A stretch of DNA of 53,336 nucleotides from an uncultured Arenicella sp. (GTDB lineage Bacteria > Pseudomonadota > Gammaproteobacteria > Arenicellales > Arenicellaceae): assembly GCA_937974565.1 (NCBI GenBank), contig CALJWL010000006.1, forward strand, positions 1 to 53,336, given 5' to 3'. How positions within the stretch are numbered: position 1 is the first letter of the stretch; each line of letters opens with the position of its first letter. The notes beneath the pieces were generated by a model that was not told the DNA's origin, did not search any database, and saw nothing but the letters and a program-made list of their open reading frames with translations. Shown here one piece after another: positions 1-53,336 of the stretch. Position numbers and translations under genes: made by a program.

Positions 1-3000
1 TTGTAACTCTCGCCCGATTCCGCTCGTTTGTTGCCCCACGCATCGTATTGATAGCGTGCTTGCACTTGGCCGTTTTCGTTGGTCAGCGTCACCACGCTTT
101 GCAAGGCGTCACACAGATAAAAACTGGTGGGTTCGTTTTGCGCGGCTAGGCTTAAGAGACGGTTGGCGCCGTAGTCAAACTTCGCTCTCGTTTCGTTGTT
201 AATGTCGTATTGTTGCAGCACGCTTTGATCGTCGTAGGTGCTTCTTTCCGTTCCCCTTTCGCCTACTTTTTCGATTCTTAAGCCTTGGTAGTCGTAGAGA
301 AATTGGCCCACCGTGCTGCCGCCTTGGGTGACTCGCCTTAAGTCGTCTCGTATGTCGAAGACGAAGCGGGTGGTTTGGCCTTGCTTGGTCTTTTGTATTT
401 GGTTGCCGTTTTGGTCGAAGGCGTAGCTGGCGTTGTTGCTGGCGTCTTGCTTGTCTTCAACTTCGGTCAGTTGGTTTCTTTGGTTGTAGGTGTAGGTTTT
501 GTTTTTGCTGATCGTGCCGCTGGCGATCTCGATGTCTTGTTCGCTGATTCGGTTGTACGCCGCGTCGTAGCTGTACGTCGTCTCTACTTCGGGGTACGTG
601 ACTTTGGTGAGCCGATCATTTTGGTCGTACTCATACGTGGTCGTTTCTGCCGACCCGCCGTTGGTTTCTTGTTGTTCGCTTCGGTTGCCGTTGTCGTCGT
701 ATTGGTATTCGTAGTTCGACACCGTGGCGTTGTTTTGTTGATTGTGGATTCTCGTTGTGCGTCTGGCCTGATCGTAGGTGTAGCTCGCTTGCGTGTTGTT
801 CGGGTAACGCACTTCGTTGATCAGGCTGCTGCGGTCGTACTCATATTGTGTGAGGCCTTGCGTGTTATTGACCGCGATCACGCGGTTTAAACCATCGTAG
901 TTGTAGGTCGTGATCAACCCATCGCTGTCGGTGAGGCTGGTGCGGTTGCCGTTCACATCGTATTGATAGCGCACCGTTTTTTGATGGCTGTCGGTGCGTA
1001 TGAACAGGCGGTCAAAGCTGTCGTAGCGGCGTTCGTCTGTGCGCACTTCGTTTGGCTTGTTCGTCACCGTGTAGGTTTCGGTTACCTTGGTTTGGTTGTT
1101 GTTGCCATCGTATTCATACGCTTCTTCGATTAAGTCTCGGCCCGTGGTTGCCCTTGGGTTTTGATACGTGGTTTTGATCAGCCGATTGAGCGCGTCGTAC
1201 GTGTGCGTTTGGGTTTGCCCATTCGCGTCTAATTCGCTAACAAGGTTGCTGTTTTGATCGTAGCTGTATTCGCATTGCGCTGGCGCTTGGCCCGTGGTTG
1301 TCGGGTAATGCATCACCGACTTGCGGTTAAGCGCGTCGTATTCGTAGCGCTTTTGGTTGCCGTTGGCGTCGGTGTGCCGCGTCAGGTTGTTTTGCCGGTC
1401 GTAGCCGTAGCTCGACTCTTGGTTGTCGGCGTCAATGATCTTGGTCAACCGGTTCAGTTGGTCGTACTCATAACGCCATTGGTTGCCTAAGGGGCGAGTC
1501 TTGCGCGTTTGGTTGTTGTTTAAATCATAAGCGTAGAATGTGGTTTCATTCTCGCCGTTGGTTTCACTGAGTTTTCTTCGGCGTTCGTCGTACGTGTAAC
1601 GCATCACTCGTCGCTCGGGGTCCAAATGTTCGCTAACATCCCCCATCGCGTCGTATTCGTAGCGGCTGATGGCCGTTTCCGGTCGGCTTTCCAGCACCAT
1701 TTCATGCCGGCCGTTGTATTCCATTGCCGTCACATTGCCGTTGGCGTCTTCAATGCCGATTAAGTTGCCTATGTCTGAGTAGGTGTTTTTGATGACAACG
1801 ATGCCGTCTCGCCGCTCTTCGATCACGCGGTCAACTTCATCATAGCGGGTGTCGGTCACAATGCCGCGCTTGTCGGTGGTGCTGATGAGGTTGTCGTTGG
1901 CATCATAACGGTTGGAAATCACCCGCGCGTGCGTGCCCGCTTGCGGTTCGCTGACCTGCGTCACACGGTTTAGCGCATCGTATTCATAGTCGGTAACGTG
2001 GCCGCGTTTGTCGTCAATGCTTAAGACGTTGTCCACCGCGTCGTATTCGGTTTGCACGCGTTCGCCGTTGGCGTCAATTTCATCGATTAAACGGTTTAGC
2101 CTGTCGTAGCCAAAGCGCGTGGTGTTGCCTTCGCCATCGGTGCGACTGATCGCATTGCCAAACACATCGTATTGCGTATTGAGGGTGCGGCCTTCGGGCG
2201 CCGACACTTGCGTGGCTTGGCTTACGTTGTCAAAGCGCGTGCGCGTGATGTGGCCTTTGCCATCAATCACGGTGATCGGGTTGCTGTCGGCGTCGTATTC
2301 GTATTGGCTGACTTGGCCTACGCTGTCTTTTTCATCCACCACGCGGTTTAGAAAATCAAATGCGCGCGTGATGACATTGCCATTAGGCCACGTTTCTTCA
2401 ATGGCGTTGCCCACCAGATCGTAACGGGTGAGGGTTTCAAAACCGCGTTGATCGCGCACCACCGTGCGACGATGCAGTTCATCGTAAGCGTATTCTACTC
2501 GATTGCCAGCGTGGTCTACCTCAACCAATCGATTGCCGTAATCGTCGTATTGATAAGTGTGGCGGTCATCGACTTTGTTGACCATGGAGATCATGCGGTT
2601 ACGGTCGTCGTATTCGTAGGTTTCGGCATGGCCTCGGCCGTCCACGTATCGCAACAAATTGGCGGTGCGGTCGTATTCCCACGTCATGCTGCGCTGGGCG
2701 TCACGGCCAACCGCGTCCGTTTGTTTAATTTTTAAATTGTTGGCGTCGTAGTCAATTTGAGTGATTCGGCCCAACTCGTCGGTTGTCTCAATGACGTTGC
2801 TGTTGCCATCGTATTTTAGGCGCGTAACGCCGCCTTCGGGGTCGGTGATCTGGGTTTGACGATACAAGTTATCGTATTCGTAACGCGTGCTTTGCCGTGC
2901 AGAGTCACGGCCTGTGATGGTTTGTTCTAGAACGTTTTGGGTGTTGTCGTACTGGTAATCGGCCGTTCGCCTTCGGCCTTGTTCGTTGGCTGGCCAAACG

Positions 3001-6000
3001 GTTTCGATTTTGCGGTTGGCGTCATCGTAGCGGTGTTCGGTTAGATTGCCGCGATAATCGCTCTCAATCAACACATTGTCGTTTGAGTCATACTCGTAGG
3101 TCATGGTGACCGCGTGAGTGGCGCTGTTGCTGCGGGTGTTGACCGTGGCCAGTGTATTGCGTTCAATTACGCGGTTATCAAAGTCGTACGTGTGTCGATA
3201 CGCTCGGCCTTGCTCGTCCACTTCCAGCACTTTGTTTTTGTTTTCATCATAGGCGTATTCACGCACCCCTCCTTCGGCGTTGGTGCGTTTGACTAAGCGG
3301 TTTAACCAGTCGTAATCAAACTCGGTTTTGTTGCCGTTTTCATCGACCTCTTGAGTGAGAAAACTGCGGTTGTCGTGGGTTTTTTTGACCTTGCCCACTG
3401 GGTAGTCAATGGCGTCAACGTTGCCTAAACTGTCGTATTCGTAGCGGGTGATTTTGCGGCGTTGATCGCGCATGCTCAACAAATCACCGTTGGCACGATA
3501 GGTGTAGGTAATGGCGCAAGAACCCGTGCAATCACGGGTGCTGGGCAGCACCTTAGAGCTTAGATTGCCGCGCCCGTCGTACGTATAGCGCGTGGTGTTA
3601 CCGCGGCGGTCGGTGTGGCTCTTCAACAAGTTACGAATATTCGCCGTGTCGGTTTCGTAAGTGGATCGGGTGGTAAACGTGCCGCCATTCGGGCCGGTTA
3701 CTTGCTCCGTCAAGCGGTTGCCAAACTCGTCATAGGTGTATTCACTTAGCACCCCGTTTTCGTCTTCGCTGCTCAGCATAACCGTGTCACGGTCGGCCCA
3801 CGTCATTTTCTGCGTGCCGGTGGGGCCACGAATTTCAAACGCACGGCCAAAGCGGTCCATCTCGTAGACGTATTCAACTTCGCGCGGGTCCGTCACCGTG
3901 GCGGTGGAGGGCGCGCGCTCGAATTCTTTGCCGGTGTAACGAATGCTGGCGGTGATGTCTTGCGGGTTGGTGGCATTGGTGTCTTTCTTGCTGGATTGGG
4001 TGACCAGCAAATCAGGCAACGCAAACTCAAGCTCAAAGTTTGTGCCTTGCACTGAAAATTCATTACGCGTGATGCCTTGGTATTCGTATTCGGTTTCTAT
4101 GCCGCGTGGGTCAATCAGCTTCTCAATCGACGTGGCCACTTGCACATCGTACATCAGGCCTCGGCGGCTTTGCTCGCCGTCAAAAAGCCGGCCGTATTCG
4201 TACGATTCTTGAATGATTTCTTCGTTAACCTTTAAACTATCGTAGTCAGTGGACACCGGAACATTCTGACCATCAATGTTTCTAACCGTGACCAAACGCC
4301 CAAATTTATCGTATTCGTAATCAAAGCGGTAACCCATGCCTTCCACCGAGGTAATCACTTCTCGAGGGTAAGGGTAGATAAGGCTCCAACTGCCAATCTC
4401 TTCAGTAACCAGACCACGGCCGCCCTCAAATATCTCTTCAAATTCCGTACGGATAATCTCATTCGCTATCGTGGTGATTGGCGTGTAGGTGAAATTAATA
4501 CTGCGGCTGGATGAGTCGACAATCGATTTGATTTGAGGATAGGCTGTTTCGTTGTTGTTGTATTCAATGCGAGTGACATTGCCATTGGTGTCTTCGATGT
4601 AGTCTAAATAATATTTAGGCCGTGAGAGTGCGGCTCTGACGTTTTCATTAAACACGCTGGCGTAGCGATATAAGGTGCCATCTTTGGCGTAAAAGTTCCA
4701 ACCCTCTTCTTCGAACTCTAATGTGCTGTGATAACCCATGCCCGGCGTGTAATCACCGTTGCCCGCGGGAAAAAAGGTCACGCCGCCCGCCACGCCGCCA
4801 CTGACCGTAACCCAACCACAACTGTTTTGGCTGACAAACGAGTCGTAGTTGTGCCCCCAACCGGGGCCAAAATTAGACACACTGGTGTTAGCGCTGGAAT
4901 ACGAACGCGTAAACTCAATGCTTGGGCCACGCCCCGGCAAAGATACGTCATTACGACTTAAGAATAAGTTACCACGATACAAGTTAATATCGCTGTAAAC
5001 CGGTGACCCCACGGGCAAGGGGCTGAGGGACTGAATGCTTAGGCTAATGGAGGAGGATTCTCGCTCTACATTACCGTCCTCAACACTGCGAGCCACCACA
5101 TCAAACGTGGTTCTTCCACGATGGTAAAACGCTTTATCAAAGCCTATGTCTTTACTGTCAAACACATGAACACCGGCACTTAGAAAACGGTCGTTCAGAA
5201 ATGTTTCGGCGTTTCTCGCAATCGTGGGCCGAGTTTGAATGGTGACTCTTGCGTCTTGTAATAACGTAAACTGTATCTTCGGTTCATCAATCACGCACGT
5301 GGCCGCGTTCACGTCATCTGTGACCAGCGAACCTGAATCTACGCTAAGGTTTTGAATGACCGGCGCAATCAGATTAACATCGACCCGATCTGACCTAACT
5401 TCGTCAATGCTAGACCCGTAATTTAAAATTATTTCGGCTTCGTATTTCTTACTCGGGTCAAACCTTCGAGGCTGCAAAGTCACTTGCCGACCATTGGCAA
5501 GCTCTACCGCAAAAAGAGAACCGTTTTCGTATAACGCAAGATTTATAAAAAATGGTTTATAACTGGTGGGTGAAAACTCGATGTCATAGGGCACAAATTC
5601 ATCGGCCTCTAAGTTTTTATTAAGTTTCACCTCTAGAGGGGCCAACTCAGGAAAGTTTATAGACGTTAATATGCTTCCAAATGGAGCAGACAACTCCTCT
5701 TCCATAACGCCGCCACTATCAGGCCTTCTTATCTTCCAAAAAACTTCCCCGGTGAATTGCCCTACCAAATTACTGCCTCTGATATTGGTATAGCGCACTT
5801 CCTCCAAACCAGTAAACGTACGTTCGGCTCTCGCTCCGAGAAAAGACACATCAATATCTTCAACATCTATCCCGGCTATGGGGCCTCGTTTGGATAACTC
5901 ATCGACATCAAGAATGGCAACATAAGTACCTCTGTAGTACTCACCTGCCCGAACTGCCGCACGCCGACTTGCCAAACTCAATAAAAATGGCGGCCTGTTA

Positions 6001-9000
6001 ACAATGGTTTGAAAATCAACTACTAAATTTGGGCACCCATCACATGACAAATCGACTGGGTTAACACCGCCCAAATCGTATGCCTGTGCGCCACTTTGTC
6101 CTTGCGGCTCAACTCTGACTCGCCCACCTAAAATCCTTGGGTAGACATGACCTTTCACATCAGACTGCAATTCAATAGCATCAGTAGCACAACTAGGGTC
6201 AATGACGGTAAAAGAACATCTATTGTTGTAAATCTGGTGAGAAGTTAAGACAATAGTAGCAGGGTCGACGCCACTTGGGACATCACGAGGGCGCGGTTCC
6301 CCCACAGAGGCTAGCACCTTAACGCCAGCCACAGGATTATCAAACTCATCGGTAACACGAACTTCCCAGTTTTCCGTTACCTCCTCGTATTTAAAGAATA
6401 CACTAGGCGGCCTGGTACTGATGAGCTTCGCTGGAGGCCCCGCCGTCGTTAACAACGTAAACATAGCATCGCTGTCTAAATCAGAACGCACAACGCGTAT
6501 AGCAGAGACAGCGATAAAGCTAGTGCCCACTTGTTGCGACTGGCTATTACCTTCAATTGCAACAAAATTGTTTATCGGGTTATCTTCAATTTTTTCTGGT
6601 GAACGATAAACCGCTTCAGCCATGCCTTGAAAATTGGTTAAAACACGCACTGAAGAACCCACGCTTTCATCATCAACAATAAACTCGCCGGCACCAGAGG
6701 ACACTCTAAATTCAACCTCGCCCCCACTGATTGGCGCGCCTTTAACATCCACGACTTTCACCTTAAGTGGCTTGAATTCTTTACCCGCTGCAGAACGTTG
6801 CAAATTAGAGGACGCAAAAAGTAATATTCGTGCGGCACTGCTTGGGTCTGTATTCGGTTGCTGCCCCCGAGGACTGCGCAGCAAACCACTCAACCGATCA
6901 TCCAGCGGCGCCGCCGTCGCACCACCCGCCAAGCCTCTGCTGATAAAGTAGCCCGAAGAATGACTGATGGGGTCGTTCACAATCCACGCCGACCCACGCC
7001 AGTCAATGTAACGGATCTCAGTCTGTGGTATGCGAACCGAGTAATTTAGTTCCAACCATTGTCGAACATCGTTTCTAACACTGGCCGCATGTTCAGACAA
7101 CGCGGTGTCCAGATTCGGTAAATCGCTGTTCGACAATTCCAACACCGCAACGCCGCTTTCAGCGGCCAAGGCCATGGCTTTGTCAGCCGATACGCTGTCT
7201 AGGTCAAATTGCCGTTCAAAAACTTGATGCTCCAAGTAAGAACCTTGAAGTGACGTTAACGCAGCAAACTCAGCGTGTTCGCCAGCATTAGCGGTGCGTG
7301 CAACCGACTCTGAAACGGCCGTTGCCACGTCGATATTAATACCGCGGGGGTCAAACTCAAACGGCTGATCAAACAGGCCAGTGACCTCAACATCGCTGCC
7401 CACAAACACCAAGTTTGGTATCGGCTGAATCTTGTTTCGTTGGGTCACATTGGCAATCAGCTGTTCGTCTTGGTGCCATGCATTAATGTAGCGTTGGTTT
7501 AACTCACTGAGCAACGCGCCAAGTGGGCGGGTATTCGCGTTTTCTTGCTCGGTGGATTTCTCTAAACCGTACAACCCAAAGCCAAATGAGTGATAACTGC
7601 CTGAAAACACACTTTTGTCGATGCTTGTGTTTGCCGTTGGTGTCACAATGTCCACGGCCACTTTGTGTTTTACTCCAGCGTTTAAGGTAGTTGAGCCTAC
7701 TTTAAGGGTCTCACCGTTCGCTTGAATGGTGGGCCGCAGGTTAACCAAATACAACGGCGTGCTATCAAGCCCCCCAAGGCTTAAAACCAAGTTATGGTCC
7801 TCACGGCTGCCGGCCTGATAGTTGAGTGCCAAATCTTTGCCATACAGCGTGTGCAAAGGCACTTCATGATCCAGCGCCAAATCGTTGCCTTGTGTGGTTT
7901 CATACACCTTAAAGCGCACTGAATGCAGCAGGTCTTCGGGGGGCGTGTCGCCTTCATAAGTCACGGCCACCACGTCAACAGGAAGGCTGTTGGGCAAATA
8001 GCCGGCTCGATTCTCAACCACCTTCGCGCTTGAAAGCAGCTCATTAATGCTGATGGGCTCAGTGCTGCCATCGGCGTTAGCACCTTCACTTAACAACGGC
8101 TCTATTTGATCCAATAGGCCCGCCACCACGCCCAACGATTGTGAGTTTGACAACAGGTCTGTGCGAACAAGGTCAAGGTTCAGATTTAAGCTATCCGTCT
8201 GAGTCAACTCAACGGATTTGATGGCCGGCATTAACGGCAACCACGCTTCACCGCTGCTATCAACGGTGGCGCCTCGGTAGTTTGAATAAGGCACCCGAAC
8301 CGCCAGCCAAGTGTGAGCTATTTCGGCCTCGGAAAGGCGGCCGTCCACCACTTTTGGAACGTGCGGTATGCCGGCTTTTTGTAAGGCTAATATCGCTTCT
8401 CGCGCATCGCTGGTGCTGGTGTAATCGAGTAACTGTTGATTGTTTAACCGGATCACGCCACGCAAGTACTTAACGGGTAGGCCACTGGCGGATAACAGTT
8501 GATGCAATAAATGCGCTTGATCTGTGCTGCTGCCTCCGCGTTGATTAAGCGTGCCGTCAGCGCCTTTGGCCAAACCGTAGTAAAGCTCGTTTTCAACGTC
8601 GTTTTGCACAAACTCAAACAACTTAATCGGGTCATAACCCAAGTCTTCGGCCAACTTGGCAACGCCAAACCCCACGTTACTGGCGTCACGGTCACCCAAA
8701 TTTATTAACGAAGCGTCCGCGCGCTCATACACCGGCACAACCACGGGCTGATACGTTGGCGTTTGACTGGCTAAGTTCAGTGACTGAATCGGCAGGTCGT
8801 TGCGCCGTAAAATAGCCGGTTGTTGTTGCGTGATGTTTTGCCGCACTTGGGCCACTTGCTGGCGCAGTTCGTCTATGTGCAAACCTCGTCGCAACTCAGA
8901 AACATTCTCATCATCGGAACTGTTCAGCGCAAGGTTCAGCGCCGCCAAGAAAGGCTTAGCGGCTTTTTCATAATCTGACTTTGCGGCGACTAACTTGGGT

Positions 9001-9422
9001 AAAAATTCGTTCTCCGCCTTGTTTTCCAGTAACGTTTGAGTGGAAGTAAACTCACTCAGCACTAACTGATGCAACGCATTCAGTTTCTCAACGTCGACGT
9101 TAAAGTCAGCAATAGAAACCGGCTTTTCTAATAAAGCCGCAAAGCGGCCTAACGCCGGTTCGCGCCCTAAGTGCGATTCAAGCTTCGTGATTGTGCTAAT
9201 CAGTTGAGTCAAAAATTGGCTGGAAGCGCTTTGACCTGTTGCACTTGACTGATCTAAACCCGCCGCTGAGGTTGTTAACGCCGTTTCGCCAGTCAGCGTA
9301 ATGGGGTCGGCCTTGTCTTGCGACAACGCTGGTTGAGTTGCAAACGCAACCACGCCAATAAGCATTGGCATAACCCATGTTTGACGAAAGCAACGCTTCC
9401 CTAATTTGATGACTGTCTTCAT
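1..9422 (-). CDS. Giant RHS/YD-repeat exported protein, 3' end outside window
   Basis: Open minus-strand frame from ATG 9422 to the window edge, at least 3140 codons with no stop. A signal peptide (about residues 1-34, ending near QPALSQ) implies export. A transglutaminase-like fold lies at about 230-390, with Ser299 where the family has its catalytic Cys, His370 kept, and Met in WLPLMP where Asp is usual, so it is probably a non-catalytic binding domain. Ig-like (Big_1-like) modules follow near 885-960 and 1018-1040. A DUF6531-type RHS entry domain with FTRSYSS is near 1500. From about 1550 to the edge there are dozens of YD repeats (YEYD, YDANGN types), reaching YQYDAWGN, typical of the approach to the RHS core. 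The core and any C-terminal toxin lie outside. It is the last visible gene of the giant operon, 67 nt after the 162-residue gene; no strong SD is seen. RHS proteins form beta-barrel cocoons; that this one does is inferred. Confidence 0.93.
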   Translation of the reverse strand, partial: MKTVIKLGKRCFRQTWVMPMLIGVVAFATQPALSQDKADPITLTGETALTTSAAGLDQSSATGQSASSQFLTQLISTITKLESHLGREPALGRFAALLEKPVSIADFNVDVEKLNALHQLVLSEFTSTQTLLENKAENEFLPKLVAAKSDYEKAAKPFLAALNLALNSSDDENVSELRRGLHIDELRQQVAQVRQNITQQQPAILRRNDLPIQSLNLASQTPTYQPVVVPVYERADASLINLGDRDASNVGFGVAKLAEDLGYDPIKLFEFVQNDVENELYYGLAKGADGTLNQRGGSSTDQAHLLHQLLSASGLPVKYLRGVIRLNNQQLLDYTSTSDAREAILALQKAGIPHVPKVVDGRLSEAEIAHTWLAVRVPYSNYRGATVDSSGEAWLPLMPAIKSVELTQTDSLNLNLDLVRTDLLSNSQSLGVVAGLLDQIEPLLSEGANADGSTEPISINELLSSAKVVENRAGYLPNSLPVDVVAVTYEGDTPPEDLLHSVRFKVYETTQGNDLALDHEVPLHTLYGKDLALNYQAGSREDHNLVLSLGGLDSTPLYLVNLRPTIQANGETLKVGSTTLNAGVKHKVAVDIVTPTANTSIDKSVFSGSYHSFGFGLYGLEKSTEQENANTRPLGALLSELNQRYINAWHQDEQLIANVTQRNKIQPIPNLVFVGSDVEVTGLFDQPFEFDPRGINIDVATAVSESVARTANAGEHAEFAALTSLQGSYLEHQVFERQFDLDSVSADKAMALAAESGVAVLELSNSDLPNLDTALSEHAASVRNDVRQWLELNYSVRIPQTEIRYIDWRGSAWIVNDPISHSSGYFISRGLAGGATAAPLDDRLSGLLRSPRGQQPNTDPSSAARILLFASSNLQRSAAGKEFKPLKVKVVDVKGAPISGGEVEFRVSSGAGEFIVDDESVGSSVRVLTNFQGMAEAVYRSPEKIEDNPINNFVAIEGNSQSQQVGTSFIAVSAIRVVRSDLDSDAMFTLLTTAGPPAKLISTRPPSVFFKYEEVTENWEVRVTDEFDNPVAGVKVLASVGEPRPRDVPSGVDPATIVLTSHQIYNNRCSFTVIDPSCATDAIELQSDVKGHVYPRILGGRVRVEPQGQSGAQAYDLGGVNPVDLSCDGCPNLVVDFQTIVNRPPFLLSLASRRAAVRAGEYYRGTYVAILDVDELSKRGPIAGIDVEDIDVSFLGARAERTFTGLEEVRYTNIRGSNLVGQFTGEVFWKIRRPDSGGVMEEELSAPFGSILTSINFPELAPLEVKLNKNLEADEFVPYDIEFSPTSYKPFFINLALYENGSLFAVELANGRQVTLQPRRFDPSKKYEAEIILNYGSSIDEVRSDRVDVNLIAPVIQNLSVDSGSLVTDDVNAATCVIDEPKIQFTLLQDARVTIQTRPTIARNAETFLNDRFLSAGVHVFDSKDIGFDKAFYHRGRTTFDVVARSVEDGNVERESSSISLSIQSLSPLPVGSPVYSDINLYRGNLFLSRNDVSLPGRGPSIEFTRSYSSANTSVSNFGPGWGHNYDSFVSQNSCGWVTVSGGVAGGVTFFPAGNGDYTPGMGYHSTLEFEEEGWNFYAKDGTLYRYASVFNENVRAALSRPKYYLDYIEDTNGNVTRIEYNNNETAYPQIKSIVDSSSRSINFTYTPITTIANEIIRTEFEEIFEGGRGLVTEEIGSWSLIYPYPREVITSVEGMGYRFDYEYDKFGRLVTVRNIDGQNVPVSTDYDSLKVNEEIIQESYEYGRLFDGEQSRRGLMYDVQVATSIEKLIDPRGIETEYEYQGITRNEFSVQGTNFELEFALPDLLVTQSSKKDTNATNPQDITASIRYTGKEFERAPSTATVTDPREVEYVYEMDRFGRAFEIRGPTGTQKMTWADRDTVMLSSEDENGVLSEYTYDEFGNRLTEQVTGPNGGTFTTRSTYETDTANIRNLLKSHTDRRGNTTRYTYDGRGNLSSKVLPSTRDCTGSCAITYTYRANGDLLSMRDQRRKITRYEYDSLGNVDAIDYPVGKVKKTHDNRSFLTQEVDENGNKTEFDYDWLNRLVKRTNAEGGVREYAYDENKNKVLEVDEQGRAYRHTYDFDNRVIERNTLATVNTRSNSATHAVTMTYEYDSNDNVLIESDYRGNLTEHRYDDANRKIETVWPANEQGRRRTADYQYDNTQNVLEQTITGRDSARQSTRYEYDNLYRQTQITDPEGGVTRLKYDGNSNVIETTDELGRITQIDYDANNLKIKQTDAVGRDAQRSMTWEYDRTANLLRYVDGRGHAETYEYDDRNRMISMVNKVDDRHTYQYDDYGNRLVEVDHAGNRVEYAYDELHRRTVVRDQRGFETLTRYDLVGNAIEETWPNGNVITRAFDFLNRVVDEKDSVGQVSQYEYDADSNPITVIDGKGHITRTRFDNVSQATQVSAPEGRTLNTQYDVFGNAISRTDGEGNTTRFGYDRLNRLIDEIDANGERVQTEYDAVDNVLSIDDKRGHVTDYEYDALNRVTQVSEPQAGTHARVISNRYDANDNLISTTDKRGIVTDTRYDEVDRVIEERRDGIVVIKNTYSDIGNLIGIEDANGNVTAMEYNGRHEMVLESRPETAISRYEYDAMGDVSEHLDPERRVMRYTYDERRRKLSETNGENETTFYAYDLNNNQTRKTRPLGNQWRYEYDQLNRLTKIIDADNQESSYGYDRQNNLTRHTDANGNQKRYEYDALNRKSVMHYPTTTGQAPAQCEYSYDQNSNLVSELDANGQTQTHTYDALNRLIKTTYQNPRATTGRDLIEEAYEYDGNNNQTKVTETYTVTNKPNEVRTDERRYDSFDRLFIRTDSHQKTVRYQYDVNGNRTSLTDSDGLITTYNYDGLNRVIAVNNTQGLTQYEYDRSSLINEVRYPNNTQASYTYDQARRTTRIHNQQNNATVSNYEYQYDDNGNRSEQQETNGGSAETTTYEYDQNDRLTKVTYPEVETTYSYDAAYNRISEQDIEIASGTISKNKTYTYNQRNQLTEVEDKQDASNNASYAFDQNGNQIQKTKQGQTTRFVFDIRDDLRRVTQGGSTVGQFLYDYQGLRIEKVGERGTERSTYDDQSVLQQYDINNETRAKFDYGANRLLSLAAQNEPTSFYLCDALQSVVTLTNENGQVQARYQYDAWGNKRAESGESY
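3..4900 (-). repeat. YD/RHS repeat tract (protein-level)
   Basis: The minus strand repeatedly encodes YxYD-(x)n-GNxxxxxD units about 20-25 residues apart; on the plus strand this appears as recurring tcgtattcgta/gttgccgtt words. The repeats diverge at DNA level, so this is an old protein repeat rather than a recent tandem duplication. The tract is the cocoon-forming part of the RHS protein. Confidence 0.9.
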
Positions 9423-9489
9423 TCTGATTTATGTCTTGTTACTCATTGCCTTACGTTCAAAGCGTCAGGCTTTGTGTGTTTAGTTCGCG

Positions 9490-9978
9490 CTAAATTAAAT
9501 CCACGCAGCAGCGCAGTGTTCCGGTTACTCGCCCTTCGTAGTCGCCCACATCACTGATACGGCCCATTGATGTTTGCATTGCGGTAAACGTGGCTATTTG
9601 TTCGCAAGCCAACTCAGTGCCACAAAATTGACGGGTATCAAAGACACCACTGACCGTGCCTCTTACGGCGTCAATGGTTCCTGAGAATTCAATGACACTG
9701 ACCAGCGGAGTAATGCCATCGGCGCACAGGCCTGCGGTGTTTTCTAATACGCCCTGAAACGTTTGCCCATTTCTAGTTGCGATGAGCGGGCCTCTTACAT
9801 CGTCATCCGTCACGGTAATTGAAATCGGCTGTTCTATCGATTCCGTTTCAAACGCCGAACAAGTGCGGCCAGCCGACGTCATGGCGTGGGCCGGTAGTGC
9901 AATCGCACTGACCACAGGAGAAGTCCAAACAGCCCCCATTCCTAAGCCTTTAATCAGCTTACGCTTGCGTTCATTCAT
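9490..9978 (-). CDS. Small exported six-cysteine protein, coupled to the giant gene
   Basis: A 162-residue protein of unknown function. The N-terminus (KRKLIKGLG, then a hydrophobic stretch ending ALPAHA) looks like an export leader with Tat-like layout, but KRK stands where a twin Arg is expected, so Sec export is also possible; cleavage is likely after A32. The mature part is about 130 residues, Gly/Thr-rich and probably beta, with six Cys (40, 85, 119, 125, 157, 158), three possible disulfides. The ATG is 2 nt after the TAA of the 5767-residue gene and a G-rich SD-like stretch lies in the end of that gene, so translation is probably coupled. It sits between two giant exported proteins, suggesting a partner, chaperone or capping subunit; this is inference. 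I do not recognise the family. Confidence 0.85.
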   Translation of the reverse strand: MNERKRKLIKGLGMGAVWTSPVVSAIALPAHAMTSAGRTCSAFETESIEQPISITVTDDDVRGPLIATRNGQTFQGVLENTAGLCADGITPLVSVIEFSGTIDAVRGTVSGVFDTRQFCGTELACEQIATFTAMQTSMGRISDVGDYEGRVTGTLRCCVDLI

Positions 9979-9980
9979 CG

Positions 9981-12900
9981 TTAGTCGTCCCCCAATAATA
10001 GGTTTAGAATTGGCACAATCACTTGCCCCCCAACCGTGCCGTTAATCTGCAATGTAAAGGTTCTGGTTTGTGACGTGTAGTTGCGACCGTTGGTGGCTTG
10101 ATCCACTATTCGGTACTCAACGGTTATTCGTCCACGTGCGGTGGCTTTAGGCGTGTAACGTAAATCACAGCTTGGGTAACTGATCGTTGGCAACCCACCG
10201 GCTGCAAACGCATTATTGTTAGACGTGCCTAAAATTTCGACTCGGTATCTGGGCACAGAACGATTATCTGTTTGGTTATTTGCCCACCCAACCAAGTTGA
10301 CAACGTCACCGGCGTCAGCGCTGTGATCGGCCACCAATGAGCAACTGGCTGATGGTGCCACATCAACGCTTACCATGGCTGAAGAACTGAGGCCGGTTGC
10401 TTCACTCGCCACGTCATAGGCAAACGAATCGTGCCCCACAAAGCGCAAACTTGGGAAGTAGTTATACACGCCGTTACCAACTCGCACCAACGAACCATGG
10501 TCCGGTTGTTTAGTGATGCTCACCACACCGTCGTTGATGGATTCCAGAGTGTCATTTTCCAATACCCGCACCGTGCCCCACACACCACGGCGTAACAGCA
10601 AGCGATCATCATTAGCCGACACAGTGGCCAAGCGGTCGATCTCAAAAGTGCGTTCCATGCGGTTGGAGTTATTGGCTTTATCAATGGCCTCAATCACAAT
10701 GCGGTGCGTTCCTAATTCGGTGATGGGGCCATTGAGTACCACGCCGTCAACCCAAATTGTAGATCTATCTGGGTTAGCGTCACGCACGCTCACCATGGGG
10801 GCGACCGCCCCTTCAAAGGTTTGGCCTTCTTGAATATTAAGCACCGAAATTTCAGGCGGTGTGTTGTCTATTTCAAAGCTTAGGCTCTCAATGCCGCTGA
10901 CATTGTCACGATTATCCGTGGCGCGGGCTTGCAAGAACTGACTGCCTTCCGTTAAGTGCGACAGGTCAACTTCGTAAAACCCGGTGTTCAATACCGATAA
11001 ATTGGCCAACAACCAAGGCCCATTGTTCACTCGATATTCCACCGTTTTAACGCCGGAGTCGTCTTGCGCTGTTAGCCTGGCTATCAGCCCGGCGCTGGTC
11101 ACAACCCCGCCTTGGCTAGGTTCAACAATCGTTAGCATTGGCGGCGTCACCTCTTGCACTGAAAAGGCTTTTTCGTCCAACACTCTGCGGGTATTGTCGG
11201 GGCCTAACTCAGCCACTAAGCGCAATAAGAAGGTTCCCTCATCATAGGCCGCCAATACCAGTTCGTCAGACAATAATCGAGCGGTGGAAGGATCAAGGGT
11301 GCCTAAACGTTCGGTGCCTAATTCTTGCACTGATGCTCCTGAGACTAATTCATACACCACGTCGACGGGCCCTGCACTGGCGTTACCCGAGTTCATGACC
11401 TCGCTGTCGTACTCAAGTGTGTCCAGCGCGGTCAATCTGTCGGACGACAGGTTGAGTGTGCCTAACACCGTGTTACTGGCTTGAATCAAAAATCGCGTGT
11501 CGGCACGGCCAAGCACCGTATCTTCTTGCATGGTGGATACGGTGGCAAAGTATTCACCAGCGGGGGCCACACCGGTGTTCCAAAAGAACGGTAGCTGCGC
11601 TTGCGCCCCAGCAATCAAATTCACTAACGTGGCTGTCTCTTGAAAGACCAACGCCCCTTGATTGTCTCTTACCTCTAATAAAACATCGGCTTCAGAAAGG
11701 CTCACCGCTGATGATTTATTGCCCAACGTGGCCGTTAGAGTCACTTGTTCGTTGTCCGTGAACGTTAACTTATTACTGGCTAACGCGCTCTGTAACACAA
11801 TGTCTTCATACAAGCTAAATGGTGACGATTGCATAATTAGGTGGCTGACATTAACCGGTTGAAAACGTGACCGCACGTGATAATCGCCAGGGAAAATGTC
11901 GTGTGAGTTCCACGCAAACGCTTGCTCTATTGTGTCGCCCAAAGCCAAATTATTCACGTTAATAGTGTCAATCACATCAACCAGATGATTCTGCGCATCC
12001 ACCACTTCGATGTTCCAAACCCCGGTAACCGCACGCCCTGGATTAAACAGCGCTACGGTTCCGGCAACCTGCGCACCCGACGGGTATGAGAACCCACCGG
12101 TGGCCGGTGCTTGCAAGTTGATGCTCAGCCTTGGATCAAGCGAGGCTAATACGTCTATCGCGGCAATGGTTGAGTTGTTGGTTTCGTCGACTTCCTCCAC
12201 ACCGTTATCGGCGTCAATTCTGGCAAACAAGGCGTGAGTGCCCAACACTTGAGGGAAGAAAGGCGCGTCTAACGTGACTGACGAGTTAGCTTCTAACGTG
12301 CCCACCTCTTTTCTCATGAACTCCAAGGTGCTTCCGTCCGGTGCAGTTTGCAACAGGGTAAGCACACTGGGGGCACTGTCTGTGGCGGTGACGTTGCTTA
12401 CCGTTAATTCAACGGTGGCGGTATCTCCTAATAACACAGCGGGCCTATTTACGTTAAGTGCGACTTGTAAATCGGGCAACTCGGCCGAAACGCCATCGTA
12501 GAAAACACGCACTTCGTTACTGAGTTCAGATATTGCCTGATCTGTTGACACGGAGAGTGCCGAGAAGTTATTTATACCCTGCTCAAGTTCAACGTCAGAA
12601 AAAACGAATAAACCGGCCAGTTGGTACTCAAATGTTTGATCGGAATCATTACTGATCAATAATGATCGGCCGCGTTCAGCCCAACCTTCAGCGAAATACA
12701 AGGCTCCAAATGGGTTGAAGGGGTTGGCGGGTTCTTGCATTAGCACAGGCAATTCACCGATGTCTTGATGCACGCCAGTTTGAATATCAATCAACCCCAA
12801 ACGTTGGGGGCTATCTATATCAACAAACTGCGTTGAGACCACAAACCGATCGCTCACCCAAAAGGCAGAACTGATGTTCAGCCCCAAAGGCAACTTAGTG

Positions 12901-15900
12901 AATTCAAACGTTTGCACGTTTAACACTTCGAAATTCAGCGCGGCACCGTCATCGCTTAGCAACAACAGTTGACGGCCACTGGGTGACCAATCATTAACAG
13001 CGAAAATCACTTCTGAACGGTTCACGCTCTGCTGTGACTGCGAGCCCGTCAGCAAATCCGTAACGCGAATAACTTGGGCTCCAAGGTCATCTCTTGTCAA
13101 AGAGACAAAAGTGTCGGATTGCGGGTGTAGACTATAAATAGCGCCATCAACACTCACTATTTCGGCTGGCGACACGAGTGGTTGTGGCACGGGCTGTGCT
13201 GGGTTCTGTAAATCGAGTCGATACACACCGAATTCACCGGTAAAGGCATCAGTTTCAATCTCCACCACCATAAATTGGTCGGCTTCGTTAAACGCCAACA
13301 CCTGCACAATCGGCCCTAAAGACAGGCTTGGCAGGCTAACGTCACTTAATACATTGGTTAGCACGTTCAATGTTTTATAACTGCCATCAAACATTTCTAT
13401 CAACAATGTGTTGGGTGAGGTAAGCACCGCGTTAGAAATTTCAAAACTAATCTCTGATAAACCCGCGGCCACTATTCTTTCAAATTGCCCTTCATCGCTT
13501 AAGCGATAAAAGCCGGTGTCGCCCGTTTCAAAGTCAAGGCGCACTAAAACACTTCTGCCGGCGACCTCATAAATGAGGTTGTAACCGGTGGTTCCGTCAA
13601 ATAACGGCTCAGAGAGCGCAGCAACTTGGTTCGCTTGAGTGAACATTCGCTGTTGCAAGTTGCCGTCAAAGAGCGTCACATTAGAACCCGGTTCGGCAAA
13701 GCCTAAAATAGATTGCAAATTAGTATTGGCGGTCACCGTGCCACTGGCGTCAAACGGCAAGGTAATCACCGGCGGGCCAGCAAACGCCACTTGCGGAATC
13801 GTCACCGTAACGGTATTGGACGACGGCGATTCATTGCCACTGAGGTCGGTTGCCGTAACGTAAAAGTGGTATCTAAGCTCCTGCGTAATTTGCGTGAAAT
13901 CATAGAGCCTGTTTTGCGTTTCATCCACCTTTTCAAATGGTTGTGCATCCCCACGTGAGACGTAAACCGTGTAATGAACCACATCGGCGGCATCCCCATT
14001 AAACTGCCAACTTAAATTAATGTCGTTGTCCAGCTCGGAGTACGCGGCTTGCAAATCAATTGGCGCGGGTAACAGTGGTTCGTTGATCTGCACGGCTACG
14101 TCATTACTTGGGTCACTGATATTGCCTTGCGGGTCAATGGCCACCACCGTAAACGTGTAAATGCCGTTCGGCAGCCTAGGCAATGCGTAGGTTGTGGTGG
14201 CTTGAGTGACCACTTCGGCTCCGTCTGCGTACAACCGATAAGTGGAGTTGGGCTCGGAACTTTCAGTCCAAACCAATTGTTTGTTTGAGCCTTGCTCTAT
14301 CAAAGAGAGAACCAGAGCCTGCGGTGGCGTCACATCGCCCACGGCCACTTCAATGGCTGGCGATAAGGCGCCCACGCCGCCATATTGGTCAACGGCTCGA
14401 ACCTGATACCGCACTTGGTCGTGCGGTATTGGATCAGCGACTTCAGAATACGTGGTGCCCAATTGCAGTGTCTCGGCAAAGACACTCATTTTTTCCAAGC
14501 GTGCGGTTCTAAACGTACTTTCCCATTCGCGCGCAGTGAAACGAAACCCCGTGGTTAACACAGGCTTACTTAACTCAACGCTTACCAAACGGTCTTGGAA
14601 GAATTTTCTGTGGTCACCCAGCTCCACGTACTCACCGTCGATTAGCACTTCAAAGATCACGGTTCTCGCGGCGCGGCTAGACGTCTGCCATAGCAGTTCT
14701 ACTTTAGACACCAAACTTGGGTCGTCCCACGTTTGGCCAAATTGAACCACATTGCGTGCGGTGGTGTTGACGTCCCAAAACGCCGATTCTGGCGCCAGCG
14801 GCGCTGAGTTTGCAATGTTCACGCCGTGAGTGCTGAACGGCGTCACCTCACTTATGAGTGCGCTGGCTTGCAATAATTCGCCGTTTTTAAAAACCTGATA
14901 ACCGCTTATTTGCTCCTGCGCTGGGTTGGAAGACCAACTAATATCAACTTGCGCTGACGCGTCGGCGAACGCCCCTTGCACATTCTCTGGCACACTCGGT
15001 TCCCCTTGCGCAATCACCTTAATTAATTTACTGACTTCCCCAATAAATCGCTCACTGTCACTGGAAGCTAATGCTGTGATGCCATTGATGCCCAAACCGT
15101 TAAGAGGGATATCCGAGCTAACATTATCCTCGGCCGGCGAAAGCGCTTGAGTCACGGACACGTTCGGCACCTGCGCGGTATTAACGTTAAACTCTACTTT
15201 CTCAATGCCGTTTGCGGCCGTGCCAACCGCAACTCGCCCTTGCGCAACAGCGGTGTTAACCACTCGCTCGTCAATTGAAAAAGACGTTCGAACGTACACC
15301 CCGATAACGGTATCACTATCAACACTCTCGTTATCTGAGGCATCGATTGCTCTAACTAGGTAGCGTAAACGCTGCCCCAAACCTGAAACGACGCTCGCGT
15401 TATCAATGTAGCTTGAATCGCTGAGAGGCGCGGTGTTGAGCCGCCTGTATTCACACTCCTCGCAATTGGCTCGATACACATGGTAGCCCACCAAGTCTGG
15501 CTCGTCGTTGTCACTCCAGATTAGAGTGCCTTGCGGGCCGTTGGTGCTGATTTCTAAGTTTTTAACTTGGGCTGGCGGCTCCACGTCTTTTTTAATCACC
15601 GCAAGAGGCGCTGGGGCCGGGTCTGATTTACCACCTAAATCAGTGGCTACGACCCTCACTTGGTATGGCCCGTATTCCAAACCGTCTGTATCCCAGATTA
15701 CTTCAAATGGCGCTGAACTGACCGTGCCAATTTCTACCCAAGTGCCCACCGTGCCTGACGAATTTTCGTCCATATATTCGAACTGAACGTGATCAATATC
15801 GAGGTCTTGCGAACCCGCTAATAAATACAGCTCGTTGTCAAATTCATGGCCGTTTTCAATATTAACAATGGTCGCCGTTGGGGGTTGATTATCCAACGTC

Positions 15901-18900
15901 AACTCAACCACGTTTGAAGGCTCACTGGTGTTGCCTAAGTCATCAATTGCGTAAACCACCCAGCGATGAGTGCCGTCAACCAGCTCAAGATCGGTGTATT
16001 CAAGGTCTTGAATAGCAAACGGGCGCAAATCGCCAATCACGGGCCCATCAACCCCAAGCAAGGCTTCGCCACGATACAAAAGAAAACCCAATCGATCACC
16101 GGCCGTGTCGGTATGTTGCCAACGCAATAAAGCGTCAGCCGGGTTTGACGCATTGACTTGCGCTGGCGATAAAACCGGCGCCTGAGGCGGTTCATTATCC
16201 ACTACGATGTCGATGCTGTCTGAGGCTTTATTGTCATGGATATCTTCCGCTTCCAACAACAGCGTGAGCCTTGCTTCGTTGCTAAAGTCCAACGTGTTGA
16301 GTTGAGCCAATTCGTCACCCACCACCGGCACCGATGACTCGCGAATCAACCGTCTGTTGTCGTTGGCGTCAATCAAGAAGAGTCGATAAATCTTAAAGTC
16401 ATCACCACTGTGCGCTGTGCCAATCACACTTTGCACTAAATTCACGCGGCCCTCGTTTTGCGGCGATGAAATACGTACGGTTGGCGGTGTGAGATCGACC
16501 GTTACCTTAAGTTCATTGGACGGTTCGCTTATCAAACCCGCTCGATCAACCACCTGCACATAATACGTGTATTCACTTTCGGCCAGATCGAGGTCCGTAA
16601 ATTTCGTCGTTGTAATGATATCGCCATTAACCTGAATGCCATTTCGAAACAGGTTGTAGCCAGCAAAATCATCGGCCGTTGACGCGGCCCATTCGAGTTC
16701 AATATTCGACGTGGCCTTTTCAAACTCCGCTGAAACCAATTCCACTGGTGTGGGTGGGGTTGTATCAACAATAAAGTTGCGCGTGGTACGGCTTGAATTG
16801 CCAGCCTTATCGCTGGCCGACAACTCTAATAGATAAGGACCATCCGCTGGCAAGGTCGATAAGGTGTAAAGCGAACCGCCATTGACCGGCTGGTTGGAAA
16901 CCGTCAGGTCATTAAACACAGCACTATTAACATCATTGCCGGATGCGATCTTCAACTCATACTGTTCAAAATTCGAATCATTCGCCACGCCATTGATCGA
17001 CGACAGCTCTGTCAGATACTCGTTTTGACCGGGCACGTTGATCGCGACTTCAGGAGGCGTATTATCAACCACAAACGCTACGGTAGTAATGGCAGCCAGC
17101 CCGCTACGATCAGTGGCGGACAATTCTACAAAATATGCTCCTTCTTGCAATGCCGCCAATTCAACCATTTCTGCGATGTCGTCAGACGATTCATCGTCAA
17201 CCGCAACAAGAATTTCTTCAGTGCCATCAGCGGCCAACACAATTCGCAAACGATAGTCACGTAAAAATCGATCTTGCACCGAGGCTGACACCTCAAGCTG
17301 CGCATTCGCATTATAGATACTATCGTTAGCTGGGCTGAGGATTTGTAAACGCGGCGGAAGAATATCCAAATACAACTCGGCGCTCAGTTGGGCACGATTA
17401 CCGGCATGATCATTTGCTACAAACCGGGCAGTAAAGGCCCGCTCACTGTCTAATAGAAAAGACGGTATGGTAGTAATTAAGCCGTCTTTAGGCTGTTGCG
17501 ATTCTTCTAGTACCACCATATTAGAACCGATTATTTCACCGTTAACTAATAGCGGTTCAAGCACCACTTTGAGGTCTTTAAAATTGGCATCTTGAATCAG
17601 ACCATTCACCTCACTTTCGCCCGCCAATTCAATCACAGAATCGCTTAATTGAAGCACATTGATGGTTGGCAGCGTATTATCCAATTCAAACTGAATGCTT
17701 TCAACTTGTTGATTGGTGGGATTAGAGGCCGTCAATTCCACCGTGTATAGGCCATCGGGTGGCACTTGGCCCATCTCATTTTTACCGTCCCAAACTAACG
17801 TACTGTAAGGGTCGGACTGCAATTGATTGCTCACGAGGGTTCGAATTAATTCGTCAGCTTGATTTTTAATTAGCACATCAATGTTGGCATCACGTAGTAA
17901 ACCAACCCTTATCGACAAAGTATCTAGGCGGCCGTCCTGATTCGGCGACACATAGTAATCTTCGGTTTCTAAAGAAGCGATCAGGTCTTGACGCACAGGT
18001 AATTCTATCTGTTGTTCAACTCTTAATGAGTTTTCCAACGCATCTTTCGCGTTTAAAATTAATGTCCAGTTCCCAGTTAAACCGAGTGTATTCCAATCTC
18101 CGATTGGCCCCAGAACGGGGGCGGCACCAGAGCTAAGCGCCACCGATACACCCTGCTCGTCTTGGGCCACCAACTCATACGAGGCACCAACTTGGTCTGA
18201 TATTTCACCGAGTACACGAATCAATATCGGTAGCGATTGCGAGCCGGTGGGATAATCAATACGGACATCAGGTGGCGTATTATCAATATGTGCGTAGTCT
18301 ACAAATTCTTCCTGATGACCACAGCCATCAGTAACAGTGATCACCACCTTGTAGACACCATCAGCCAACACACGGCCATCTTGGCCAGTGCCATCCCAAC
18401 TAATTGCAGTGGTTGCAATATCGATATTTTGGCCTTGAACTGGCGAAGAAACAGAGACTGGATTGGTCATAGCCTGTGATTCTTCGGTTACCTCAAAGAC
18501 ATCCATATCAACCCTAGCCGCTTCACCCACCGTAATATCGTAAACAAGCTCATCAAACTTGCCGTCTCCGTTAGGTGAAAATGCCCTTTCGATTCCATCA
18601 ATGTCAGGCGTCTCAACAATAATGCCCCCGCTACTGACCACTCTGAAGTCTTCAAGCTCAGCATCCACGTAAAACTGCGTTGTGCTGCAAACCGAGGCAC
18701 CGCTCCAATTTCGTGCTTCGCTGAGTAAGCTGATTGAGCCCGACTCGCTAAACGGAGCAACCACTTGTATGCCAGAAGAGCGCACTCGATAACCTAAGTA
18801 GTCATGAGTCACCAAGGACGGTATCACTCTGGCGTCATCGCGTTCTCTAAACAGTTGAGGTGGGCTATTCGATCCTAAAACTTGAATATACTCAGAACCC

Positions 18901-21900
18901 AATTCACCAACTCGTTGTTCGTAAATACCATAACGTGAGTAGTTAAAACCGGACCGGTTAACTCTTTCAGTTCGATTTTTTATCCCATTTGCATCATACA
19001 AACCATGATTACAACCAACTTCATTGCAACCAACCGATATTTCCTCACCGACTTCCTTAGTCTCGATGGTAGCTCGATACGCTTCTGCTTGCTCTTGAGT
19101 AACCGTGTCATCAATGCCGACAAACCGGACTTTACTGTGCGAGAGTATCTTTTCGTTACTTTCATAGGTAACTCTTGAATACAGATCTGGCCCATCAGAC
19201 TCGATCTGACTGATGATCTCGACACCCGGAGAGGCGCCAATTCGCTGAGCGTCAGTTTCACGGATAGAATAGTACTCGTCAGCACAAATTCTGTCATTTT
19301 GTGCTGGATAGCTAATATTCAAAGTAGGCGGCACCTTTACTATCGGCAAGTAAATGGGCTTGATATTAGTGGTGCCATCGTCCAATGTTAGTTGTGCAAG
19401 TAACTCGGTTTTCCCAACAGGGAATAAGGTGGTGTCAATTTCAAATTCATATCGTGTGCCAAATTCAGGAAGATTAACCGCGTGCAATACGCGCCCCATT
19501 CGAAACACTTTAGGGTAGGTGCCTTGCTCTTGGTCTGTTCTTTCAGGCACCCCCAACTGCAAGGTCAGTGGTGTAGGGAAGTTATCCCGCCTAAATAAAG
19601 ATTTATCAATTGGCTGCATTGCTACAGTCACTTTATTTGACGGAACGGCTTCGCATTGCTGCGTATAAACGGGGTCAACGTCTACCGTAATATCGGTACA
19701 AGAACCTTTATATGTAATTGATTCAACGTCTATAAATCCACCAAACCGGGTCACAATAACAGCATTCAACGTATAGTCAGTGCCACAGTTATCGATCAGG
19801 TTAATGGGTTGCTCTCCAGGCTGAAGCTCCCTATTGTTAATGCTCACAGATACAATACCTGGTTGTGAGGAACTGGGCTTAAGTCGATCACTTTCTATAG
19901 TGCGAATGTGTCTCCCCTGCAATTGTTTTGATACTAGGTCGGGAGACTCTGTTTCAATAGTATCTCCGTCAGACGTAACACGGTCATCATTAAGAAATCT
20001 AACATCAGCTTCAGGCCCACTGGACTTAATAGACAAAATAACTCTCTGTATATCTGACGCAGACTCGTCTGATGTAAAGTAAATCGCATCAAACTCTGGC
20101 AAAAAACGCCCTCGGATCGCTCCACGGGATACAGTACTGTCAACAGGAATAATATTAATCCCACCAGTATCAACATACCCTCCTGCTACCATATGACTTC
20201 GAATGAAGAACACATGGTCTATAAATTGGTAATCTGGCAAAGTGGATAAGTCAATTTTCACCCTTCTAGAGTTTTCACCAACCTCTCTTTGTTTTGCACC
20301 AGCAACCACTGTTTCACCGATATCACTTACCTCAATAGTGACACTTCTCTGATTAGAAACGTCCTCACCATCCTGCAGGGGGCGATAAAATAACTCGTAG
20401 AAAGCCACTCTCTCTTTAATAGAGTGCGCAAAATTAAGCTCTAACTCATTAACTCCTTTTTGTATGAAAATGTCTCGAGTCACCTTTTGTTCTAAAAGCC
20501 CAGAATATTCTGGGCTACTGTTGTAATCAAACGGCACCCTTCCCAACATGAATTGACTGTTGTGGGTAAAGTGCGCTCTATTTATTTTATTTGATCCCAC
20601 GTTAGAAATGGTTTTATTTCCCGACCTATCAGCCACCACGGCCCTAAAATCGAACAGACTAAATGCCTCTGTACTTGTCCTCGCTTCTCTCAGGCGATTA
20701 ATCGAGTAAGACAGAGTTTGTTCGCCCGGATTACTAAAAGAAAAAGCTTCTGTAATAACGTTCCAAGTACTTTCAGAAGGCTTTTTAAATTCAAGGCGTG
20801 CATATTCAACTTGACTTTCATCAATTTTAAGCTCTAAAAATGGATTGATACCAAGCAAACACCCCTCAATGGGTGGGGTGGGCAATGGCGCGCGTTCGCA
20901 AGCTTCTTGATCGACGCCTAAGAACAGTTTCGAATTTAATATCGGCTGAAATATAGGCTTGCTGATGTCTTGCACCACAGGGAATCGAGTATCGATATCA
21001 ATAAAAAACTCAAAACCTTGAATCACAATTTTATAAATTCCATCCGGCACTCGGCTGCCACGGGAATCTAAACCATTCCAAACTATAGACCCTTCAGTTC
21101 CAATAAGTTCAAATGTCTCACGAAAGCTACGAACTAAAACCCCGTCGGCACTGAAAATATCAGCGGCAATATTAACTTGGTTTAGAACCTTGAAGTTAAT
21201 AGCCGTGGTGTCTTTTATGTCATCCCCATTTGGAGAAAACGAAGGTTCTGAGATAAACACACCTGAAATGGAGGATTGGTCCGAATTGATGACTCTTCTA
21301 ATTTCTTCGCGCTTATTGCCAGCCTTATCGAACACCGTTAAACGAACAAAGAAACTGCCTATGTAAGGCGGCACCCACGTGGTAAAAACAGAGTCAATAA
21401 CTTGGGCACTGGAGGGCGGAGCAATCAGGGTCCATGCATCGCGCATAGAAGTGTCGCGATAATGCAGTTCATAGCGATCAAAATTTTTATCAATGGCCGA
21501 CCCTTCTAGCCTGAACCCTCGGTCATCAGTGCCACGTAAGACTCTGAGATCTGAGGTCAAGTTCAACAGAGACTGAAATTGACGGTAGCCTCTCGTTTCA
21601 TCAAACACGCCGCACTTATCACTAACATCGTTACTGTAAAATGATAGAAATTTGGTGAATGGTGTGGGGGAGACCCCGGTAATGTCATTCGATGATGCTT
21701 CGAACGTTCGTTCAGAAAACAGGAATAGAGCGGAACTTGCGGGCTGGCTGGCGTTCACAGTCATCGGCACAAAAGGAGACAAACGATCAGGGTTTTGCAG
21801 CGGAGAAATAATGTCGACCCCACTCACGTCTGCCATCGCAGGGTTGATGAGTAACTCTCGCCCTCCGTTTAACCAAAATAGCGTGTCTGGCCCTTCTGTT

Positions 21901-24900
21901 GATTGGTAGCTGTATCTATCAATATAATAATCGTTGACTAACAATGGGCGACGGTGTTGAACGAACGGCAAGCCTTGATTGAGGGGCACATCGTTGGCAT
22001 TTCGAAGAAAATCGTCAGGAGCGCTGTTGGTGAAATTTTGCTGATCAACTGGGACACTGATCTGGGCGTTATCAATGCTGAACACTCGGTCTGCGGCATT
22101 GGAAACATACAGTGTGTCTGCGCGCTTAAATGCGACCACTTTGCTCGCATCACCATTTCTTAGGTCAGCAACATAAACCCCATCCACATTCGCGTGGTTA
22201 ACGACGTTAGATTCGGAAAGCGTGATTTGGTTACAAAGCGGATCACGAGGGGATAAAAATTCCGTGCCACAATAATTTTGATACGCCGCAAAGCTGAGAA
22301 AATCTTCCACAATAAAGGCGAATTCGGAGGCATCAGGGTTCCATGTTATTTCGGTAACGGAGCCTAATAAACGTTCTGTCAATTCACCGTTGGCAACAAA
22401 CAACGATTCAGCAAATGACCGCAGTTCTTCATTATTAATCAGTGCCTGAGTCCATTGAATTCGAGCAACGTCTATCGTCTGAATAATCGACAGGCTTGCG
22501 TTAACGACATTGATGACGCCCTCTTCAGGGATTGCCACGGCCAGTAGATCGCCATTCGGGCTCCATGCAAATGCGGTCGCCTTGCGAGAGGCAACCGTGT
22601 GCGTGCCGTTCTGAATGTCGACAACAATCAACTCGCCGCTCGGCGGGTTCATTAGGAAATCTTGAACGCCTGAATAATTGTTATCTTGCTCGTATACCGA
22701 CGTAGACTGTTCCTGCACCCAAGCTGTGAAATGCGTGCCTTGGCTATTAACTTCTATGCCGGTAATTTCTTTGTCTGCCCCCAGTATTGCAGCGTCAAAG
22801 ACAACACGCGGTGTTGCACTATCAGAGTCTTGGGTAATCCAAACTTGCTGGGTTGTGTTGCCTTCTTCGCAACAAGCTCTGTCGTTATACCAAAACAAGA
22901 CACGATTGTTTGGTAAGGGGATGGGTTTAGAAACCCCAACCGACGGCGGCAGCGAGCCTTGTGGGGAGGTGATGTCGCTGCCGTCGGTTGACATAAACAG
23001 GAAACGAGAGCTGAATTCACCCGAAGCGAAGCCAGAAATGCGTGTCAGCAGCCTGTCTCCACTTAACGAGGCTGTTAAATAATCAATTGAAAAATTTTGG
23101 CTGCTGTCGGGGTTTAAACCTTCCTGTGATAACAACTGAGTTACCGAACCGCCATCGCTCTCTGCCCGATATAGCCCGGTTGGAAATGGGTGCAGTGCGT
23201 CGGTATCCACTTCTTCCCCATTTGCATTAATAAATGGCCTAAAAAAGGTAGTGAAGTAGATAAAACGATTATCCGGGCTGTAAATAAGGCTGTCTGCACC
23301 CGGTGTGTGTAATTCGTTTACTTCGCCAATGCGACACGTCAGGTTGCGTTCTATGCCAAAGACAGTTCCGAATGCCTCTGATATCGGGGAGCGGTTAACA
23401 TCAACCACCACATTTCGCTGGCCGGTGTAAATTCCAGGGCCACGCTTTACCGCAATGGTATAGGCTCCGTCTGATACGTTGCCACCAAAGCGGTTTTTGC
23501 CGTCCCAAGTGACTCTGTCACTGTGGATGGCGGTGTCGAATTCGAATTCAAATACTTCGTTGCCCAAATCATTGATGACCACGACGCTGTCATTGCTTGG
23601 CTCGGGCAGATTAAAGGTGTAATCCACGGTGTCTTGAACACCGTCGCTGTCGGGTGAAATAAAGAAGTCTGACAGAAAGAAGTTGCCGCCTTGAACTTCA
23701 ACTTCTTTCGCCAAATCATTGTTTGACTCGCTCAACTCGCGAATCGCATTAGCGGCATCAACCACCACGTATATGGAAAACGCACCCGGTTCTTCAAAGG
23801 CGTAATCGAAGGTCCACTCGGCTTGCCCTGAACTGGCAATGTCCAAGGTGGATTCAGCAATCAGTGGCCCAGTATTATCGTTGCCAAGGTAAGCTTGTAT
23901 GACCACTCCCTCAGCGGATTGCATGCCATGATTGCTCACCACAACCACTTGCTCGGTGGCATTGCCAACACTGGGGAATTGAGGAGTGATGATTAAGCTT
24001 TCAGACGACACCGCGAAATCAGGCAGGCTGATAGACTGATATTCCAAAAAGGCTTGATTATCTTGTTCATCAAATTCCACGACTTGATCTTGGTGATCAA
24101 CAACCACATAAATAAACTGCGCGCCTTGATAGTCCACCTCTGGCCAAACAGCGACCACCTCTGCCGCGGCTGAGGCCGGTATGCTTTGAACTGTCTCTTC
24201 GGTGATTAAGTGACCGCCAGCATCGGGGGCACCTTGATAAAAAGCAACACTCAGGTTGGTTACCGGCTCAGTTCCCGTGTTGCGGACCGTTGCTTTTAAA
24301 GTACTGCCCATTCCCTGAAAGCCCGTCTCGGGCAAGATGGAGAATTCTTGAAAATCAACTGAGACGTTTTTGCCCGCTTGGCGCTGAGATTCAAATGCCT
24401 TAGACGCCGAGTTATTTGACTCATCGGCCTCAGCAACCGAATTTACCGAGTCAACCTCTACTCTCAGTGTCGATGTGCCTTCGATATTAACTGGCCAGCC
24501 GCCAACCACCCTCGCCGTTTTCCCAGGCTCGATGTTTAAGCGCGTTGTAAGAACATCAAACTCACCTTCAACGTTCGTTACAAAAACACGTACGGGCACG
24601 TCATTCGCCGCCAATGTTCCTGTGTTTCGAATCACGGCACCCAACTCAACCAATTCATTTAATAAAGGCTGAGCGGTTGGCAAAATTAAATCATCCGTTG
24701 CAACGGACACATCAACACTCGACTCACTGCCAACCACCAACGAAGCTGAGTTATTGTCTTCATTTTCTTCAGCAAACCGATTTTGTGGATCCACAACGAA
24801 GAAAAACGACTGATCCGCTGGGTTGGTTTTATCAAACTCAAACGTAAGCTGTTCTACGGATTTTGCCAACAGTGAAACGGTTTTCGATTCAAGCAGTTCC

Positions 24901-27284
24901 CCATTAGAGGGTTCCTTGTTCCATAACTCAACCGTTACATCATTCGCTTGCGATGCACCAATGTTATGTATAACAGCGCTAAGGCTGAGTGTCGTGGGTA
25001 ACGTGGTTACTTGCGTTGGTGTCGACCTTAACTCAGAGCGATTAATCAACAACTCGACGCCTTGAGGGGCTTCTAAAACATTAACTTGCGCCGAGGCGCT
25101 ATTATCGCCTTCTGAGCGTTCGCCTACTTCAAATAGCGTATCCGCAACTGCGTTAAGCTCAACGGTGCCCTGAGAACCTAAACTGTTCCAGTAGAAGGCC
25201 ACTTCAAGTTGCCGAAAAGGGGCTATTGGGGGAAGGCGAATTTCGTCAACTAAATCACCAGCATTAGGGGCCCCTTCATACAGAGACAGCACACTCGCTT
25301 GCGCTGGTTTGGCCCCGTTGTTTTCCAACGTCGCCAACACTTTAATGATCTCACCGTCTCTAATCTCATTTTTCTCAACGGCAACCGACGACACGACGAT
25401 GTTTGGTAACCGGCTAACACGCAAGACCTCTAATACTTGTGCCGTGGTAGAAACACTGCCACCCCAGTCGCCCGCGGTGCTTTGCTGGCTTAGTATGTAA
25501 TCGAGCGCCAAATCAACATCAATCTTATCTGTTTGGCGAAACCTAATGAACACGCCAATGGCATCCGTTGTCTCGCGAGTGGTGCTGCCTGCGTCACCAA
25601 AACCGCTGTCATTGTTAATTTGTGAGGCCAACCAATCAATGGTTGATTGAACCGGTTCAGATGAAATACCGGCACATGCCAATGAATTTAACACCCTTGA
25701 CGTTAATGTTACTGAGGGCTGTTGAGATTGATTAACAGACCAAGCCCCGTTTGAGTTTCGCCTGCTGAGTACATAGGCAATGCCTTGCTGTATTTCATTC
25801 TCAAAGCCGGATGAGTTTACCGTTGCCATTGCACAGATTGCCAACGACGTATCCAGCACGCTGCTTTCTAAAGAGGCCTGCAAGCCCCAGCCTCCGTCAT
25901 CATTTTGCAATTGAACCAACCGGTCTAACTCGCTGGCATCACCCATGACTTGCGCTCTTCTAGAGATAGAATCGGTGTTTGCGGGTTCTTGCGCGGCCAA
26001 CCAGTTTCTGGCTTTGTCCACTTGTTCATCCGCGGTTCCAAGTTCTTCAAGCAGGCCTATTATCAAAGACGTGTCTCGAATACTCGTTGCACTCTTATCG
26101 CTCCACGAACCATCACTGTTTTGCTGGCTTAACACCCAATCCATGGCTTTCTCTGACGCTTGATCTTGTTGACCGACCTCACCATTCGGCCCCAACACTG
26201 GCTGCCCTGAGATGGGAGTAGAAACCAACTTAATTGGGTCGACGTTGGCAATGGCTCTGCCACTGGTTAAAATCGAAAATCGCGTTGCAAACTCCTTTTT
26301 CAGCTCATTTAACTCAGCGTAAGTACGTTCGGTAATTCGTCTTTGTGATGAAAGGTATAAAAACGCAAACTTAAATTCTTTCTGTGAGTCTGAAAAACTG
26401 GGCGTTCTCTCACCCTGAGCCTCGATCAAATCATCAATGCTATAATCTTTGCGTGTGCCATTAACAACCGCACCCTTTACTGGTAAATCAGAAAGTTCAT
26501 AGTCGTTGGTACCATTGGGTCGGATCACATAAAACGGGTCGACCTCTGTTTTGTCGATCAGCCCCATTAAATACAAATCAAGCTGGCTGTACTTTTCTTG
26601 AACAGCAACGGCGGTGAAAGTGCCATCACCGTTATCACGCCAGCGGCTTCCATATTGAACAGAGGCATCGGTGTTCAAATAAAAGTTCCAATGACTGTCG
26701 TCTCGACCTTTCAGCTCCTCAATAGCGGGAAACGCAGCCCATTGGTGCAACAGTTCATGTGCGAGTACATTCAGCCCTACTTCGTAGCTTTCTTGATCGT
26801 CCAATGGGTTGATGACTAACGAGTTGGTTTGATACCGGCTCAGCGCGGCCATATCAATAAACCCTTTTAATTTGCCCTCACTGCCGTAAAGCTCGGTATT
26901 ATCTAACTCGGCCACCCCAATGCCGGTGACACTGTTAGACACAGCATGATGAAAGGCTCTGGCTTCACCTGTGTCAATTTCAAAATCGGTAAAAACAACT
27001 AAAAAGTCATAAATATCGGGGTTGTTCTTATAAAACTCTTTCGCTACCGCTTGTCGCGCCTTGATATTAAATTCGCCATCAGCGCCAGTACGGTTGTAAT
27101 CTCCCAAAAAATTTATAAATGAGACATTATTGACTTGCTCGATGAATTCCACGGAAAACAAGCCGCTGTCATCGGCGCCGGTGTTTGCATAAACAGGGGA
27201 AGTCAGCAATACGCTCGAAAGAAGTAAAGCGAATTGAAAGCGCACTGCCAATTTAATATTGATTATTTTGAATATTTGAGACAT
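9981..27284 (-). CDS. 5767-residue exported multidomain mosaic protein
   Basis: ATG 27284 follows an AGGTGG Shine-Dalgarno about 10 nt upstream. Approximate order: signal peptide 1-33; zinc-metallopeptidase-like domain with H176-E-L-L-H180, then DSHWNFYLNTDAS and LDLYLMGL blocks; terpenoid-cyclase/prenyltransferase-like alpha repeats 385-625 (QQNSDGSW, NDDGGWG); five CARDB-like domains 630-1205; FlgD-Ig-like modules with SPNGDG-type starts near 1211, 2013, 2902 and 3115; a TolB/WD40-like propeller about 1310-1870; Ig-like and FN3 modules 3200-4550; a second propeller-like stretch 4560-4880; more CARDB about 4936-5370; Ig-like 5378-5480; a cadherin-like module (VLENDTL) about 5555-5640; and a unique C-terminus ending in a hydrophobic stretch and LLLGDD. 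No sorting motif or autotransporter barrel is seen. Its place between a GspC-like gene and two exported proteins suggests type II-linked secretion or surface display. Substrate and function are unknown; peptidase activity is inferred from the motif alone. Confidence 0.95.
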   Translation of the reverse strand: MSQIFKIINIKLAVRFQFALLLSSVLLTSPVYANTGADDSGLFSVEFIEQVNNVSFINFLGDYNRTGADGEFNIKARQAVAKEFYKNNPDIYDFLVVFTDFEIDTGEARAFHHAVSNSVTGIGVAELDNTELYGSEGKLKGFIDMAALSRYQTNSLVINPLDDQESYEVGLNVLAHELLHQWAAFPAIEELKGRDDSHWNFYLNTDASVQYGSRWRDNGDGTFTAVAVQEKYSQLDLYLMGLIDKTEVDPFYVIRPNGTNDYELSDLPVKGAVVNGTRKDYSIDDLIEAQGERTPSFSDSQKEFKFAFLYLSSQRRITERTYAELNELKKEFATRFSILTSGRAIANVDPIKLVSTPISGQPVLGPNGEVGQQDQASEKAMDWVLSQQNSDGSWSDKSATSIRDTSLIIGLLEELGTADEQVDKARNWLAAQEPANTDSISRRAQVMGDASELDRLVQLQNDDGGWGLQASLESSVLDTSLAICAMATVNSSGFENEIQQGIAYVLSRRNSNGAWSVNQSQQPSVTLTSRVLNSLACAGISSEPVQSTIDWLASQINNDSGFGDAGSTTRETTDAIGVFIRFRQTDKIDVDLALDYILSQQSTAGDWGGSVSTTAQVLEVLRVSRLPNIVVSSVAVEKNEIRDGEIIKVLATLENNGAKPAQASVLSLYEGAPNAGDLVDEIRLPPIAPFRQLEVAFYWNSLGSQGTVELNAVADTLFEVGERSEGDNSASAQVNVLEAPQGVELLINRSELRSTPTQVTTLPTTLSLSAVIHNIGASQANDVTVELWNKEPSNGELLESKTVSLLAKSVEQLTFEFDKTNPADQSFFFVVDPQNRFAEENEDNNSASLVVGSESSVDVSVATDDLILPTAQPLLNELVELGAVIRNTGTLAANDVPVRVFVTNVEGEFDVLTTRLNIEPGKTARVVGGWPVNIEGTSTLRVEVDSVNSVAEADESNNSASKAFESQRQAGKNVSVDFQEFSILPETGFQGMGSTLKATVRNTGTEPVTNLSVAFYQGAPDAGGHLITEETVQSIPASAAAEVVAVWPEVDYQGAQFIYVVVDHQDQVVEFDEQDNQAFLEYQSISLPDFAVSSESLIITPQFPSVGNATEQVVVVSNHGMQSAEGVVIQAYLGNDNTGPLIAESTLDIASSGQAEWTFDYAFEEPGAFSIYVVVDAANAIRELSESNNDLAKEVEVQGGNFFLSDFFISPDSDGVQDTVDYTFNLPEPSNDSVVVINDLGNEVFEFEFDTAIHSDRVTWDGKNRFGGNVSDGAYTIAVKRGPGIYTGQRNVVVDVNRSPISEAFGTVFGIERNLTCRIGEVNELHTPGADSLIYSPDNRFIYFTTFFRPFINANGEEVDTDALHPFPTGLYRAESDGGSVTQLLSQEGLNPDSSQNFSIDYLTASLSGDRLLTRISGFASGEFSSRFLFMSTDGSDITSPQGSLPPSVGVSKPIPLPNNRVLFWYNDRACCEEGNTTQQVWITQDSDSATPRVVFDAAILGADKEITGIEVNSQGTHFTAWVQEQSTSVYEQDNNYSGVQDFLMNPPSGELIVVDIQNGTHTVASRKATAFAWSPNGDLLAVAIPEEGVINVVNASLSIIQTIDVARIQWTQALINNEELRSFAESLFVANGELTERLLGSVTEITWNPDASEFAFIVEDFLSFAAYQNYCGTEFLSPRDPLCNQITLSESNVVNHANVDGVYVADLRNGDASKVVAFKRADTLYVSNAADRVFSIDNAQISVPVDQQNFTNSAPDDFLRNANDVPLNQGLPFVQHRRPLLVNDYYIDRYSYQSTEGPDTLFWLNGGRELLINPAMADVSGVDIISPLQNPDRLSPFVPMTVNASQPASSALFLFSERTFEASSNDITGVSPTPFTKFLSFYSNDVSDKCGVFDETRGYRQFQSLLNLTSDLRVLRGTDDRGFRLEGSAIDKNFDRYELHYRDTSMRDAWTLIAPPSSAQVIDSVFTTWVPPYIGSFFVRLTVFDKAGNKREEIRRVINSDQSSISGVFISEPSFSPNGDDIKDTTAINFKVLNQVNIAADIFSADGVLVRSFRETFELIGTEGSIVWNGLDSRGSRVPDGIYKIVIQGFEFFIDIDTRFPVVQDISKPIFQPILNSKLFLGVDQEACERAPLPTPPIEGCLLGINPFLELKIDESQVEYARLEFKKPSESTWNVITEAFSFSNPGEQTLSYSINRLREARTSTEAFSLFDFRAVVADRSGNKTISNVGSNKINRAHFTHNSQFMLGRVPFDYNSSPEYSGLLEQKVTRDIFIQKGVNELELNFAHSIKERVAFYELFYRPLQDGEDVSNQRSVTIEVSDIGETVVAGAKQREVGENSRRVKIDLSTLPDYQFIDHVFFIRSHMVAGGYVDTGGINIIPVDSTVSRGAIRGRFLPEFDAIYFTSDESASDIQRVILSIKSSGPEADVRFLNDDRVTSDGDTIETESPDLVSKQLQGRHIRTIESDRLKPSSSQPGIVSVSINNRELQPGEQPINLIDNCGTDYTLNAVIVTRFGGFIDVESITYKGSCTDITVDVDPVYTQQCEAVPSNKVTVAMQPIDKSLFRRDNFPTPLTLQLGVPERTDQEQGTYPKVFRMGRVLHAVNLPEFGTRYEFEIDTTLFPVGKTELLAQLTLDDGTTNIKPIYLPIVKVPPTLNISYPAQNDRICADEYYSIRETDAQRIGASPGVEIISQIESDGPDLYSRVTYESNEKILSHSKVRFVGIDDTVTQEQAEAYRATIETKEVGEEISVGCNEVGCNHGLYDANGIKNRTERVNRSGFNYSRYGIYEQRVGELGSEYIQVLGSNSPPQLFRERDDARVIPSLVTHDYLGYRVRSSGIQVVAPFSESGSISLLSEARNWSGASVCSTTQFYVDAELEDFRVVSSGGIIVETPDIDGIERAFSPNGDGKFDELVYDITVGEAARVDMDVFEVTEESQAMTNPVSVSSPVQGQNIDIATTAISWDGTGQDGRVLADGVYKVVITVTDGCGHQEEFVDYAHIDNTPPDVRIDYPTGSQSLPILIRVLGEISDQVGASYELVAQDEQGVSVALSSGAAPVLGPIGDWNTLGLTGNWTLILNAKDALENSLRVEQQIELPVRQDLIASLETEDYYVSPNQDGRLDTLSIRVGLLRDANIDVLIKNQADELIRTLVSNQLQSDPYSTLVWDGKNEMGQVPPDGLYTVELTASNPTNQQVESIQFELDNTLPTINVLQLSDSVIELAGESEVNGLIQDANFKDLKVVLEPLLVNGEIIGSNMVVLEESQQPKDGLITTIPSFLLDSERAFTARFVANDHAGNRAQLSAELYLDILPPRLQILSPANDSIYNANAQLEVSASVQDRFLRDYRLRIVLAADGTEEILVAVDDESSDDIAEMVELAALQEGAYFVELSATDRSGLAAITTVAFVVDNTPPEVAINVPGQNEYLTELSSINGVANDSNFEQYELKIASGNDVNSAVFNDLTVSNQPVNGGSLYTLSTLPADGPYLLELSASDKAGNSSRTTRNFIVDTTPPTPVELVSAEFEKATSNIELEWAASTADDFAGYNLFRNGIQVNGDIITTTKFTDLDLAESEYTYYVQVVDRAGLISEPSNELKVTVDLTPPTVRISSPQNEGRVNLVQSVIGTAHSGDDFKIYRLFLIDANDNRRLIRESSVPVVGDELAQLNTLDFSNEARLTLLLEAEDIHDNKASDSIDIVVDNEPPQAPVLSPAQVNASNPADALLRWQHTDTAGDRLGFLLYRGEALLGVDGPVIGDLRPFAIQDLEYTDLELVDGTHRWVVYAIDDLGNTSEPSNVVELTLDNQPPTATIVNIENGHEFDNELYLLAGSQDLDIDHVQFEYMDENSSGTVGTWVEIGTVSSAPFEVIWDTDGLEYGPYQVRVVATDLGGKSDPAPAPLAVIKKDVEPPAQVKNLEISTNGPQGTLIWSDNDEPDLVGYHVYRANCEECEYRRLNTAPLSDSSYIDNASVVSGLGQRLRYLVRAIDASDNESVDSDTVIGVYVRTSFSIDERVVNTAVAQGRVAVGTAANGIEKVEFNVNTAQVPNVSVTQALSPAEDNVSSDIPLNGLGINGITALASSDSERFIGEVSKLIKVIAQGEPSVPENVQGAFADASAQVDISWSSNPAQEQISGYQVFKNGELLQASALISEVTPFSTHGVNIANSAPLAPESAFWDVNTTARNVVQFGQTWDDPSLVSKVELLWQTSSRAARTVIFEVLIDGEYVELGDHRKFFQDRLVSVELSKPVLTTGFRFTAREWESTFRTARLEKMSVFAETLQLGTTYSEVADPIPHDQVRYQVRAVDQYGGVGALSPAIEVAVGDVTPPQALVLSLIEQGSNKQLVWTESSEPNSTYRLYADGAEVVTQATTTYALPRLPNGIYTFTVVAIDPQGNISDPSNDVAVQINEPLLPAPIDLQAAYSELDNDINLSWQFNGDAADVVHYTVYVSRGDAQPFEKVDETQNRLYDFTQITQELRYHFYVTATDLSGNESPSSNTVTVTIPQVAFAGPPVITLPFDASGTVTANTNLQSILGFAEPGSNVTLFDGNLQQRMFTQANQVAALSEPLFDGTTGYNLIYEVAGRSVLVRLDFETGDTGFYRLSDEGQFERIVAAGLSEISFEISNAVLTSPNTLLIEMFDGSYKTLNVLTNVLSDVSLPSLSLGPIVQVLAFNEADQFMVVEIETDAFTGEFGVYRLDLQNPAQPVPQPLVSPAEIVSVDGAIYSLHPQSDTFVSLTRDDLGAQVIRVTDLLTGSQSQQSVNRSEVIFAVNDWSPSGRQLLLLSDDGAALNFEVLNVQTFEFTKLPLGLNISSAFWVSDRFVVSTQFVDIDSPQRLGLIDIQTGVHQDIGELPVLMQEPANPFNPFGALYFAEGWAERGRSLLISNDSDQTFEYQLAGLFVFSDVELEQGINNFSALSVSTDQAISELSNEVRVFYDGVSAELPDLQVALNVNRPAVLLGDTATVELTVSNVTATDSAPSVLTLLQTAPDGSTLEFMRKEVGTLEANSSVTLDAPFFPQVLGTHALFARIDADNGVEEVDETNNSTIAAIDVLASLDPRLSINLQAPATGGFSYPSGAQVAGTVALFNPGRAVTGVWNIEVVDAQNHLVDVIDTINVNNLALGDTIEQAFAWNSHDIFPGDYHVRSRFQPVNVSHLIMQSSPFSLYEDIVLQSALASNKLTFTDNEQVTLTATLGNKSSAVSLSEADVLLEVRDNQGALVFQETATLVNLIAGAQAQLPFFWNTGVAPAGEYFATVSTMQEDTVLGRADTRFLIQASNTVLGTLNLSSDRLTALDTLEYDSEVMNSGNASAGPVDVVYELVSGASVQELGTERLGTLDPSTARLLSDELVLAAYDEGTFLLRLVAELGPDNTRRVLDEKAFSVQEVTPPMLTIVEPSQGGVVTSAGLIARLTAQDDSGVKTVEYRVNNGPWLLANLSVLNTGFYEVDLSHLTEGSQFLQARATDNRDNVSGIESLSFEIDNTPPEISVLNIQEGQTFEGAVAPMVSVRDANPDRSTIWVDGVVLNGPITELGTHRIVIEAIDKANNSNRMERTFEIDRLATVSANDDRLLLRRGVWGTVRVLENDTLESINDGVVSITKQPDHGSLVRVGNGVYNYFPSLRFVGHDSFAYDVASEATGLSSSAMVSVDVAPSASCSLVADHSADAGDVVNLVGWANNQTDNRSVPRYRVEILGTSNNNAFAAGGLPTISYPSCDLRYTPKATARGRITVEYRIVDQATNGRNYTSQTRTFTLQINGTVGGQVIVPILNLLLGDD

Positions 27285-27374
27285 TTAAAAATTTCCACCT
27301 GAACGAGTCACTTCAAAGAGGGTGAAACCCATGCACATTTGCTCGACATAAATCGTGAGCAATGGTGTGACTGT

Positions 27375-27803
27375 TTAGTTTGAGGAGTAGGCCTGAACGT
27401 CTTCTACGTGGCCTTTGCTTAACAGGCTAAAGTTGCGTTTTTGCGCTTCATCAAGATACACCATGATTAATTCACCGCCGGCGAGATTACGCAACAAAAC
27501 CGCCTGTGCAGACACCTTTGAAACCTGCATGCTTCCAGAAAAGAGTAAATCTCCTTCTCGCACTATCGCCATATCTTGGCTTTTTTGCTTTATCACCGCC
27601 GTTCGATCATTCGGTGATGTAGCAATCACGGTCAACTCATCCAATACTGAGACTGACGGTTCTGCGTTTGTTAAATTAGAGTGAACCCCAATATCAACCA
27701 CAGCTAACTCATCAGCGACTTGTGATGCTTCAATGCCAATAAAATAAAACACGCCTGCTAACAGCAACGCGCATCCAACTAATCCAACCCAAATAGTTTT
27801 CAT
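27375..27803 (-). CDS. GspC/PulC-like inner-membrane protein (HR domain, no PDZ)
   Basis: 142 residues: a short cytoplasmic start, one membrane segment (about 4-23), then a periplasmic domain. Residues 58-117 (NDRTAVIKQKSQDMAIVREG, then VSKVSAQAVLLRN and ELIMVYL) match the homology region of GspC/PulC, the type II secretion inner-membrane subunit that contacts the GspD secretin. It is about half a normal GspC and lacks the C-terminal PDZ or coiled-coil part. No other gsp gene is in the window. It is the first gene of the giant operon, 90 nt upstream of the 5767-residue gene, with AAAGG about 9 nt before its ATG. This suggests an adaptor that couples the giants to the secretin, which is inference. 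A pilus-assembly PilP-like protein is the main alternative. Confidence 0.7.
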   Translation of the reverse strand: MKTIWVGLVGCALLLAGVFYFIGIEASQVADELAVVDIGVHSNLTNAEPSVSVLDELTVIATSPNDRTAVIKQKSQDMAIVREGDLLFSGSMQVSKVSAQAVLLRNLAGGELIMVYLDEAQKRNFSLLSKGHVEDVQAYSSN

Positions 27804-28062
27804 CCTATGATGCCTTTATTAATCCACTATCTACCTGTGCGAATAGTAAAAAGTCAAATAAATAAATTCAAGTTAAAAAACGCAGCAATTTTCTCTTCTT
27901 TTCATTTGCGAACATAAATTTCAGTGGTATCGGTCACTCGAACACCTTATTTCATTGCAGCGCCACCCGATGGCCTATGCTATGGTCAGAACATAGGTAA
28001 AGTAGAATGCGCGCGCTTCGCAACGCCCCATAAGAGACAGAAAATTAAGAACGAGCACAGAT
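27804..28062. promoter_or_regulatory. Divergent intergenic region of the giant operon and the DUF885 gene
   Basis: 259 bp separating divergent genes, AT-rich near the minus-strand gene. It must hold promoters for both directions, including the one for the roughly 28-kb operon, but I could not place a convincing -35/-10 pair or an operator. Confidence 0.4.
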
Positions 28063-29862
28063 ATGAAGAAAACACTGACGTCCTTTCTTGGAGCTTTAAT
28101 GCCTTTCCTGGCATTTACGGCACTTACGGCACTGGCACTGCTGGCATCGTCATCGGTATTGGCACACACGACCAGTGACGTTAATCAACGCTTTGAACGC
28201 TTATTAGACGACCATTGGGCTAGAGTGTTGATTGAAAACCCGACCTTCGCCACCAGCCTTGGTGTTAGGAAATATGATGCGTTGCTGCCTGACCCATCAT
28301 TAGAGGCTTATCGTGCTTCTGTTAAAGCAGCCAATCAATTTCTAACTCGCCTCAACCTCATTGACCCCAGCGCACTGTCTTCAGCCAACCAACTTAATCA
28401 TGCGCTATTAACATTGGATTTGGAAAATCAGGTTGCCGCGGCAAAACATGGCGGTGGCAAATACATGATTCTGACCAATCGCGGCGGCCCACACTTGCAG
28501 CTTACGTCAATGGTCGGCCGTTTACCCTTCTTCACGTTAAAGGACTACCAAAGTTACGTGGCCAGACTAAACGCCATGCCAGCCTATTTGGATAAAGCAA
28601 CCGCTAGAATTCAAGCCGGCCTGGATGCGGGTTGGGTGCAACCGTGCGAACCCATGCGCGGATACGAACAATCAATCAAAACGCACATGGTCGCTGACGC
28701 GAAAGACAGTGCGTTTATGGCCCCTTTTTCAAACAAGCCTAATGTTGTAGACACCAAAAAATTTAACCAACTTCGCGACCAAGCGAAGGCGAGTGTAGAA
28801 CAAAACTTAATCCCAGCGTTCGCTCGGTTTTACGATTTCTACAATTCATCGTACGCACCTAAGTGTAACCCGAAGGTCGGCACTGATACGCTTCCTGGTG
28901 GTGTCGATTACTACGAACATCGTGTTCGCTTTTTCACCACCACTGATCTAAGTGCTGATGAAGTTCACAATATCGGCTTAGGTGAAGTCAGCCGCATTCG
29001 CTCTGAAATGGATGAGGTGATCAAGCAAGCGGGCTTTAAAGGCGACTTCAACGCGTGGTTGAACTATTTAAAAACCAACCCCGATTTTTACCCGAAAACG
29101 CCAGAACAACGAATGCGAGCAGTGGCCGCGATTTCAAAGAAGATGGACGGCGAGTTGCCCAAGTTGTTTGGCAAATTACCGCGCATGCCCTATGGCTTAA
29201 AAGAAATTCCGGCAGATATTGCCAAAAAAACCACCACGGCTTACTATCAACGTCCAGCGGGTGACGGCTCACGTGCTGGGTTTTATTTCGTTAACACCTC
29301 ACTGCTCGACACCCGACCGCTATATCAACTTGAAGCACTCTCATTGCATGAGGCCGTGCCAGGGCATCACTTACAGATTGCATTAGCTCAAGAACTCGAC
29401 CTGCCTAATTTTAGAAAATACGGGGGACAAACCGTTTTTGTTGAAGGCTGGGGCTTGTACAGTGAACGCTTAGGCCTTGAGGTTGGCTTTTATCAAACGC
29501 CATACACCAACTTTGGGCGCTTGTCTTACGAAATGTGGCGAGCTTGCCGGTTGGTGGTCGACACGGGCCTACACAGTAAAGGCTGGACGCGACAACAGGC
29601 GATCGACTTTATGGCTGAAAACTCAGGCCTGTCAATGAACAACGTGGTTTCCGAAGTGGATCGCTACATCACCTGGCCAGGTCAAGCATTGGCTTACAAG
29701 ATCGGTGAGCTAAAGATACGAGAACTGCGCACGAACGCGGAGAAACAGTTAGGTGCCGAGTTTGATGTGCGGGAGTTTCACGACAAGGTTTTGGAAAACG
29801 GCGCATTGCCGCTGTCTGTACTCGAAGACGTGATTAATAACTGGCTAGCCAGTAAATTGTAA
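28063..29862 (+). CDS. DUF885 family exported metallopeptidase-like protein
   Basis: 599 residues with an N-terminal signal peptide (about 1-35, Leu/Ala-rich, ending SSVLAHT). The body matches the DUF885 family, usual length about 580-620. The signature HEAVPGHH is at 429-436 (HExxxGH-type zinc site), with FVEGWGLYSERL supplying the likely third ligand Glu461, and a C-terminal block with ITWPGQALAYKIGELKI. The family is predicted to be zinc peptidases or carboxypeptidases of the cell envelope; the substrate is unknown. It is divergent from the giant operon and 7 nt upstream of the zinc-ribbon gene. Confidence 0.9.
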   Translation: MKKTLTSFLGALMPFLAFTALTALALLASSSVLAHTTSDVNQRFERLLDDHWARVLIENPTFATSLGVRKYDALLPDPSLEAYRASVKAANQFLTRLNLIDPSALSSANQLNHALLTLDLENQVAAAKHGGGKYMILTNRGGPHLQLTSMVGRLPFFTLKDYQSYVARLNAMPAYLDKATARIQAGLDAGWVQPCEPMRGYEQSIKTHMVADAKDSAFMAPFSNKPNVVDTKKFNQLRDQAKASVEQNLIPAFARFYDFYNSSYAPKCNPKVGTDTLPGGVDYYEHRVRFFTTTDLSADEVHNIGLGEVSRIRSEMDEVIKQAGFKGDFNAWLNYLKTNPDFYPKTPEQRMRAVAAISKKMDGELPKLFGKLPRMPYGLKEIPADIAKKTTTAYYQRPAGDGSRAGFYFVNTSLLDTRPLYQLEALSLHEAVPGHHLQIALAQELDLPNFRKYGGQTVFVEGWGLYSERLGLEVGFYQTPYTNFGRLSYEMWRACRLVVDTGLHSKGWTRQQAIDFMAENSGLSMNNVVSEVDRYITWPGQALAYKIGELKIRELRTNAEKQLGAEFDVREFHDKVLENGALPLSVLEDVINNWLASKL

Positions 29863-29869
29863 CCACAAC

Positions 29870-30184
29870 ATGCGCGCCTGCCCTAGCTGCAAAGAACGCG
29901 GACTGAGTTCAATCGGGGTGATTTTCATGATTCACGATGAGCGTGTTAGCTGTTCTCGGTGTGGCACCTCGTTCACCATTGCTAAAAGCAGTAAGAGCCT
30001 AATGGTGGGCATTGAATACACGTTCATTCTCGCCGCAGTGGCCTTATCCATTGCGATGAAAAGCATGTAGCCAATCGGCGCGCTGCTGGTTATATTAATC
30101 GCCGTGCGTGCGTATGTTTTACCCAAAATGGCAATTGAGCATAAGCGGGTTTTAAATCGCCTTAGAAAGTATCGGCGCAAGTGA
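29870..30184 (+). pseudogene. Zinc-ribbon two-TM protein interrupted by in-frame TAG
   Basis: The frame from ATG 29870 encodes a zinc ribbon (Cys4, Cys7, Cys28, Cys31) and a hydrophobic helix ending AMKSM, then stops at TAG 30068-30070. The same frame stays open for 37 more codons, encoding a second clear membrane helix (IGALLVILIAVRAYVLP) and a basic tail rich in Lys/Arg, ending at TGA 30182-30184. The stop falls in the loop between the helices, and a single G-to-A change from TGG (Trp) would create it. The intact product would be about 104 residues. Either a recent nonsense mutation, a truncated but stable 66-residue protein, a sequencing error or, less likely, readthrough. Function is not known; it follows the DUF885 gene by 7 nt. 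Confidence 0.65.
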
Positions 30185-30286
30185 TGTTAATTTCATTCAT
30201 CATTTTTTAGCTTAGCCTGAAGACAATTAAGCCATGGATCAGTCACCCAAAATCTTATCCAATAACCTGCGGAGATCGCTTTACTA

Positions 30287-30329
30287 AAAAATCGTTGGAT
30301 GAGCGTGTGGCTCTATAAAAACGATTTTT
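30287..30329. terminator. Probable intrinsic terminator, possibly bidirectional
   Basis: A 10-bp perfect inverted repeat, AAAAATCGTT at 30287-30296 and AACGATTTTT at 30320-30329, ends in a T run on the plus strand and an A run at the left (T run on the minus strand). The 23-nt loop is long. It lies between the zinc-ribbon gene and the NUDIX gene. Confidence 0.45.
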
Positions 30330-30360
30330 GCAGCGTTCCCTTAGAATCTTCAGATAACCA

Positions 30361-30861
30361 ATGAACAAGTTAATACATCGCGGCAATCTAATTGAACTGC
30401 ACAATGAACGAGTCGATTTTAAAGACGGCGGACACACTCACTTTGATATCGTCAAACACCCAGGTGGGGCTGTGATCGCGGCAATCAACCACAAAGAAGA
30501 AGTTTGCCTTCTCAAGCAATGGAGGCATGCAGTGGGGCAATTTATTTGGGAGTTCCCAGCGGGTTGCTTGGAACCCAATGAACCACCTATTGAGACCGCC
30601 AAGCGTGAGCTGGAAGAAGAAGCCGCTGTCAAGGCATCTGAATGGCAAGAACGAGGCACCTTAATACCCAGCCCAGGTTTCAGTAACGAAGTTCTCTTTT
30701 TATTTGAAGCGCGACAGTTGCATGAAGGGCAATTAAATTTAGACGACGCGGAGCAGCTTGAAGCGCATTGGTTGCCTTTATCTAAAGTTCAAGAAATGGG
30801 TAAGAACGGGGAAATAAGTGACGCCAAGACTCTGGCGTTGTTACTCAGAATCGATTATTAA
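30361..30861 (+). CDS. NUDIX hydrolase, ADP-sugar pyrophosphatase-like
   Basis: 166 residues. The Nudix box runs from Gly68 to Val90 (G-x5-E74, R82-E83-L84-x-E86-E87), with Ala where the final Gly is usual. The preceding LKQWRHAVGQFIWEFPAGCL block is typical of ADP-ribose pyrophosphatase-type (NudF/YffH-like) enzymes, which cleave nucleoside diphosphate sugars into NMP and sugar phosphate with Mg2+. Substrate specificity cannot be read from sequence. It has its own intergenic region and converges with the XRE-type regulator gene. Confidence 0.88.
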   Translation: MNKLIHRGNLIELHNERVDFKDGGHTHFDIVKHPGGAVIAAINHKEEVCLLKQWRHAVGQFIWEFPAGCLEPNEPPIETAKRELEEEAAVKASEWQERGTLIPSPGFSNEVLFLFEARQLHEGQLNLDDAEQLEAHWLPLSKVQEMGKNGEISDAKTLALLLRIDY

Positions 30862-30882
30862 CCAGACATGACGCAGCGAAGG

Positions 30883-31209
30883 CTATTGTATCAACCACGC
30901 GGCTAACGCCACACCAGCCACGACTCCGGCGGTAAACCCACCAAAAAATATCAAGCCACTGAGTCTCGGGAGTTTGGCGCTTCCAGGCACCCGATTCTTA
31001 CCATCGAATTGTTCTGTAGAGATGAGTAATTCACTGACTTGAATTTCAAAAACAGCGGCATAGGCCGCAACCGTTTCATTAGAAGCAACGCCGTCTTTCT
31101 CAACCCGTTGTATTGTACGCATGCTTACGCCACAGACCTCGGCTAGGTGTTGCTGAGTCCAGTTGTGATCTAGCCGTAGACGTTTCATGCGCGTTGAATC
31201 AACTAACAT
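30883..31209 (-). CDS. XRE-family HTH regulator with C-terminal membrane anchor
   Basis: The preferred start is ATG 31209 (108 residues, MLVDSTRMKRL). A 10-codon longer form would need a TTG and overlap the upstream gene. Residues about 7-62 form a Cro/CI-type helix-turn-helix (NWTQQHLAEVCGVSMRTIQR). A Gly/Ala-rich hydrophobic helix covers about 83-106, so the protein is probably a membrane-tethered DNA-binding protein. The gene begins 4 nt after the stop of the 145-residue membrane-protein gene, so the two likely form one transcription unit and one signalling unit. The regulated genes are unknown. Confidence 0.8.
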   Translation of the reverse strand: MLVDSTRMKRLRLDHNWTQQHLAEVCGVSMRTIQRVEKDGVASNETVAAYAAVFEIQVSELLISTEQFDGKNRVPGSAKLPRLSGLIFFGGFTAGVVAGVALAAWLIQ

Positions 31210-31213
31210 GCGA

Positions 31214-31651
31214 TTAGATCCCAGACACGGTTTCTGCAAGTTTATTAATCACTGAGCTTAGGCTTGATGCCATCACCCCGACCACAAGCCCAAAGCCTAT
31301 GAGGCCCAGTATGGCATGAAGCTTTTTGGGTGTTGAAAGGGCCACATAGAAGGGGTCGATCTTTCGGCCGATCTGCGTGCCATCCACCCAAACGGTCACG
31401 TCTTGTTTTAGGGTCAGGAAATTTAAAACCCGAGTCACGATGCGAAATGCTCGCCCTTTGTATTCAAACTCGGTGTCGGTGATAAAGCCTAACCAAGGGG
31501 AATGACGGTTAAAAATCAGCTCTCCGTCTATATAAATTCGACGTTTTAACAAAAAAAAGTCGTGAATAAAAACGACTTCTACCCCATCATGGTTGAAAAC
31601 CATGCGTGATGTATGCAGGTCATAACCGATCAGTTCTTTGAAAAAGCTCAT
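31214..31651 (-). CDS. Hypothetical membrane protein, partner of the XRE regulator
   Basis: 145 residues, family not recognised. The first 105 or so are soluble and probably beta-rich (DLHTSRMVFNHDGVEVVFIH, EFEYKGRAFRIVTRV, VTVWVDGTQIG). One hydrophobic segment (AILGLIGFGLVVGVMASSL) is near the C-terminus. ATG 31649-31651 is clear. Tight coupling to the downstream membrane-anchored XRE gene suggests it may modulate or anchor that regulator; that is inference from order only. Confidence 0.7.
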   Translation of the reverse strand: MSFFKELIGYDLHTSRMVFNHDGVEVVFIHDFFLLKRRIYIDGELIFNRHSPWLGFITDTEFEYKGRAFRIVTRVLNFLTLKQDVTVWVDGTQIGRKIDPFYVALSTPKKLHAILGLIGFGLVVGVMASSLSSVINKLAETVSGI

Positions 31652-31757
31652 GAATACAAAATTAGGTTGCGACTGTGTAACGCGATTAGATCATCTGGCG
31701 GCTTAATACGTGACGACAAAACAATGACACGAGCATGACAAGCACGCCGAAACAAAT

Positions 31758-33026
31758 TCACAAACCCTCGATTAGCTCATAATTTTTATTCAGGGCACCT
31801 CGATGCGCGTCAATGAATGCCATGCCTCGGTTTCCCATTTCATCACGCAGACTAGGGTTAGACAGCAGCTCAGCCACTGTCTCTACTAGCTCATCGGTGT
31901 TGTTCACCATTCGCCCAGCACCTTCTTTGATTGTCCAGCGACTGATATCAGGAAAATTGAACATATGCGGTCCAAATATAACCGGCACGCCTAATGCGCA
32001 AGGTTCTAATATGTTTTGACCACCCAAAGGCTCCAAGCTTCCCCCAACAAAGGCCACATCCGAACAGGCGTACATCAAACTAAGCTCACCCATGGTATCA
32101 CCTAAATAGACGTCCACATCAGCACCAAGTTCGTTAACATTGTCGGTACGACGTACGCACGTAAGCTCACGGCGCTGAATTTTTCGCGCCATGTAATCAA
32201 ATCGTTCAGGGTGTCGAGGCACCAATATCAGCAGCAACGAAGGAAATGTCGTTTTAAGCGTTTTGTACGCCGCGAGAATCTTGCTTTCTTCGCCATCTCG
32301 GGTGCTTCCAGCGATCCATATTAATCGGTCTTGGCCGAGCTGACGACGCATCACTTCGGCCGATTCTCTTAGACTGGGTGCCATAGTGACATCAAACTTA
32401 ATACTGCCCGTCTCGAAAATTTTATCTTCGGCAACGCCAAGAAGCTCTAGATGCTCGCGATCGGCTTTGCCTTGCACCGCAAAAAAATCGACCTGACTTA
32501 ACGTGTTTTCAACAAACTTGGGAAACTTGGCGTAACCAGCGTAAGAACGCTCTGATAAACGTACATTGGTATAGACCAGCGTGGCTTTTGATGCTTTGAC
32601 TGCGGCGATCATATTTGGCCAAATCTCAGTTTCCATCACCAACACAACCCTAGCCTGAACGGCGTTAACAAAACGTTTCATCGCCCAATTCAAATCGTAT
32701 GGAAAGTAACAATGCGCAACCTTGCCTTTCAACATTTGTGTCACCATCGCTGAACCGGTCGGTGTGGTTGTGGTGACCAAGACATTAATGTCGGGTTTTT
32801 CCTTAATCAGCCTCAGCACCAATGGTGCGGCCGCGCGTGCTTCACCCACGGAAACCGCATGCACCCATAAATCATAAGGCGCAGCCGCTAAAACCTCTGT
32901 GTTCGCCGCCCCAAATCGCTCTGACCAACGCGACCAATAGGCCGCATTCTTAAACCCCCGCAGAGCCAAACTAACCAAGCCAAAAGGGATGGCTAGGTTA
33001 AGCAAAAGACGATAGAACCAAATCAT
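31758..33026 (-). CDS. waaA: Kdo transferase WaaA (3-deoxy-D-manno-octulosonate transferase)
   Basis: 422 residues, close to the E. coli length of 425. It transfers Kdo from CMP-Kdo to lipid IVA on the inner face of the cytoplasmic membrane, an essential step of lipopolysaccharide synthesis. Motifs: an N-terminal membrane anchor, WSRWSERFG with the likely catalytic Glu36, HAVSVGEARA, METEIWPN, GSTRDGEE, PRHPERF, GDTMGEL and the nucleotide-binding FVGGSLEPLGGQNILEP. It starts 10 nt after hemF and ends the tsaC-hemF-waaA run. Whether it adds one or two Kdo units cannot be told. Confidence 0.97.
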   Translation of the reverse strand: MIWFYRLLLNLAIPFGLVSLALRGFKNAAYWSRWSERFGAANTEVLAAAPYDLWVHAVSVGEARAAAPLVLRLIKEKPDINVLVTTTTPTGSAMVTQMLKGKVAHCYFPYDLNWAMKRFVNAVQARVVLVMETEIWPNMIAAVKASKATLVYTNVRLSERSYAGYAKFPKFVENTLSQVDFFAVQGKADREHLELLGVAEDKIFETGSIKFDVTMAPSLRESAEVMRRQLGQDRLIWIAGSTRDGEESKILAAYKTLKTTFPSLLLILVPRHPERFDYMARKIQRRELTCVRRTDNVNELGADVDVYLGDTMGELSLMYACSDVAFVGGSLEPLGGQNILEPCALGVPVIFGPHMFNFPDISRWTIKEGAGRMVNNTDELVETVAELLSNPSLRDEMGNRGMAFIDAHRGALNKNYELIEGL

Positions 33027-33036
33027 ACTAACCGCC

Positions 33037-33951
33037 TTATAACCAGTCTTTCACTACAATGTAATCTGACAGCAATTGCGCCTCGGGTGAACCTTCTTCG
33101 GGCAAGGCATGATATTCCCACGCCACCTTAGGGGGCATTGACATCAAAATGGACTCGGTTCGCCCACCTGATTGCAAACCAAACAGAGTGCCACGGTCAT
33201 ACACCAAATTAAATTCAACGTAACGCCCTCTACGCAATAACTGCCAATCTCGTTGCTGTTGTGTGAAAGGCGTATCTTTACGTCGCTCAAGAATGGGTTG
33301 GTAGGCTTTTATATAGTGATCACCGACGCTTTTCATAAACGCAAAACTCTGCTCAAAACCGAGTTCGTTCAAGTCATCATAAAACAAACCGCCCACACCA
33401 CGTTGTTCGTTTCTGTGTGGCAGATGAAAATAATCGTCGCACCACTTTTTATATTTTTCATACAAACCATGGCCAAATGTTGAACAAGCGCTATGCGCCA
33501 CTTGGTGCCAGTGTCTTGCGTCTTCTTCAAAGCCGTAATACGGCGTCATATCAAACCCACCGCCAAACCACCAAACGGGTTGTTCGGTATCCGCGCCAGC
33601 AATAAAAAAACGTACGTTCATGTGTGATGTGGGCGCGTAAGGGTTTTGTGGGTGGATTACTAACGATACACCCATGGCTTCGAATTTTTTACCCGCCAGC
33701 TCTGGCCGTTTATGGGTGGCCGCAGGCGGCAACTTATCGCCCAACACGTGCGAAAAATTCACGCCGCCTTTTTCAATCACTTTACCACCAGAAAGCACTC
33801 GAGTTCGGCCACCACCACGACCATTGGCGTGTTGCCAAGTATCTTCAACAAACTCATTGCCATCGATAAAACTCAGTGCGTCACAAATGGATTCTTGCAA
33901 TGAGTGCAAATAGTTTTTGACTGCGTTTCGTTGATCCAACGTTGGTGCCAT
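33037..33951 (-). CDS. hemF: Oxygen-dependent coproporphyrinogen III oxidase
   Basis: 304 residues (E. coli HemF 299). It carries out oxidative decarboxylation of coproporphyrinogen III to protoporphyrinogen IX using O2, in the cytoplasm, for haem synthesis. Recognised by GGGRTRVL, the SHMNVRFF block, [13 protein letters not shown], the FYDDLNE region and [20 protein letters not shown]. It lies 17 nt after tsaC and 10 nt before waaA. The tsaC-hemF pairing is common in gammaproteobacteria, but the usual neighbour aroE is absent and waaA takes its place. Its presence implies aerobic growth. Confidence 0.98.
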
Positions 33952-33968
33952 GTCGTGTGTGTACCTGT

Positions 33969-34553
33969 TTATCTTAGAGTGGCGCCAGTGAGCGCATCTC
34001 GAATAGTGGAAGGGTTAGACGCTCCGCCAACGGGCGCATCAATGATGTAGTCACACTCTTTACCTAGGTCATGCCTAACAGCATTGGCGTCTAAATGTTC
34101 TTGTTCGCCCGTGCGGTTGGCGCTGGTGGAAACGATCGGGTGACCAAACGTCGCCAGCAATGAAAGGCACAAAGCGTGATCTGGAATGCGCATTGCAATG
34201 GATGCGTGTTTGCCACGCACCCATTGAGAAACATTCGGTTTTACTGGCAGTAACCACGTGTTCGGCCCGGGCCAACTGGAAGTGACTGACTCCATATTCT
34301 GCACTTTATTAACGTCAGCATATTCTTGAACTTGATCAAGATTGGCGGCAATCAGAATAACGCCTTGCTCAGGTTTGCGGCGCTTTACGTTCAACAGCTT
34401 TTTCATCGCCAGGATGTTTCTAGGGTCGCAACCCAGACCGAAACAGTATTCAGTTGGGTAGGCAATCACACCACCGGCCAATAAGGCTTCGGCGGCCTTA
34501 TCAATTTGGTGAGCTAAATTTTGAGATAAATTTTGAGCTGATGTGAGTGGCAT
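33969..34553 (-). CDS. tsaC: Threonylcarbamoyl-AMP synthase
   Basis: 194 residues, YrdC/TsaC length. It makes threonylcarbamoyl-AMP from threonine, bicarbonate and ATP for the t6A37 modification of ANN-decoding tRNAs. Motifs: [18 protein letters not shown], the [12 protein letters not shown] nucleotide block and the STSANRTGE motif. It is the first gene of the tsaC-hemF-waaA operon. It is the short TsaC form without the extra C-terminal Sua5 domain. Confidence 0.96.
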
Positions 34554-34701
34554 AAGGTGTGCTTGAGGCTGACGTTTTCAATCATGATTAGGCAGCCACA
34601 TGGTTCAACAAAACACGTGCGGCTACTGCGCTATTGTAACGCAGGGCTCATTGGGCCGACAGAGTTTCCTTGCTTACATGCTCGTGATCTGTGCTTTTTT
34701 C

Positions 34702-35526
34702 CTAAGGTTGATTGAGTGCCCAGTCATAATCAAAACGGATATCGTATACGCCATTCATTGCCTCGCTGACTGGCTCTGGCACGTATTGCTGCAAATAACG
34801 AATGAGTGCAGACTCGCTATCAGCGAAATCCGTGTCGTAATTCTGAAAGATTTCAGATAAAACCAACTCACCGTCTTCCAAACGCACGGCTCGGCTCTGC
34901 ATTAAGTATTTTTCCTGAAACTTATCTAATAGCTCATTATTATTTTCGCCGTTTAACACTTCTGTCGGCATATCGGGGCCGCCTAAGGTGCAGAAAAACA
35001 GAGCGAAATGCATCCTTGGGTCACGATACAATGGCCTAATAACGCCATTAAGAATGTCGTCCAAAGACATGTCTTGCAATGCCACTGTTACGATGGTTCG
35101 TCGCCACCGCCGTGTCGGCAAGCCTCTGGCCTGAACTTTCGTTACTCTGCCATTACTGTAAGCGTCAATCACCATATTCAACGTGGCTGCGTTATAGAGA
35201 TTAACCCAATACGCTTTAGCTTCGGCTTCACTCAACTGCCGCGGCTCTAATAATTGCAAATAGTCCAGATAAGCCTGCAATTTCGCCTTATCATCGTCCA
35301 AAACTCGATCATAATCAAATCGCGAGATGCCACTAGGGTGGTCAGAAATGACATACGCCTGCAAAATTTCTTGCAGCGCTGTGTGATCAACATTAATCTC
35401 ACTTAAAGGCTCTGAATCGTCCCAAAATTCGATCGGTTTCATTTCGATGGCCGACACACTCGGCCGGCTTAACAGCAGCAGGGCTATCGCCAACAAGCTC
35501 AGTAACTTGTATTTTCTATTCAACAT
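34702..35526 (-). CDS. DUF547 family exported protein, strongly degenerate motif
   Basis: The likely start is ATG 35526 (274 residues), with a good GGTGAGG Shine-Dalgarno just upstream; a longer TTG start is less likely. Signal peptide about 1-26. It has the DUF547 core (HPSGISRFDYD, AKAYWVNLYNAATLN, GVIRPLYRDPRMHFAL) and the family C-terminal FDYDWALN. At the motif HFxxNCAS-x-GCP it keeps His173 but has Phe177, Phe178 and Gly183 where the other copies have Asn, Cys and Cys, and the preceding IEH is ILN. Probably non-catalytic if the motif is catalytic. It is the fourth of four tandem paralogs. The biochemical function of DUF547 is unknown to me. Confidence 0.88.
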   Translation of the reverse strand: MLNRKYKLLSLLAIALLLLSRPSVSAIEMKPIEFWDDSEPLSEINVDHTALQEILQAYVISDHPSGISRFDYDRVLDDDKAKLQAYLDYLQLLEPRQLSEAEAKAYWVNLYNAATLNMVIDAYSNGRVTKVQARGLPTRRWRRTIVTVALQDMSLDDILNGVIRPLYRDPRMHFALFFCTLGGPDMPTEVLNGENNNELLDKFQEKYLMQSRAVRLEDGELVLSEIFQNYDTDFADSESALIRYLQQYVPEPVSEAMNGVYDIRFDYDWALNQP

Positions 35527-36047
35527 AATCCTCACCAACCCTTGATAAACAGAACAAGTGTCTTTTTATAATGCCCACACCCCAATACCCCGAGAGCATG
35601 AGCATTCTTTCTCGACATTGCCTTTATTTGTATGAAAAAGCCGACAGCGGGAACTGAGATCGCTTTTGAGTCTTACCTAAATACCTATCGGTATTGAATT
35701 GGGTAAACGATGTCAGTTGGATGTACTAAATGGTTGAACACCAATGGTAGGAAGAACGCCAATATGCATTGCTAACCCAAGATGACCTCCATTACGATTG
35801 GTTTAGCAGCTCAAGAAACAACAATAACACCACCGCATACCAACTTCTTTCACTCTCGATGACTGATAATCTGTCATCGTTACAAGATACCTTACCCGAG
35901 ACGGGTTGACCTGCGCAAGCCAACGAGATACGAAATTGTACTGGATGTCAATAAAAGACAATTTAGCTAAAGCCTACACGGCCAAGAAAAACAAAGACCA
36001 GCAACCACTGAGGAGGGCAAATGGTTTCTGGTTTAGTGCGTATGGCT
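35527..36047. other. 521-bp gap between DUF547 genes, with a possible ORF remnant
   Basis: No convincing intact gene. The plus strand at 35730-35909 carries an interrupted small frame, described separately. The rest is AT-rich and shows no repeat that I could find. Confidence 0.5.
35730..35909 (+). pseudogene. Possible small-gene remnant with in-frame TAG
   Basis: From ATG 35730 the frame reads MVEHQW, stops at TAG 35748, and then runs on for 52 protein-like codons (EERQYALLTQDDLHYDWF, later LLSLSMTDNLSSLQDTLPE) to TGA 35907-35909. The composition after the stop looks coding (acidic, helix-forming, with Trp/Tyr), but no family is recognised and the upstream ribosome site is poor. It may be the tail of a decayed gene or chance. 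Confidence 0.25.
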
Positions 36048-36884
36048 TTATGGCTTATTTAGCGACCAATCATAGTTGTAACGCGCGCGATTCGAAGCGG
36101 ATAATGCGCGGGCCATGCTGTCTGAGAGATAAGGAATGATGAACTGTTTTACGCTTTCATAGTCGCCACCAAAATCATCGACGTACCATTTAAATATACT
36201 CGACAACACCACACCACGATCACTTAACATCACACCACGATCGTGATTTAGAAACTCTCGAGTATTACTCTCCAACAAGTCTTCCACATTTCTACCGTTA
36301 AACGACACGTCTGGAATGCTCGCTGACCCGACAGTGCCGGCGGCTAAAGAGAAATGCACTCTTGGGTCATTGAATATGGGTCTTAATATTCCGTGTTCTA
36401 TATCATCCAGCGATATCTTTTGCATGGATATGTACAAACGGTTACTGCGCCACAAGCCTCGCCCCATTTCACGCATTGAGCTTTCAGGCTCAGACTCTAA
36501 CACTTCTTGAATTAATGCCGCATTAAATAAGTTCAACCAATAGGCTTTCTGCCATGCTTTATTAAGCTGTCTGGGGTCAAGCTGCTGCATGTAATCAATG
36601 AACTCATTGAGCTTAACTTTATCGGCATCCGTGACGGCCTGGTAGTCAAAACGATTCACTCCTGATGGGTGATTTTTGATGACGTATGTTTCTAAAATTG
36701 AAACCCATTTTGAATCATCGAATGCAAGCTGACTTAGCTTTTCACTGTCGTTCCAAAACTTAATTTCTTTGGCTTTAGGTGCTGCATTTGCTGATGTTTG
36801 AAACAGAAAAAATGCCAACACTAACATAATGAAAACAAAAAATAATTCCCGTAAGACCAAGTGATCTAAACACCGGTTTATCAT
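36048..36884 (-). CDS. DUF547 family exported protein, degenerate motif
   Basis: The preferred start is ATG 36884 (278 residues), with AAAGGGG 6 nt upstream; an ATG nine codons earlier (36911) is the alternative. A long hydrophobic signal segment (about 10-34) ends SANA. DUF547 core: HPSGVNRFDY, KAYWLNLFNAALI, DDIEHGILRPIFNDPRVHF. His177 and the EH pair are kept, but Asn, Cys and Cys of the canonical motif are Ala181, Ala182 and Ser187. It ends with YNYDWSLN, the family C-terminal motif. It is the third of four paralogs, 165 nt after the previous copy. Confidence 0.88.
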   Translation of the reverse strand: MINRCLDHLVLRELFFVFIMLVLAFFLFQTSANAAPKAKEIKFWNDSEKLSQLAFDDSKWVSILETYVIKNHPSGVNRFDYQAVTDADKVKLNEFIDYMQQLDPRQLNKAWQKAYWLNLFNAALIQEVLESEPESSMREMGRGLWRSNRLYISMQKISLDDIEHGILRPIFNDPRVHFSLAAGTVGSASIPDVSFNGRNVEDLLESNTREFLNHDRGVMLSDRGVVLSSIFKWYVDDFGGDYESVKQFIIPYLSDSMARALSASNRARYNYDWSLNKP

Positions 36885-37049
36885 AGACGACCCCTTTCTT
36901 TTATTGATCATGACCTTGAAAAATACAATAACGAATTTAGGCTTATCAACGCAAGCACTAGATGTAAAAAAATAATTTACGTTGGCGACACGACTAAACG
37001 TGTTGAAGCCATGGGAATTCGTTAGAACTTTTATACAGGTAGAATAATA

Positions 37050-37889
37050 CTAGTTGATAATATTTAGATTCCAGTCATAACTGTAAACAATCTTTACTTT
37101 TTGGCTCGGCTCACCTAGGTCTATAAAGCGCCTAAAGTAGTTGAGCAACTCGTCTTTATTTGGTGCAAAGTCGCTCTGGTACCAACTGAAAATTTTAGAC
37201 GCTGTTAACACTCCGTTTTCATAGCTCAAAGCTCTTGGGTGAGTTAAGAATTGCAATTCCGCTTTTTGCAAAAGCGCTTCTGTGTTATTTGCTGTGTAAG
37301 CTGTTTTTTGCAAATTTGGACAGCCAATGCTGGCACAGTTGACCGCATAATGAATTCGATAATCTTGCCAAATTGGCCTCAAAACGCCATGTTCTAAATC
37401 GTTCAAACTCATTTTTTTTCCGTTAACCAGCAGCGTACTCTTGCTCCACGGTCCAGGCCAAATATAGTTAGACCGAATCTGCCTAATCGATGTAATACCA
37501 CGCTCTTGCACAGCTCGACTCACCAACTCGAAGGTTTTAGCGTTGTACAAATTGACCCAATAAGCAAATTGCTCATCACGGTTTAAAACACTTGGGTTAA
37601 TGGCTTGTAAGTACGTCAAATATTGATTTAAAACCGAAAAATCAGCCTCTGTGACACCGGCGTAATCAATTTCGTTCATGCCAGAGGCGTCTGTGCTTAC
37701 GTATTTTTCCAGCAACCCTTGCCAAACACTGTGATCAATGAAAATCTCACTTGCGGCATCGTAGGGCTCCCAATGTTCAATGAGCTTTGATTTTGGCGCG
37801 GCCACCGCGGTGTTATGAGCCGCTTCCACAGTGGTTAGAATCAGCATGGCGGCCAACAACCATAAAAAAGGCGCCTTACAAAAATTCAT
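37050..37889 (-). CDS. DUF547 family exported protein, canonical motif
   Basis: The start at ATG 37889 (279 residues) is chosen because a signal peptide (MNFCKAPFLWLLAAM, ending TAVA) follows directly; the frame is open 46 codons further upstream to a TTG, and no strong ribosome site marks either. The full motif is present: H180, N184, C185, C190 in HYAVNCASIGCPNLQ, preceded by LEHGVLRPIWQD. It ends YSYDWNLN. Family function is unknown; the conserved His and Cys suggest a thiol-dependent activity or metal site in the periplasm, which is inference. Confidence 0.87.
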   Translation of the reverse strand: MNFCKAPFLWLLAAMLILTTVEAAHNTAVAAPKSKLIEHWEPYDAASEIFIDHSVWQGLLEKYVSTDASGMNEIDYAGVTEADFSVLNQYLTYLQAINPSVLNRDEQFAYWVNLYNAKTFELVSRAVQERGITSIRQIRSNYIWPGPWSKSTLLVNGKKMSLNDLEHGVLRPIWQDYRIHYAVNCASIGCPNLQKTAYTANNTEALLQKAELQFLTHPRALSYENGVLTASKIFSWYQSDFAPNKDELLNYFRRFIDLGEPSQKVKIVYSYDWNLNIIN

Positions 37890-38290
37890 ATCATTAAGTC
37901 TATTGGGGGCTGCGTTAACAGAGGCCTCGGTAGCCCACTTTAAGTTAGTCTGAAGTATAGGTGTGGTGAGCATGATTCTTGGAAGCCAACTCCGGCTTGC
38001 ATTACAATACGCATAGCGTTTAATCAAGTGCGGCGAACTTAACTTAAGTTTGCCAAATGTCTTTTATAACCCGACAATCACTCTACCATAAACACACTAA
38101 AAAAAGATAGCGTAATGCTTTTCGGTCAACAGGCGCCGAAGCACACACTGGCCTCGACGCCCGTCAATGACATTCACTTCTGCAATCCTGTGCTAAGTTT
38201 TTTCTCGGTTTAGGTTTTGCTTGTTGACCTGAGACTCTTGATTTGACTGCCTTACACGGTGTTTCATACTAAAAAGACCGTTAATGTGCT
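37890..38290. other. 401-bp gap between DUF547 paralogs
   Basis: No supported gene or RNA. It probably holds the promoter of the downstream DUF547 copy; nothing distinctive was found, apart from the open but unlikely 5' extension of that copy up to 38027. Confidence 0.4.
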
Positions 38291-39106
38291 TTATTTAGCC
38301 TCGTTTAATGACCAGTCGTAATCATAACTTGTGGATTCATAATCGACGAATAAGGACTGCCGATCTTCCTCAGCAAAGTCACTCAAGTATTCCAGAATTT
38401 CATCAACATCACTCCCAAAATCTTCGCCATACCAATCAAAGATACTTGATAACTTGAGTTTACCAGCGTCACCATCAACGCCTCGATCATGATTGATAAA
38501 CTCAACCGCGCCCTTGTCTAATAGTTCCTCTAAATTATCCGCAGTAAACGCTGTGCCTTGAAGGTTGGGACACCCGATACTGGCGCAATTAACCGCAAAA
38601 TGAATTCGCGGATCTTGCCATATGGGTCTGAGTATTCGATGCTCAATATCGTTGAGTGTAAGGTCTTCATCATCAATCTTGATAAGAGACTTATCCCAAG
38701 GCCCAAACGGCGAGGTTAGAAATCGAATCTTACGAATAGAGGTGACCGGATACTCGTCCAGTACAACATCTATTGTTAGAGCGTTGTAGAGGTTGATCCA
38801 ATACGCCATTTGCTCGTTTTTATTCAAGTCTCTCGGGTCTTGCGCTGTCAGCTCTGATAAATAGTTCTTTAACAATGCTTTATCGGCCTTGCTCACTTTA
38901 CCATAAGCAAATCTGTTAACGCCATCATCCGTGTCGTCAACTAAGTAGCTATCTAAAATAGTTTGCCACTTATCGTGTGAAACGGTGTGCGTTGATTCTT
39001 CATCACTGGCCACCCATAACTCCCAAGCGTCCGAGCCGAAAGCGTTGCCCGCCAGACTGAACACAGCCAATAGAGTGGCTGCGATAATTTTGATCTGTTT
39101 TACCAT
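38291..39106 (-). CDS. DUF547 family exported protein, canonical motif
   Basis: 271 residues with signal peptide (about 1-24, ending NAFGS). DUF547 core: DDGVNRFAYGKV, QMAYWINLYNALTID, LNDIEHRILRPIWQDPRIHF. The full motif is present: H169, N173, C174, C179. An acidic C-terminal region (DFGSDVDEILEYL) precedes the family ending YDYDWSLN. It is the first of four tandem DUF547 genes, and with the 37050 copy it represents the intact form. Function unknown. Confidence 0.9.
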   Translation of the reverse strand: MVKQIKIIAATLLAVFSLAGNAFGSDAWELWVASDEESTHTVSHDKWQTILDSYLVDDTDDGVNRFAYGKVSKADKALLKNYLSELTAQDPRDLNKNEQMAYWINLYNALTIDVVLDEYPVTSIRKIRFLTSPFGPWDKSLIKIDDEDLTLNDIEHRILRPIWQDPRIHFAVNCASIGCPNLQGTAFTADNLEELLDKGAVEFINHDRGVDGDAGKLKLSSIFDWYGEDFGSDVDEILEYLSDFAEEDRQSLFVDYESTSYDYDWSLNEAK

Positions 39107-39219
39107 TACGTATCTCTGTTAGTTGCGATCTTTAACTTCATGCTTTTAAGTAGGCCCATTGATCGTGTTCTTATCGAGGCATACCGATTATCAGCATGGC
39201 TTTGTTGGATGCGAATACT

Positions 39220-40659
39220 TTAGCTTCGACGCCAACGCTGAAACTTCTCCACCCATTTAAGCAAGCCGTGCGGTTGGTTTTCTCGTTTCCAGACTCCGGC
39301 CACAAATTTGTTTGCCTCAGCCAAACTGGGGTACAAATGAATAGTGCCCAGTATTTTATTCAGCCCCAAATTATGTTTCATGGCAAGCACATACTCTGAA
39401 ATCAAATCACCGGCATGATGCCCAACAATGGTGACGCCCAAAATCGTGTCTTTACCAGTGGGGGTGATTACTTTAACAAAACCGTGGGCTTCGCCATCGG
39501 CAATGGCTCTATCAAGATCATCGATGCCATATTTTGTTACTTGGTAATCCAAATTTTTCTCTTTAGCTTCACTTTCACTGATACCCACTCTAGCAACCTC
39601 AGGCATCGTGAAGGTTGCCCATGGTATGACCCGATAATCCACCTTAAACTTGCGGGCAAAGCCAAATAAGGCATTCACTGTGGCATACCACGCTTGGTGT
39701 GATGCCGTATGAGTGAACTGAAACGGCCCGGTCACATCACCACAGGCAAAGATATTAGGCACGGCGGTGCGTAAGTAATCGTCGGTTTCGATGGTGCCAT
39801 TGCGACGCAACTTGATTCCATGTTTGGCAAGGTCCATCTGGTCTGTATTTGGTTTACGGCCTACGGCAACCAACACTTGATCGAAAGGCACTTCAACAGG
39901 ACCATCAGGAGATTCACAGTGCAACACCCGCTGGCCGCCTTCTTCGACGAATTTCACGGCTTTGTGGTTGGTCAGAACACGAATGCCTTCACGCTCAAAC
40001 TTGGCGGTAATATGCTCAGCAACGTCACTGTCTTCTCGGCCCATCAGTTGGCTCATCATCTCGACCGTGGTGACTTGAGAACCGAGTTTTGAGAACGCCT
40101 GACTGAGTTCGCAACCGATTGGCCCACCGCCTAAAACAACCAGACGTTTAGGCAATTGTTCTAATTCCCACACGTTATCTGAGGTCAGATAGGACATGTT
40201 ATCCAAGCCTTCAATGGGGGGCACAAAAGGCCTTGCGCCAGTGGATATGATGATGCTCTTAGTGGTGATTGTTCGATCTCCAACCTTGACCGTGTGCTTG
40301 TCGATGATTTCACCTTCACCTTGAACACACTCGACGCCCAGGCCGGTAAAACGTTCTACAGAATCATGCGGCTCAATGGTTTTAATCACCTCTTGCACGC
40401 GCTGCATCACTTTTTTGAAAACCGGCTTAACATCAACCGGTTCGATGCCGAATTCGTCAGCACGTGACATGTAATTAGCCACCTTCGCTGAACGCAGTAA
40501 TGCTTTACTTGGCACACAGCCTGTATTCAAGCAATCACCGCCCATTTTATCTCGTTCTATTAGGATGACTTTGGCTTTTACGGCGGCGGCAATCAACGCT
40601 GCGACTAAACCACCAGACCCCGCACCAATAACAACTAGGTTTGCTTCATATTTTGCCAT
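39220..40659 (-). CDS. MerA-like FAD pyridine nucleotide-disulfide oxidoreductase
   Basis: 479 residues. FAD-binding GAGSGGLVAA, redox-active Cys43/Cys48 in GGDCLNTGCVPSKAL, NAD(P)-binding VVLGGGPIGCELSQAF, FAD motif IFACGDVTG, then a dimerisation domain. Near the C-terminus, HLYPSLAEANK has Tyr443 just before Pro where dihydrolipoamide dehydrogenase and glutathione reductase have the catalytic His, so it is not LpdA; this resembles mercuric reductase, but no N-terminal HMA domain or C-terminal CC pair is present. Its physiological substrate is unknown. It follows the VTT/TVP38 gene by 47 nt, a pairing I recall from many proteobacteria, and the two probably act together. Confidence 0.9.
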   Translation of the reverse strand: MAKYEANLVVIGAGSGGLVAALIAAAVKAKVILIERDKMGGDCLNTGCVPSKALLRSAKVANYMSRADEFGIEPVDVKPVFKKVMQRVQEVIKTIEPHDSVERFTGLGVECVQGEGEIIDKHTVKVGDRTITTKSIIISTGARPFVPPIEGLDNMSYLTSDNVWELEQLPKRLVVLGGGPIGCELSQAFSKLGSQVTTVEMMSQLMGREDSDVAEHITAKFEREGIRVLTNHKAVKFVEEGGQRVLHCESPDGPVEVPFDQVLVAVGRKPNTDQMDLAKHGIKLRRNGTIETDDYLRTAVPNIFACGDVTGPFQFTHTASHQAWYATVNALFGFARKFKVDYRVIPWATFTMPEVARVGISESEAKEKNLDYQVTKYGIDDLDRAIADGEAHGFVKVITPTGKDTILGVTIVGHHAGDLISEYVLAMKHNLGLNKILGTIHLYPSLAEANKFVAGVWKRENQPHGLLKWVEKFQRWRRS

Positions 40660-40706
40660 CTTTATTCTCCTGTGGAATCGGCTCTTTTATGGCTTGAGCC
40701 GGTAAG

Positions 40707-41390
40707 TTAGGTTGGGGTATTGCGTGCTTTTAAAAAGCTCAATGCTTTTTTAGCAATGATTGGGAAAACGCCTAATAACACGAATGAAATGATCAATTTT
40801 AGGCTTACGATGTCACTGGTACTTTTGATCTGGGCAATTTGAGTGCCTGCATTAACGTAAACAGCGGTGCCGGCTAACATTCCTAATTGGCTAGCCCAAT
40901 AAAAGGTTAATGTTTTTAGCTTGGTCAGAGCTAATAAAGAGTTAACAACAAAAAACGGAAATAACGGCACTAATCTCAAACCAAATACATAAAACGCACC
41001 CTCGCTCTCAATGCCTTTATTTACAGCGGCCAAACGGTCGCCAAACTTAGCTTCAATTGCGTCATGAAACAAAAACCGTGTGAAGATAAACGCCAAAGTC
41101 GCACCTATTGTACTGGCGAATGAGACTAACAAAACTCCAGCCCAAAACCCAAAAATAGCACCACCGGCTACGGTTAATATTAGCGCCGCTGGTAACGCTA
41201 ATGCCGCGAATGCCACATAAGTTAGGAAAAATGCACCCGCAATGAGTATTGGCTTTTCTGCATAAAGCGTGTTCAATGCATCTTTCTGGCTTTTAAGGTA
41301 TTCAAGAGAAAAGTACTGTTGTAAGTCGAATATAAAGAAGGCAGCAATCAATGCAACAAAGATCGCGGCTAAGACAATTTTAGCTTTCAT
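40707..41390 (-). CDS. TVP38/TMEM64 (VTT/DedA-type) membrane protein
   Basis: 227 residues with about five to six hydrophobic segments. The VTT-type core is visible: LPAALILTVAGGAIFGFWAG, then FIFTRFLFHDAIEAKFGDRL and GLRLVPLFPFFVVNSLLALT. Family members are inner-membrane proteins; related DedA and VTT proteins act in lipid scrambling, and roles for the TVP38 branch are poorly known. It is first of a two-gene unit with the MerA-like reductase, divergent from the phosphopantetheinyl transferase gene. Confidence 0.9.
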   Translation of the reverse strand: MKAKIVLAAIFVALIAAFFIFDLQQYFSLEYLKSQKDALNTLYAEKPILIAGAFFLTYVAFAALALPAALILTVAGGAIFGFWAGVLLVSFASTIGATLAFIFTRFLFHDAIEAKFGDRLAAVNKGIESEGAFYVFGLRLVPLFPFFVVNSLLALTKLKTLTFYWASQLGMLAGTAVYVNAGTQIAQIKSTSDIVSLKLIISFVLLGVFPIIAKKALSFLKARNTPT

Positions 41391-41577
41391 AAATTTTTAC
41401 GTAATGTGGGTGTCTTTTATTATTGGGTTTCTATCTAAGGCTTGTATTGCAGCTTAGCATGGGCATGGTGATTAATTTGTGTCCCCAATAAGGCGCCAAT
41501 AAGAACAATTTGTCGACCCATAGCAAGACCTAGCATACTCTCCTTTTATTACTGACCCACCAATAAATATCAAAAGA

Positions 41578-42384
41578 ATGATAGATAAACTAGCCATTAC
41601 GCCGAATTGGTCGGCTATTCAATCAAACAATATGCCTACGCTTAATGAAGGCGAATTGCATTTATGGTGTCTGCCATTAGAACTTAACAGCAAACAAGTT
41701 GATCAAGCGCAACGCTGGCTAAGCGATATACAACGCGACAAACACGCCAGACGCAGCACACCGCAACTAAAACAAGCGTATCTCGCGGGCCGTTACTTTT
41801 TACTGCGTTTACTAGGGCATTATACAAACGACGACCCCGCGTTAATTCAACTCAGCTACACACGGTTAAACAAGCCGTATTTGAGTGATAACACCCACCA
41901 CATACACTTTAATTTCACCGACACATCAATCAAAAACGACCCCAACTTAGGCGAGTCAACGCAAACAAACACCGTTGGCCTCTACGCGTTTTCTTATGAC
42001 GCCGAAGTTGGGGTTGACATAGAACACCTCTCACGACGCAGCGATTTCACGCCGATCGTAAAGCGACGTTTTAGTGCTTCGGAACAAACCTTGGTGACTA
42101 ACGGCAATGGGGACATAGACCCAGAACTGTTTCTTAGTATATGGACTCGCAAAGAAGCCTCTGGTAAGGCCACGGGGCAAGGCATCAATTTTCAAATGAA
42201 TCAACGCAACCTGATCAATAACGACACAAACGACAACAACCTCGCGCAACTCAACTATACGGACGAAGAGCAGCGCGCTTGGCGGCTTACCCAACTGCGC
42301 TTAGCGCACGACCTAATTGGCTGCGTGGTTCATGCCGGGCATCAGCCATTATCAATCAAAGCGTTTAATCGGTGCGATATATAA
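41578..42384 (+). CDS. Sfp-type 4'-phosphopantetheinyl transferase with altered motif
   Basis: 268 residues, slightly longer than the usual 220-245. It would transfer the phosphopantetheine arm of CoA to a serine of carrier proteins. Key residues are kept: VGVDIE with Asp147 and Glu149 (Mg2+), and W189-T-R-K192-E193 with K197. The FNLSHS motif, whose His contacts CoA, reads FNFTDTS (111-117), and an Asn/Thr-rich insert follows, so CoA binding may differ. The C-terminal 43 bp overlap the convergent DUF218 gene. No NRPS, PKS or carrier-protein gene is in the window. ATG 41578 is used; ATG 41632 is possible. Confidence 0.87.
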   Translation: MIDKLAITPNWSAIQSNNMPTLNEGELHLWCLPLELNSKQVDQAQRWLSDIQRDKHARRSTPQLKQAYLAGRYFLLRLLGHYTNDDPALIQLSYTRLNKPYLSDNTHHIHFNFTDTSIKNDPNLGESTQTNTVGLYAFSYDAEVGVDIEHLSRRSDFTPIVKRRFSASEQTLVTNGNGDIDPELFLSIWTRKEASGKATGQGINFQMNQRNLINNDTNDNNLAQLNYTDEEQRAWRLTQLRLAHDLIGCVVHAGHQPLSIKAFNRCDI

Positions 42385-43142
42385 AGCATCGCCATACCGT
42401 AATACTCGTGCAACGCTCGGGTGGTTTGTTGCAATGCCCCTGCGGATGGCAACCAATTGAAAACTTCAGGTTTATCAACCTTTCTAACCGCCACATCAGC
42501 CGACACTGGTGTGATGCTTAATGGCAACGTCCTAAAAATTTTCATCGCGCGAGGCATGTGGCTGGCCGACGTTACAAGCAAAGCACTGTTAATACCAGCA
42601 TGGTTTAATAACCCCGCCGTAAGCCTTCCGTTTTGCAAAGTATTACGACTATTGGCTTCATGCAAAATAGCTTCTTCGGGCACACCCCATTGCGTCAATA
42701 ATGTTCTGGCGTAGTCCGCTTCTCCACCAAAGTTCGCTTGATGGTAGACATTGCCGCCACTGATAACGATTGTTGATGCTTTACCCGCTTTGTATAATTG
42801 CGTGGCATACCAGTAACGATCCGATGTCGAGCCAAGCTGGGTATGCTGTGCTGGCGGCAACGGAATACGCAAGCCACCGCCCAGCACTATGATCGCATCG
42901 TGGCGCTGAATCTCGGCCAATGAACGCTGCGGGTATTGGCTTTCTAAACCAGACATTAACTTATTAGAGAACATCGGGTTAGAGCTAAAGAGAAAAATAA
43001 CAACACACAAACAGCGGCAACATAACGCCCACACTGGTTTCTTACACACGTGCAATAGTATTGATAAAAGGGCAAACATTGACATCAACCCAACCGGGTA
43101 GATTAATGCAGCCAAAATTTTAGTGGCAATCAACGAGTCCAA
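42342..43142 (-). CDS. DUF218/YdcF-ElyC-like membrane protein
   Basis: About 266 residues from a TTG (43142); the first in-frame ATG is 19 codons later and would cut the first membrane helix, so a TTG start is favoured but unproven. There are two N-terminal membrane segments, then the periplasmic DUF218 domain: DAIIVLGGGL, TIVISGGN, EANSRNTLQNGRL, LLVTSASHMPRAM. Relatives ElyC and SanA act in envelope or peptidoglycan-precursor homeostasis; the exact role here is unknown. Its 3' end overlaps the convergent phosphopantetheinyl transferase gene. Confidence 0.88.
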   Translation of the reverse strand: MDSLIATKILAALIYPVGLMSMFALLSILLHVCKKPVWALCCRCLCVVIFLFSSNPMFSNKLMSGLESQYPQRSLAEIQRHDAIIVLGGGLRIPLPPAQHTQLGSTSDRYWYATQLYKAGKASTIVISGGNVYHQANFGGEADYARTLLTQWGVPEEAILHEANSRNTLQNGRLTAGLLNHAGINSALLVTSASHMPRAMKIFRTLPLSITPVSADVAVRKVDKPEVFNWLPSAGALQQTTRALHEYYGMAMLYISHRLNALIDNG

Positions 43143-43450
43143 GGAAGGTGCCCGGTATTTTTAATTGATAATGACATGGTCGCATCATAACGCATCACAA
43201 CTTTAATACAGACACGTCGGTTATCTAAGCAAGCTCTGATTTAATTGGTTTTACCTTTGGCCAAGTCGTTGCCTTACTCAACAAAACCTGCCAGCCAAGC
43301 TTATATCACTCCACTCAATCCTCAGTTTGAAAAGCCGAAGAAAGCCTCAACTTGGCTCAATTAAAGGTTCTCGAAACCTGACTGCAAACTATTAACTCTA
43401 CACACTTCAAGTGTTAGCATTACGGTCCGATATTTCAGCAGTTACTCACA
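43143..43450. promoter_or_regulatory. Divergent region upstream of trpBA, with a small palindrome
   Basis: 308 bp between the DUF218 gene and trpB. A perfect odd palindrome, ACACTT-c-AAGTGT at 43402-43414, lies 36 bp before the trpB ATG and could be an operator. A small hairpin, AGGTT/AACCT, lies near 43363-43377. I see no leader peptide rich in Trp codons and no classical attenuator. Confidence 0.35.
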
Positions 43451-44704
43451 ATGGACTTATTTGACTTTACCGAGGGCCGAGAAGGCTACTATGGTGAGTA
43501 TGGCGGCACTTTTTTGCCGGAGATACTCCACACCACAATTGAGGAACTCAAAACTGAGTTCCGCAAAGCCAAAGACGACCCAAGTTTTTGGCAAGAGTTC
43601 ATCGAGTTAATGCAAAGTTACTCTGGTCGCCCAACGCCAGTAACGCATTTAGCGAACCTGTCTAAAAAACTAGGCGGTGCGCAGATTTACATCAAGCGCG
43701 AAGACTTAAACCACACAGGCTCTCACAAAATCAACAATGTGATGGGCCAAGGCTTGCTGGTGAAACGCATGGGCAAAACCCGTGTTATTGCCGAGACAGG
43801 CGCTGGCCAACACGGCTATGCGACCGCGACCATGGCAGCGCGTTTTGGGTTTCAAAGCAAAATTTACATGGGGGCCGTGGACGTTGCACGCCAACGGCCA
43901 AACGTGTTCTGGATGGAAAACATGGGGTCTGAAGTGATTGCCGTGAAAGACGGCCAACAGACGTTAAAAGACGCGATTAATGAATGTTTACGAGATTGGG
44001 TCACCAACATGGATAACACTCATTACGTATTGGGCACCGCGTGCGGGCCGCACCCATTTCCAGAGATGGTAAGTTGGTTCCAGTCCATTATTGGCAAAGA
44101 GGCACGAGCGCAAATGCTTGAACGCGCAGGCAAACTGCCAGATCGCGTGTTTGCTTGTGTTGGCGGAGGCTCCAATGCCATTGGTTTATTCCAAGGCTTT
44201 ATGGACGACAATGACACCCAACTGGTGGGCTGCGAAGCTGGCGGGTTTGGCCCAGGCAAGGGCAACCATGCCGCCCGATTAGCTTATAAAGACGCGTCAG
44301 TTGGCGTTGCACAAGGCATGAAAACGTATTTTCTGCAAAATGATGATGGCAATATGTTGCACACTCATTCGGTGGCGGCGGGCTTAGATTATATTGGCGT
44401 CAATCCAGTACTGGTTCACCTTTGGGAAAAAAGCCGCGTGCGCTTTGAGGCAGTGACCGATGCGCAAGTCACGGAAGCACTTAAGCTTGCCATGCGCACC
44501 GAGGGTGTTATCCCCGCGCTGGAAAGTTCTCATGGGTTTGCGCAAGCTATTTTAGAAGCCGAACAAATGTCTAAAGACGAAGTCGTGCTGATTAATATGA
44601 GCGGGCGCGGCGATAAAGACATTTTCACCATTGCAGACGCTTTGGGTGATGAACATTGGAAAACATTTATTCGACAGAAGGCAGAGGAATATGGGCCAGA
44701 GTGA
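43451..44704 (+). CDS. trpB: Tryptophan synthase beta chain
   Basis: 417 residues (usual about 397). A PLP enzyme joining indole and serine to tryptophan. PLP Lys93 in HTGSHKINN, catalytic Glu115 in AETGAGQHG, phosphate loop VGGGSNAIG. Lys173 in TLKDAINECLRDW matches Salmonella beta Lys167, which pairs with alpha Asp56. It overlaps trpA by 14 nt, so the subunits are probably coupled in translation. The trp genes for earlier steps are not adjacent. Confidence 0.98.
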   Translation: MDLFDFTEGREGYYGEYGGTFLPEILHTTIEELKTEFRKAKDDPSFWQEFIELMQSYSGRPTPVTHLANLSKKLGGAQIYIKREDLNHTGSHKINNVMGQGLLVKRMGKTRVIAETGAGQHGYATATMAARFGFQSKIYMGAVDVARQRPNVFWMENMGSEVIAVKDGQQTLKDAINECLRDWVTNMDNTHYVLGTACGPHPFPEMVSWFQSIIGKEARAQMLERAGKLPDRVFACVGGGSNAIGLFQGFMDDNDTQLVGCEAGGFGPGKGNHAARLAYKDASVGVAQGMKTYFLQNDDGNMLHTHSVAAGLDYIGVNPVLVHLWEKSRVRFEAVTDAQVTEALKLAMRTEGVIPALESSHGFAQAILEAEQMSKDEVVLINMSGRGDKDIFTIADALGDEHWKTFIRQKAEEYGPE

Positions 44705-45485
44705 CAATCTTAAAAGCTATCTGAGTGAGCGTAAGAACTCACTCGCAAAAAGACAGCGAGCGGCCATGATTATGACCCACGTTGTCTGTGGTTACCCATC
44801 CTTTGAAGACAACTGGAAAGAATTAGAGGTTATGGAGGAGTTTGGCGTTGACTTGGTTGAGCTTCAATTCCCATTCTCGGAGCCATCCGCCGACGGCCCT
44901 TTGTTTGTTAAAGCCAACCAAGAAGCCATCAAGAATGGAGTGCGCGTGCAAGATTGCTTTGACTTTATGAGTAAAGTTACAGCGCACTTCTCTTTTAAAG
45001 TGGTCATGATGGGGTACTTTAACACCATCTTCAAAACTGGCCAGAGAACGTTTTTAGAACGATTAAAAGGCGCCGGCGGTTACGGTTTTATTGTGCCCGA
45101 TTTGCCCATTGAAGAAGCCGGTGAACTTCACGGCATTGCCAAAGAAATGGGGTTGTCACCGGTTGTATTGATGACGCCGACTAACAGCGATCAACGCCTA
45201 GCCGAGCTAGCTCAAACCGCCGATGGATTTGTCTACACCGTGGCACGAAAAGGCGTCACTGGGTCAAACACCGACATGGACAGTGAACTGGCTGAATTTA
45301 TCGCGCGCTGCAAGCAATTTACAGACGTACCGCTCGCCGTTGGTTTTGGTGTTTCACACGCGCATGACATTGAGTTTATTGGCCAACATGCCGACATTGC
45401 GGTGATCGGCACGGCGGCCTTAAAAGCGTGGGAGACGGGCAAAGAGCAAGGCTTGCGAGATTTTTTCACTCAACTCCTCCATTAG
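44691..45485 (+). CDS. trpA: Tryptophan synthase alpha chain, divergent
   Basis: 264 residues from ATG 44691, with GAGG ahead of it inside the end of trpB. Releases indole from indole-3-glycerol phosphate for channelling to TrpB. Catalytic Glu57 and Asp68 (Salmonella Glu49 and Asp60) are kept in VELQFPFSEPSADGP, but the residue matching alpha Asp56 is Glu64. The N-terminal region (MTHVVCGYPSFEDN) is also unlike the common PYITAGDP form, so it belongs to a divergent subgroup. GVTGSNT and GFGVSHAHD phosphate-binding regions are present. Confidence 0.95.
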   Translation: MGQSDNLKSYLSERKNSLAKRQRAAMIMTHVVCGYPSFEDNWKELEVMEEFGVDLVELQFPFSEPSADGPLFVKANQEAIKNGVRVQDCFDFMSKVTAHFSFKVVMMGYFNTIFKTGQRTFLERLKGAGGYGFIVPDLPIEEAGELHGIAKEMGLSPVVLMTPTNSDQRLAELAQTADGFVYTVARKGVTGSNTDMDSELAEFIARCKQFTDVPLAVGFGVSHAHDIEFIGQHADIAVIGTAALKAWETGKEQGLRDFFTQLLH

Positions 45486-45500
45486 CTAACCTGCGGCCTT

Positions 45501-45524
45501 ATTATCCGTATGGGTACGGATAAT
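45501..45524 (+). other. Perfect 10-bp hairpin just after trpA
   Basis: ATTATCCGTA, loop tggg, TACGGATAAT, 15 nt after the trpA stop and upstream of the intrinsic terminator. No T tract follows. It may protect the 3' end of the mRNA or bind a protein; function unknown. Confidence 0.6.
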
Positions 45525-45540
45525 CGTTAAAAAGAGTAAT

Positions 45541-45574
45541 AAAAAGCCCAGCTAGGATTCATCTGGGCTTTTTT
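45541..45574 (+). terminator. Rho-independent terminator of trpBA
   Basis: AAAGCCCAG (45543-45551) pairs with CTGGGCTTT (45563-45571) and is followed by further T residues. It lies 57 nt after the trpA stop and ends the trpBA transcript. Confidence 0.9.
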
Positions 45575-45781
45575 GTTGGAATTTTATATTGCGGCTTGCC
45601 ATACTAAATAGGTGCAAGGCCTTACCGCAATACACATGCAGACCTTGGGCACTAAATTCTCAGAGGCTTGGGACTGAAATAGCGATTAAGATGGCGCTGA
45701 TACAGTTACATCCCTCTATTTTCCATGTAAAAACGATGCAGCCCTTCGTGACTCATCGTTAAACCGAATTAAGGAGAAGCA

Positions 45782-46864
45782 ATGCGTGAAAGAAAACTTT
45801 TTTGCATAGGCTGGTTACCCATTCTGGCTATATCTCTTGCTTTATTGACGTTGACTTTAATGTTCAAATGGCGTCACATTGAGCAACACGTTAAGTCGTC
45901 TGCTGAACAAGCACTGGCAAGCGAAGAATTTTCATGGGCCAGCCTAGAGACCTATAACCAAGGACGCAATGTGGTTATTACTGGCGCTGCCCCCAATAAT
46001 GAGGCCATTAAAAAAGCCGAGAAACTCGCCACCAATGCGTATGGCGTGCGCGAGGCAACTCATAATGGCGAACCATTGGCCGCTAAGCCAACTCCGGCTC
46101 CCGCTAAGCCAACTCCGGATCCCGCGCCAGTATTACAGAACGTCGATTTAGAGATGTTGGTCAATGGCAACAAAATAGAACTTAGAGGCAATGTTGCAAA
46201 CCAAGCCGATGCGGACCGACTATTGTTAGCCGCCAGAAATGAATTCGGTGCCGACAATGTGGTGAATTACCTAACCATCGACAATACGTTTAAAACCATT
46301 GCTGACATCGGCTTTGTGGGTGCCTTAGGAGCGGCCAAAGAGTCATCCAACCCAATTAAGGCTCGTCTGCAACACAAAACTCTGTCATTGACTGGCACCG
46401 TAGCCGATGTCGAAACTCGCACAACAATCGGTAACGCCGCCAAGCGTTTATTTAATGGCACCGTTGACAATGGCTTAACCGTGCCAGCGCCCATAAAGCA
46501 AGACGTATGCGCCGACTTGTTAGCCAAACTATTGGCGACTGGCAAGATCAACTTTCAAACTGGCAACGCGACAATCGCGACAGACAGCTACGATTTACTT
46601 GATCAAATTATCGCTATCGCCAAACGCTGCCCTAATGCCAATTTCAATGTCGAAGGCCACACCGACTCAACAGGCAATCACAATTCTAATCTCCGCCTCA
46701 GCGAACGCCGAGCAACATCGGTCATCAATTACCTGACAGAGAAAGGTTTAAATCCACAGCGTTTCTCAGCCATAGGCTTGGGTCCTAACAAACCCATCGC
46801 AAGTAACAACACGGCGCAGGGCCGAGCTGAAAACCGACGAATTGAGTTCAAACTCCGTAACTAA
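45782..46864 (+). CDS. OmpA-family envelope protein with BON-like repeats
   Basis: 360 residues with a strong AAGGAG ribosome site. One N-terminal membrane segment (about 9-27) anchors it, so this is an inner-membrane-anchored or uncleaved-leader form, not an OmpA barrel. BON-like stretches follow (about 55-95, 118-165, 192-232; VVITGAAPNNEAIKKAEKLA, KIELRGNVANQADADRLL, TLSLTGTVADVETRTTI), separated by a Pro/Ala linker with a KPTPxPA direct repeat. The C-terminal OmpA/MotB peptidoglycan-binding domain is about 250-358 (EGHTDSTGNHNSNLRLSERR, GLGPNKPIASNN). The layout resembles ArfA-like OmpA proteins. It sits 22 nt before the helix-hairpin-helix gene. Confidence 0.9.
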   Translation: MRERKLFCIGWLPILAISLALLTLTLMFKWRHIEQHVKSSAEQALASEEFSWASLETYNQGRNVVITGAAPNNEAIKKAEKLATNAYGVREATHNGEPLAAKPTPAPAKPTPDPAPVLQNVDLEMLVNGNKIELRGNVANQADADRLLLAARNEFGADNVVNYLTIDNTFKTIADIGFVGALGAAKESSNPIKARLQHKTLSLTGTVADVETRTTIGNAAKRLFNGTVDNGLTVPAPIKQDVCADLLAKLLATGKINFQTGNATIATDSYDLLDQIIAIAKRCPNANFNVEGHTDSTGNHNSNLRLSERRATSVINYLTEKGLNPQRFSAIGLGPNKPIASNNTAQGRAENRRIEFKLRN

Positions 46865-46886
46865 TTACACGACAGGAACAATCATT

Positions 46887-47396
46887 ATGAAATTTCTTTT
46901 TTTTGAGATCTGGGTATTTCTTCTATTAGCCTTTTTACTAGGTATGTTTGTGCAGTGGTTTTTTTGTTGCCGCAGTAAAAAAGATGACCCAAAGGTCAGC
47001 CAATCCACCGCTGATATTGAAGCTCAAAGCATTGCCGCGGCCGCAACGCCGATTGCATCCGTTGACACTTCAAACGCCACACGAACTGAAGTCGCTATTG
47101 ACGAACAATGGCGCCCCATGGGGTTTAGCAGCGCGCCAACCGACGCCGATGAGTTAAAGCGAATCAAAGGCATTGGCTCAGTTATCGAAGGAACCTTAAA
47201 CGAATTAGGTATATATCAGTTTAAACAAATAGCCAGTTGGGATGATAACAACGTGAAATGGGTTGAAAACTTTCTTTCTTTCCCTGGCCGAGTTTACCGC
47301 GAGGACTGGATCGATCAAGCCCAGACACTGGCAGACGGCGGCAGCACTGAGTTTGCGGAAAGAGTCGATAAAGGCGATGTAAATTACGACAACTGA
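46887..47396 (+). CDS. Membrane-anchored helix-hairpin-helix protein
   Basis: 169 residues from ATG 46887, with CAGGAA 8 nt upstream. One N-terminal membrane segment (about 4-26, then CC), an Ala/Thr-rich linker, then a helix-hairpin-helix-type domain at about 86-150 (DELKRIKGIGSVIEGTLNEL, FLSFPGRVYREDWIDQA). This domain is also found as a C-terminal extension in some NuoE-like and hypothetical proteins. It may bind nucleic acid or a protein; the location suggests the envelope. Co-transcribed with the OmpA/BON gene. Confidence 0.85.
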   Translation: MKFLFFEIWVFLLLAFLLGMFVQWFFCCRSKKDDPKVSQSTADIEAQSIAAAATPIASVDTSNATRTEVAIDEQWRPMGFSSAPTDADELKRIKGIGSVIEGTLNELGIYQFKQIASWDDNNVKWVENFLSFPGRVYREDWIDQAQTLADGGSTEFAERVDKGDVNYDN

Positions 47397-47433
47397 GTTG
47401 CTTTAGCCTCAATGGCATAGGCACTTAATTGAT

Positions 47434-47467
47434 GGTCAAGGTCTGCTGGGTAGGCCTTGACCTTTTT
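47434..47467 (+). terminator. Rho-independent terminator after the HhH gene
   Basis: GGTCAAGG (47434-47441) pairs perfectly with CCTTGACC (47455-47462), followed by TTTTT. It lies 38 nt after the stop codon. Confidence 0.9.
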
Positions 47468-47539
47468 AATGGGCGTTTCATATTGATGCACAGAAAACTT
47501 ACTTTGATTTAAAGCAGAACAGACTTAAAAGTTACCCTT

Positions 47540-47583
47540 AAAACCAAAACATTGCTTAACTTTAAGGAAGTTTTGGTTTTTTT
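47540..47583. terminator. Second terminator-like hairpin
   Basis: AAACCAAAAC (47541-47550) pairs with GTTTTGGTTT (47570-47579), followed by more T. The A run on the left would serve as a T run on the minus strand, so it may also act from the galE side. Confidence 0.65.
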
Positions 47584-48089
47584 ACTTGATTCTACTTTTA
47601 CGCTTCGGTTAGACTAAAGTCTGAGCATTGAAGTTGCGTAGCAGCTATGGCCCCTACCCAACCCAATACCCAACCATGGTTTTTGCGTAACTTCAATTGC
47701 TCATTGATTCTTCTTTTATTTCCTCTCACGTCATTCCTTTCAGCAACATCCCATGGCTTTCAGAGCTTATAACCCACCGACTCTATTCCCTGATTTAATC
47801 TTAAATACGGCCTTTCAACTGTTTAACTCATCGGTTGCTTATTCTTAATAAACAATTATATAACAATAACTTATCTCCAATATAATATCGAAATTTAGGT
47901 TCGCGATAAATTCACAAGGCAATCCAACACAATGAAAAGTTTCACGATAACGAGGCACAACTACTCGCTGATAATTAAACCACCGTCAATACAGCAATTT
48001 ACAACTGTCGAGACGTGAATGATCGACATAAAACAGCTCACGCACACCATCAGACCAAAGTCTGATCCGCTTTCAAACAAAGCCTCTTA
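47584..48089. other. Gene-free stretch with inverted repeats before galE 3' end
   Basis: No supported ORF. GAGCATTGAAGTT (47623-47635) and AACTTCAATTGCTC (47689-47702) form an imperfect long-stem inverted repeat around a C-rich loop; AGACT/AGTCT is at 47611-47622. ATCAGAC-caaa-GTCTGAT (48049-48066) lies just past the galE stop and may end that transcript, although no T run follows. A small RNA is possible but unproven. Confidence 0.4.
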
Positions 48090-49100
48090 TTAATAACCGT
48101 TTGGATTATTTTGTTGCCAATTCCACTGATCTCGCATTATCTCATCCAACCCACGCTCGGCTTTCCAACCTAACTCACTAGCACTTAACACCACATCCGC
48201 AAAACTGCTGGCGACATCGCCGGCACGGCGCCCTTCCATCGAGTACGGTATTTTTCGCCCACTCGCTTTTTCAAACGCCGCAACCATCTCCAATACTGAA
48301 TAACCTTGACCCGCACCAATGTTATAGGCGCGACAACCATGTTCGGGCTGAAAACGCTTCACTGCTTGAATGTGGGCGGCCGCCAAATCAACAACATGAA
48401 TGTAATCTCGCACGCCTGTGCCATCGAGCGTGTCGTAGTCACCTCCCCATACGTTTAGCTTTTCAAGCCGCCCCACACCAACCTGCGCAATATAGGGCAT
48501 CAAATTATTAGGAATGCCGCTGGGGTCTTCGCCAATAAGCCCAGATTCATGCGCGCCAACGGGGTTAAAATACCGAAGTAATGTAAACACCCAATTCGAG
48601 TCGGCGACTGCAATGTCTCGTAAGATGGTCTCGATCATCAATTTGGTCTGACCATAGGGGTTAGTTGCTGACAGAGGAAAGTCTTCGGTAATAGGCACAC
48701 TTGCAGGGTCACCATAAACCGTGGCTGAAGAGCTAAACACCAATCTCCGACAATGATGCTCTTGCATAACCGTCAATAAAGACAATGTGCTTTCAATATT
48801 ACAGCGGTAGTATTCCAGCGGCTTTTCAGACGATTCTCCCACCGCTTTTAGCCCTGCAAAATGTATCACAGCATCAAAGTCGTGCTCTGCAAACACACGA
48901 TCTAAGGCAAGCTCATCCCTTAAATCTGCCTTTATGAACGGTGGTCTCTGGTCACAAATGGATTCAATTCGATCAATCACGGTGGCCGAACTGTTGACCA
49001 AATTATCGACAATGACCGGCTGATAACCCTGCTCAATCAGAGAGACCACAGCATGACTGCCAATGTAACCCGTTCCGCCCGTCACTAATATTTTCTTCAT
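48090..49100 (-). CDS. galE: UDP-glucose 4-epimerase
   Basis: 336 residues, normal GalE length. Interconverts UDP-glucose and UDP-galactose with bound NAD+, supplying galactose for lipopolysaccharide or exopolysaccharide. Rossmann GGTGYIGSH at 8-16, catalytic Ser124/125 region SSSATVYG, Tyr149-x3-Lys153 in PYGQTK, RYFNPVGAH, and the GVRDYIHVVDLA block. Monocistronic, divergent from the GT-C-like gene. Confidence 0.97.
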   Translation of the reverse strand: MKKILVTGGTGYIGSHAVVSLIEQGYQPVIVDNLVNSSATVIDRIESICDQRPPFIKADLRDELALDRVFAEHDFDAVIHFAGLKAVGESSEKPLEYYRCNIESTLSLLTVMQEHHCRRLVFSSSATVYGDPASVPITEDFPLSATNPYGQTKLMIETILRDIAVADSNWVFTLLRYFNPVGAHESGLIGEDPSGIPNNLMPYIAQVGVGRLEKLNVWGGDYDTLDGTGVRDYIHVVDLAAAHIQAVKRFQPEHGCRAYNIGAGQGYSVLEMVAAFEKASGRKIPYSMEGRRAGDVASSFADVVLSASELGWKAERGLDEIMRDQWNWQQNNPNGY

Positions 49101-49374
49101 TGATTAAAATGCTTACAAAATTGCAGTAGTTTAATTGATATAATTGTTAAACATTAGGCACCAGAGTGAGTTCCTAACCTATTGCTTGTCACATTATTGT
49201 ACTATATCTTGCGAGCTAAGTATTTGCTTACTAATAAACCCTTCTTAAGGTCGGTCACCCTTAATTTACGCTAACAACTCACTTGGAACCAGAATTGCTT
49301 TTTCCATGCCTCAGTCTTACGAATCTGCACGCACACCAATATCCATGAATTAGATTCGCCACACCACCAAGACA

Positions 49375-50919
49375 ATGTATCAATTACTCCGTGACCGACC
49401 TAAATTTATTTTGGCGATAATTGTCGCCAACGTACTTTTGTCTGCGTGGAGCATCACTCTGGATTCGGTAATCAATAACGACGGCGTAACTTATATCGCC
49501 ATGGCCGAGCTGTTTCTAGAAGGTGACTGGGAGACCGCAAAAAGTTATTACAGTTGGCCGTTTTACCCTCTGTTAATCGCGGGCATAGCAAAGGCATTGC
49601 TGTTAGATGCATCAACAGCCGCTTATGTGCTTAACACCTTACTAGCAACGTCATTAAGCTTGGCTTTTGTTGCGGTGTTAGGGCAACTGTCGAACAACAA
49701 TCGCCGAATATTGTTGATCGCAGCAGTCGTCGTTCTACTATTCCCAAGCATCACTAAATATCGCTCCTACGTCATTCGTGACTTTGGGTATCTGAGCTTC
49801 TATCTTTGGTCGCTCTACTTTATTTTTCGTTTCTGTACCACGCTTAGCAAAAAGCACCTAATCGGCTGGTTAACGGCCACAGGTTTGGCTTGCCTGTTTC
49901 GGTTTGAGGGCATTGTATTGATGTTCGTTACGCCGTATTTTTTGTTTTTGTTTCTAAGTGAGGGCATCCAACACCGAAAAAAGATTTTGGCCGGTTTGTC
50001 GGTGTCGATTGGTGTTGCTTCCACGGCCGTTATTTCTTGGTATTTGAGTGACAAATACCAAGCTAGCATTCAATTGGCTCAAGAAGCAGGCAAGGATATC
50101 CATTCTGTGTTTGACCTCTTTATGTCGAACATCAACGAGCAGTTTGGTGTCGCGCCGGGCGGCACATGGGCCTATTTGACCTCCATCGGCAGCAAAGTGT
50201 TGGACGTTATCTATCAACTCATACGTCGAATGGCCGTTTTTTATTTCTTCTTAGGCCTAATCGCCTACAAGTTTGGAATGGGACTAAGCACTCGCCTTCA
50301 TAAACGTATTTGGTTAGTCTACTTACTTACTAACTTATTTATGCTTATCGGCTTTAGTTTTACCAACAATTTGGTGGTTGGACGCTACACAATGGCCACC
50401 GCTCTAACCATCTTGCTGCTGGCACCGTTCGCAATAGATCGAGTGATTAACGCCCTTGGCTCAAGCCGATTAATTGCCAAATTGGGGGCTGTGCTTCTAC
50501 TCTTTGTTTTAACCTTCGCTTCAGCAGACGGTCTTAATGTACAAACGAAAAAAACGCATTTTCTGGAAGTCGGTCGTTGGCTGCATAACAATTTACCTGA
50601 AGGCGCAAGCCTATTTAGTAATGATCGTCTACTAATTCATTACGCCGATTTAGGCCCTCGAAGTAACTTTGTTGACCAATTCACCAATAAACGAATGTGG
50701 TCACACATCGACAAGAATGTTTTTTACTCTTATGATTATGTTGCCGTTTCAGTAACACCAAACAGCTTATTAGAATCAAACTTCGCGAGTTCATTGTGGT
50801 TTAAAATGGACCGTGGCCCAATCAAGGTTTTTGAAGCGGATAACGGGCGCAAGGTGATTATTTTTTCAACCCAACCACAAGACACAGACACGTCAAGAGT
50901 AAAATCTTCGGATGACTAG
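49375..50919 (+). CDS. Polytopic GT-C-like (ArnT/PMT-type) membrane protein
   Basis: 514 residues with about 10-12 hydrophobic segments. An acidic motif in the first large loop (NNDGVTYIAMAE) and the overall layout (membrane core, periplasmic C-terminal part about 400-500) resemble GT39/GT83-type glycosyltransferases that use polyprenyl-phosphate sugars. Donor and acceptor are unknown, and no polymer locus surrounds it. Its TAG stop overlaps the next ATG by 8 nt, so it is coupled to the metallophosphoesterase gene, suggesting a shared envelope role. Confidence 0.75.
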   Translation: MYQLLRDRPKFILAIIVANVLLSAWSITLDSVINNDGVTYIAMAELFLEGDWETAKSYYSWPFYPLLIAGIAKALLLDASTAAYVLNTLLATSLSLAFVAVLGQLSNNNRRILLIAAVVVLLFPSITKYRSYVIRDFGYLSFYLWSLYFIFRFCTTLSKKHLIGWLTATGLACLFRFEGIVLMFVTPYFLFLFLSEGIQHRKKILAGLSVSIGVASTAVISWYLSDKYQASIQLAQEAGKDIHSVFDLFMSNINEQFGVAPGGTWAYLTSIGSKVLDVIYQLIRRMAVFYFFLGLIAYKFGMGLSTRLHKRIWLVYLLTNLFMLIGFSFTNNLVVGRYTMATALTILLLAPFAIDRVINALGSSRLIAKLGAVLLLFVLTFASADGLNVQTKKTHFLEVGRWLHNNLPEGASLFSNDRLLIHYADLGPRSNFVDQFTNKRMWSHIDKNVFYSYDYVAVSVTPNSLLESNFASSLWFKMDRGPIKVFEADNGRKVIIFSTQPQDTDTSRVKSSDD

Positions 50920-52219
50920 TCCGACCAACATAACTCGCCGAGAATTATTAAAACGCCTGACCATTGGTGCAACCATGGCCAGTGGCGTGATCGGCGGTGT
51001 GTCTTATAGCTTAAATCGAGGGATACGCTACCCAACCTTAAGTTTAGAACCCAAACCATTGAACACCCAGTTTTCATTGGCTCAGGGCGTGGCCTCGCTT
51101 AGCAGTTATGATGTACTAAAACTGGCGCAGAAACCGAACCAGCACAACGGTAACAATAAAAACCTGACCCCACATTTTAGGGCATTCTCAGCCGAGCCTC
51201 GTGTTGTGCTGCGCGCTAACAAACAACAATCAATCCGGTTCACTGTTAATAATATTGCAGCTGATGCCGTTCTTAAAATAGAGCCCAGCGGTGCCGTAAA
51301 CACATCGCAGGTTGCCGAAACCATTGACGGCATTACTCGAACTGTCGAATTAAATATGGCGCGCGCGCAAGAGGTCACCTTATCTTGGAGGCTCCCCTAC
51401 GACAGTGACTTTAAGTTCGCGTCTATCGGTGACTCTGGTGGAGATCAAGAGCTTGCTTGGTGCATACAACGGGCACAGGATCTCGGTGCTAAATTTTTAT
51501 TGCATTTAGGCGATTTTAATTATCAAGAAGGCGATTACGCGAGATCAATAAGGCTGTTCCACAACAGCCCAATACCCTGTTATATCAGCATCGGCAACCA
51601 CGATTTTCACGACAGCGGCCTTATCTATTCACAGTTTTTAAACCAACTAGGCCCGTTAAATCACGCGTTCACCATCGGCAAAACGCGCTTCGTTAATATC
51701 GATACCGCGGCCAGGGTGCTGCCCTACTCCGCGGGGCATCGTGGGGCTCTACTAAACGCCTTAATGACAACCAATAACCGCGTAACCGAAACGGTTTCAT
51801 ACACCCACTGCCCGCTGCATGACCCACAAGAAGGCAGCACCCACGATCTAGGCAGTAAAGGAGAGCGTGATTGGTTAATCGACGCATTGAAACGCATCAA
51901 CTCAAAAACATTGCTCAGCGGACACATTCATATCTATGATAGAACCGAATTTATGGGCATTGACAATATCATTGCCGGTCAAGGCTTAGGTCATCAAGAC
52001 ATACTGACCAACTCTGATTACTCTAAAATGGCCATCGGTGAAGTAGCCAAAGACGGGAAAGTCAGCTTCAAACCTGAACCGCTTAGCATGCCAATGAATC
52101 TGCACTGCCACCCACGCAGCCAGCCAGTCAAAGACAGCTTATTGCAGCATCACGACACGCCTCAAAATAGAGCCTTACTCAATCGCATTGAAACCAACTG
52201 CAAATCCATTAAAGCGTAA
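50912..52219 (+). CDS. Tat-exported metallophosphoesterase
   Basis: 435 residues. Tat leader TRRELLK (Arg9-Arg10) with a hydrophobic segment ending near residue 32. An Ig-like N-terminal part precedes the calcineurin-type phosphoesterase domain: IGDSGGD, LGDFNYQEGD, IGNHDFHD, THCPLHD and GHIHIYDR supply the expected two-metal ligands. It probably acts in the periplasm after folding in the cytoplasm. Substrate unknown. It overlaps the upstream GT-C-like gene by 8 nt. Confidence 0.88.
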   Translation: MTSPTNITRRELLKRLTIGATMASGVIGGVSYSLNRGIRYPTLSLEPKPLNTQFSLAQGVASLSSYDVLKLAQKPNQHNGNNKNLTPHFRAFSAEPRVVLRANKQQSIRFTVNNIAADAVLKIEPSGAVNTSQVAETIDGITRTVELNMARAQEVTLSWRLPYDSDFKFASIGDSGGDQELAWCIQRAQDLGAKFLLHLGDFNYQEGDYARSIRLFHNSPIPCYISIGNHDFHDSGLIYSQFLNQLGPLNHAFTIGKTRFVNIDTAARVLPYSAGHRGALLNALMTTNNRVTETVSYTHCPLHDPQEGSTHDLGSKGERDWLIDALKRINSKTLLSGHIHIYDRTEFMGIDNIIAGQGLGHQDILTNSDYSKMAIGEVAKDGKVSFKPEPLSMPMNLHCHPRSQPVKDSLLQHHDTPQNRALLNRIETNCKSIKA

Positions 52220-52349
52220 CTGGCCAATTCTGATGAGTTGTCATTGATAACACAGCACATCAGCGATATTAAAACCGTACTGCTTTTCTTTGTTCAGTAA
52301 AATAAACAAGCCGTGAGACTTGTCCGCACATCTTTGGTTATTGGGTTAA

Positions 52350-52490
52350 CGCCTAGTCTGGCAACAAGAGGGTTATGCGGGGAATCAGTAAGCGGGGAGA
52401 CCCGTATCTGCGTGGTCAGACTCTTGTGCTACTCGCCCCAATAATAAGCGGGATAGCACGCCTCCATGTAAACCGTAGGGGCGAGTGAAT
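52350..52490 (+). ncRNA. Candidate structured RNA of unknown class
   Basis: Dense complementary segments: CAAGAG (52365-52370) with CTCTTG (52421-52426); ATGCGGG (52375-52381) with CCCGTAT (52401-52407), one G-U pair, nested inside it; AGTCTG (52355-52360) with CAGACT (52417-52422), in pseudoknot order; GTGCTA (52426-52431) with TAGCAC (52454-52459); and ACTCGCCCC (52431-52439) with GGGGCGAGT (52478-52486). Several of these share bases, so some alternatives exclude each other. It is non-coding on both strands as far as I can see. Possible identities are a HEARO/omega-type RNA, a group II intron fragment or an unknown RNA; strand is assumed. Confidence 0.4.
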
Positions 52491-52554
52491 AGCTAACCAT
52501 TGTGACAACTCTTTACGGCTCAGTTTTTGATTAGAAATACCTTGCCAGACTTAG

Positions 52555-52584
52555 CTTACACTTACACTTACACTTACACTTACA
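52555..52584. repeat. CTTACA hexanucleotide microsatellite, 5 copies
   Basis: Five perfect head-to-tail CTTACA units. It lies outside any gene. Short tandem repeats of this type can vary in copy number by slippage. Confidence 0.9.
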
Positions 52585-52692
52585 ACAGCATTATGATTCA
52601 TGATGGGTATAGTTGGTTATAAAAAACTTCATATTGGGCATTATGATGCCGTAGGTTGAGGTGTATCCATCTCATCTGCAGTGAAAAATTAT

Positions 52693-52998
52693 CTAATTGT
52701 CCTGCTTCTTTACTTTTTCTTGCCGTTCTACCTTATCAATGGAAATCTCTGGACCAACGAAACCACCTAACATTGGAGCATACCTGTAAGAAAAAGTTCT
52801 TCCATTTTGAGTTATTGAAATCGTATCACCAGGCGACCATCTGTAAACCCTAAGATTTATATCAGTACGAACGAAGCCATTTGCACCGGCAGACACGTTG
52901 TGCGCATACCTCGATAGACCGTGCAAAGAATAAGAGTAAGTGCGCTGGAACCGGCCGTGGTAGGTGATGCAGCCCTCGAAGGCGTTAGGTGATAGCAA
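52693..52998 (-). CDS. Doubtful small ORF or 3' gene remnant
   Basis: 101 codons from a TTG. The C-terminal part (RVYRWSPGDTISITQNGRTF, GGFVGPEISIDKVER) looks protein-like and beta-rich, ending in a Lys-rich tail, but the start has no ribosome site and the upstream part looks non-coding. Possibly the tail of a gene broken near the insertion element. No family recognised. Confidence 0.25.
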   Translation of the reverse strand: MLSPNAFEGCITYHGRFQRTYSYSLHGLSRYAHNVSAGANGFVRTDINLRVYRWSPGDTISITQNGRTFSYRYAPMLGGFVGPEISIDKVERQEKVKKQDN

Positions 52999-53149
52999 GA
53001 TTGATCTTGTGAGCCCACGATCATAGATAGCAGGCAGGCATCACGACGTGCAATGAAAAGTTGATAGCCCACGAATACCAGCACGCGATTTTTGCGTGCG
53101 TACATGTCACACTTGTTATGCGAACTTTCTAAATGCAACTTAACAACCA

Positions 53150-53211
53150 CCGTCTAAAGGCGGTGGGTTAACCAATAGGACTGAAAGTCCATATTATCGG
53201 CTAAAGCCGAT
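53150..53211. mobile_element. 3' end structure of IS200/IS605-type element
   Basis: Three consecutive small hairpins: CCACCG/CGGTGG (from about 53150), GGACT-gaa-AGTCC (53178-53190) and ATCGGC-taaa-GCCGAT (53196-53211). They lie directly downstream of the minus-strand transposase gene, as expected for the subterminal hairpins of single-strand-transposing IS200/IS605 elements. The exact tip of the element was not determined. Confidence 0.6.
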
Positions 53212-53214
53212 TGC

Positions 53215-53336
53215 CTAACTCTCAACGTCAAAATTATCATCTGGGTTTCTCTCAAAATGATGTTCTAAATATTCTCTAATCATTTCTTTTGTTAACTCAC
53301 CCGCCGTAACGCAAAAATATCCTCTTGCCCAGAAGT
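53215..53336 (-). CDS. tnpA: IS200/IS605-type transposase TnpA, C-terminal fragment (cut by window)
   Basis: The last 39 codons plus TAG, read from the window edge. FWARGYFCVTAGELTKEMIR and then HHFERNPDDNFD match the C-terminal end of Y1 HUH transposases of the IS200 type, where the catalytic Tyr sits upstream, outside the window. The gene continues beyond 53336, so whether it is intact cannot be told. Confidence 0.85.
   Translation of the reverse strand, partial: FWARGYFCVTAGELTKEMIREYLEHHFERNPDDNFDVES

What the first reader, a model, noticed from the sequence alone, without database searches (positions are those of the whole stretch)
1..27803. Four-gene operon of two giant exported proteins with a GspC-like protein and a small coupled partner
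Seen: four minus-strand genes with short gaps (90, 2 and 67 nt): a half-length GspC/PulC-like protein, a 5767-residue mosaic protein, a 162-residue six-Cys exported protein and an RHS protein over 3140 residues long. Known: RHS proteins form shells, often around toxins, and GspC links the type II machinery to its secretin. Inferred: a dedicated secretion adaptor for two giant cargo proteins, possibly forming a surface or predatory/adhesive complex. I do not know a described system with this set.
Basis: partly seen in the sequence, partly recalled or inferred. Interest (0 to 1): 0.82.

Follow-up and report, generated by a model that had tools for sequence, protein, structure and literature searches.

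The report
Giant toxin operon with secretin-docking protein
A marine bacterium carries an operon for a giant surface protein, a very large toxin-shell protein, a small exported partner and a short version of a secretion-machine docking protein, suggesting a dedicated export adaptor for a giant bacterial weapon.

Summary
In detail: four minus-strand genes at the stated coordinates and gaps. The window is a whole contig of an Arenicella-type gammaproteobacterium; the RHS gene runs off its start. (1) The 142-aa protein is a membrane helix plus a domain predicted to fold like GspC-HR/PilP (best PDB match GspC HR, Z 8.7), without GspC's C-terminal domain; the genome has a separate GspC, a GspD with N0 domain, and PilP/PilQ. 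(2) The 5767-aa giant has a HExxH peptidase-like head, a squalene-cyclase-like toroid, many CARDB/FlgD/Big/fn3 modules and a conserved C-terminal module. (3) The 162-aa protein is a genus-level, all-beta exported protein. (4) The RHS protein has an inactive transglutaminase-like head: a described polymorphic-toxin class (Zhang 2012). Giant–small–transglutaminase order occurs in 5 of 18 genus genomes, the HR gene in 3 of 18. A class-level relative has an HR-like ORF, a homologous giant of about 5847 aa and an inactive-transglutaminase RHS gene in the same order. Pairs of toroid protein and inactive-transglutaminase protein are broader still. Best reading: a two-part giant RHS toxin complex with its own secretin-docking adaptor. 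T2SS dependence is inferred, not shown.

The parts
27375..27803 (-). HR-domain protein P0001 (142 aa): N-terminal membrane helix (res. 3-23), linker, GspC-HR/PilP-like domain (res. about 51-118), no PDZ or coiled-coil C-terminal domain
   Evidence: divergent counterparts (22-24% identity) at the same place in G009 and G007, HR-like ORF in G472
9981..27284 (-). giant modular protein P0002 (5767 aa), exported by eye
26250..27164 (-). giant res. about 41-345: peptidase-like head with HExxH (HELLH, res. 176-180, window 26745-26759)
   Evidence: motif kept in G009, G007 and G472; phmmer only weakly to aminopeptidase N around the motif (E 0.25)
25416..26150 (-). giant res. about 379-623: squalene-hopene-cyclase/TED-like alpha/alpha-toroid domain
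   Evidence: Pfam PF13249 E 6e-9, PF13243 E 1e-7, PF07678 E 6e-6
23715..25367 (-). giant: array of CARDB domains (5 stretches in res. 1-1200); span approximate
   Evidence: PF07705 E 2e-50
9984..10622 (-). giant C-terminal module (res. 5555-5767), Big_9/cadherin-like plus a Cys-containing end; 45-51% identical to those of the four other Arenicella giants
   Evidence: not detected in G472
9490..9978 (-). small protein P0003 (162 aa, six Cys, leader ending PVVSAIALPAHA; predicted all-beta core res. 43-158), start 2 nt after the giant's stop
   Evidence: no Pfam or NCBIfam family
3..9422 (-). RHS protein P0004 (>3140 aa, cut by contig start): leader by eye, inactive transglutaminase-like domain (8163-8651), Big_1 (6678-6800), DUF6531 (4830-4988), YD/RHS repeats (3-4829)
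   Evidence: continuation probably at the right end of contig C47 (exact 27-nt match)

Best explanation
The operon encodes a very large two-part surface or secreted weapon with its own secretin-docking adaptor. The RHS gene is a polymorphic toxin of the inactive-transglutaminase class: leader, pseudo-transglutaminase head, Ig-like domain, YD-repeat shell, and probably an RHS core with an exchangeable C-terminal tip followed by a small putative immunity gene. The giant is the co-exported partner: a peptidase-like head and a toroid domain, then a long rod of CARDB, propeller, FlgD, Big and fn3 modules, ending in a conserved C-terminal module. Inferred: the giant forms the stalk or anchor on which the RHS particle sits, joined through its C-terminal module, the small Cys-rich beta protein (in Arenicella) and the pseudo-transglutaminase head. 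The short HR-domain protein, anchored in the inner membrane, docks on a secretin N0 domain (most likely GspD) and brings this oversized substrate to the channel, acting like GspC without its C-terminal domain. Shown: gene order and recurrence, domain make-up, loss of the transglutaminase Cys, HR fold by prediction. Inferred: co-transcription, complex formation, T2SS route, toxin activity.
For: HR fold: AlphaFold domain 57-117, ten-residue block means 74-88 from residue 61 on, six strands; top PDB matches by VIA are GspC HR 3oss_C (Z 8.7, 64 of 65 residues, 2.3 A), type IV pilus/PilP chains (8.1-6.5), GspB (6.5) and PulC HR (6.0) (Foldseek best E 7e-3, none below 1e-3); the GspC HR is described as a six-strand beta-sandwich (PMC3169554, passages). 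Recurrence: HR genes were found by looking directly upstream of the giants in G009 and G007; a profile of the three (which matches them by construction) finds no other strong match in 109 order genomes. The giants of G009 and G007 keep HExxH (in G007 the motif is on another contig than the HR gene). Giant–small–transglutaminase order in 5 of 18 genus genomes, giant-small junction 2 nt, 0 nt or overlapping in all 5. Distant support: G472 has an HR-like ORF, a giant of about 5847 aa (30% over 1289 aa, E 7e-171), a 4-nt overlap, and a pseudo-transglutaminase/RHS gene; its HR-like stretch outscored 57 of 60 shuffles against the Arenicella profile, own GspC 59 of 60, and five negatives lay inside their nulls. 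Own genome has GspC, GspD with N0 domain, GspE and GspF. RHS class: inactive transglutaminase + RHS polymorphic toxins (PMC3482391 section 19). Partner pair: in 10 of 11 loci where the upstream partner was scanned it has a toroid-type hit (SQHop models above the curated cut-off in 4, TED in one more).
Against: No experiment links giant or RHS protein to the T2SS. GspC (Z 8.7) and PilP-type (8.1) matches are tied, and model confidence is modest (mean pLDDT 61.9, three sequences). Sequence profiles barely link the short protein to GspC (hhalign Prob 0.2 of 100, E 0.28; A3 against PDB sequences no hit up to E 10; A5 one hit, GspC, E 1.3). In one search own PilP, a true HR-fold relative, did not stand out (50 of 60 shuffles at or above it), so that test has little power, and A3 at E 0.01 did not find the G472 ORF (1.1 bits). 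G012 has giant–small–transglutaminase without an HR gene and without RHS; G044 and G032 lack HR, small and RHS genes. In G007 and G009 the genes lie on three and two contigs. The giant's C-terminal module is not detected in G472. Of 10 genomes whose sequence could be read behind the shared block, only G009 carries the operon there. A terminator-like site lies on the minus strand at 9516-9501, before the RHS gene (3 found in the stretch, 1.6 expected), so co-transcription of the RHS gene is open. The C47 tip matches no toxin family.
Confidence: 0.45

Rival explanations
1. The giant and the RHS protein form a Sec-exported surface toxin system that does not use the T2SS; the short HR protein serves the type IV pilus secretin (PilQ) or helps secretin assembly like GspB, and sits in the operon for another reason.
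For: PilP-type chains match the model as well as GspC within the tie range, GspB somewhat less; PilP/PilQ are present; G012, G044 and G032 have giant plus transglutaminase genes without an HR gene.
Against: Best match is GspC HR; the shuffle test favours own GspC over own PilP (1 of 60 against 50 of 60 shuffles at or above the score), though its power is low; the gene sits directly upstream of the giant in each of the four genomes where it was seen.
Confidence: 0.25
2. A general adhesin or matrix system: giant plus pseudo-transglutaminase protein build a surface structure for attachment or polymer binding; the RHS part is a shell-like extension and not primarily a weapon.
For: The pair of large upstream protein + pseudo-transglutaminase protein without RHS is common (G012, G044, G032, G277, G461, G251; G372's head gene is cut by its contig end); the giant is rich in CARDB/fn3/Big modules.
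Against: RHS core and a variable C-terminal tip followed by a small ORF fit a polymorphic toxin; orphan tips elsewhere in the genome; class described as toxins.
Confidence: 0.2
3. Chance neighbours: a lone HR-like gene, a giant and an RHS gene that happen to be adjacent.
For: Assembly breaks in G007 and G009 mean that full linkage of all four is seen only in the window; G012 lacks the HR gene.
Against: Same partners in three genus genomes and, minus the small gene, on one contig in a distant genome; giant-to-next-gene junctions of 2 nt, 0 nt or overlapping in the five Arenicella loci and G472.
Confidence: 0.05

Closest known systems
RHS polymorphic toxins with N-terminal inactive transglutaminase domain (Zhang et al. 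2012, PMC3482391; section 19 and passages seen)
   Same: Leader, transglutaminase-like domain lacking a catalytic residue, Ig-like domain, RHS repeats; listed there under the 'T2SS/Sec-dependent' default route.
   Different: The Table 1 passage seen gives no signature neighbour genes for this route; here a giant partner and, in some genomes, an HR-domain gene and a small exported protein are neighbours.
GspC/PulC of the type II secretion system
   Same: Membrane helix plus six-strand HR domain (predicted); nearest solved fold 3oss_C.
   Different: Lacks the C-terminal PDZ or coiled-coil domain; not in a T2SS cluster; encoded with the putative cargo; similarity below family cut-offs.
GspB/OutB and PilP
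   Same: Membrane-anchored periplasmic HR-type domain that binds a secretin N0 domain (PMC9239104, abstract and section 17, for GspB; PMC3169554 passages for PilP).
   Different: No gspA, pilotin or pil gene recognised among the neighbours scanned.
Tc toxins, CDI and teneurins (recalled, not tested)
   Same: YD-repeat shells or giant stalks presenting a C-terminal toxin or tip.
   Different: No SpvB/TcaC or CdiB-type partner seen; rod and shell are two proteins.

Membership tests
RHS polymorphic toxin, inactive-transglutaminase class | transglutaminase-like domain after the leader, with catalytic residue(s) lost | tested here: met
   PF01841 E 5e-4, 20.8 bits, just under the cut-off of 23; expected Cys absent in 8 of 8 aligned sequences (which column holds the Cys is recalled)
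RHS polymorphic toxin, inactive-transglutaminase class | array of RHS/YD repeats | tested here: met
   PF05593 E 1e-115, 22 stretches
RHS polymorphic toxin, inactive-transglutaminase class | RHS core followed by a variable C-terminal toxin and an immunity gene | tested here: inconclusive
   probable continuation on C47 with RHS core, 368-codon frame and a small ORF behind; no toxin or immunity family hit; linkage rests on a 27-nt contig-end match
GspC | inner-membrane helix plus HR domain | tested here: met
   by predicted structure and PDB comparison only
GspC | C-terminal PDZ or coiled-coil domain | tested here: not met
   protein ends about 24 residues after the HR domain, low-confidence stretch
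GspC | score above the curated family cut-off | tested here: not met
   14 bits against 27
GspC | binds GspD N0 | not testable with these tools
   N0-bearing GspD exists in the genome
PilP | encoded with the pilus genes next to PilQ | tested here: not met
   own PilP and PilQ are side by side on C54; P0001 lies beside the giant
PilP | lipoprotein | not tested
   an LVGC at residues 8-11 is there by eye but the hydrophobic stretch runs on; no lipoprotein predictor was run
GspB | encoded with gspA or a pilotin gene | tested here: inconclusive
   no such neighbour among the 11 flanking window genes scanned (5, 6); not every window ORF was scanned

The most novel reading that the evidence does not exclude
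A cargo-linked branch of type II secretion: an HR-only adaptor, encoded with its cargo, docks on the secretin and exports a two-protein toxin assembly of about 9,000 residues (peptidase-headed stalk plus RHS toxin shell), a delivery mode for RHS toxins that uses neither T6SS nor a two-partner porin.
Probability: 0.3. Interest if true: 0.85.

Novelty: new variant of a known kind. Interest (0 to 1): 0.62.

Why it matters
RHS toxins with a signal peptide have been assigned to Sec/T2SS as the default route, with no signature neighbour genes named in the survey passage seen. A docking gene and a giant partner that travel with them would give a concrete, testable answer to how such huge toxins leave the cell and how they are presented, and would show that secretin-docking domains can go with cargo genes.

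Tried and rejected
BLAST with the HR protein in 60 relatives found nothing credible (best non-self E 0.065); looking upstream of the giants and a three-sequence profile were needed. Direct profile comparison with own GspC was uninformative. The genome-contig scan with the giant's C-terminal module (123 relatives, best 80 kept) gave four strong matches (E 2e-48 or better), three Arenicella contigs and one 'Gammaproteobacteria bacterium' contig, all belonging to genomes already found; the next best had E 7e-12 and looked like cadherin/Big repeats. Among the loci of that scan the small-protein profile hit those four contigs only and the HR profile none (E<0.5; the A1 part of that output was cut). 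Fold search of the small protein found no clear relative (Foldseek none below E 1e-3; best Z 7.0); families not listed there are not excluded. Plasmid search with the giant's head: 1 record of 72,556, a Granulicella hypothetical protein, 26% over 34% of the query, not followed. PADLOC: no hits for the four proteins given. Tc-toxin and CDI readings were set aside because no such partner was seen; no dedicated search was made. Papers: searches returned 0; searches (447 papers, 10 listed; 16, 12 listed; 24, 10 listed; 12, 10 listed) showed no description of this gene set in the titles and abstract starts listed; 2 of 10 paper searches were not used, and bioRxiv is not held. Results against my reading are in the Against line. 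Left out: of the 25 non-self genomes with an A4 match I fetched loci for 20 (not G109, G140, G209, G313, G424). Of the upstream partners in those loci I scanned 7 genomes' with Pfam (G127, G461, G251, G372, G277, G434; G472); with the window, G012, G044 and G032 that makes the 11 counted; G127 is the miss. The giants of G009, G007 and G001 were not scanned. In one search 11 of the 12 other genus genomes were read (not G005), and G010's contig ended at the block. In one search rows were chosen by hand from loci already found; segment boundaries were set by me.

Full report
OBSERVATION. The window is the complete contig C6 of a 3.37-Mb, 97.9%-complete assembly. The closest named records for the giant's C-terminal module are three Arenicella MAG contigs and one 'Gammaproteobacteria bacterium' contig, whose lengths equal those of contigs of same-genus genomes G012, G001, G009 and G007; I therefore take the window to be of an Arenicella-type gammaproteobacterium.

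THE SHORT PROTEIN. Pfam and NCBIfam give only sub-threshold GspC hits. The AlphaFold model (mean pLDDT 61.9) has a membrane helix (res. 3-23) and a six-strand domain (res. 57-117; block means 74-88 from residue 61 on). Its ten best solved matches are T2SS, type IV pilus or Dot/Icm chains: GspC HR (3oss_C, Z 8.7, 2.3 A over 64 of 65 residues), type IV pilus/PilP chains (8.1-6.5), a Dot/Icm component (7.0), GspB (6.5) and PulC HR (6.0); a Tudor domain (5.8) and LspC (5.7) follow. GspC and the best PilP-type match are tied. GspC proteins normally carry a second linker and a PDZ or coiled-coil domain after HR (PMC3169554, passages); this protein stops. The genome has a separate 229-aa GspC, a GspD with N0 domain, GspE and GspF, and PilP/PilQ.

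THE GIANT. Pfam finds a squalene-cyclase/TED-like toroid domain, five CARDB stretches in the first 1200 residues, FlgD_ig, Big_13, fn3, a further CARDB and Big_9/cadherin domains. Residues 176-182 read HELLHQW; G009 and G007 have HETLHQW and G472 HEVLHRW. That this is a zinc peptidase is inference. The last 213 residues are 45-51% identical to those of the four other Arenicella giants, including the 2948-aa giant of G012, which otherwise aligns with the window giant only weakly, over 99 toroid residues (E 8e-5).

THE SMALL PROTEIN. It matches no family, is predicted all-beta (core block means 85-97) and has no clear fold relative. Homologues at E<1e-10 occur in 9 of 61 genomes searched, all of the genus, own included (the G014 one lacks leader and Cys pairs); 20 of 61 at E<=0.01, the additional ones mostly over the leader alone. 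In the class sample the E<1e-60 matches were own, G015 and G004, 3 of 369. Lone copies in G004, G015 and G017 have unrelated neighbours. So it is a genus-level accessory, not the heart of the system.

THE RHS PROTEIN. It has an N-terminal transglutaminase-like domain, Big_1, DUF6531 and 22 RHS-repeat stretches. The expected catalytic Cys is absent in 8 of 8 aligned heads. This is the class described by Zhang et al. 2012 (PMC3482391 section 19, read): inactive transglutaminase after the signal, then RHS repeats; the Table 1 passage lists this domain under the T2SS/Sec route with no signature neighbour genes. The window's first 27 nt equal the right end of contig C47, whose frame there continues with an RHS core and a variable tail, followed by a 138-codon frame. 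The tail has a H-G-T-D motif that recalls ADP-ribosyltransferase-like toxins (my reading); no family supports it.

RECURRENCE. Giant–small–transglutaminase order: G000, G001, G007, G009 and G012, 5 of 18 genus genomes. HR gene directly upstream of the giant: G000, G007 and G009. A profile made from these three matches them by construction and finds no other strong match in 109 order genomes; three further genomes have partial matches at E 0.001-0.03. In G007 and G009 the set is spread over three and two contigs, so full linkage there is inferred. In G012 the locus is intact and the HR gene is absent; for G001 the giant's start was not recovered. In the order relatives G044 and G032 a giant is followed after 18-24 nt by a transglutaminase-only gene.

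BEYOND THE ORDER. A profile of the head (A4) matched 26 of 369 class genomes, own included; I fetched loci for 20 of the other 25. G472 shows a 121-aa HR-like ORF with a leader, then a giant of about 5847 aa (length from coordinates) homologous over the first 1300 residues (30%, E 7e-171) with broadly the same domain order, overlapping by 4 nt a pseudo-transglutaminase RHS gene that again runs off its contig. Neither the small gene nor the giant's C-terminal module was detected there. The HR assignment rests on position, pattern and a shuffle test (3 of 60 shuffles reach its score; own GspC 1 of 60; own PilP 50 of 60; five negatives 24-57 of 60); the A3 profile itself scores it at 1.1 bits. 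The upstream partner of the head gene has a toroid-type hit in 10 of 11 loci scanned, SQHop models above the curated cut-off in four (window, G032, G372, G277) and TED in G461; G127 is the miss. So the wider unit is a gene pair, toroid-bearing surface protein plus pseudo-transglutaminase protein, to which RHS toxin, HR adaptor and small protein are added in some lineages. Other RHS-type loci (G308, G416, G227, G179) have instead a 235-285-aa protein upstream, which looks coiled by eye; in G417, G172 and G236 no large same-strand partner is directly upstream.

SITE. The window and G009 share the waaA–hemF–yrdC block (79%, 80% and 59% identity). Eleven other genus genomes carry the conserved block; in 10 of them the sequence behind it could be read, and only G009 has the operon there. 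In the window itself a part of the block is missing and a DUF885 gene lies between. This is a variable site next to conserved genes.

MECHANISM AND LIMITS. I commit to a two-part giant RHS toxin complex with a secretin-docking adaptor (0.45). Sequence, order, domain make-up and predicted HR fold are shown; the T2SS route, complex formation, co-transcription and toxin action are inferred. No terminator-like site was found between HR gene and giant, but one lies before the RHS gene. The PilQ/GspB-like reading (0.25) and an adhesin reading (0.2) remain open. Known literature covers the RHS class and the HR domain; I found no description of the combination in searches. The second check of this report changed several facts in wording and counts; none required a change of odds.

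Noticed in passing
L157:946-1983 (-) = C13; L156:1303-1947 (+) = C15; L159:454-1758 (-) = C25: Orphan RHS-core tips in the same genome with leader-like starts; the first two share a near-identical front (YIHTDPDGTPFAATDEEGNLEW) but different tails, and small ORFs follow the C13 and C25 ones: possible mini polymorphic toxins exported without a shell.
   Followed up: partly
window 9874-9978 and other loci (e.g. L047, L052, L044): A leader of the form RR..L..G....W.KPVV..I.LPAHA.TS is shared by many otherwise different small ORFs in Arenicella and its order; perhaps a Tat-like or sorting leader.
   Followed up: no
window 34702-39106 (-): Four tandem DUF547 paralogues; the syntenic G009 block has two.
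   Followed up: partly
L056:478-3296 (+), G012: The intact G012 giant locus without an HR gene has instead two genes upstream that look, by eye, imelysin-like and di-haem peroxidase-like.
   Followed up: no
L066:1-3730 (-), G009: The G009 giant is split into frames of 255 and 952+ codons; assembly error or real break, not resolved.
   Followed up: no
RHS gene ends in C6 (window), G009:C61, G472:C9: RHS genes run off contig ends in all three of these assemblies, as expected if RHS cores are repeated in the genome.
   Followed up: partly
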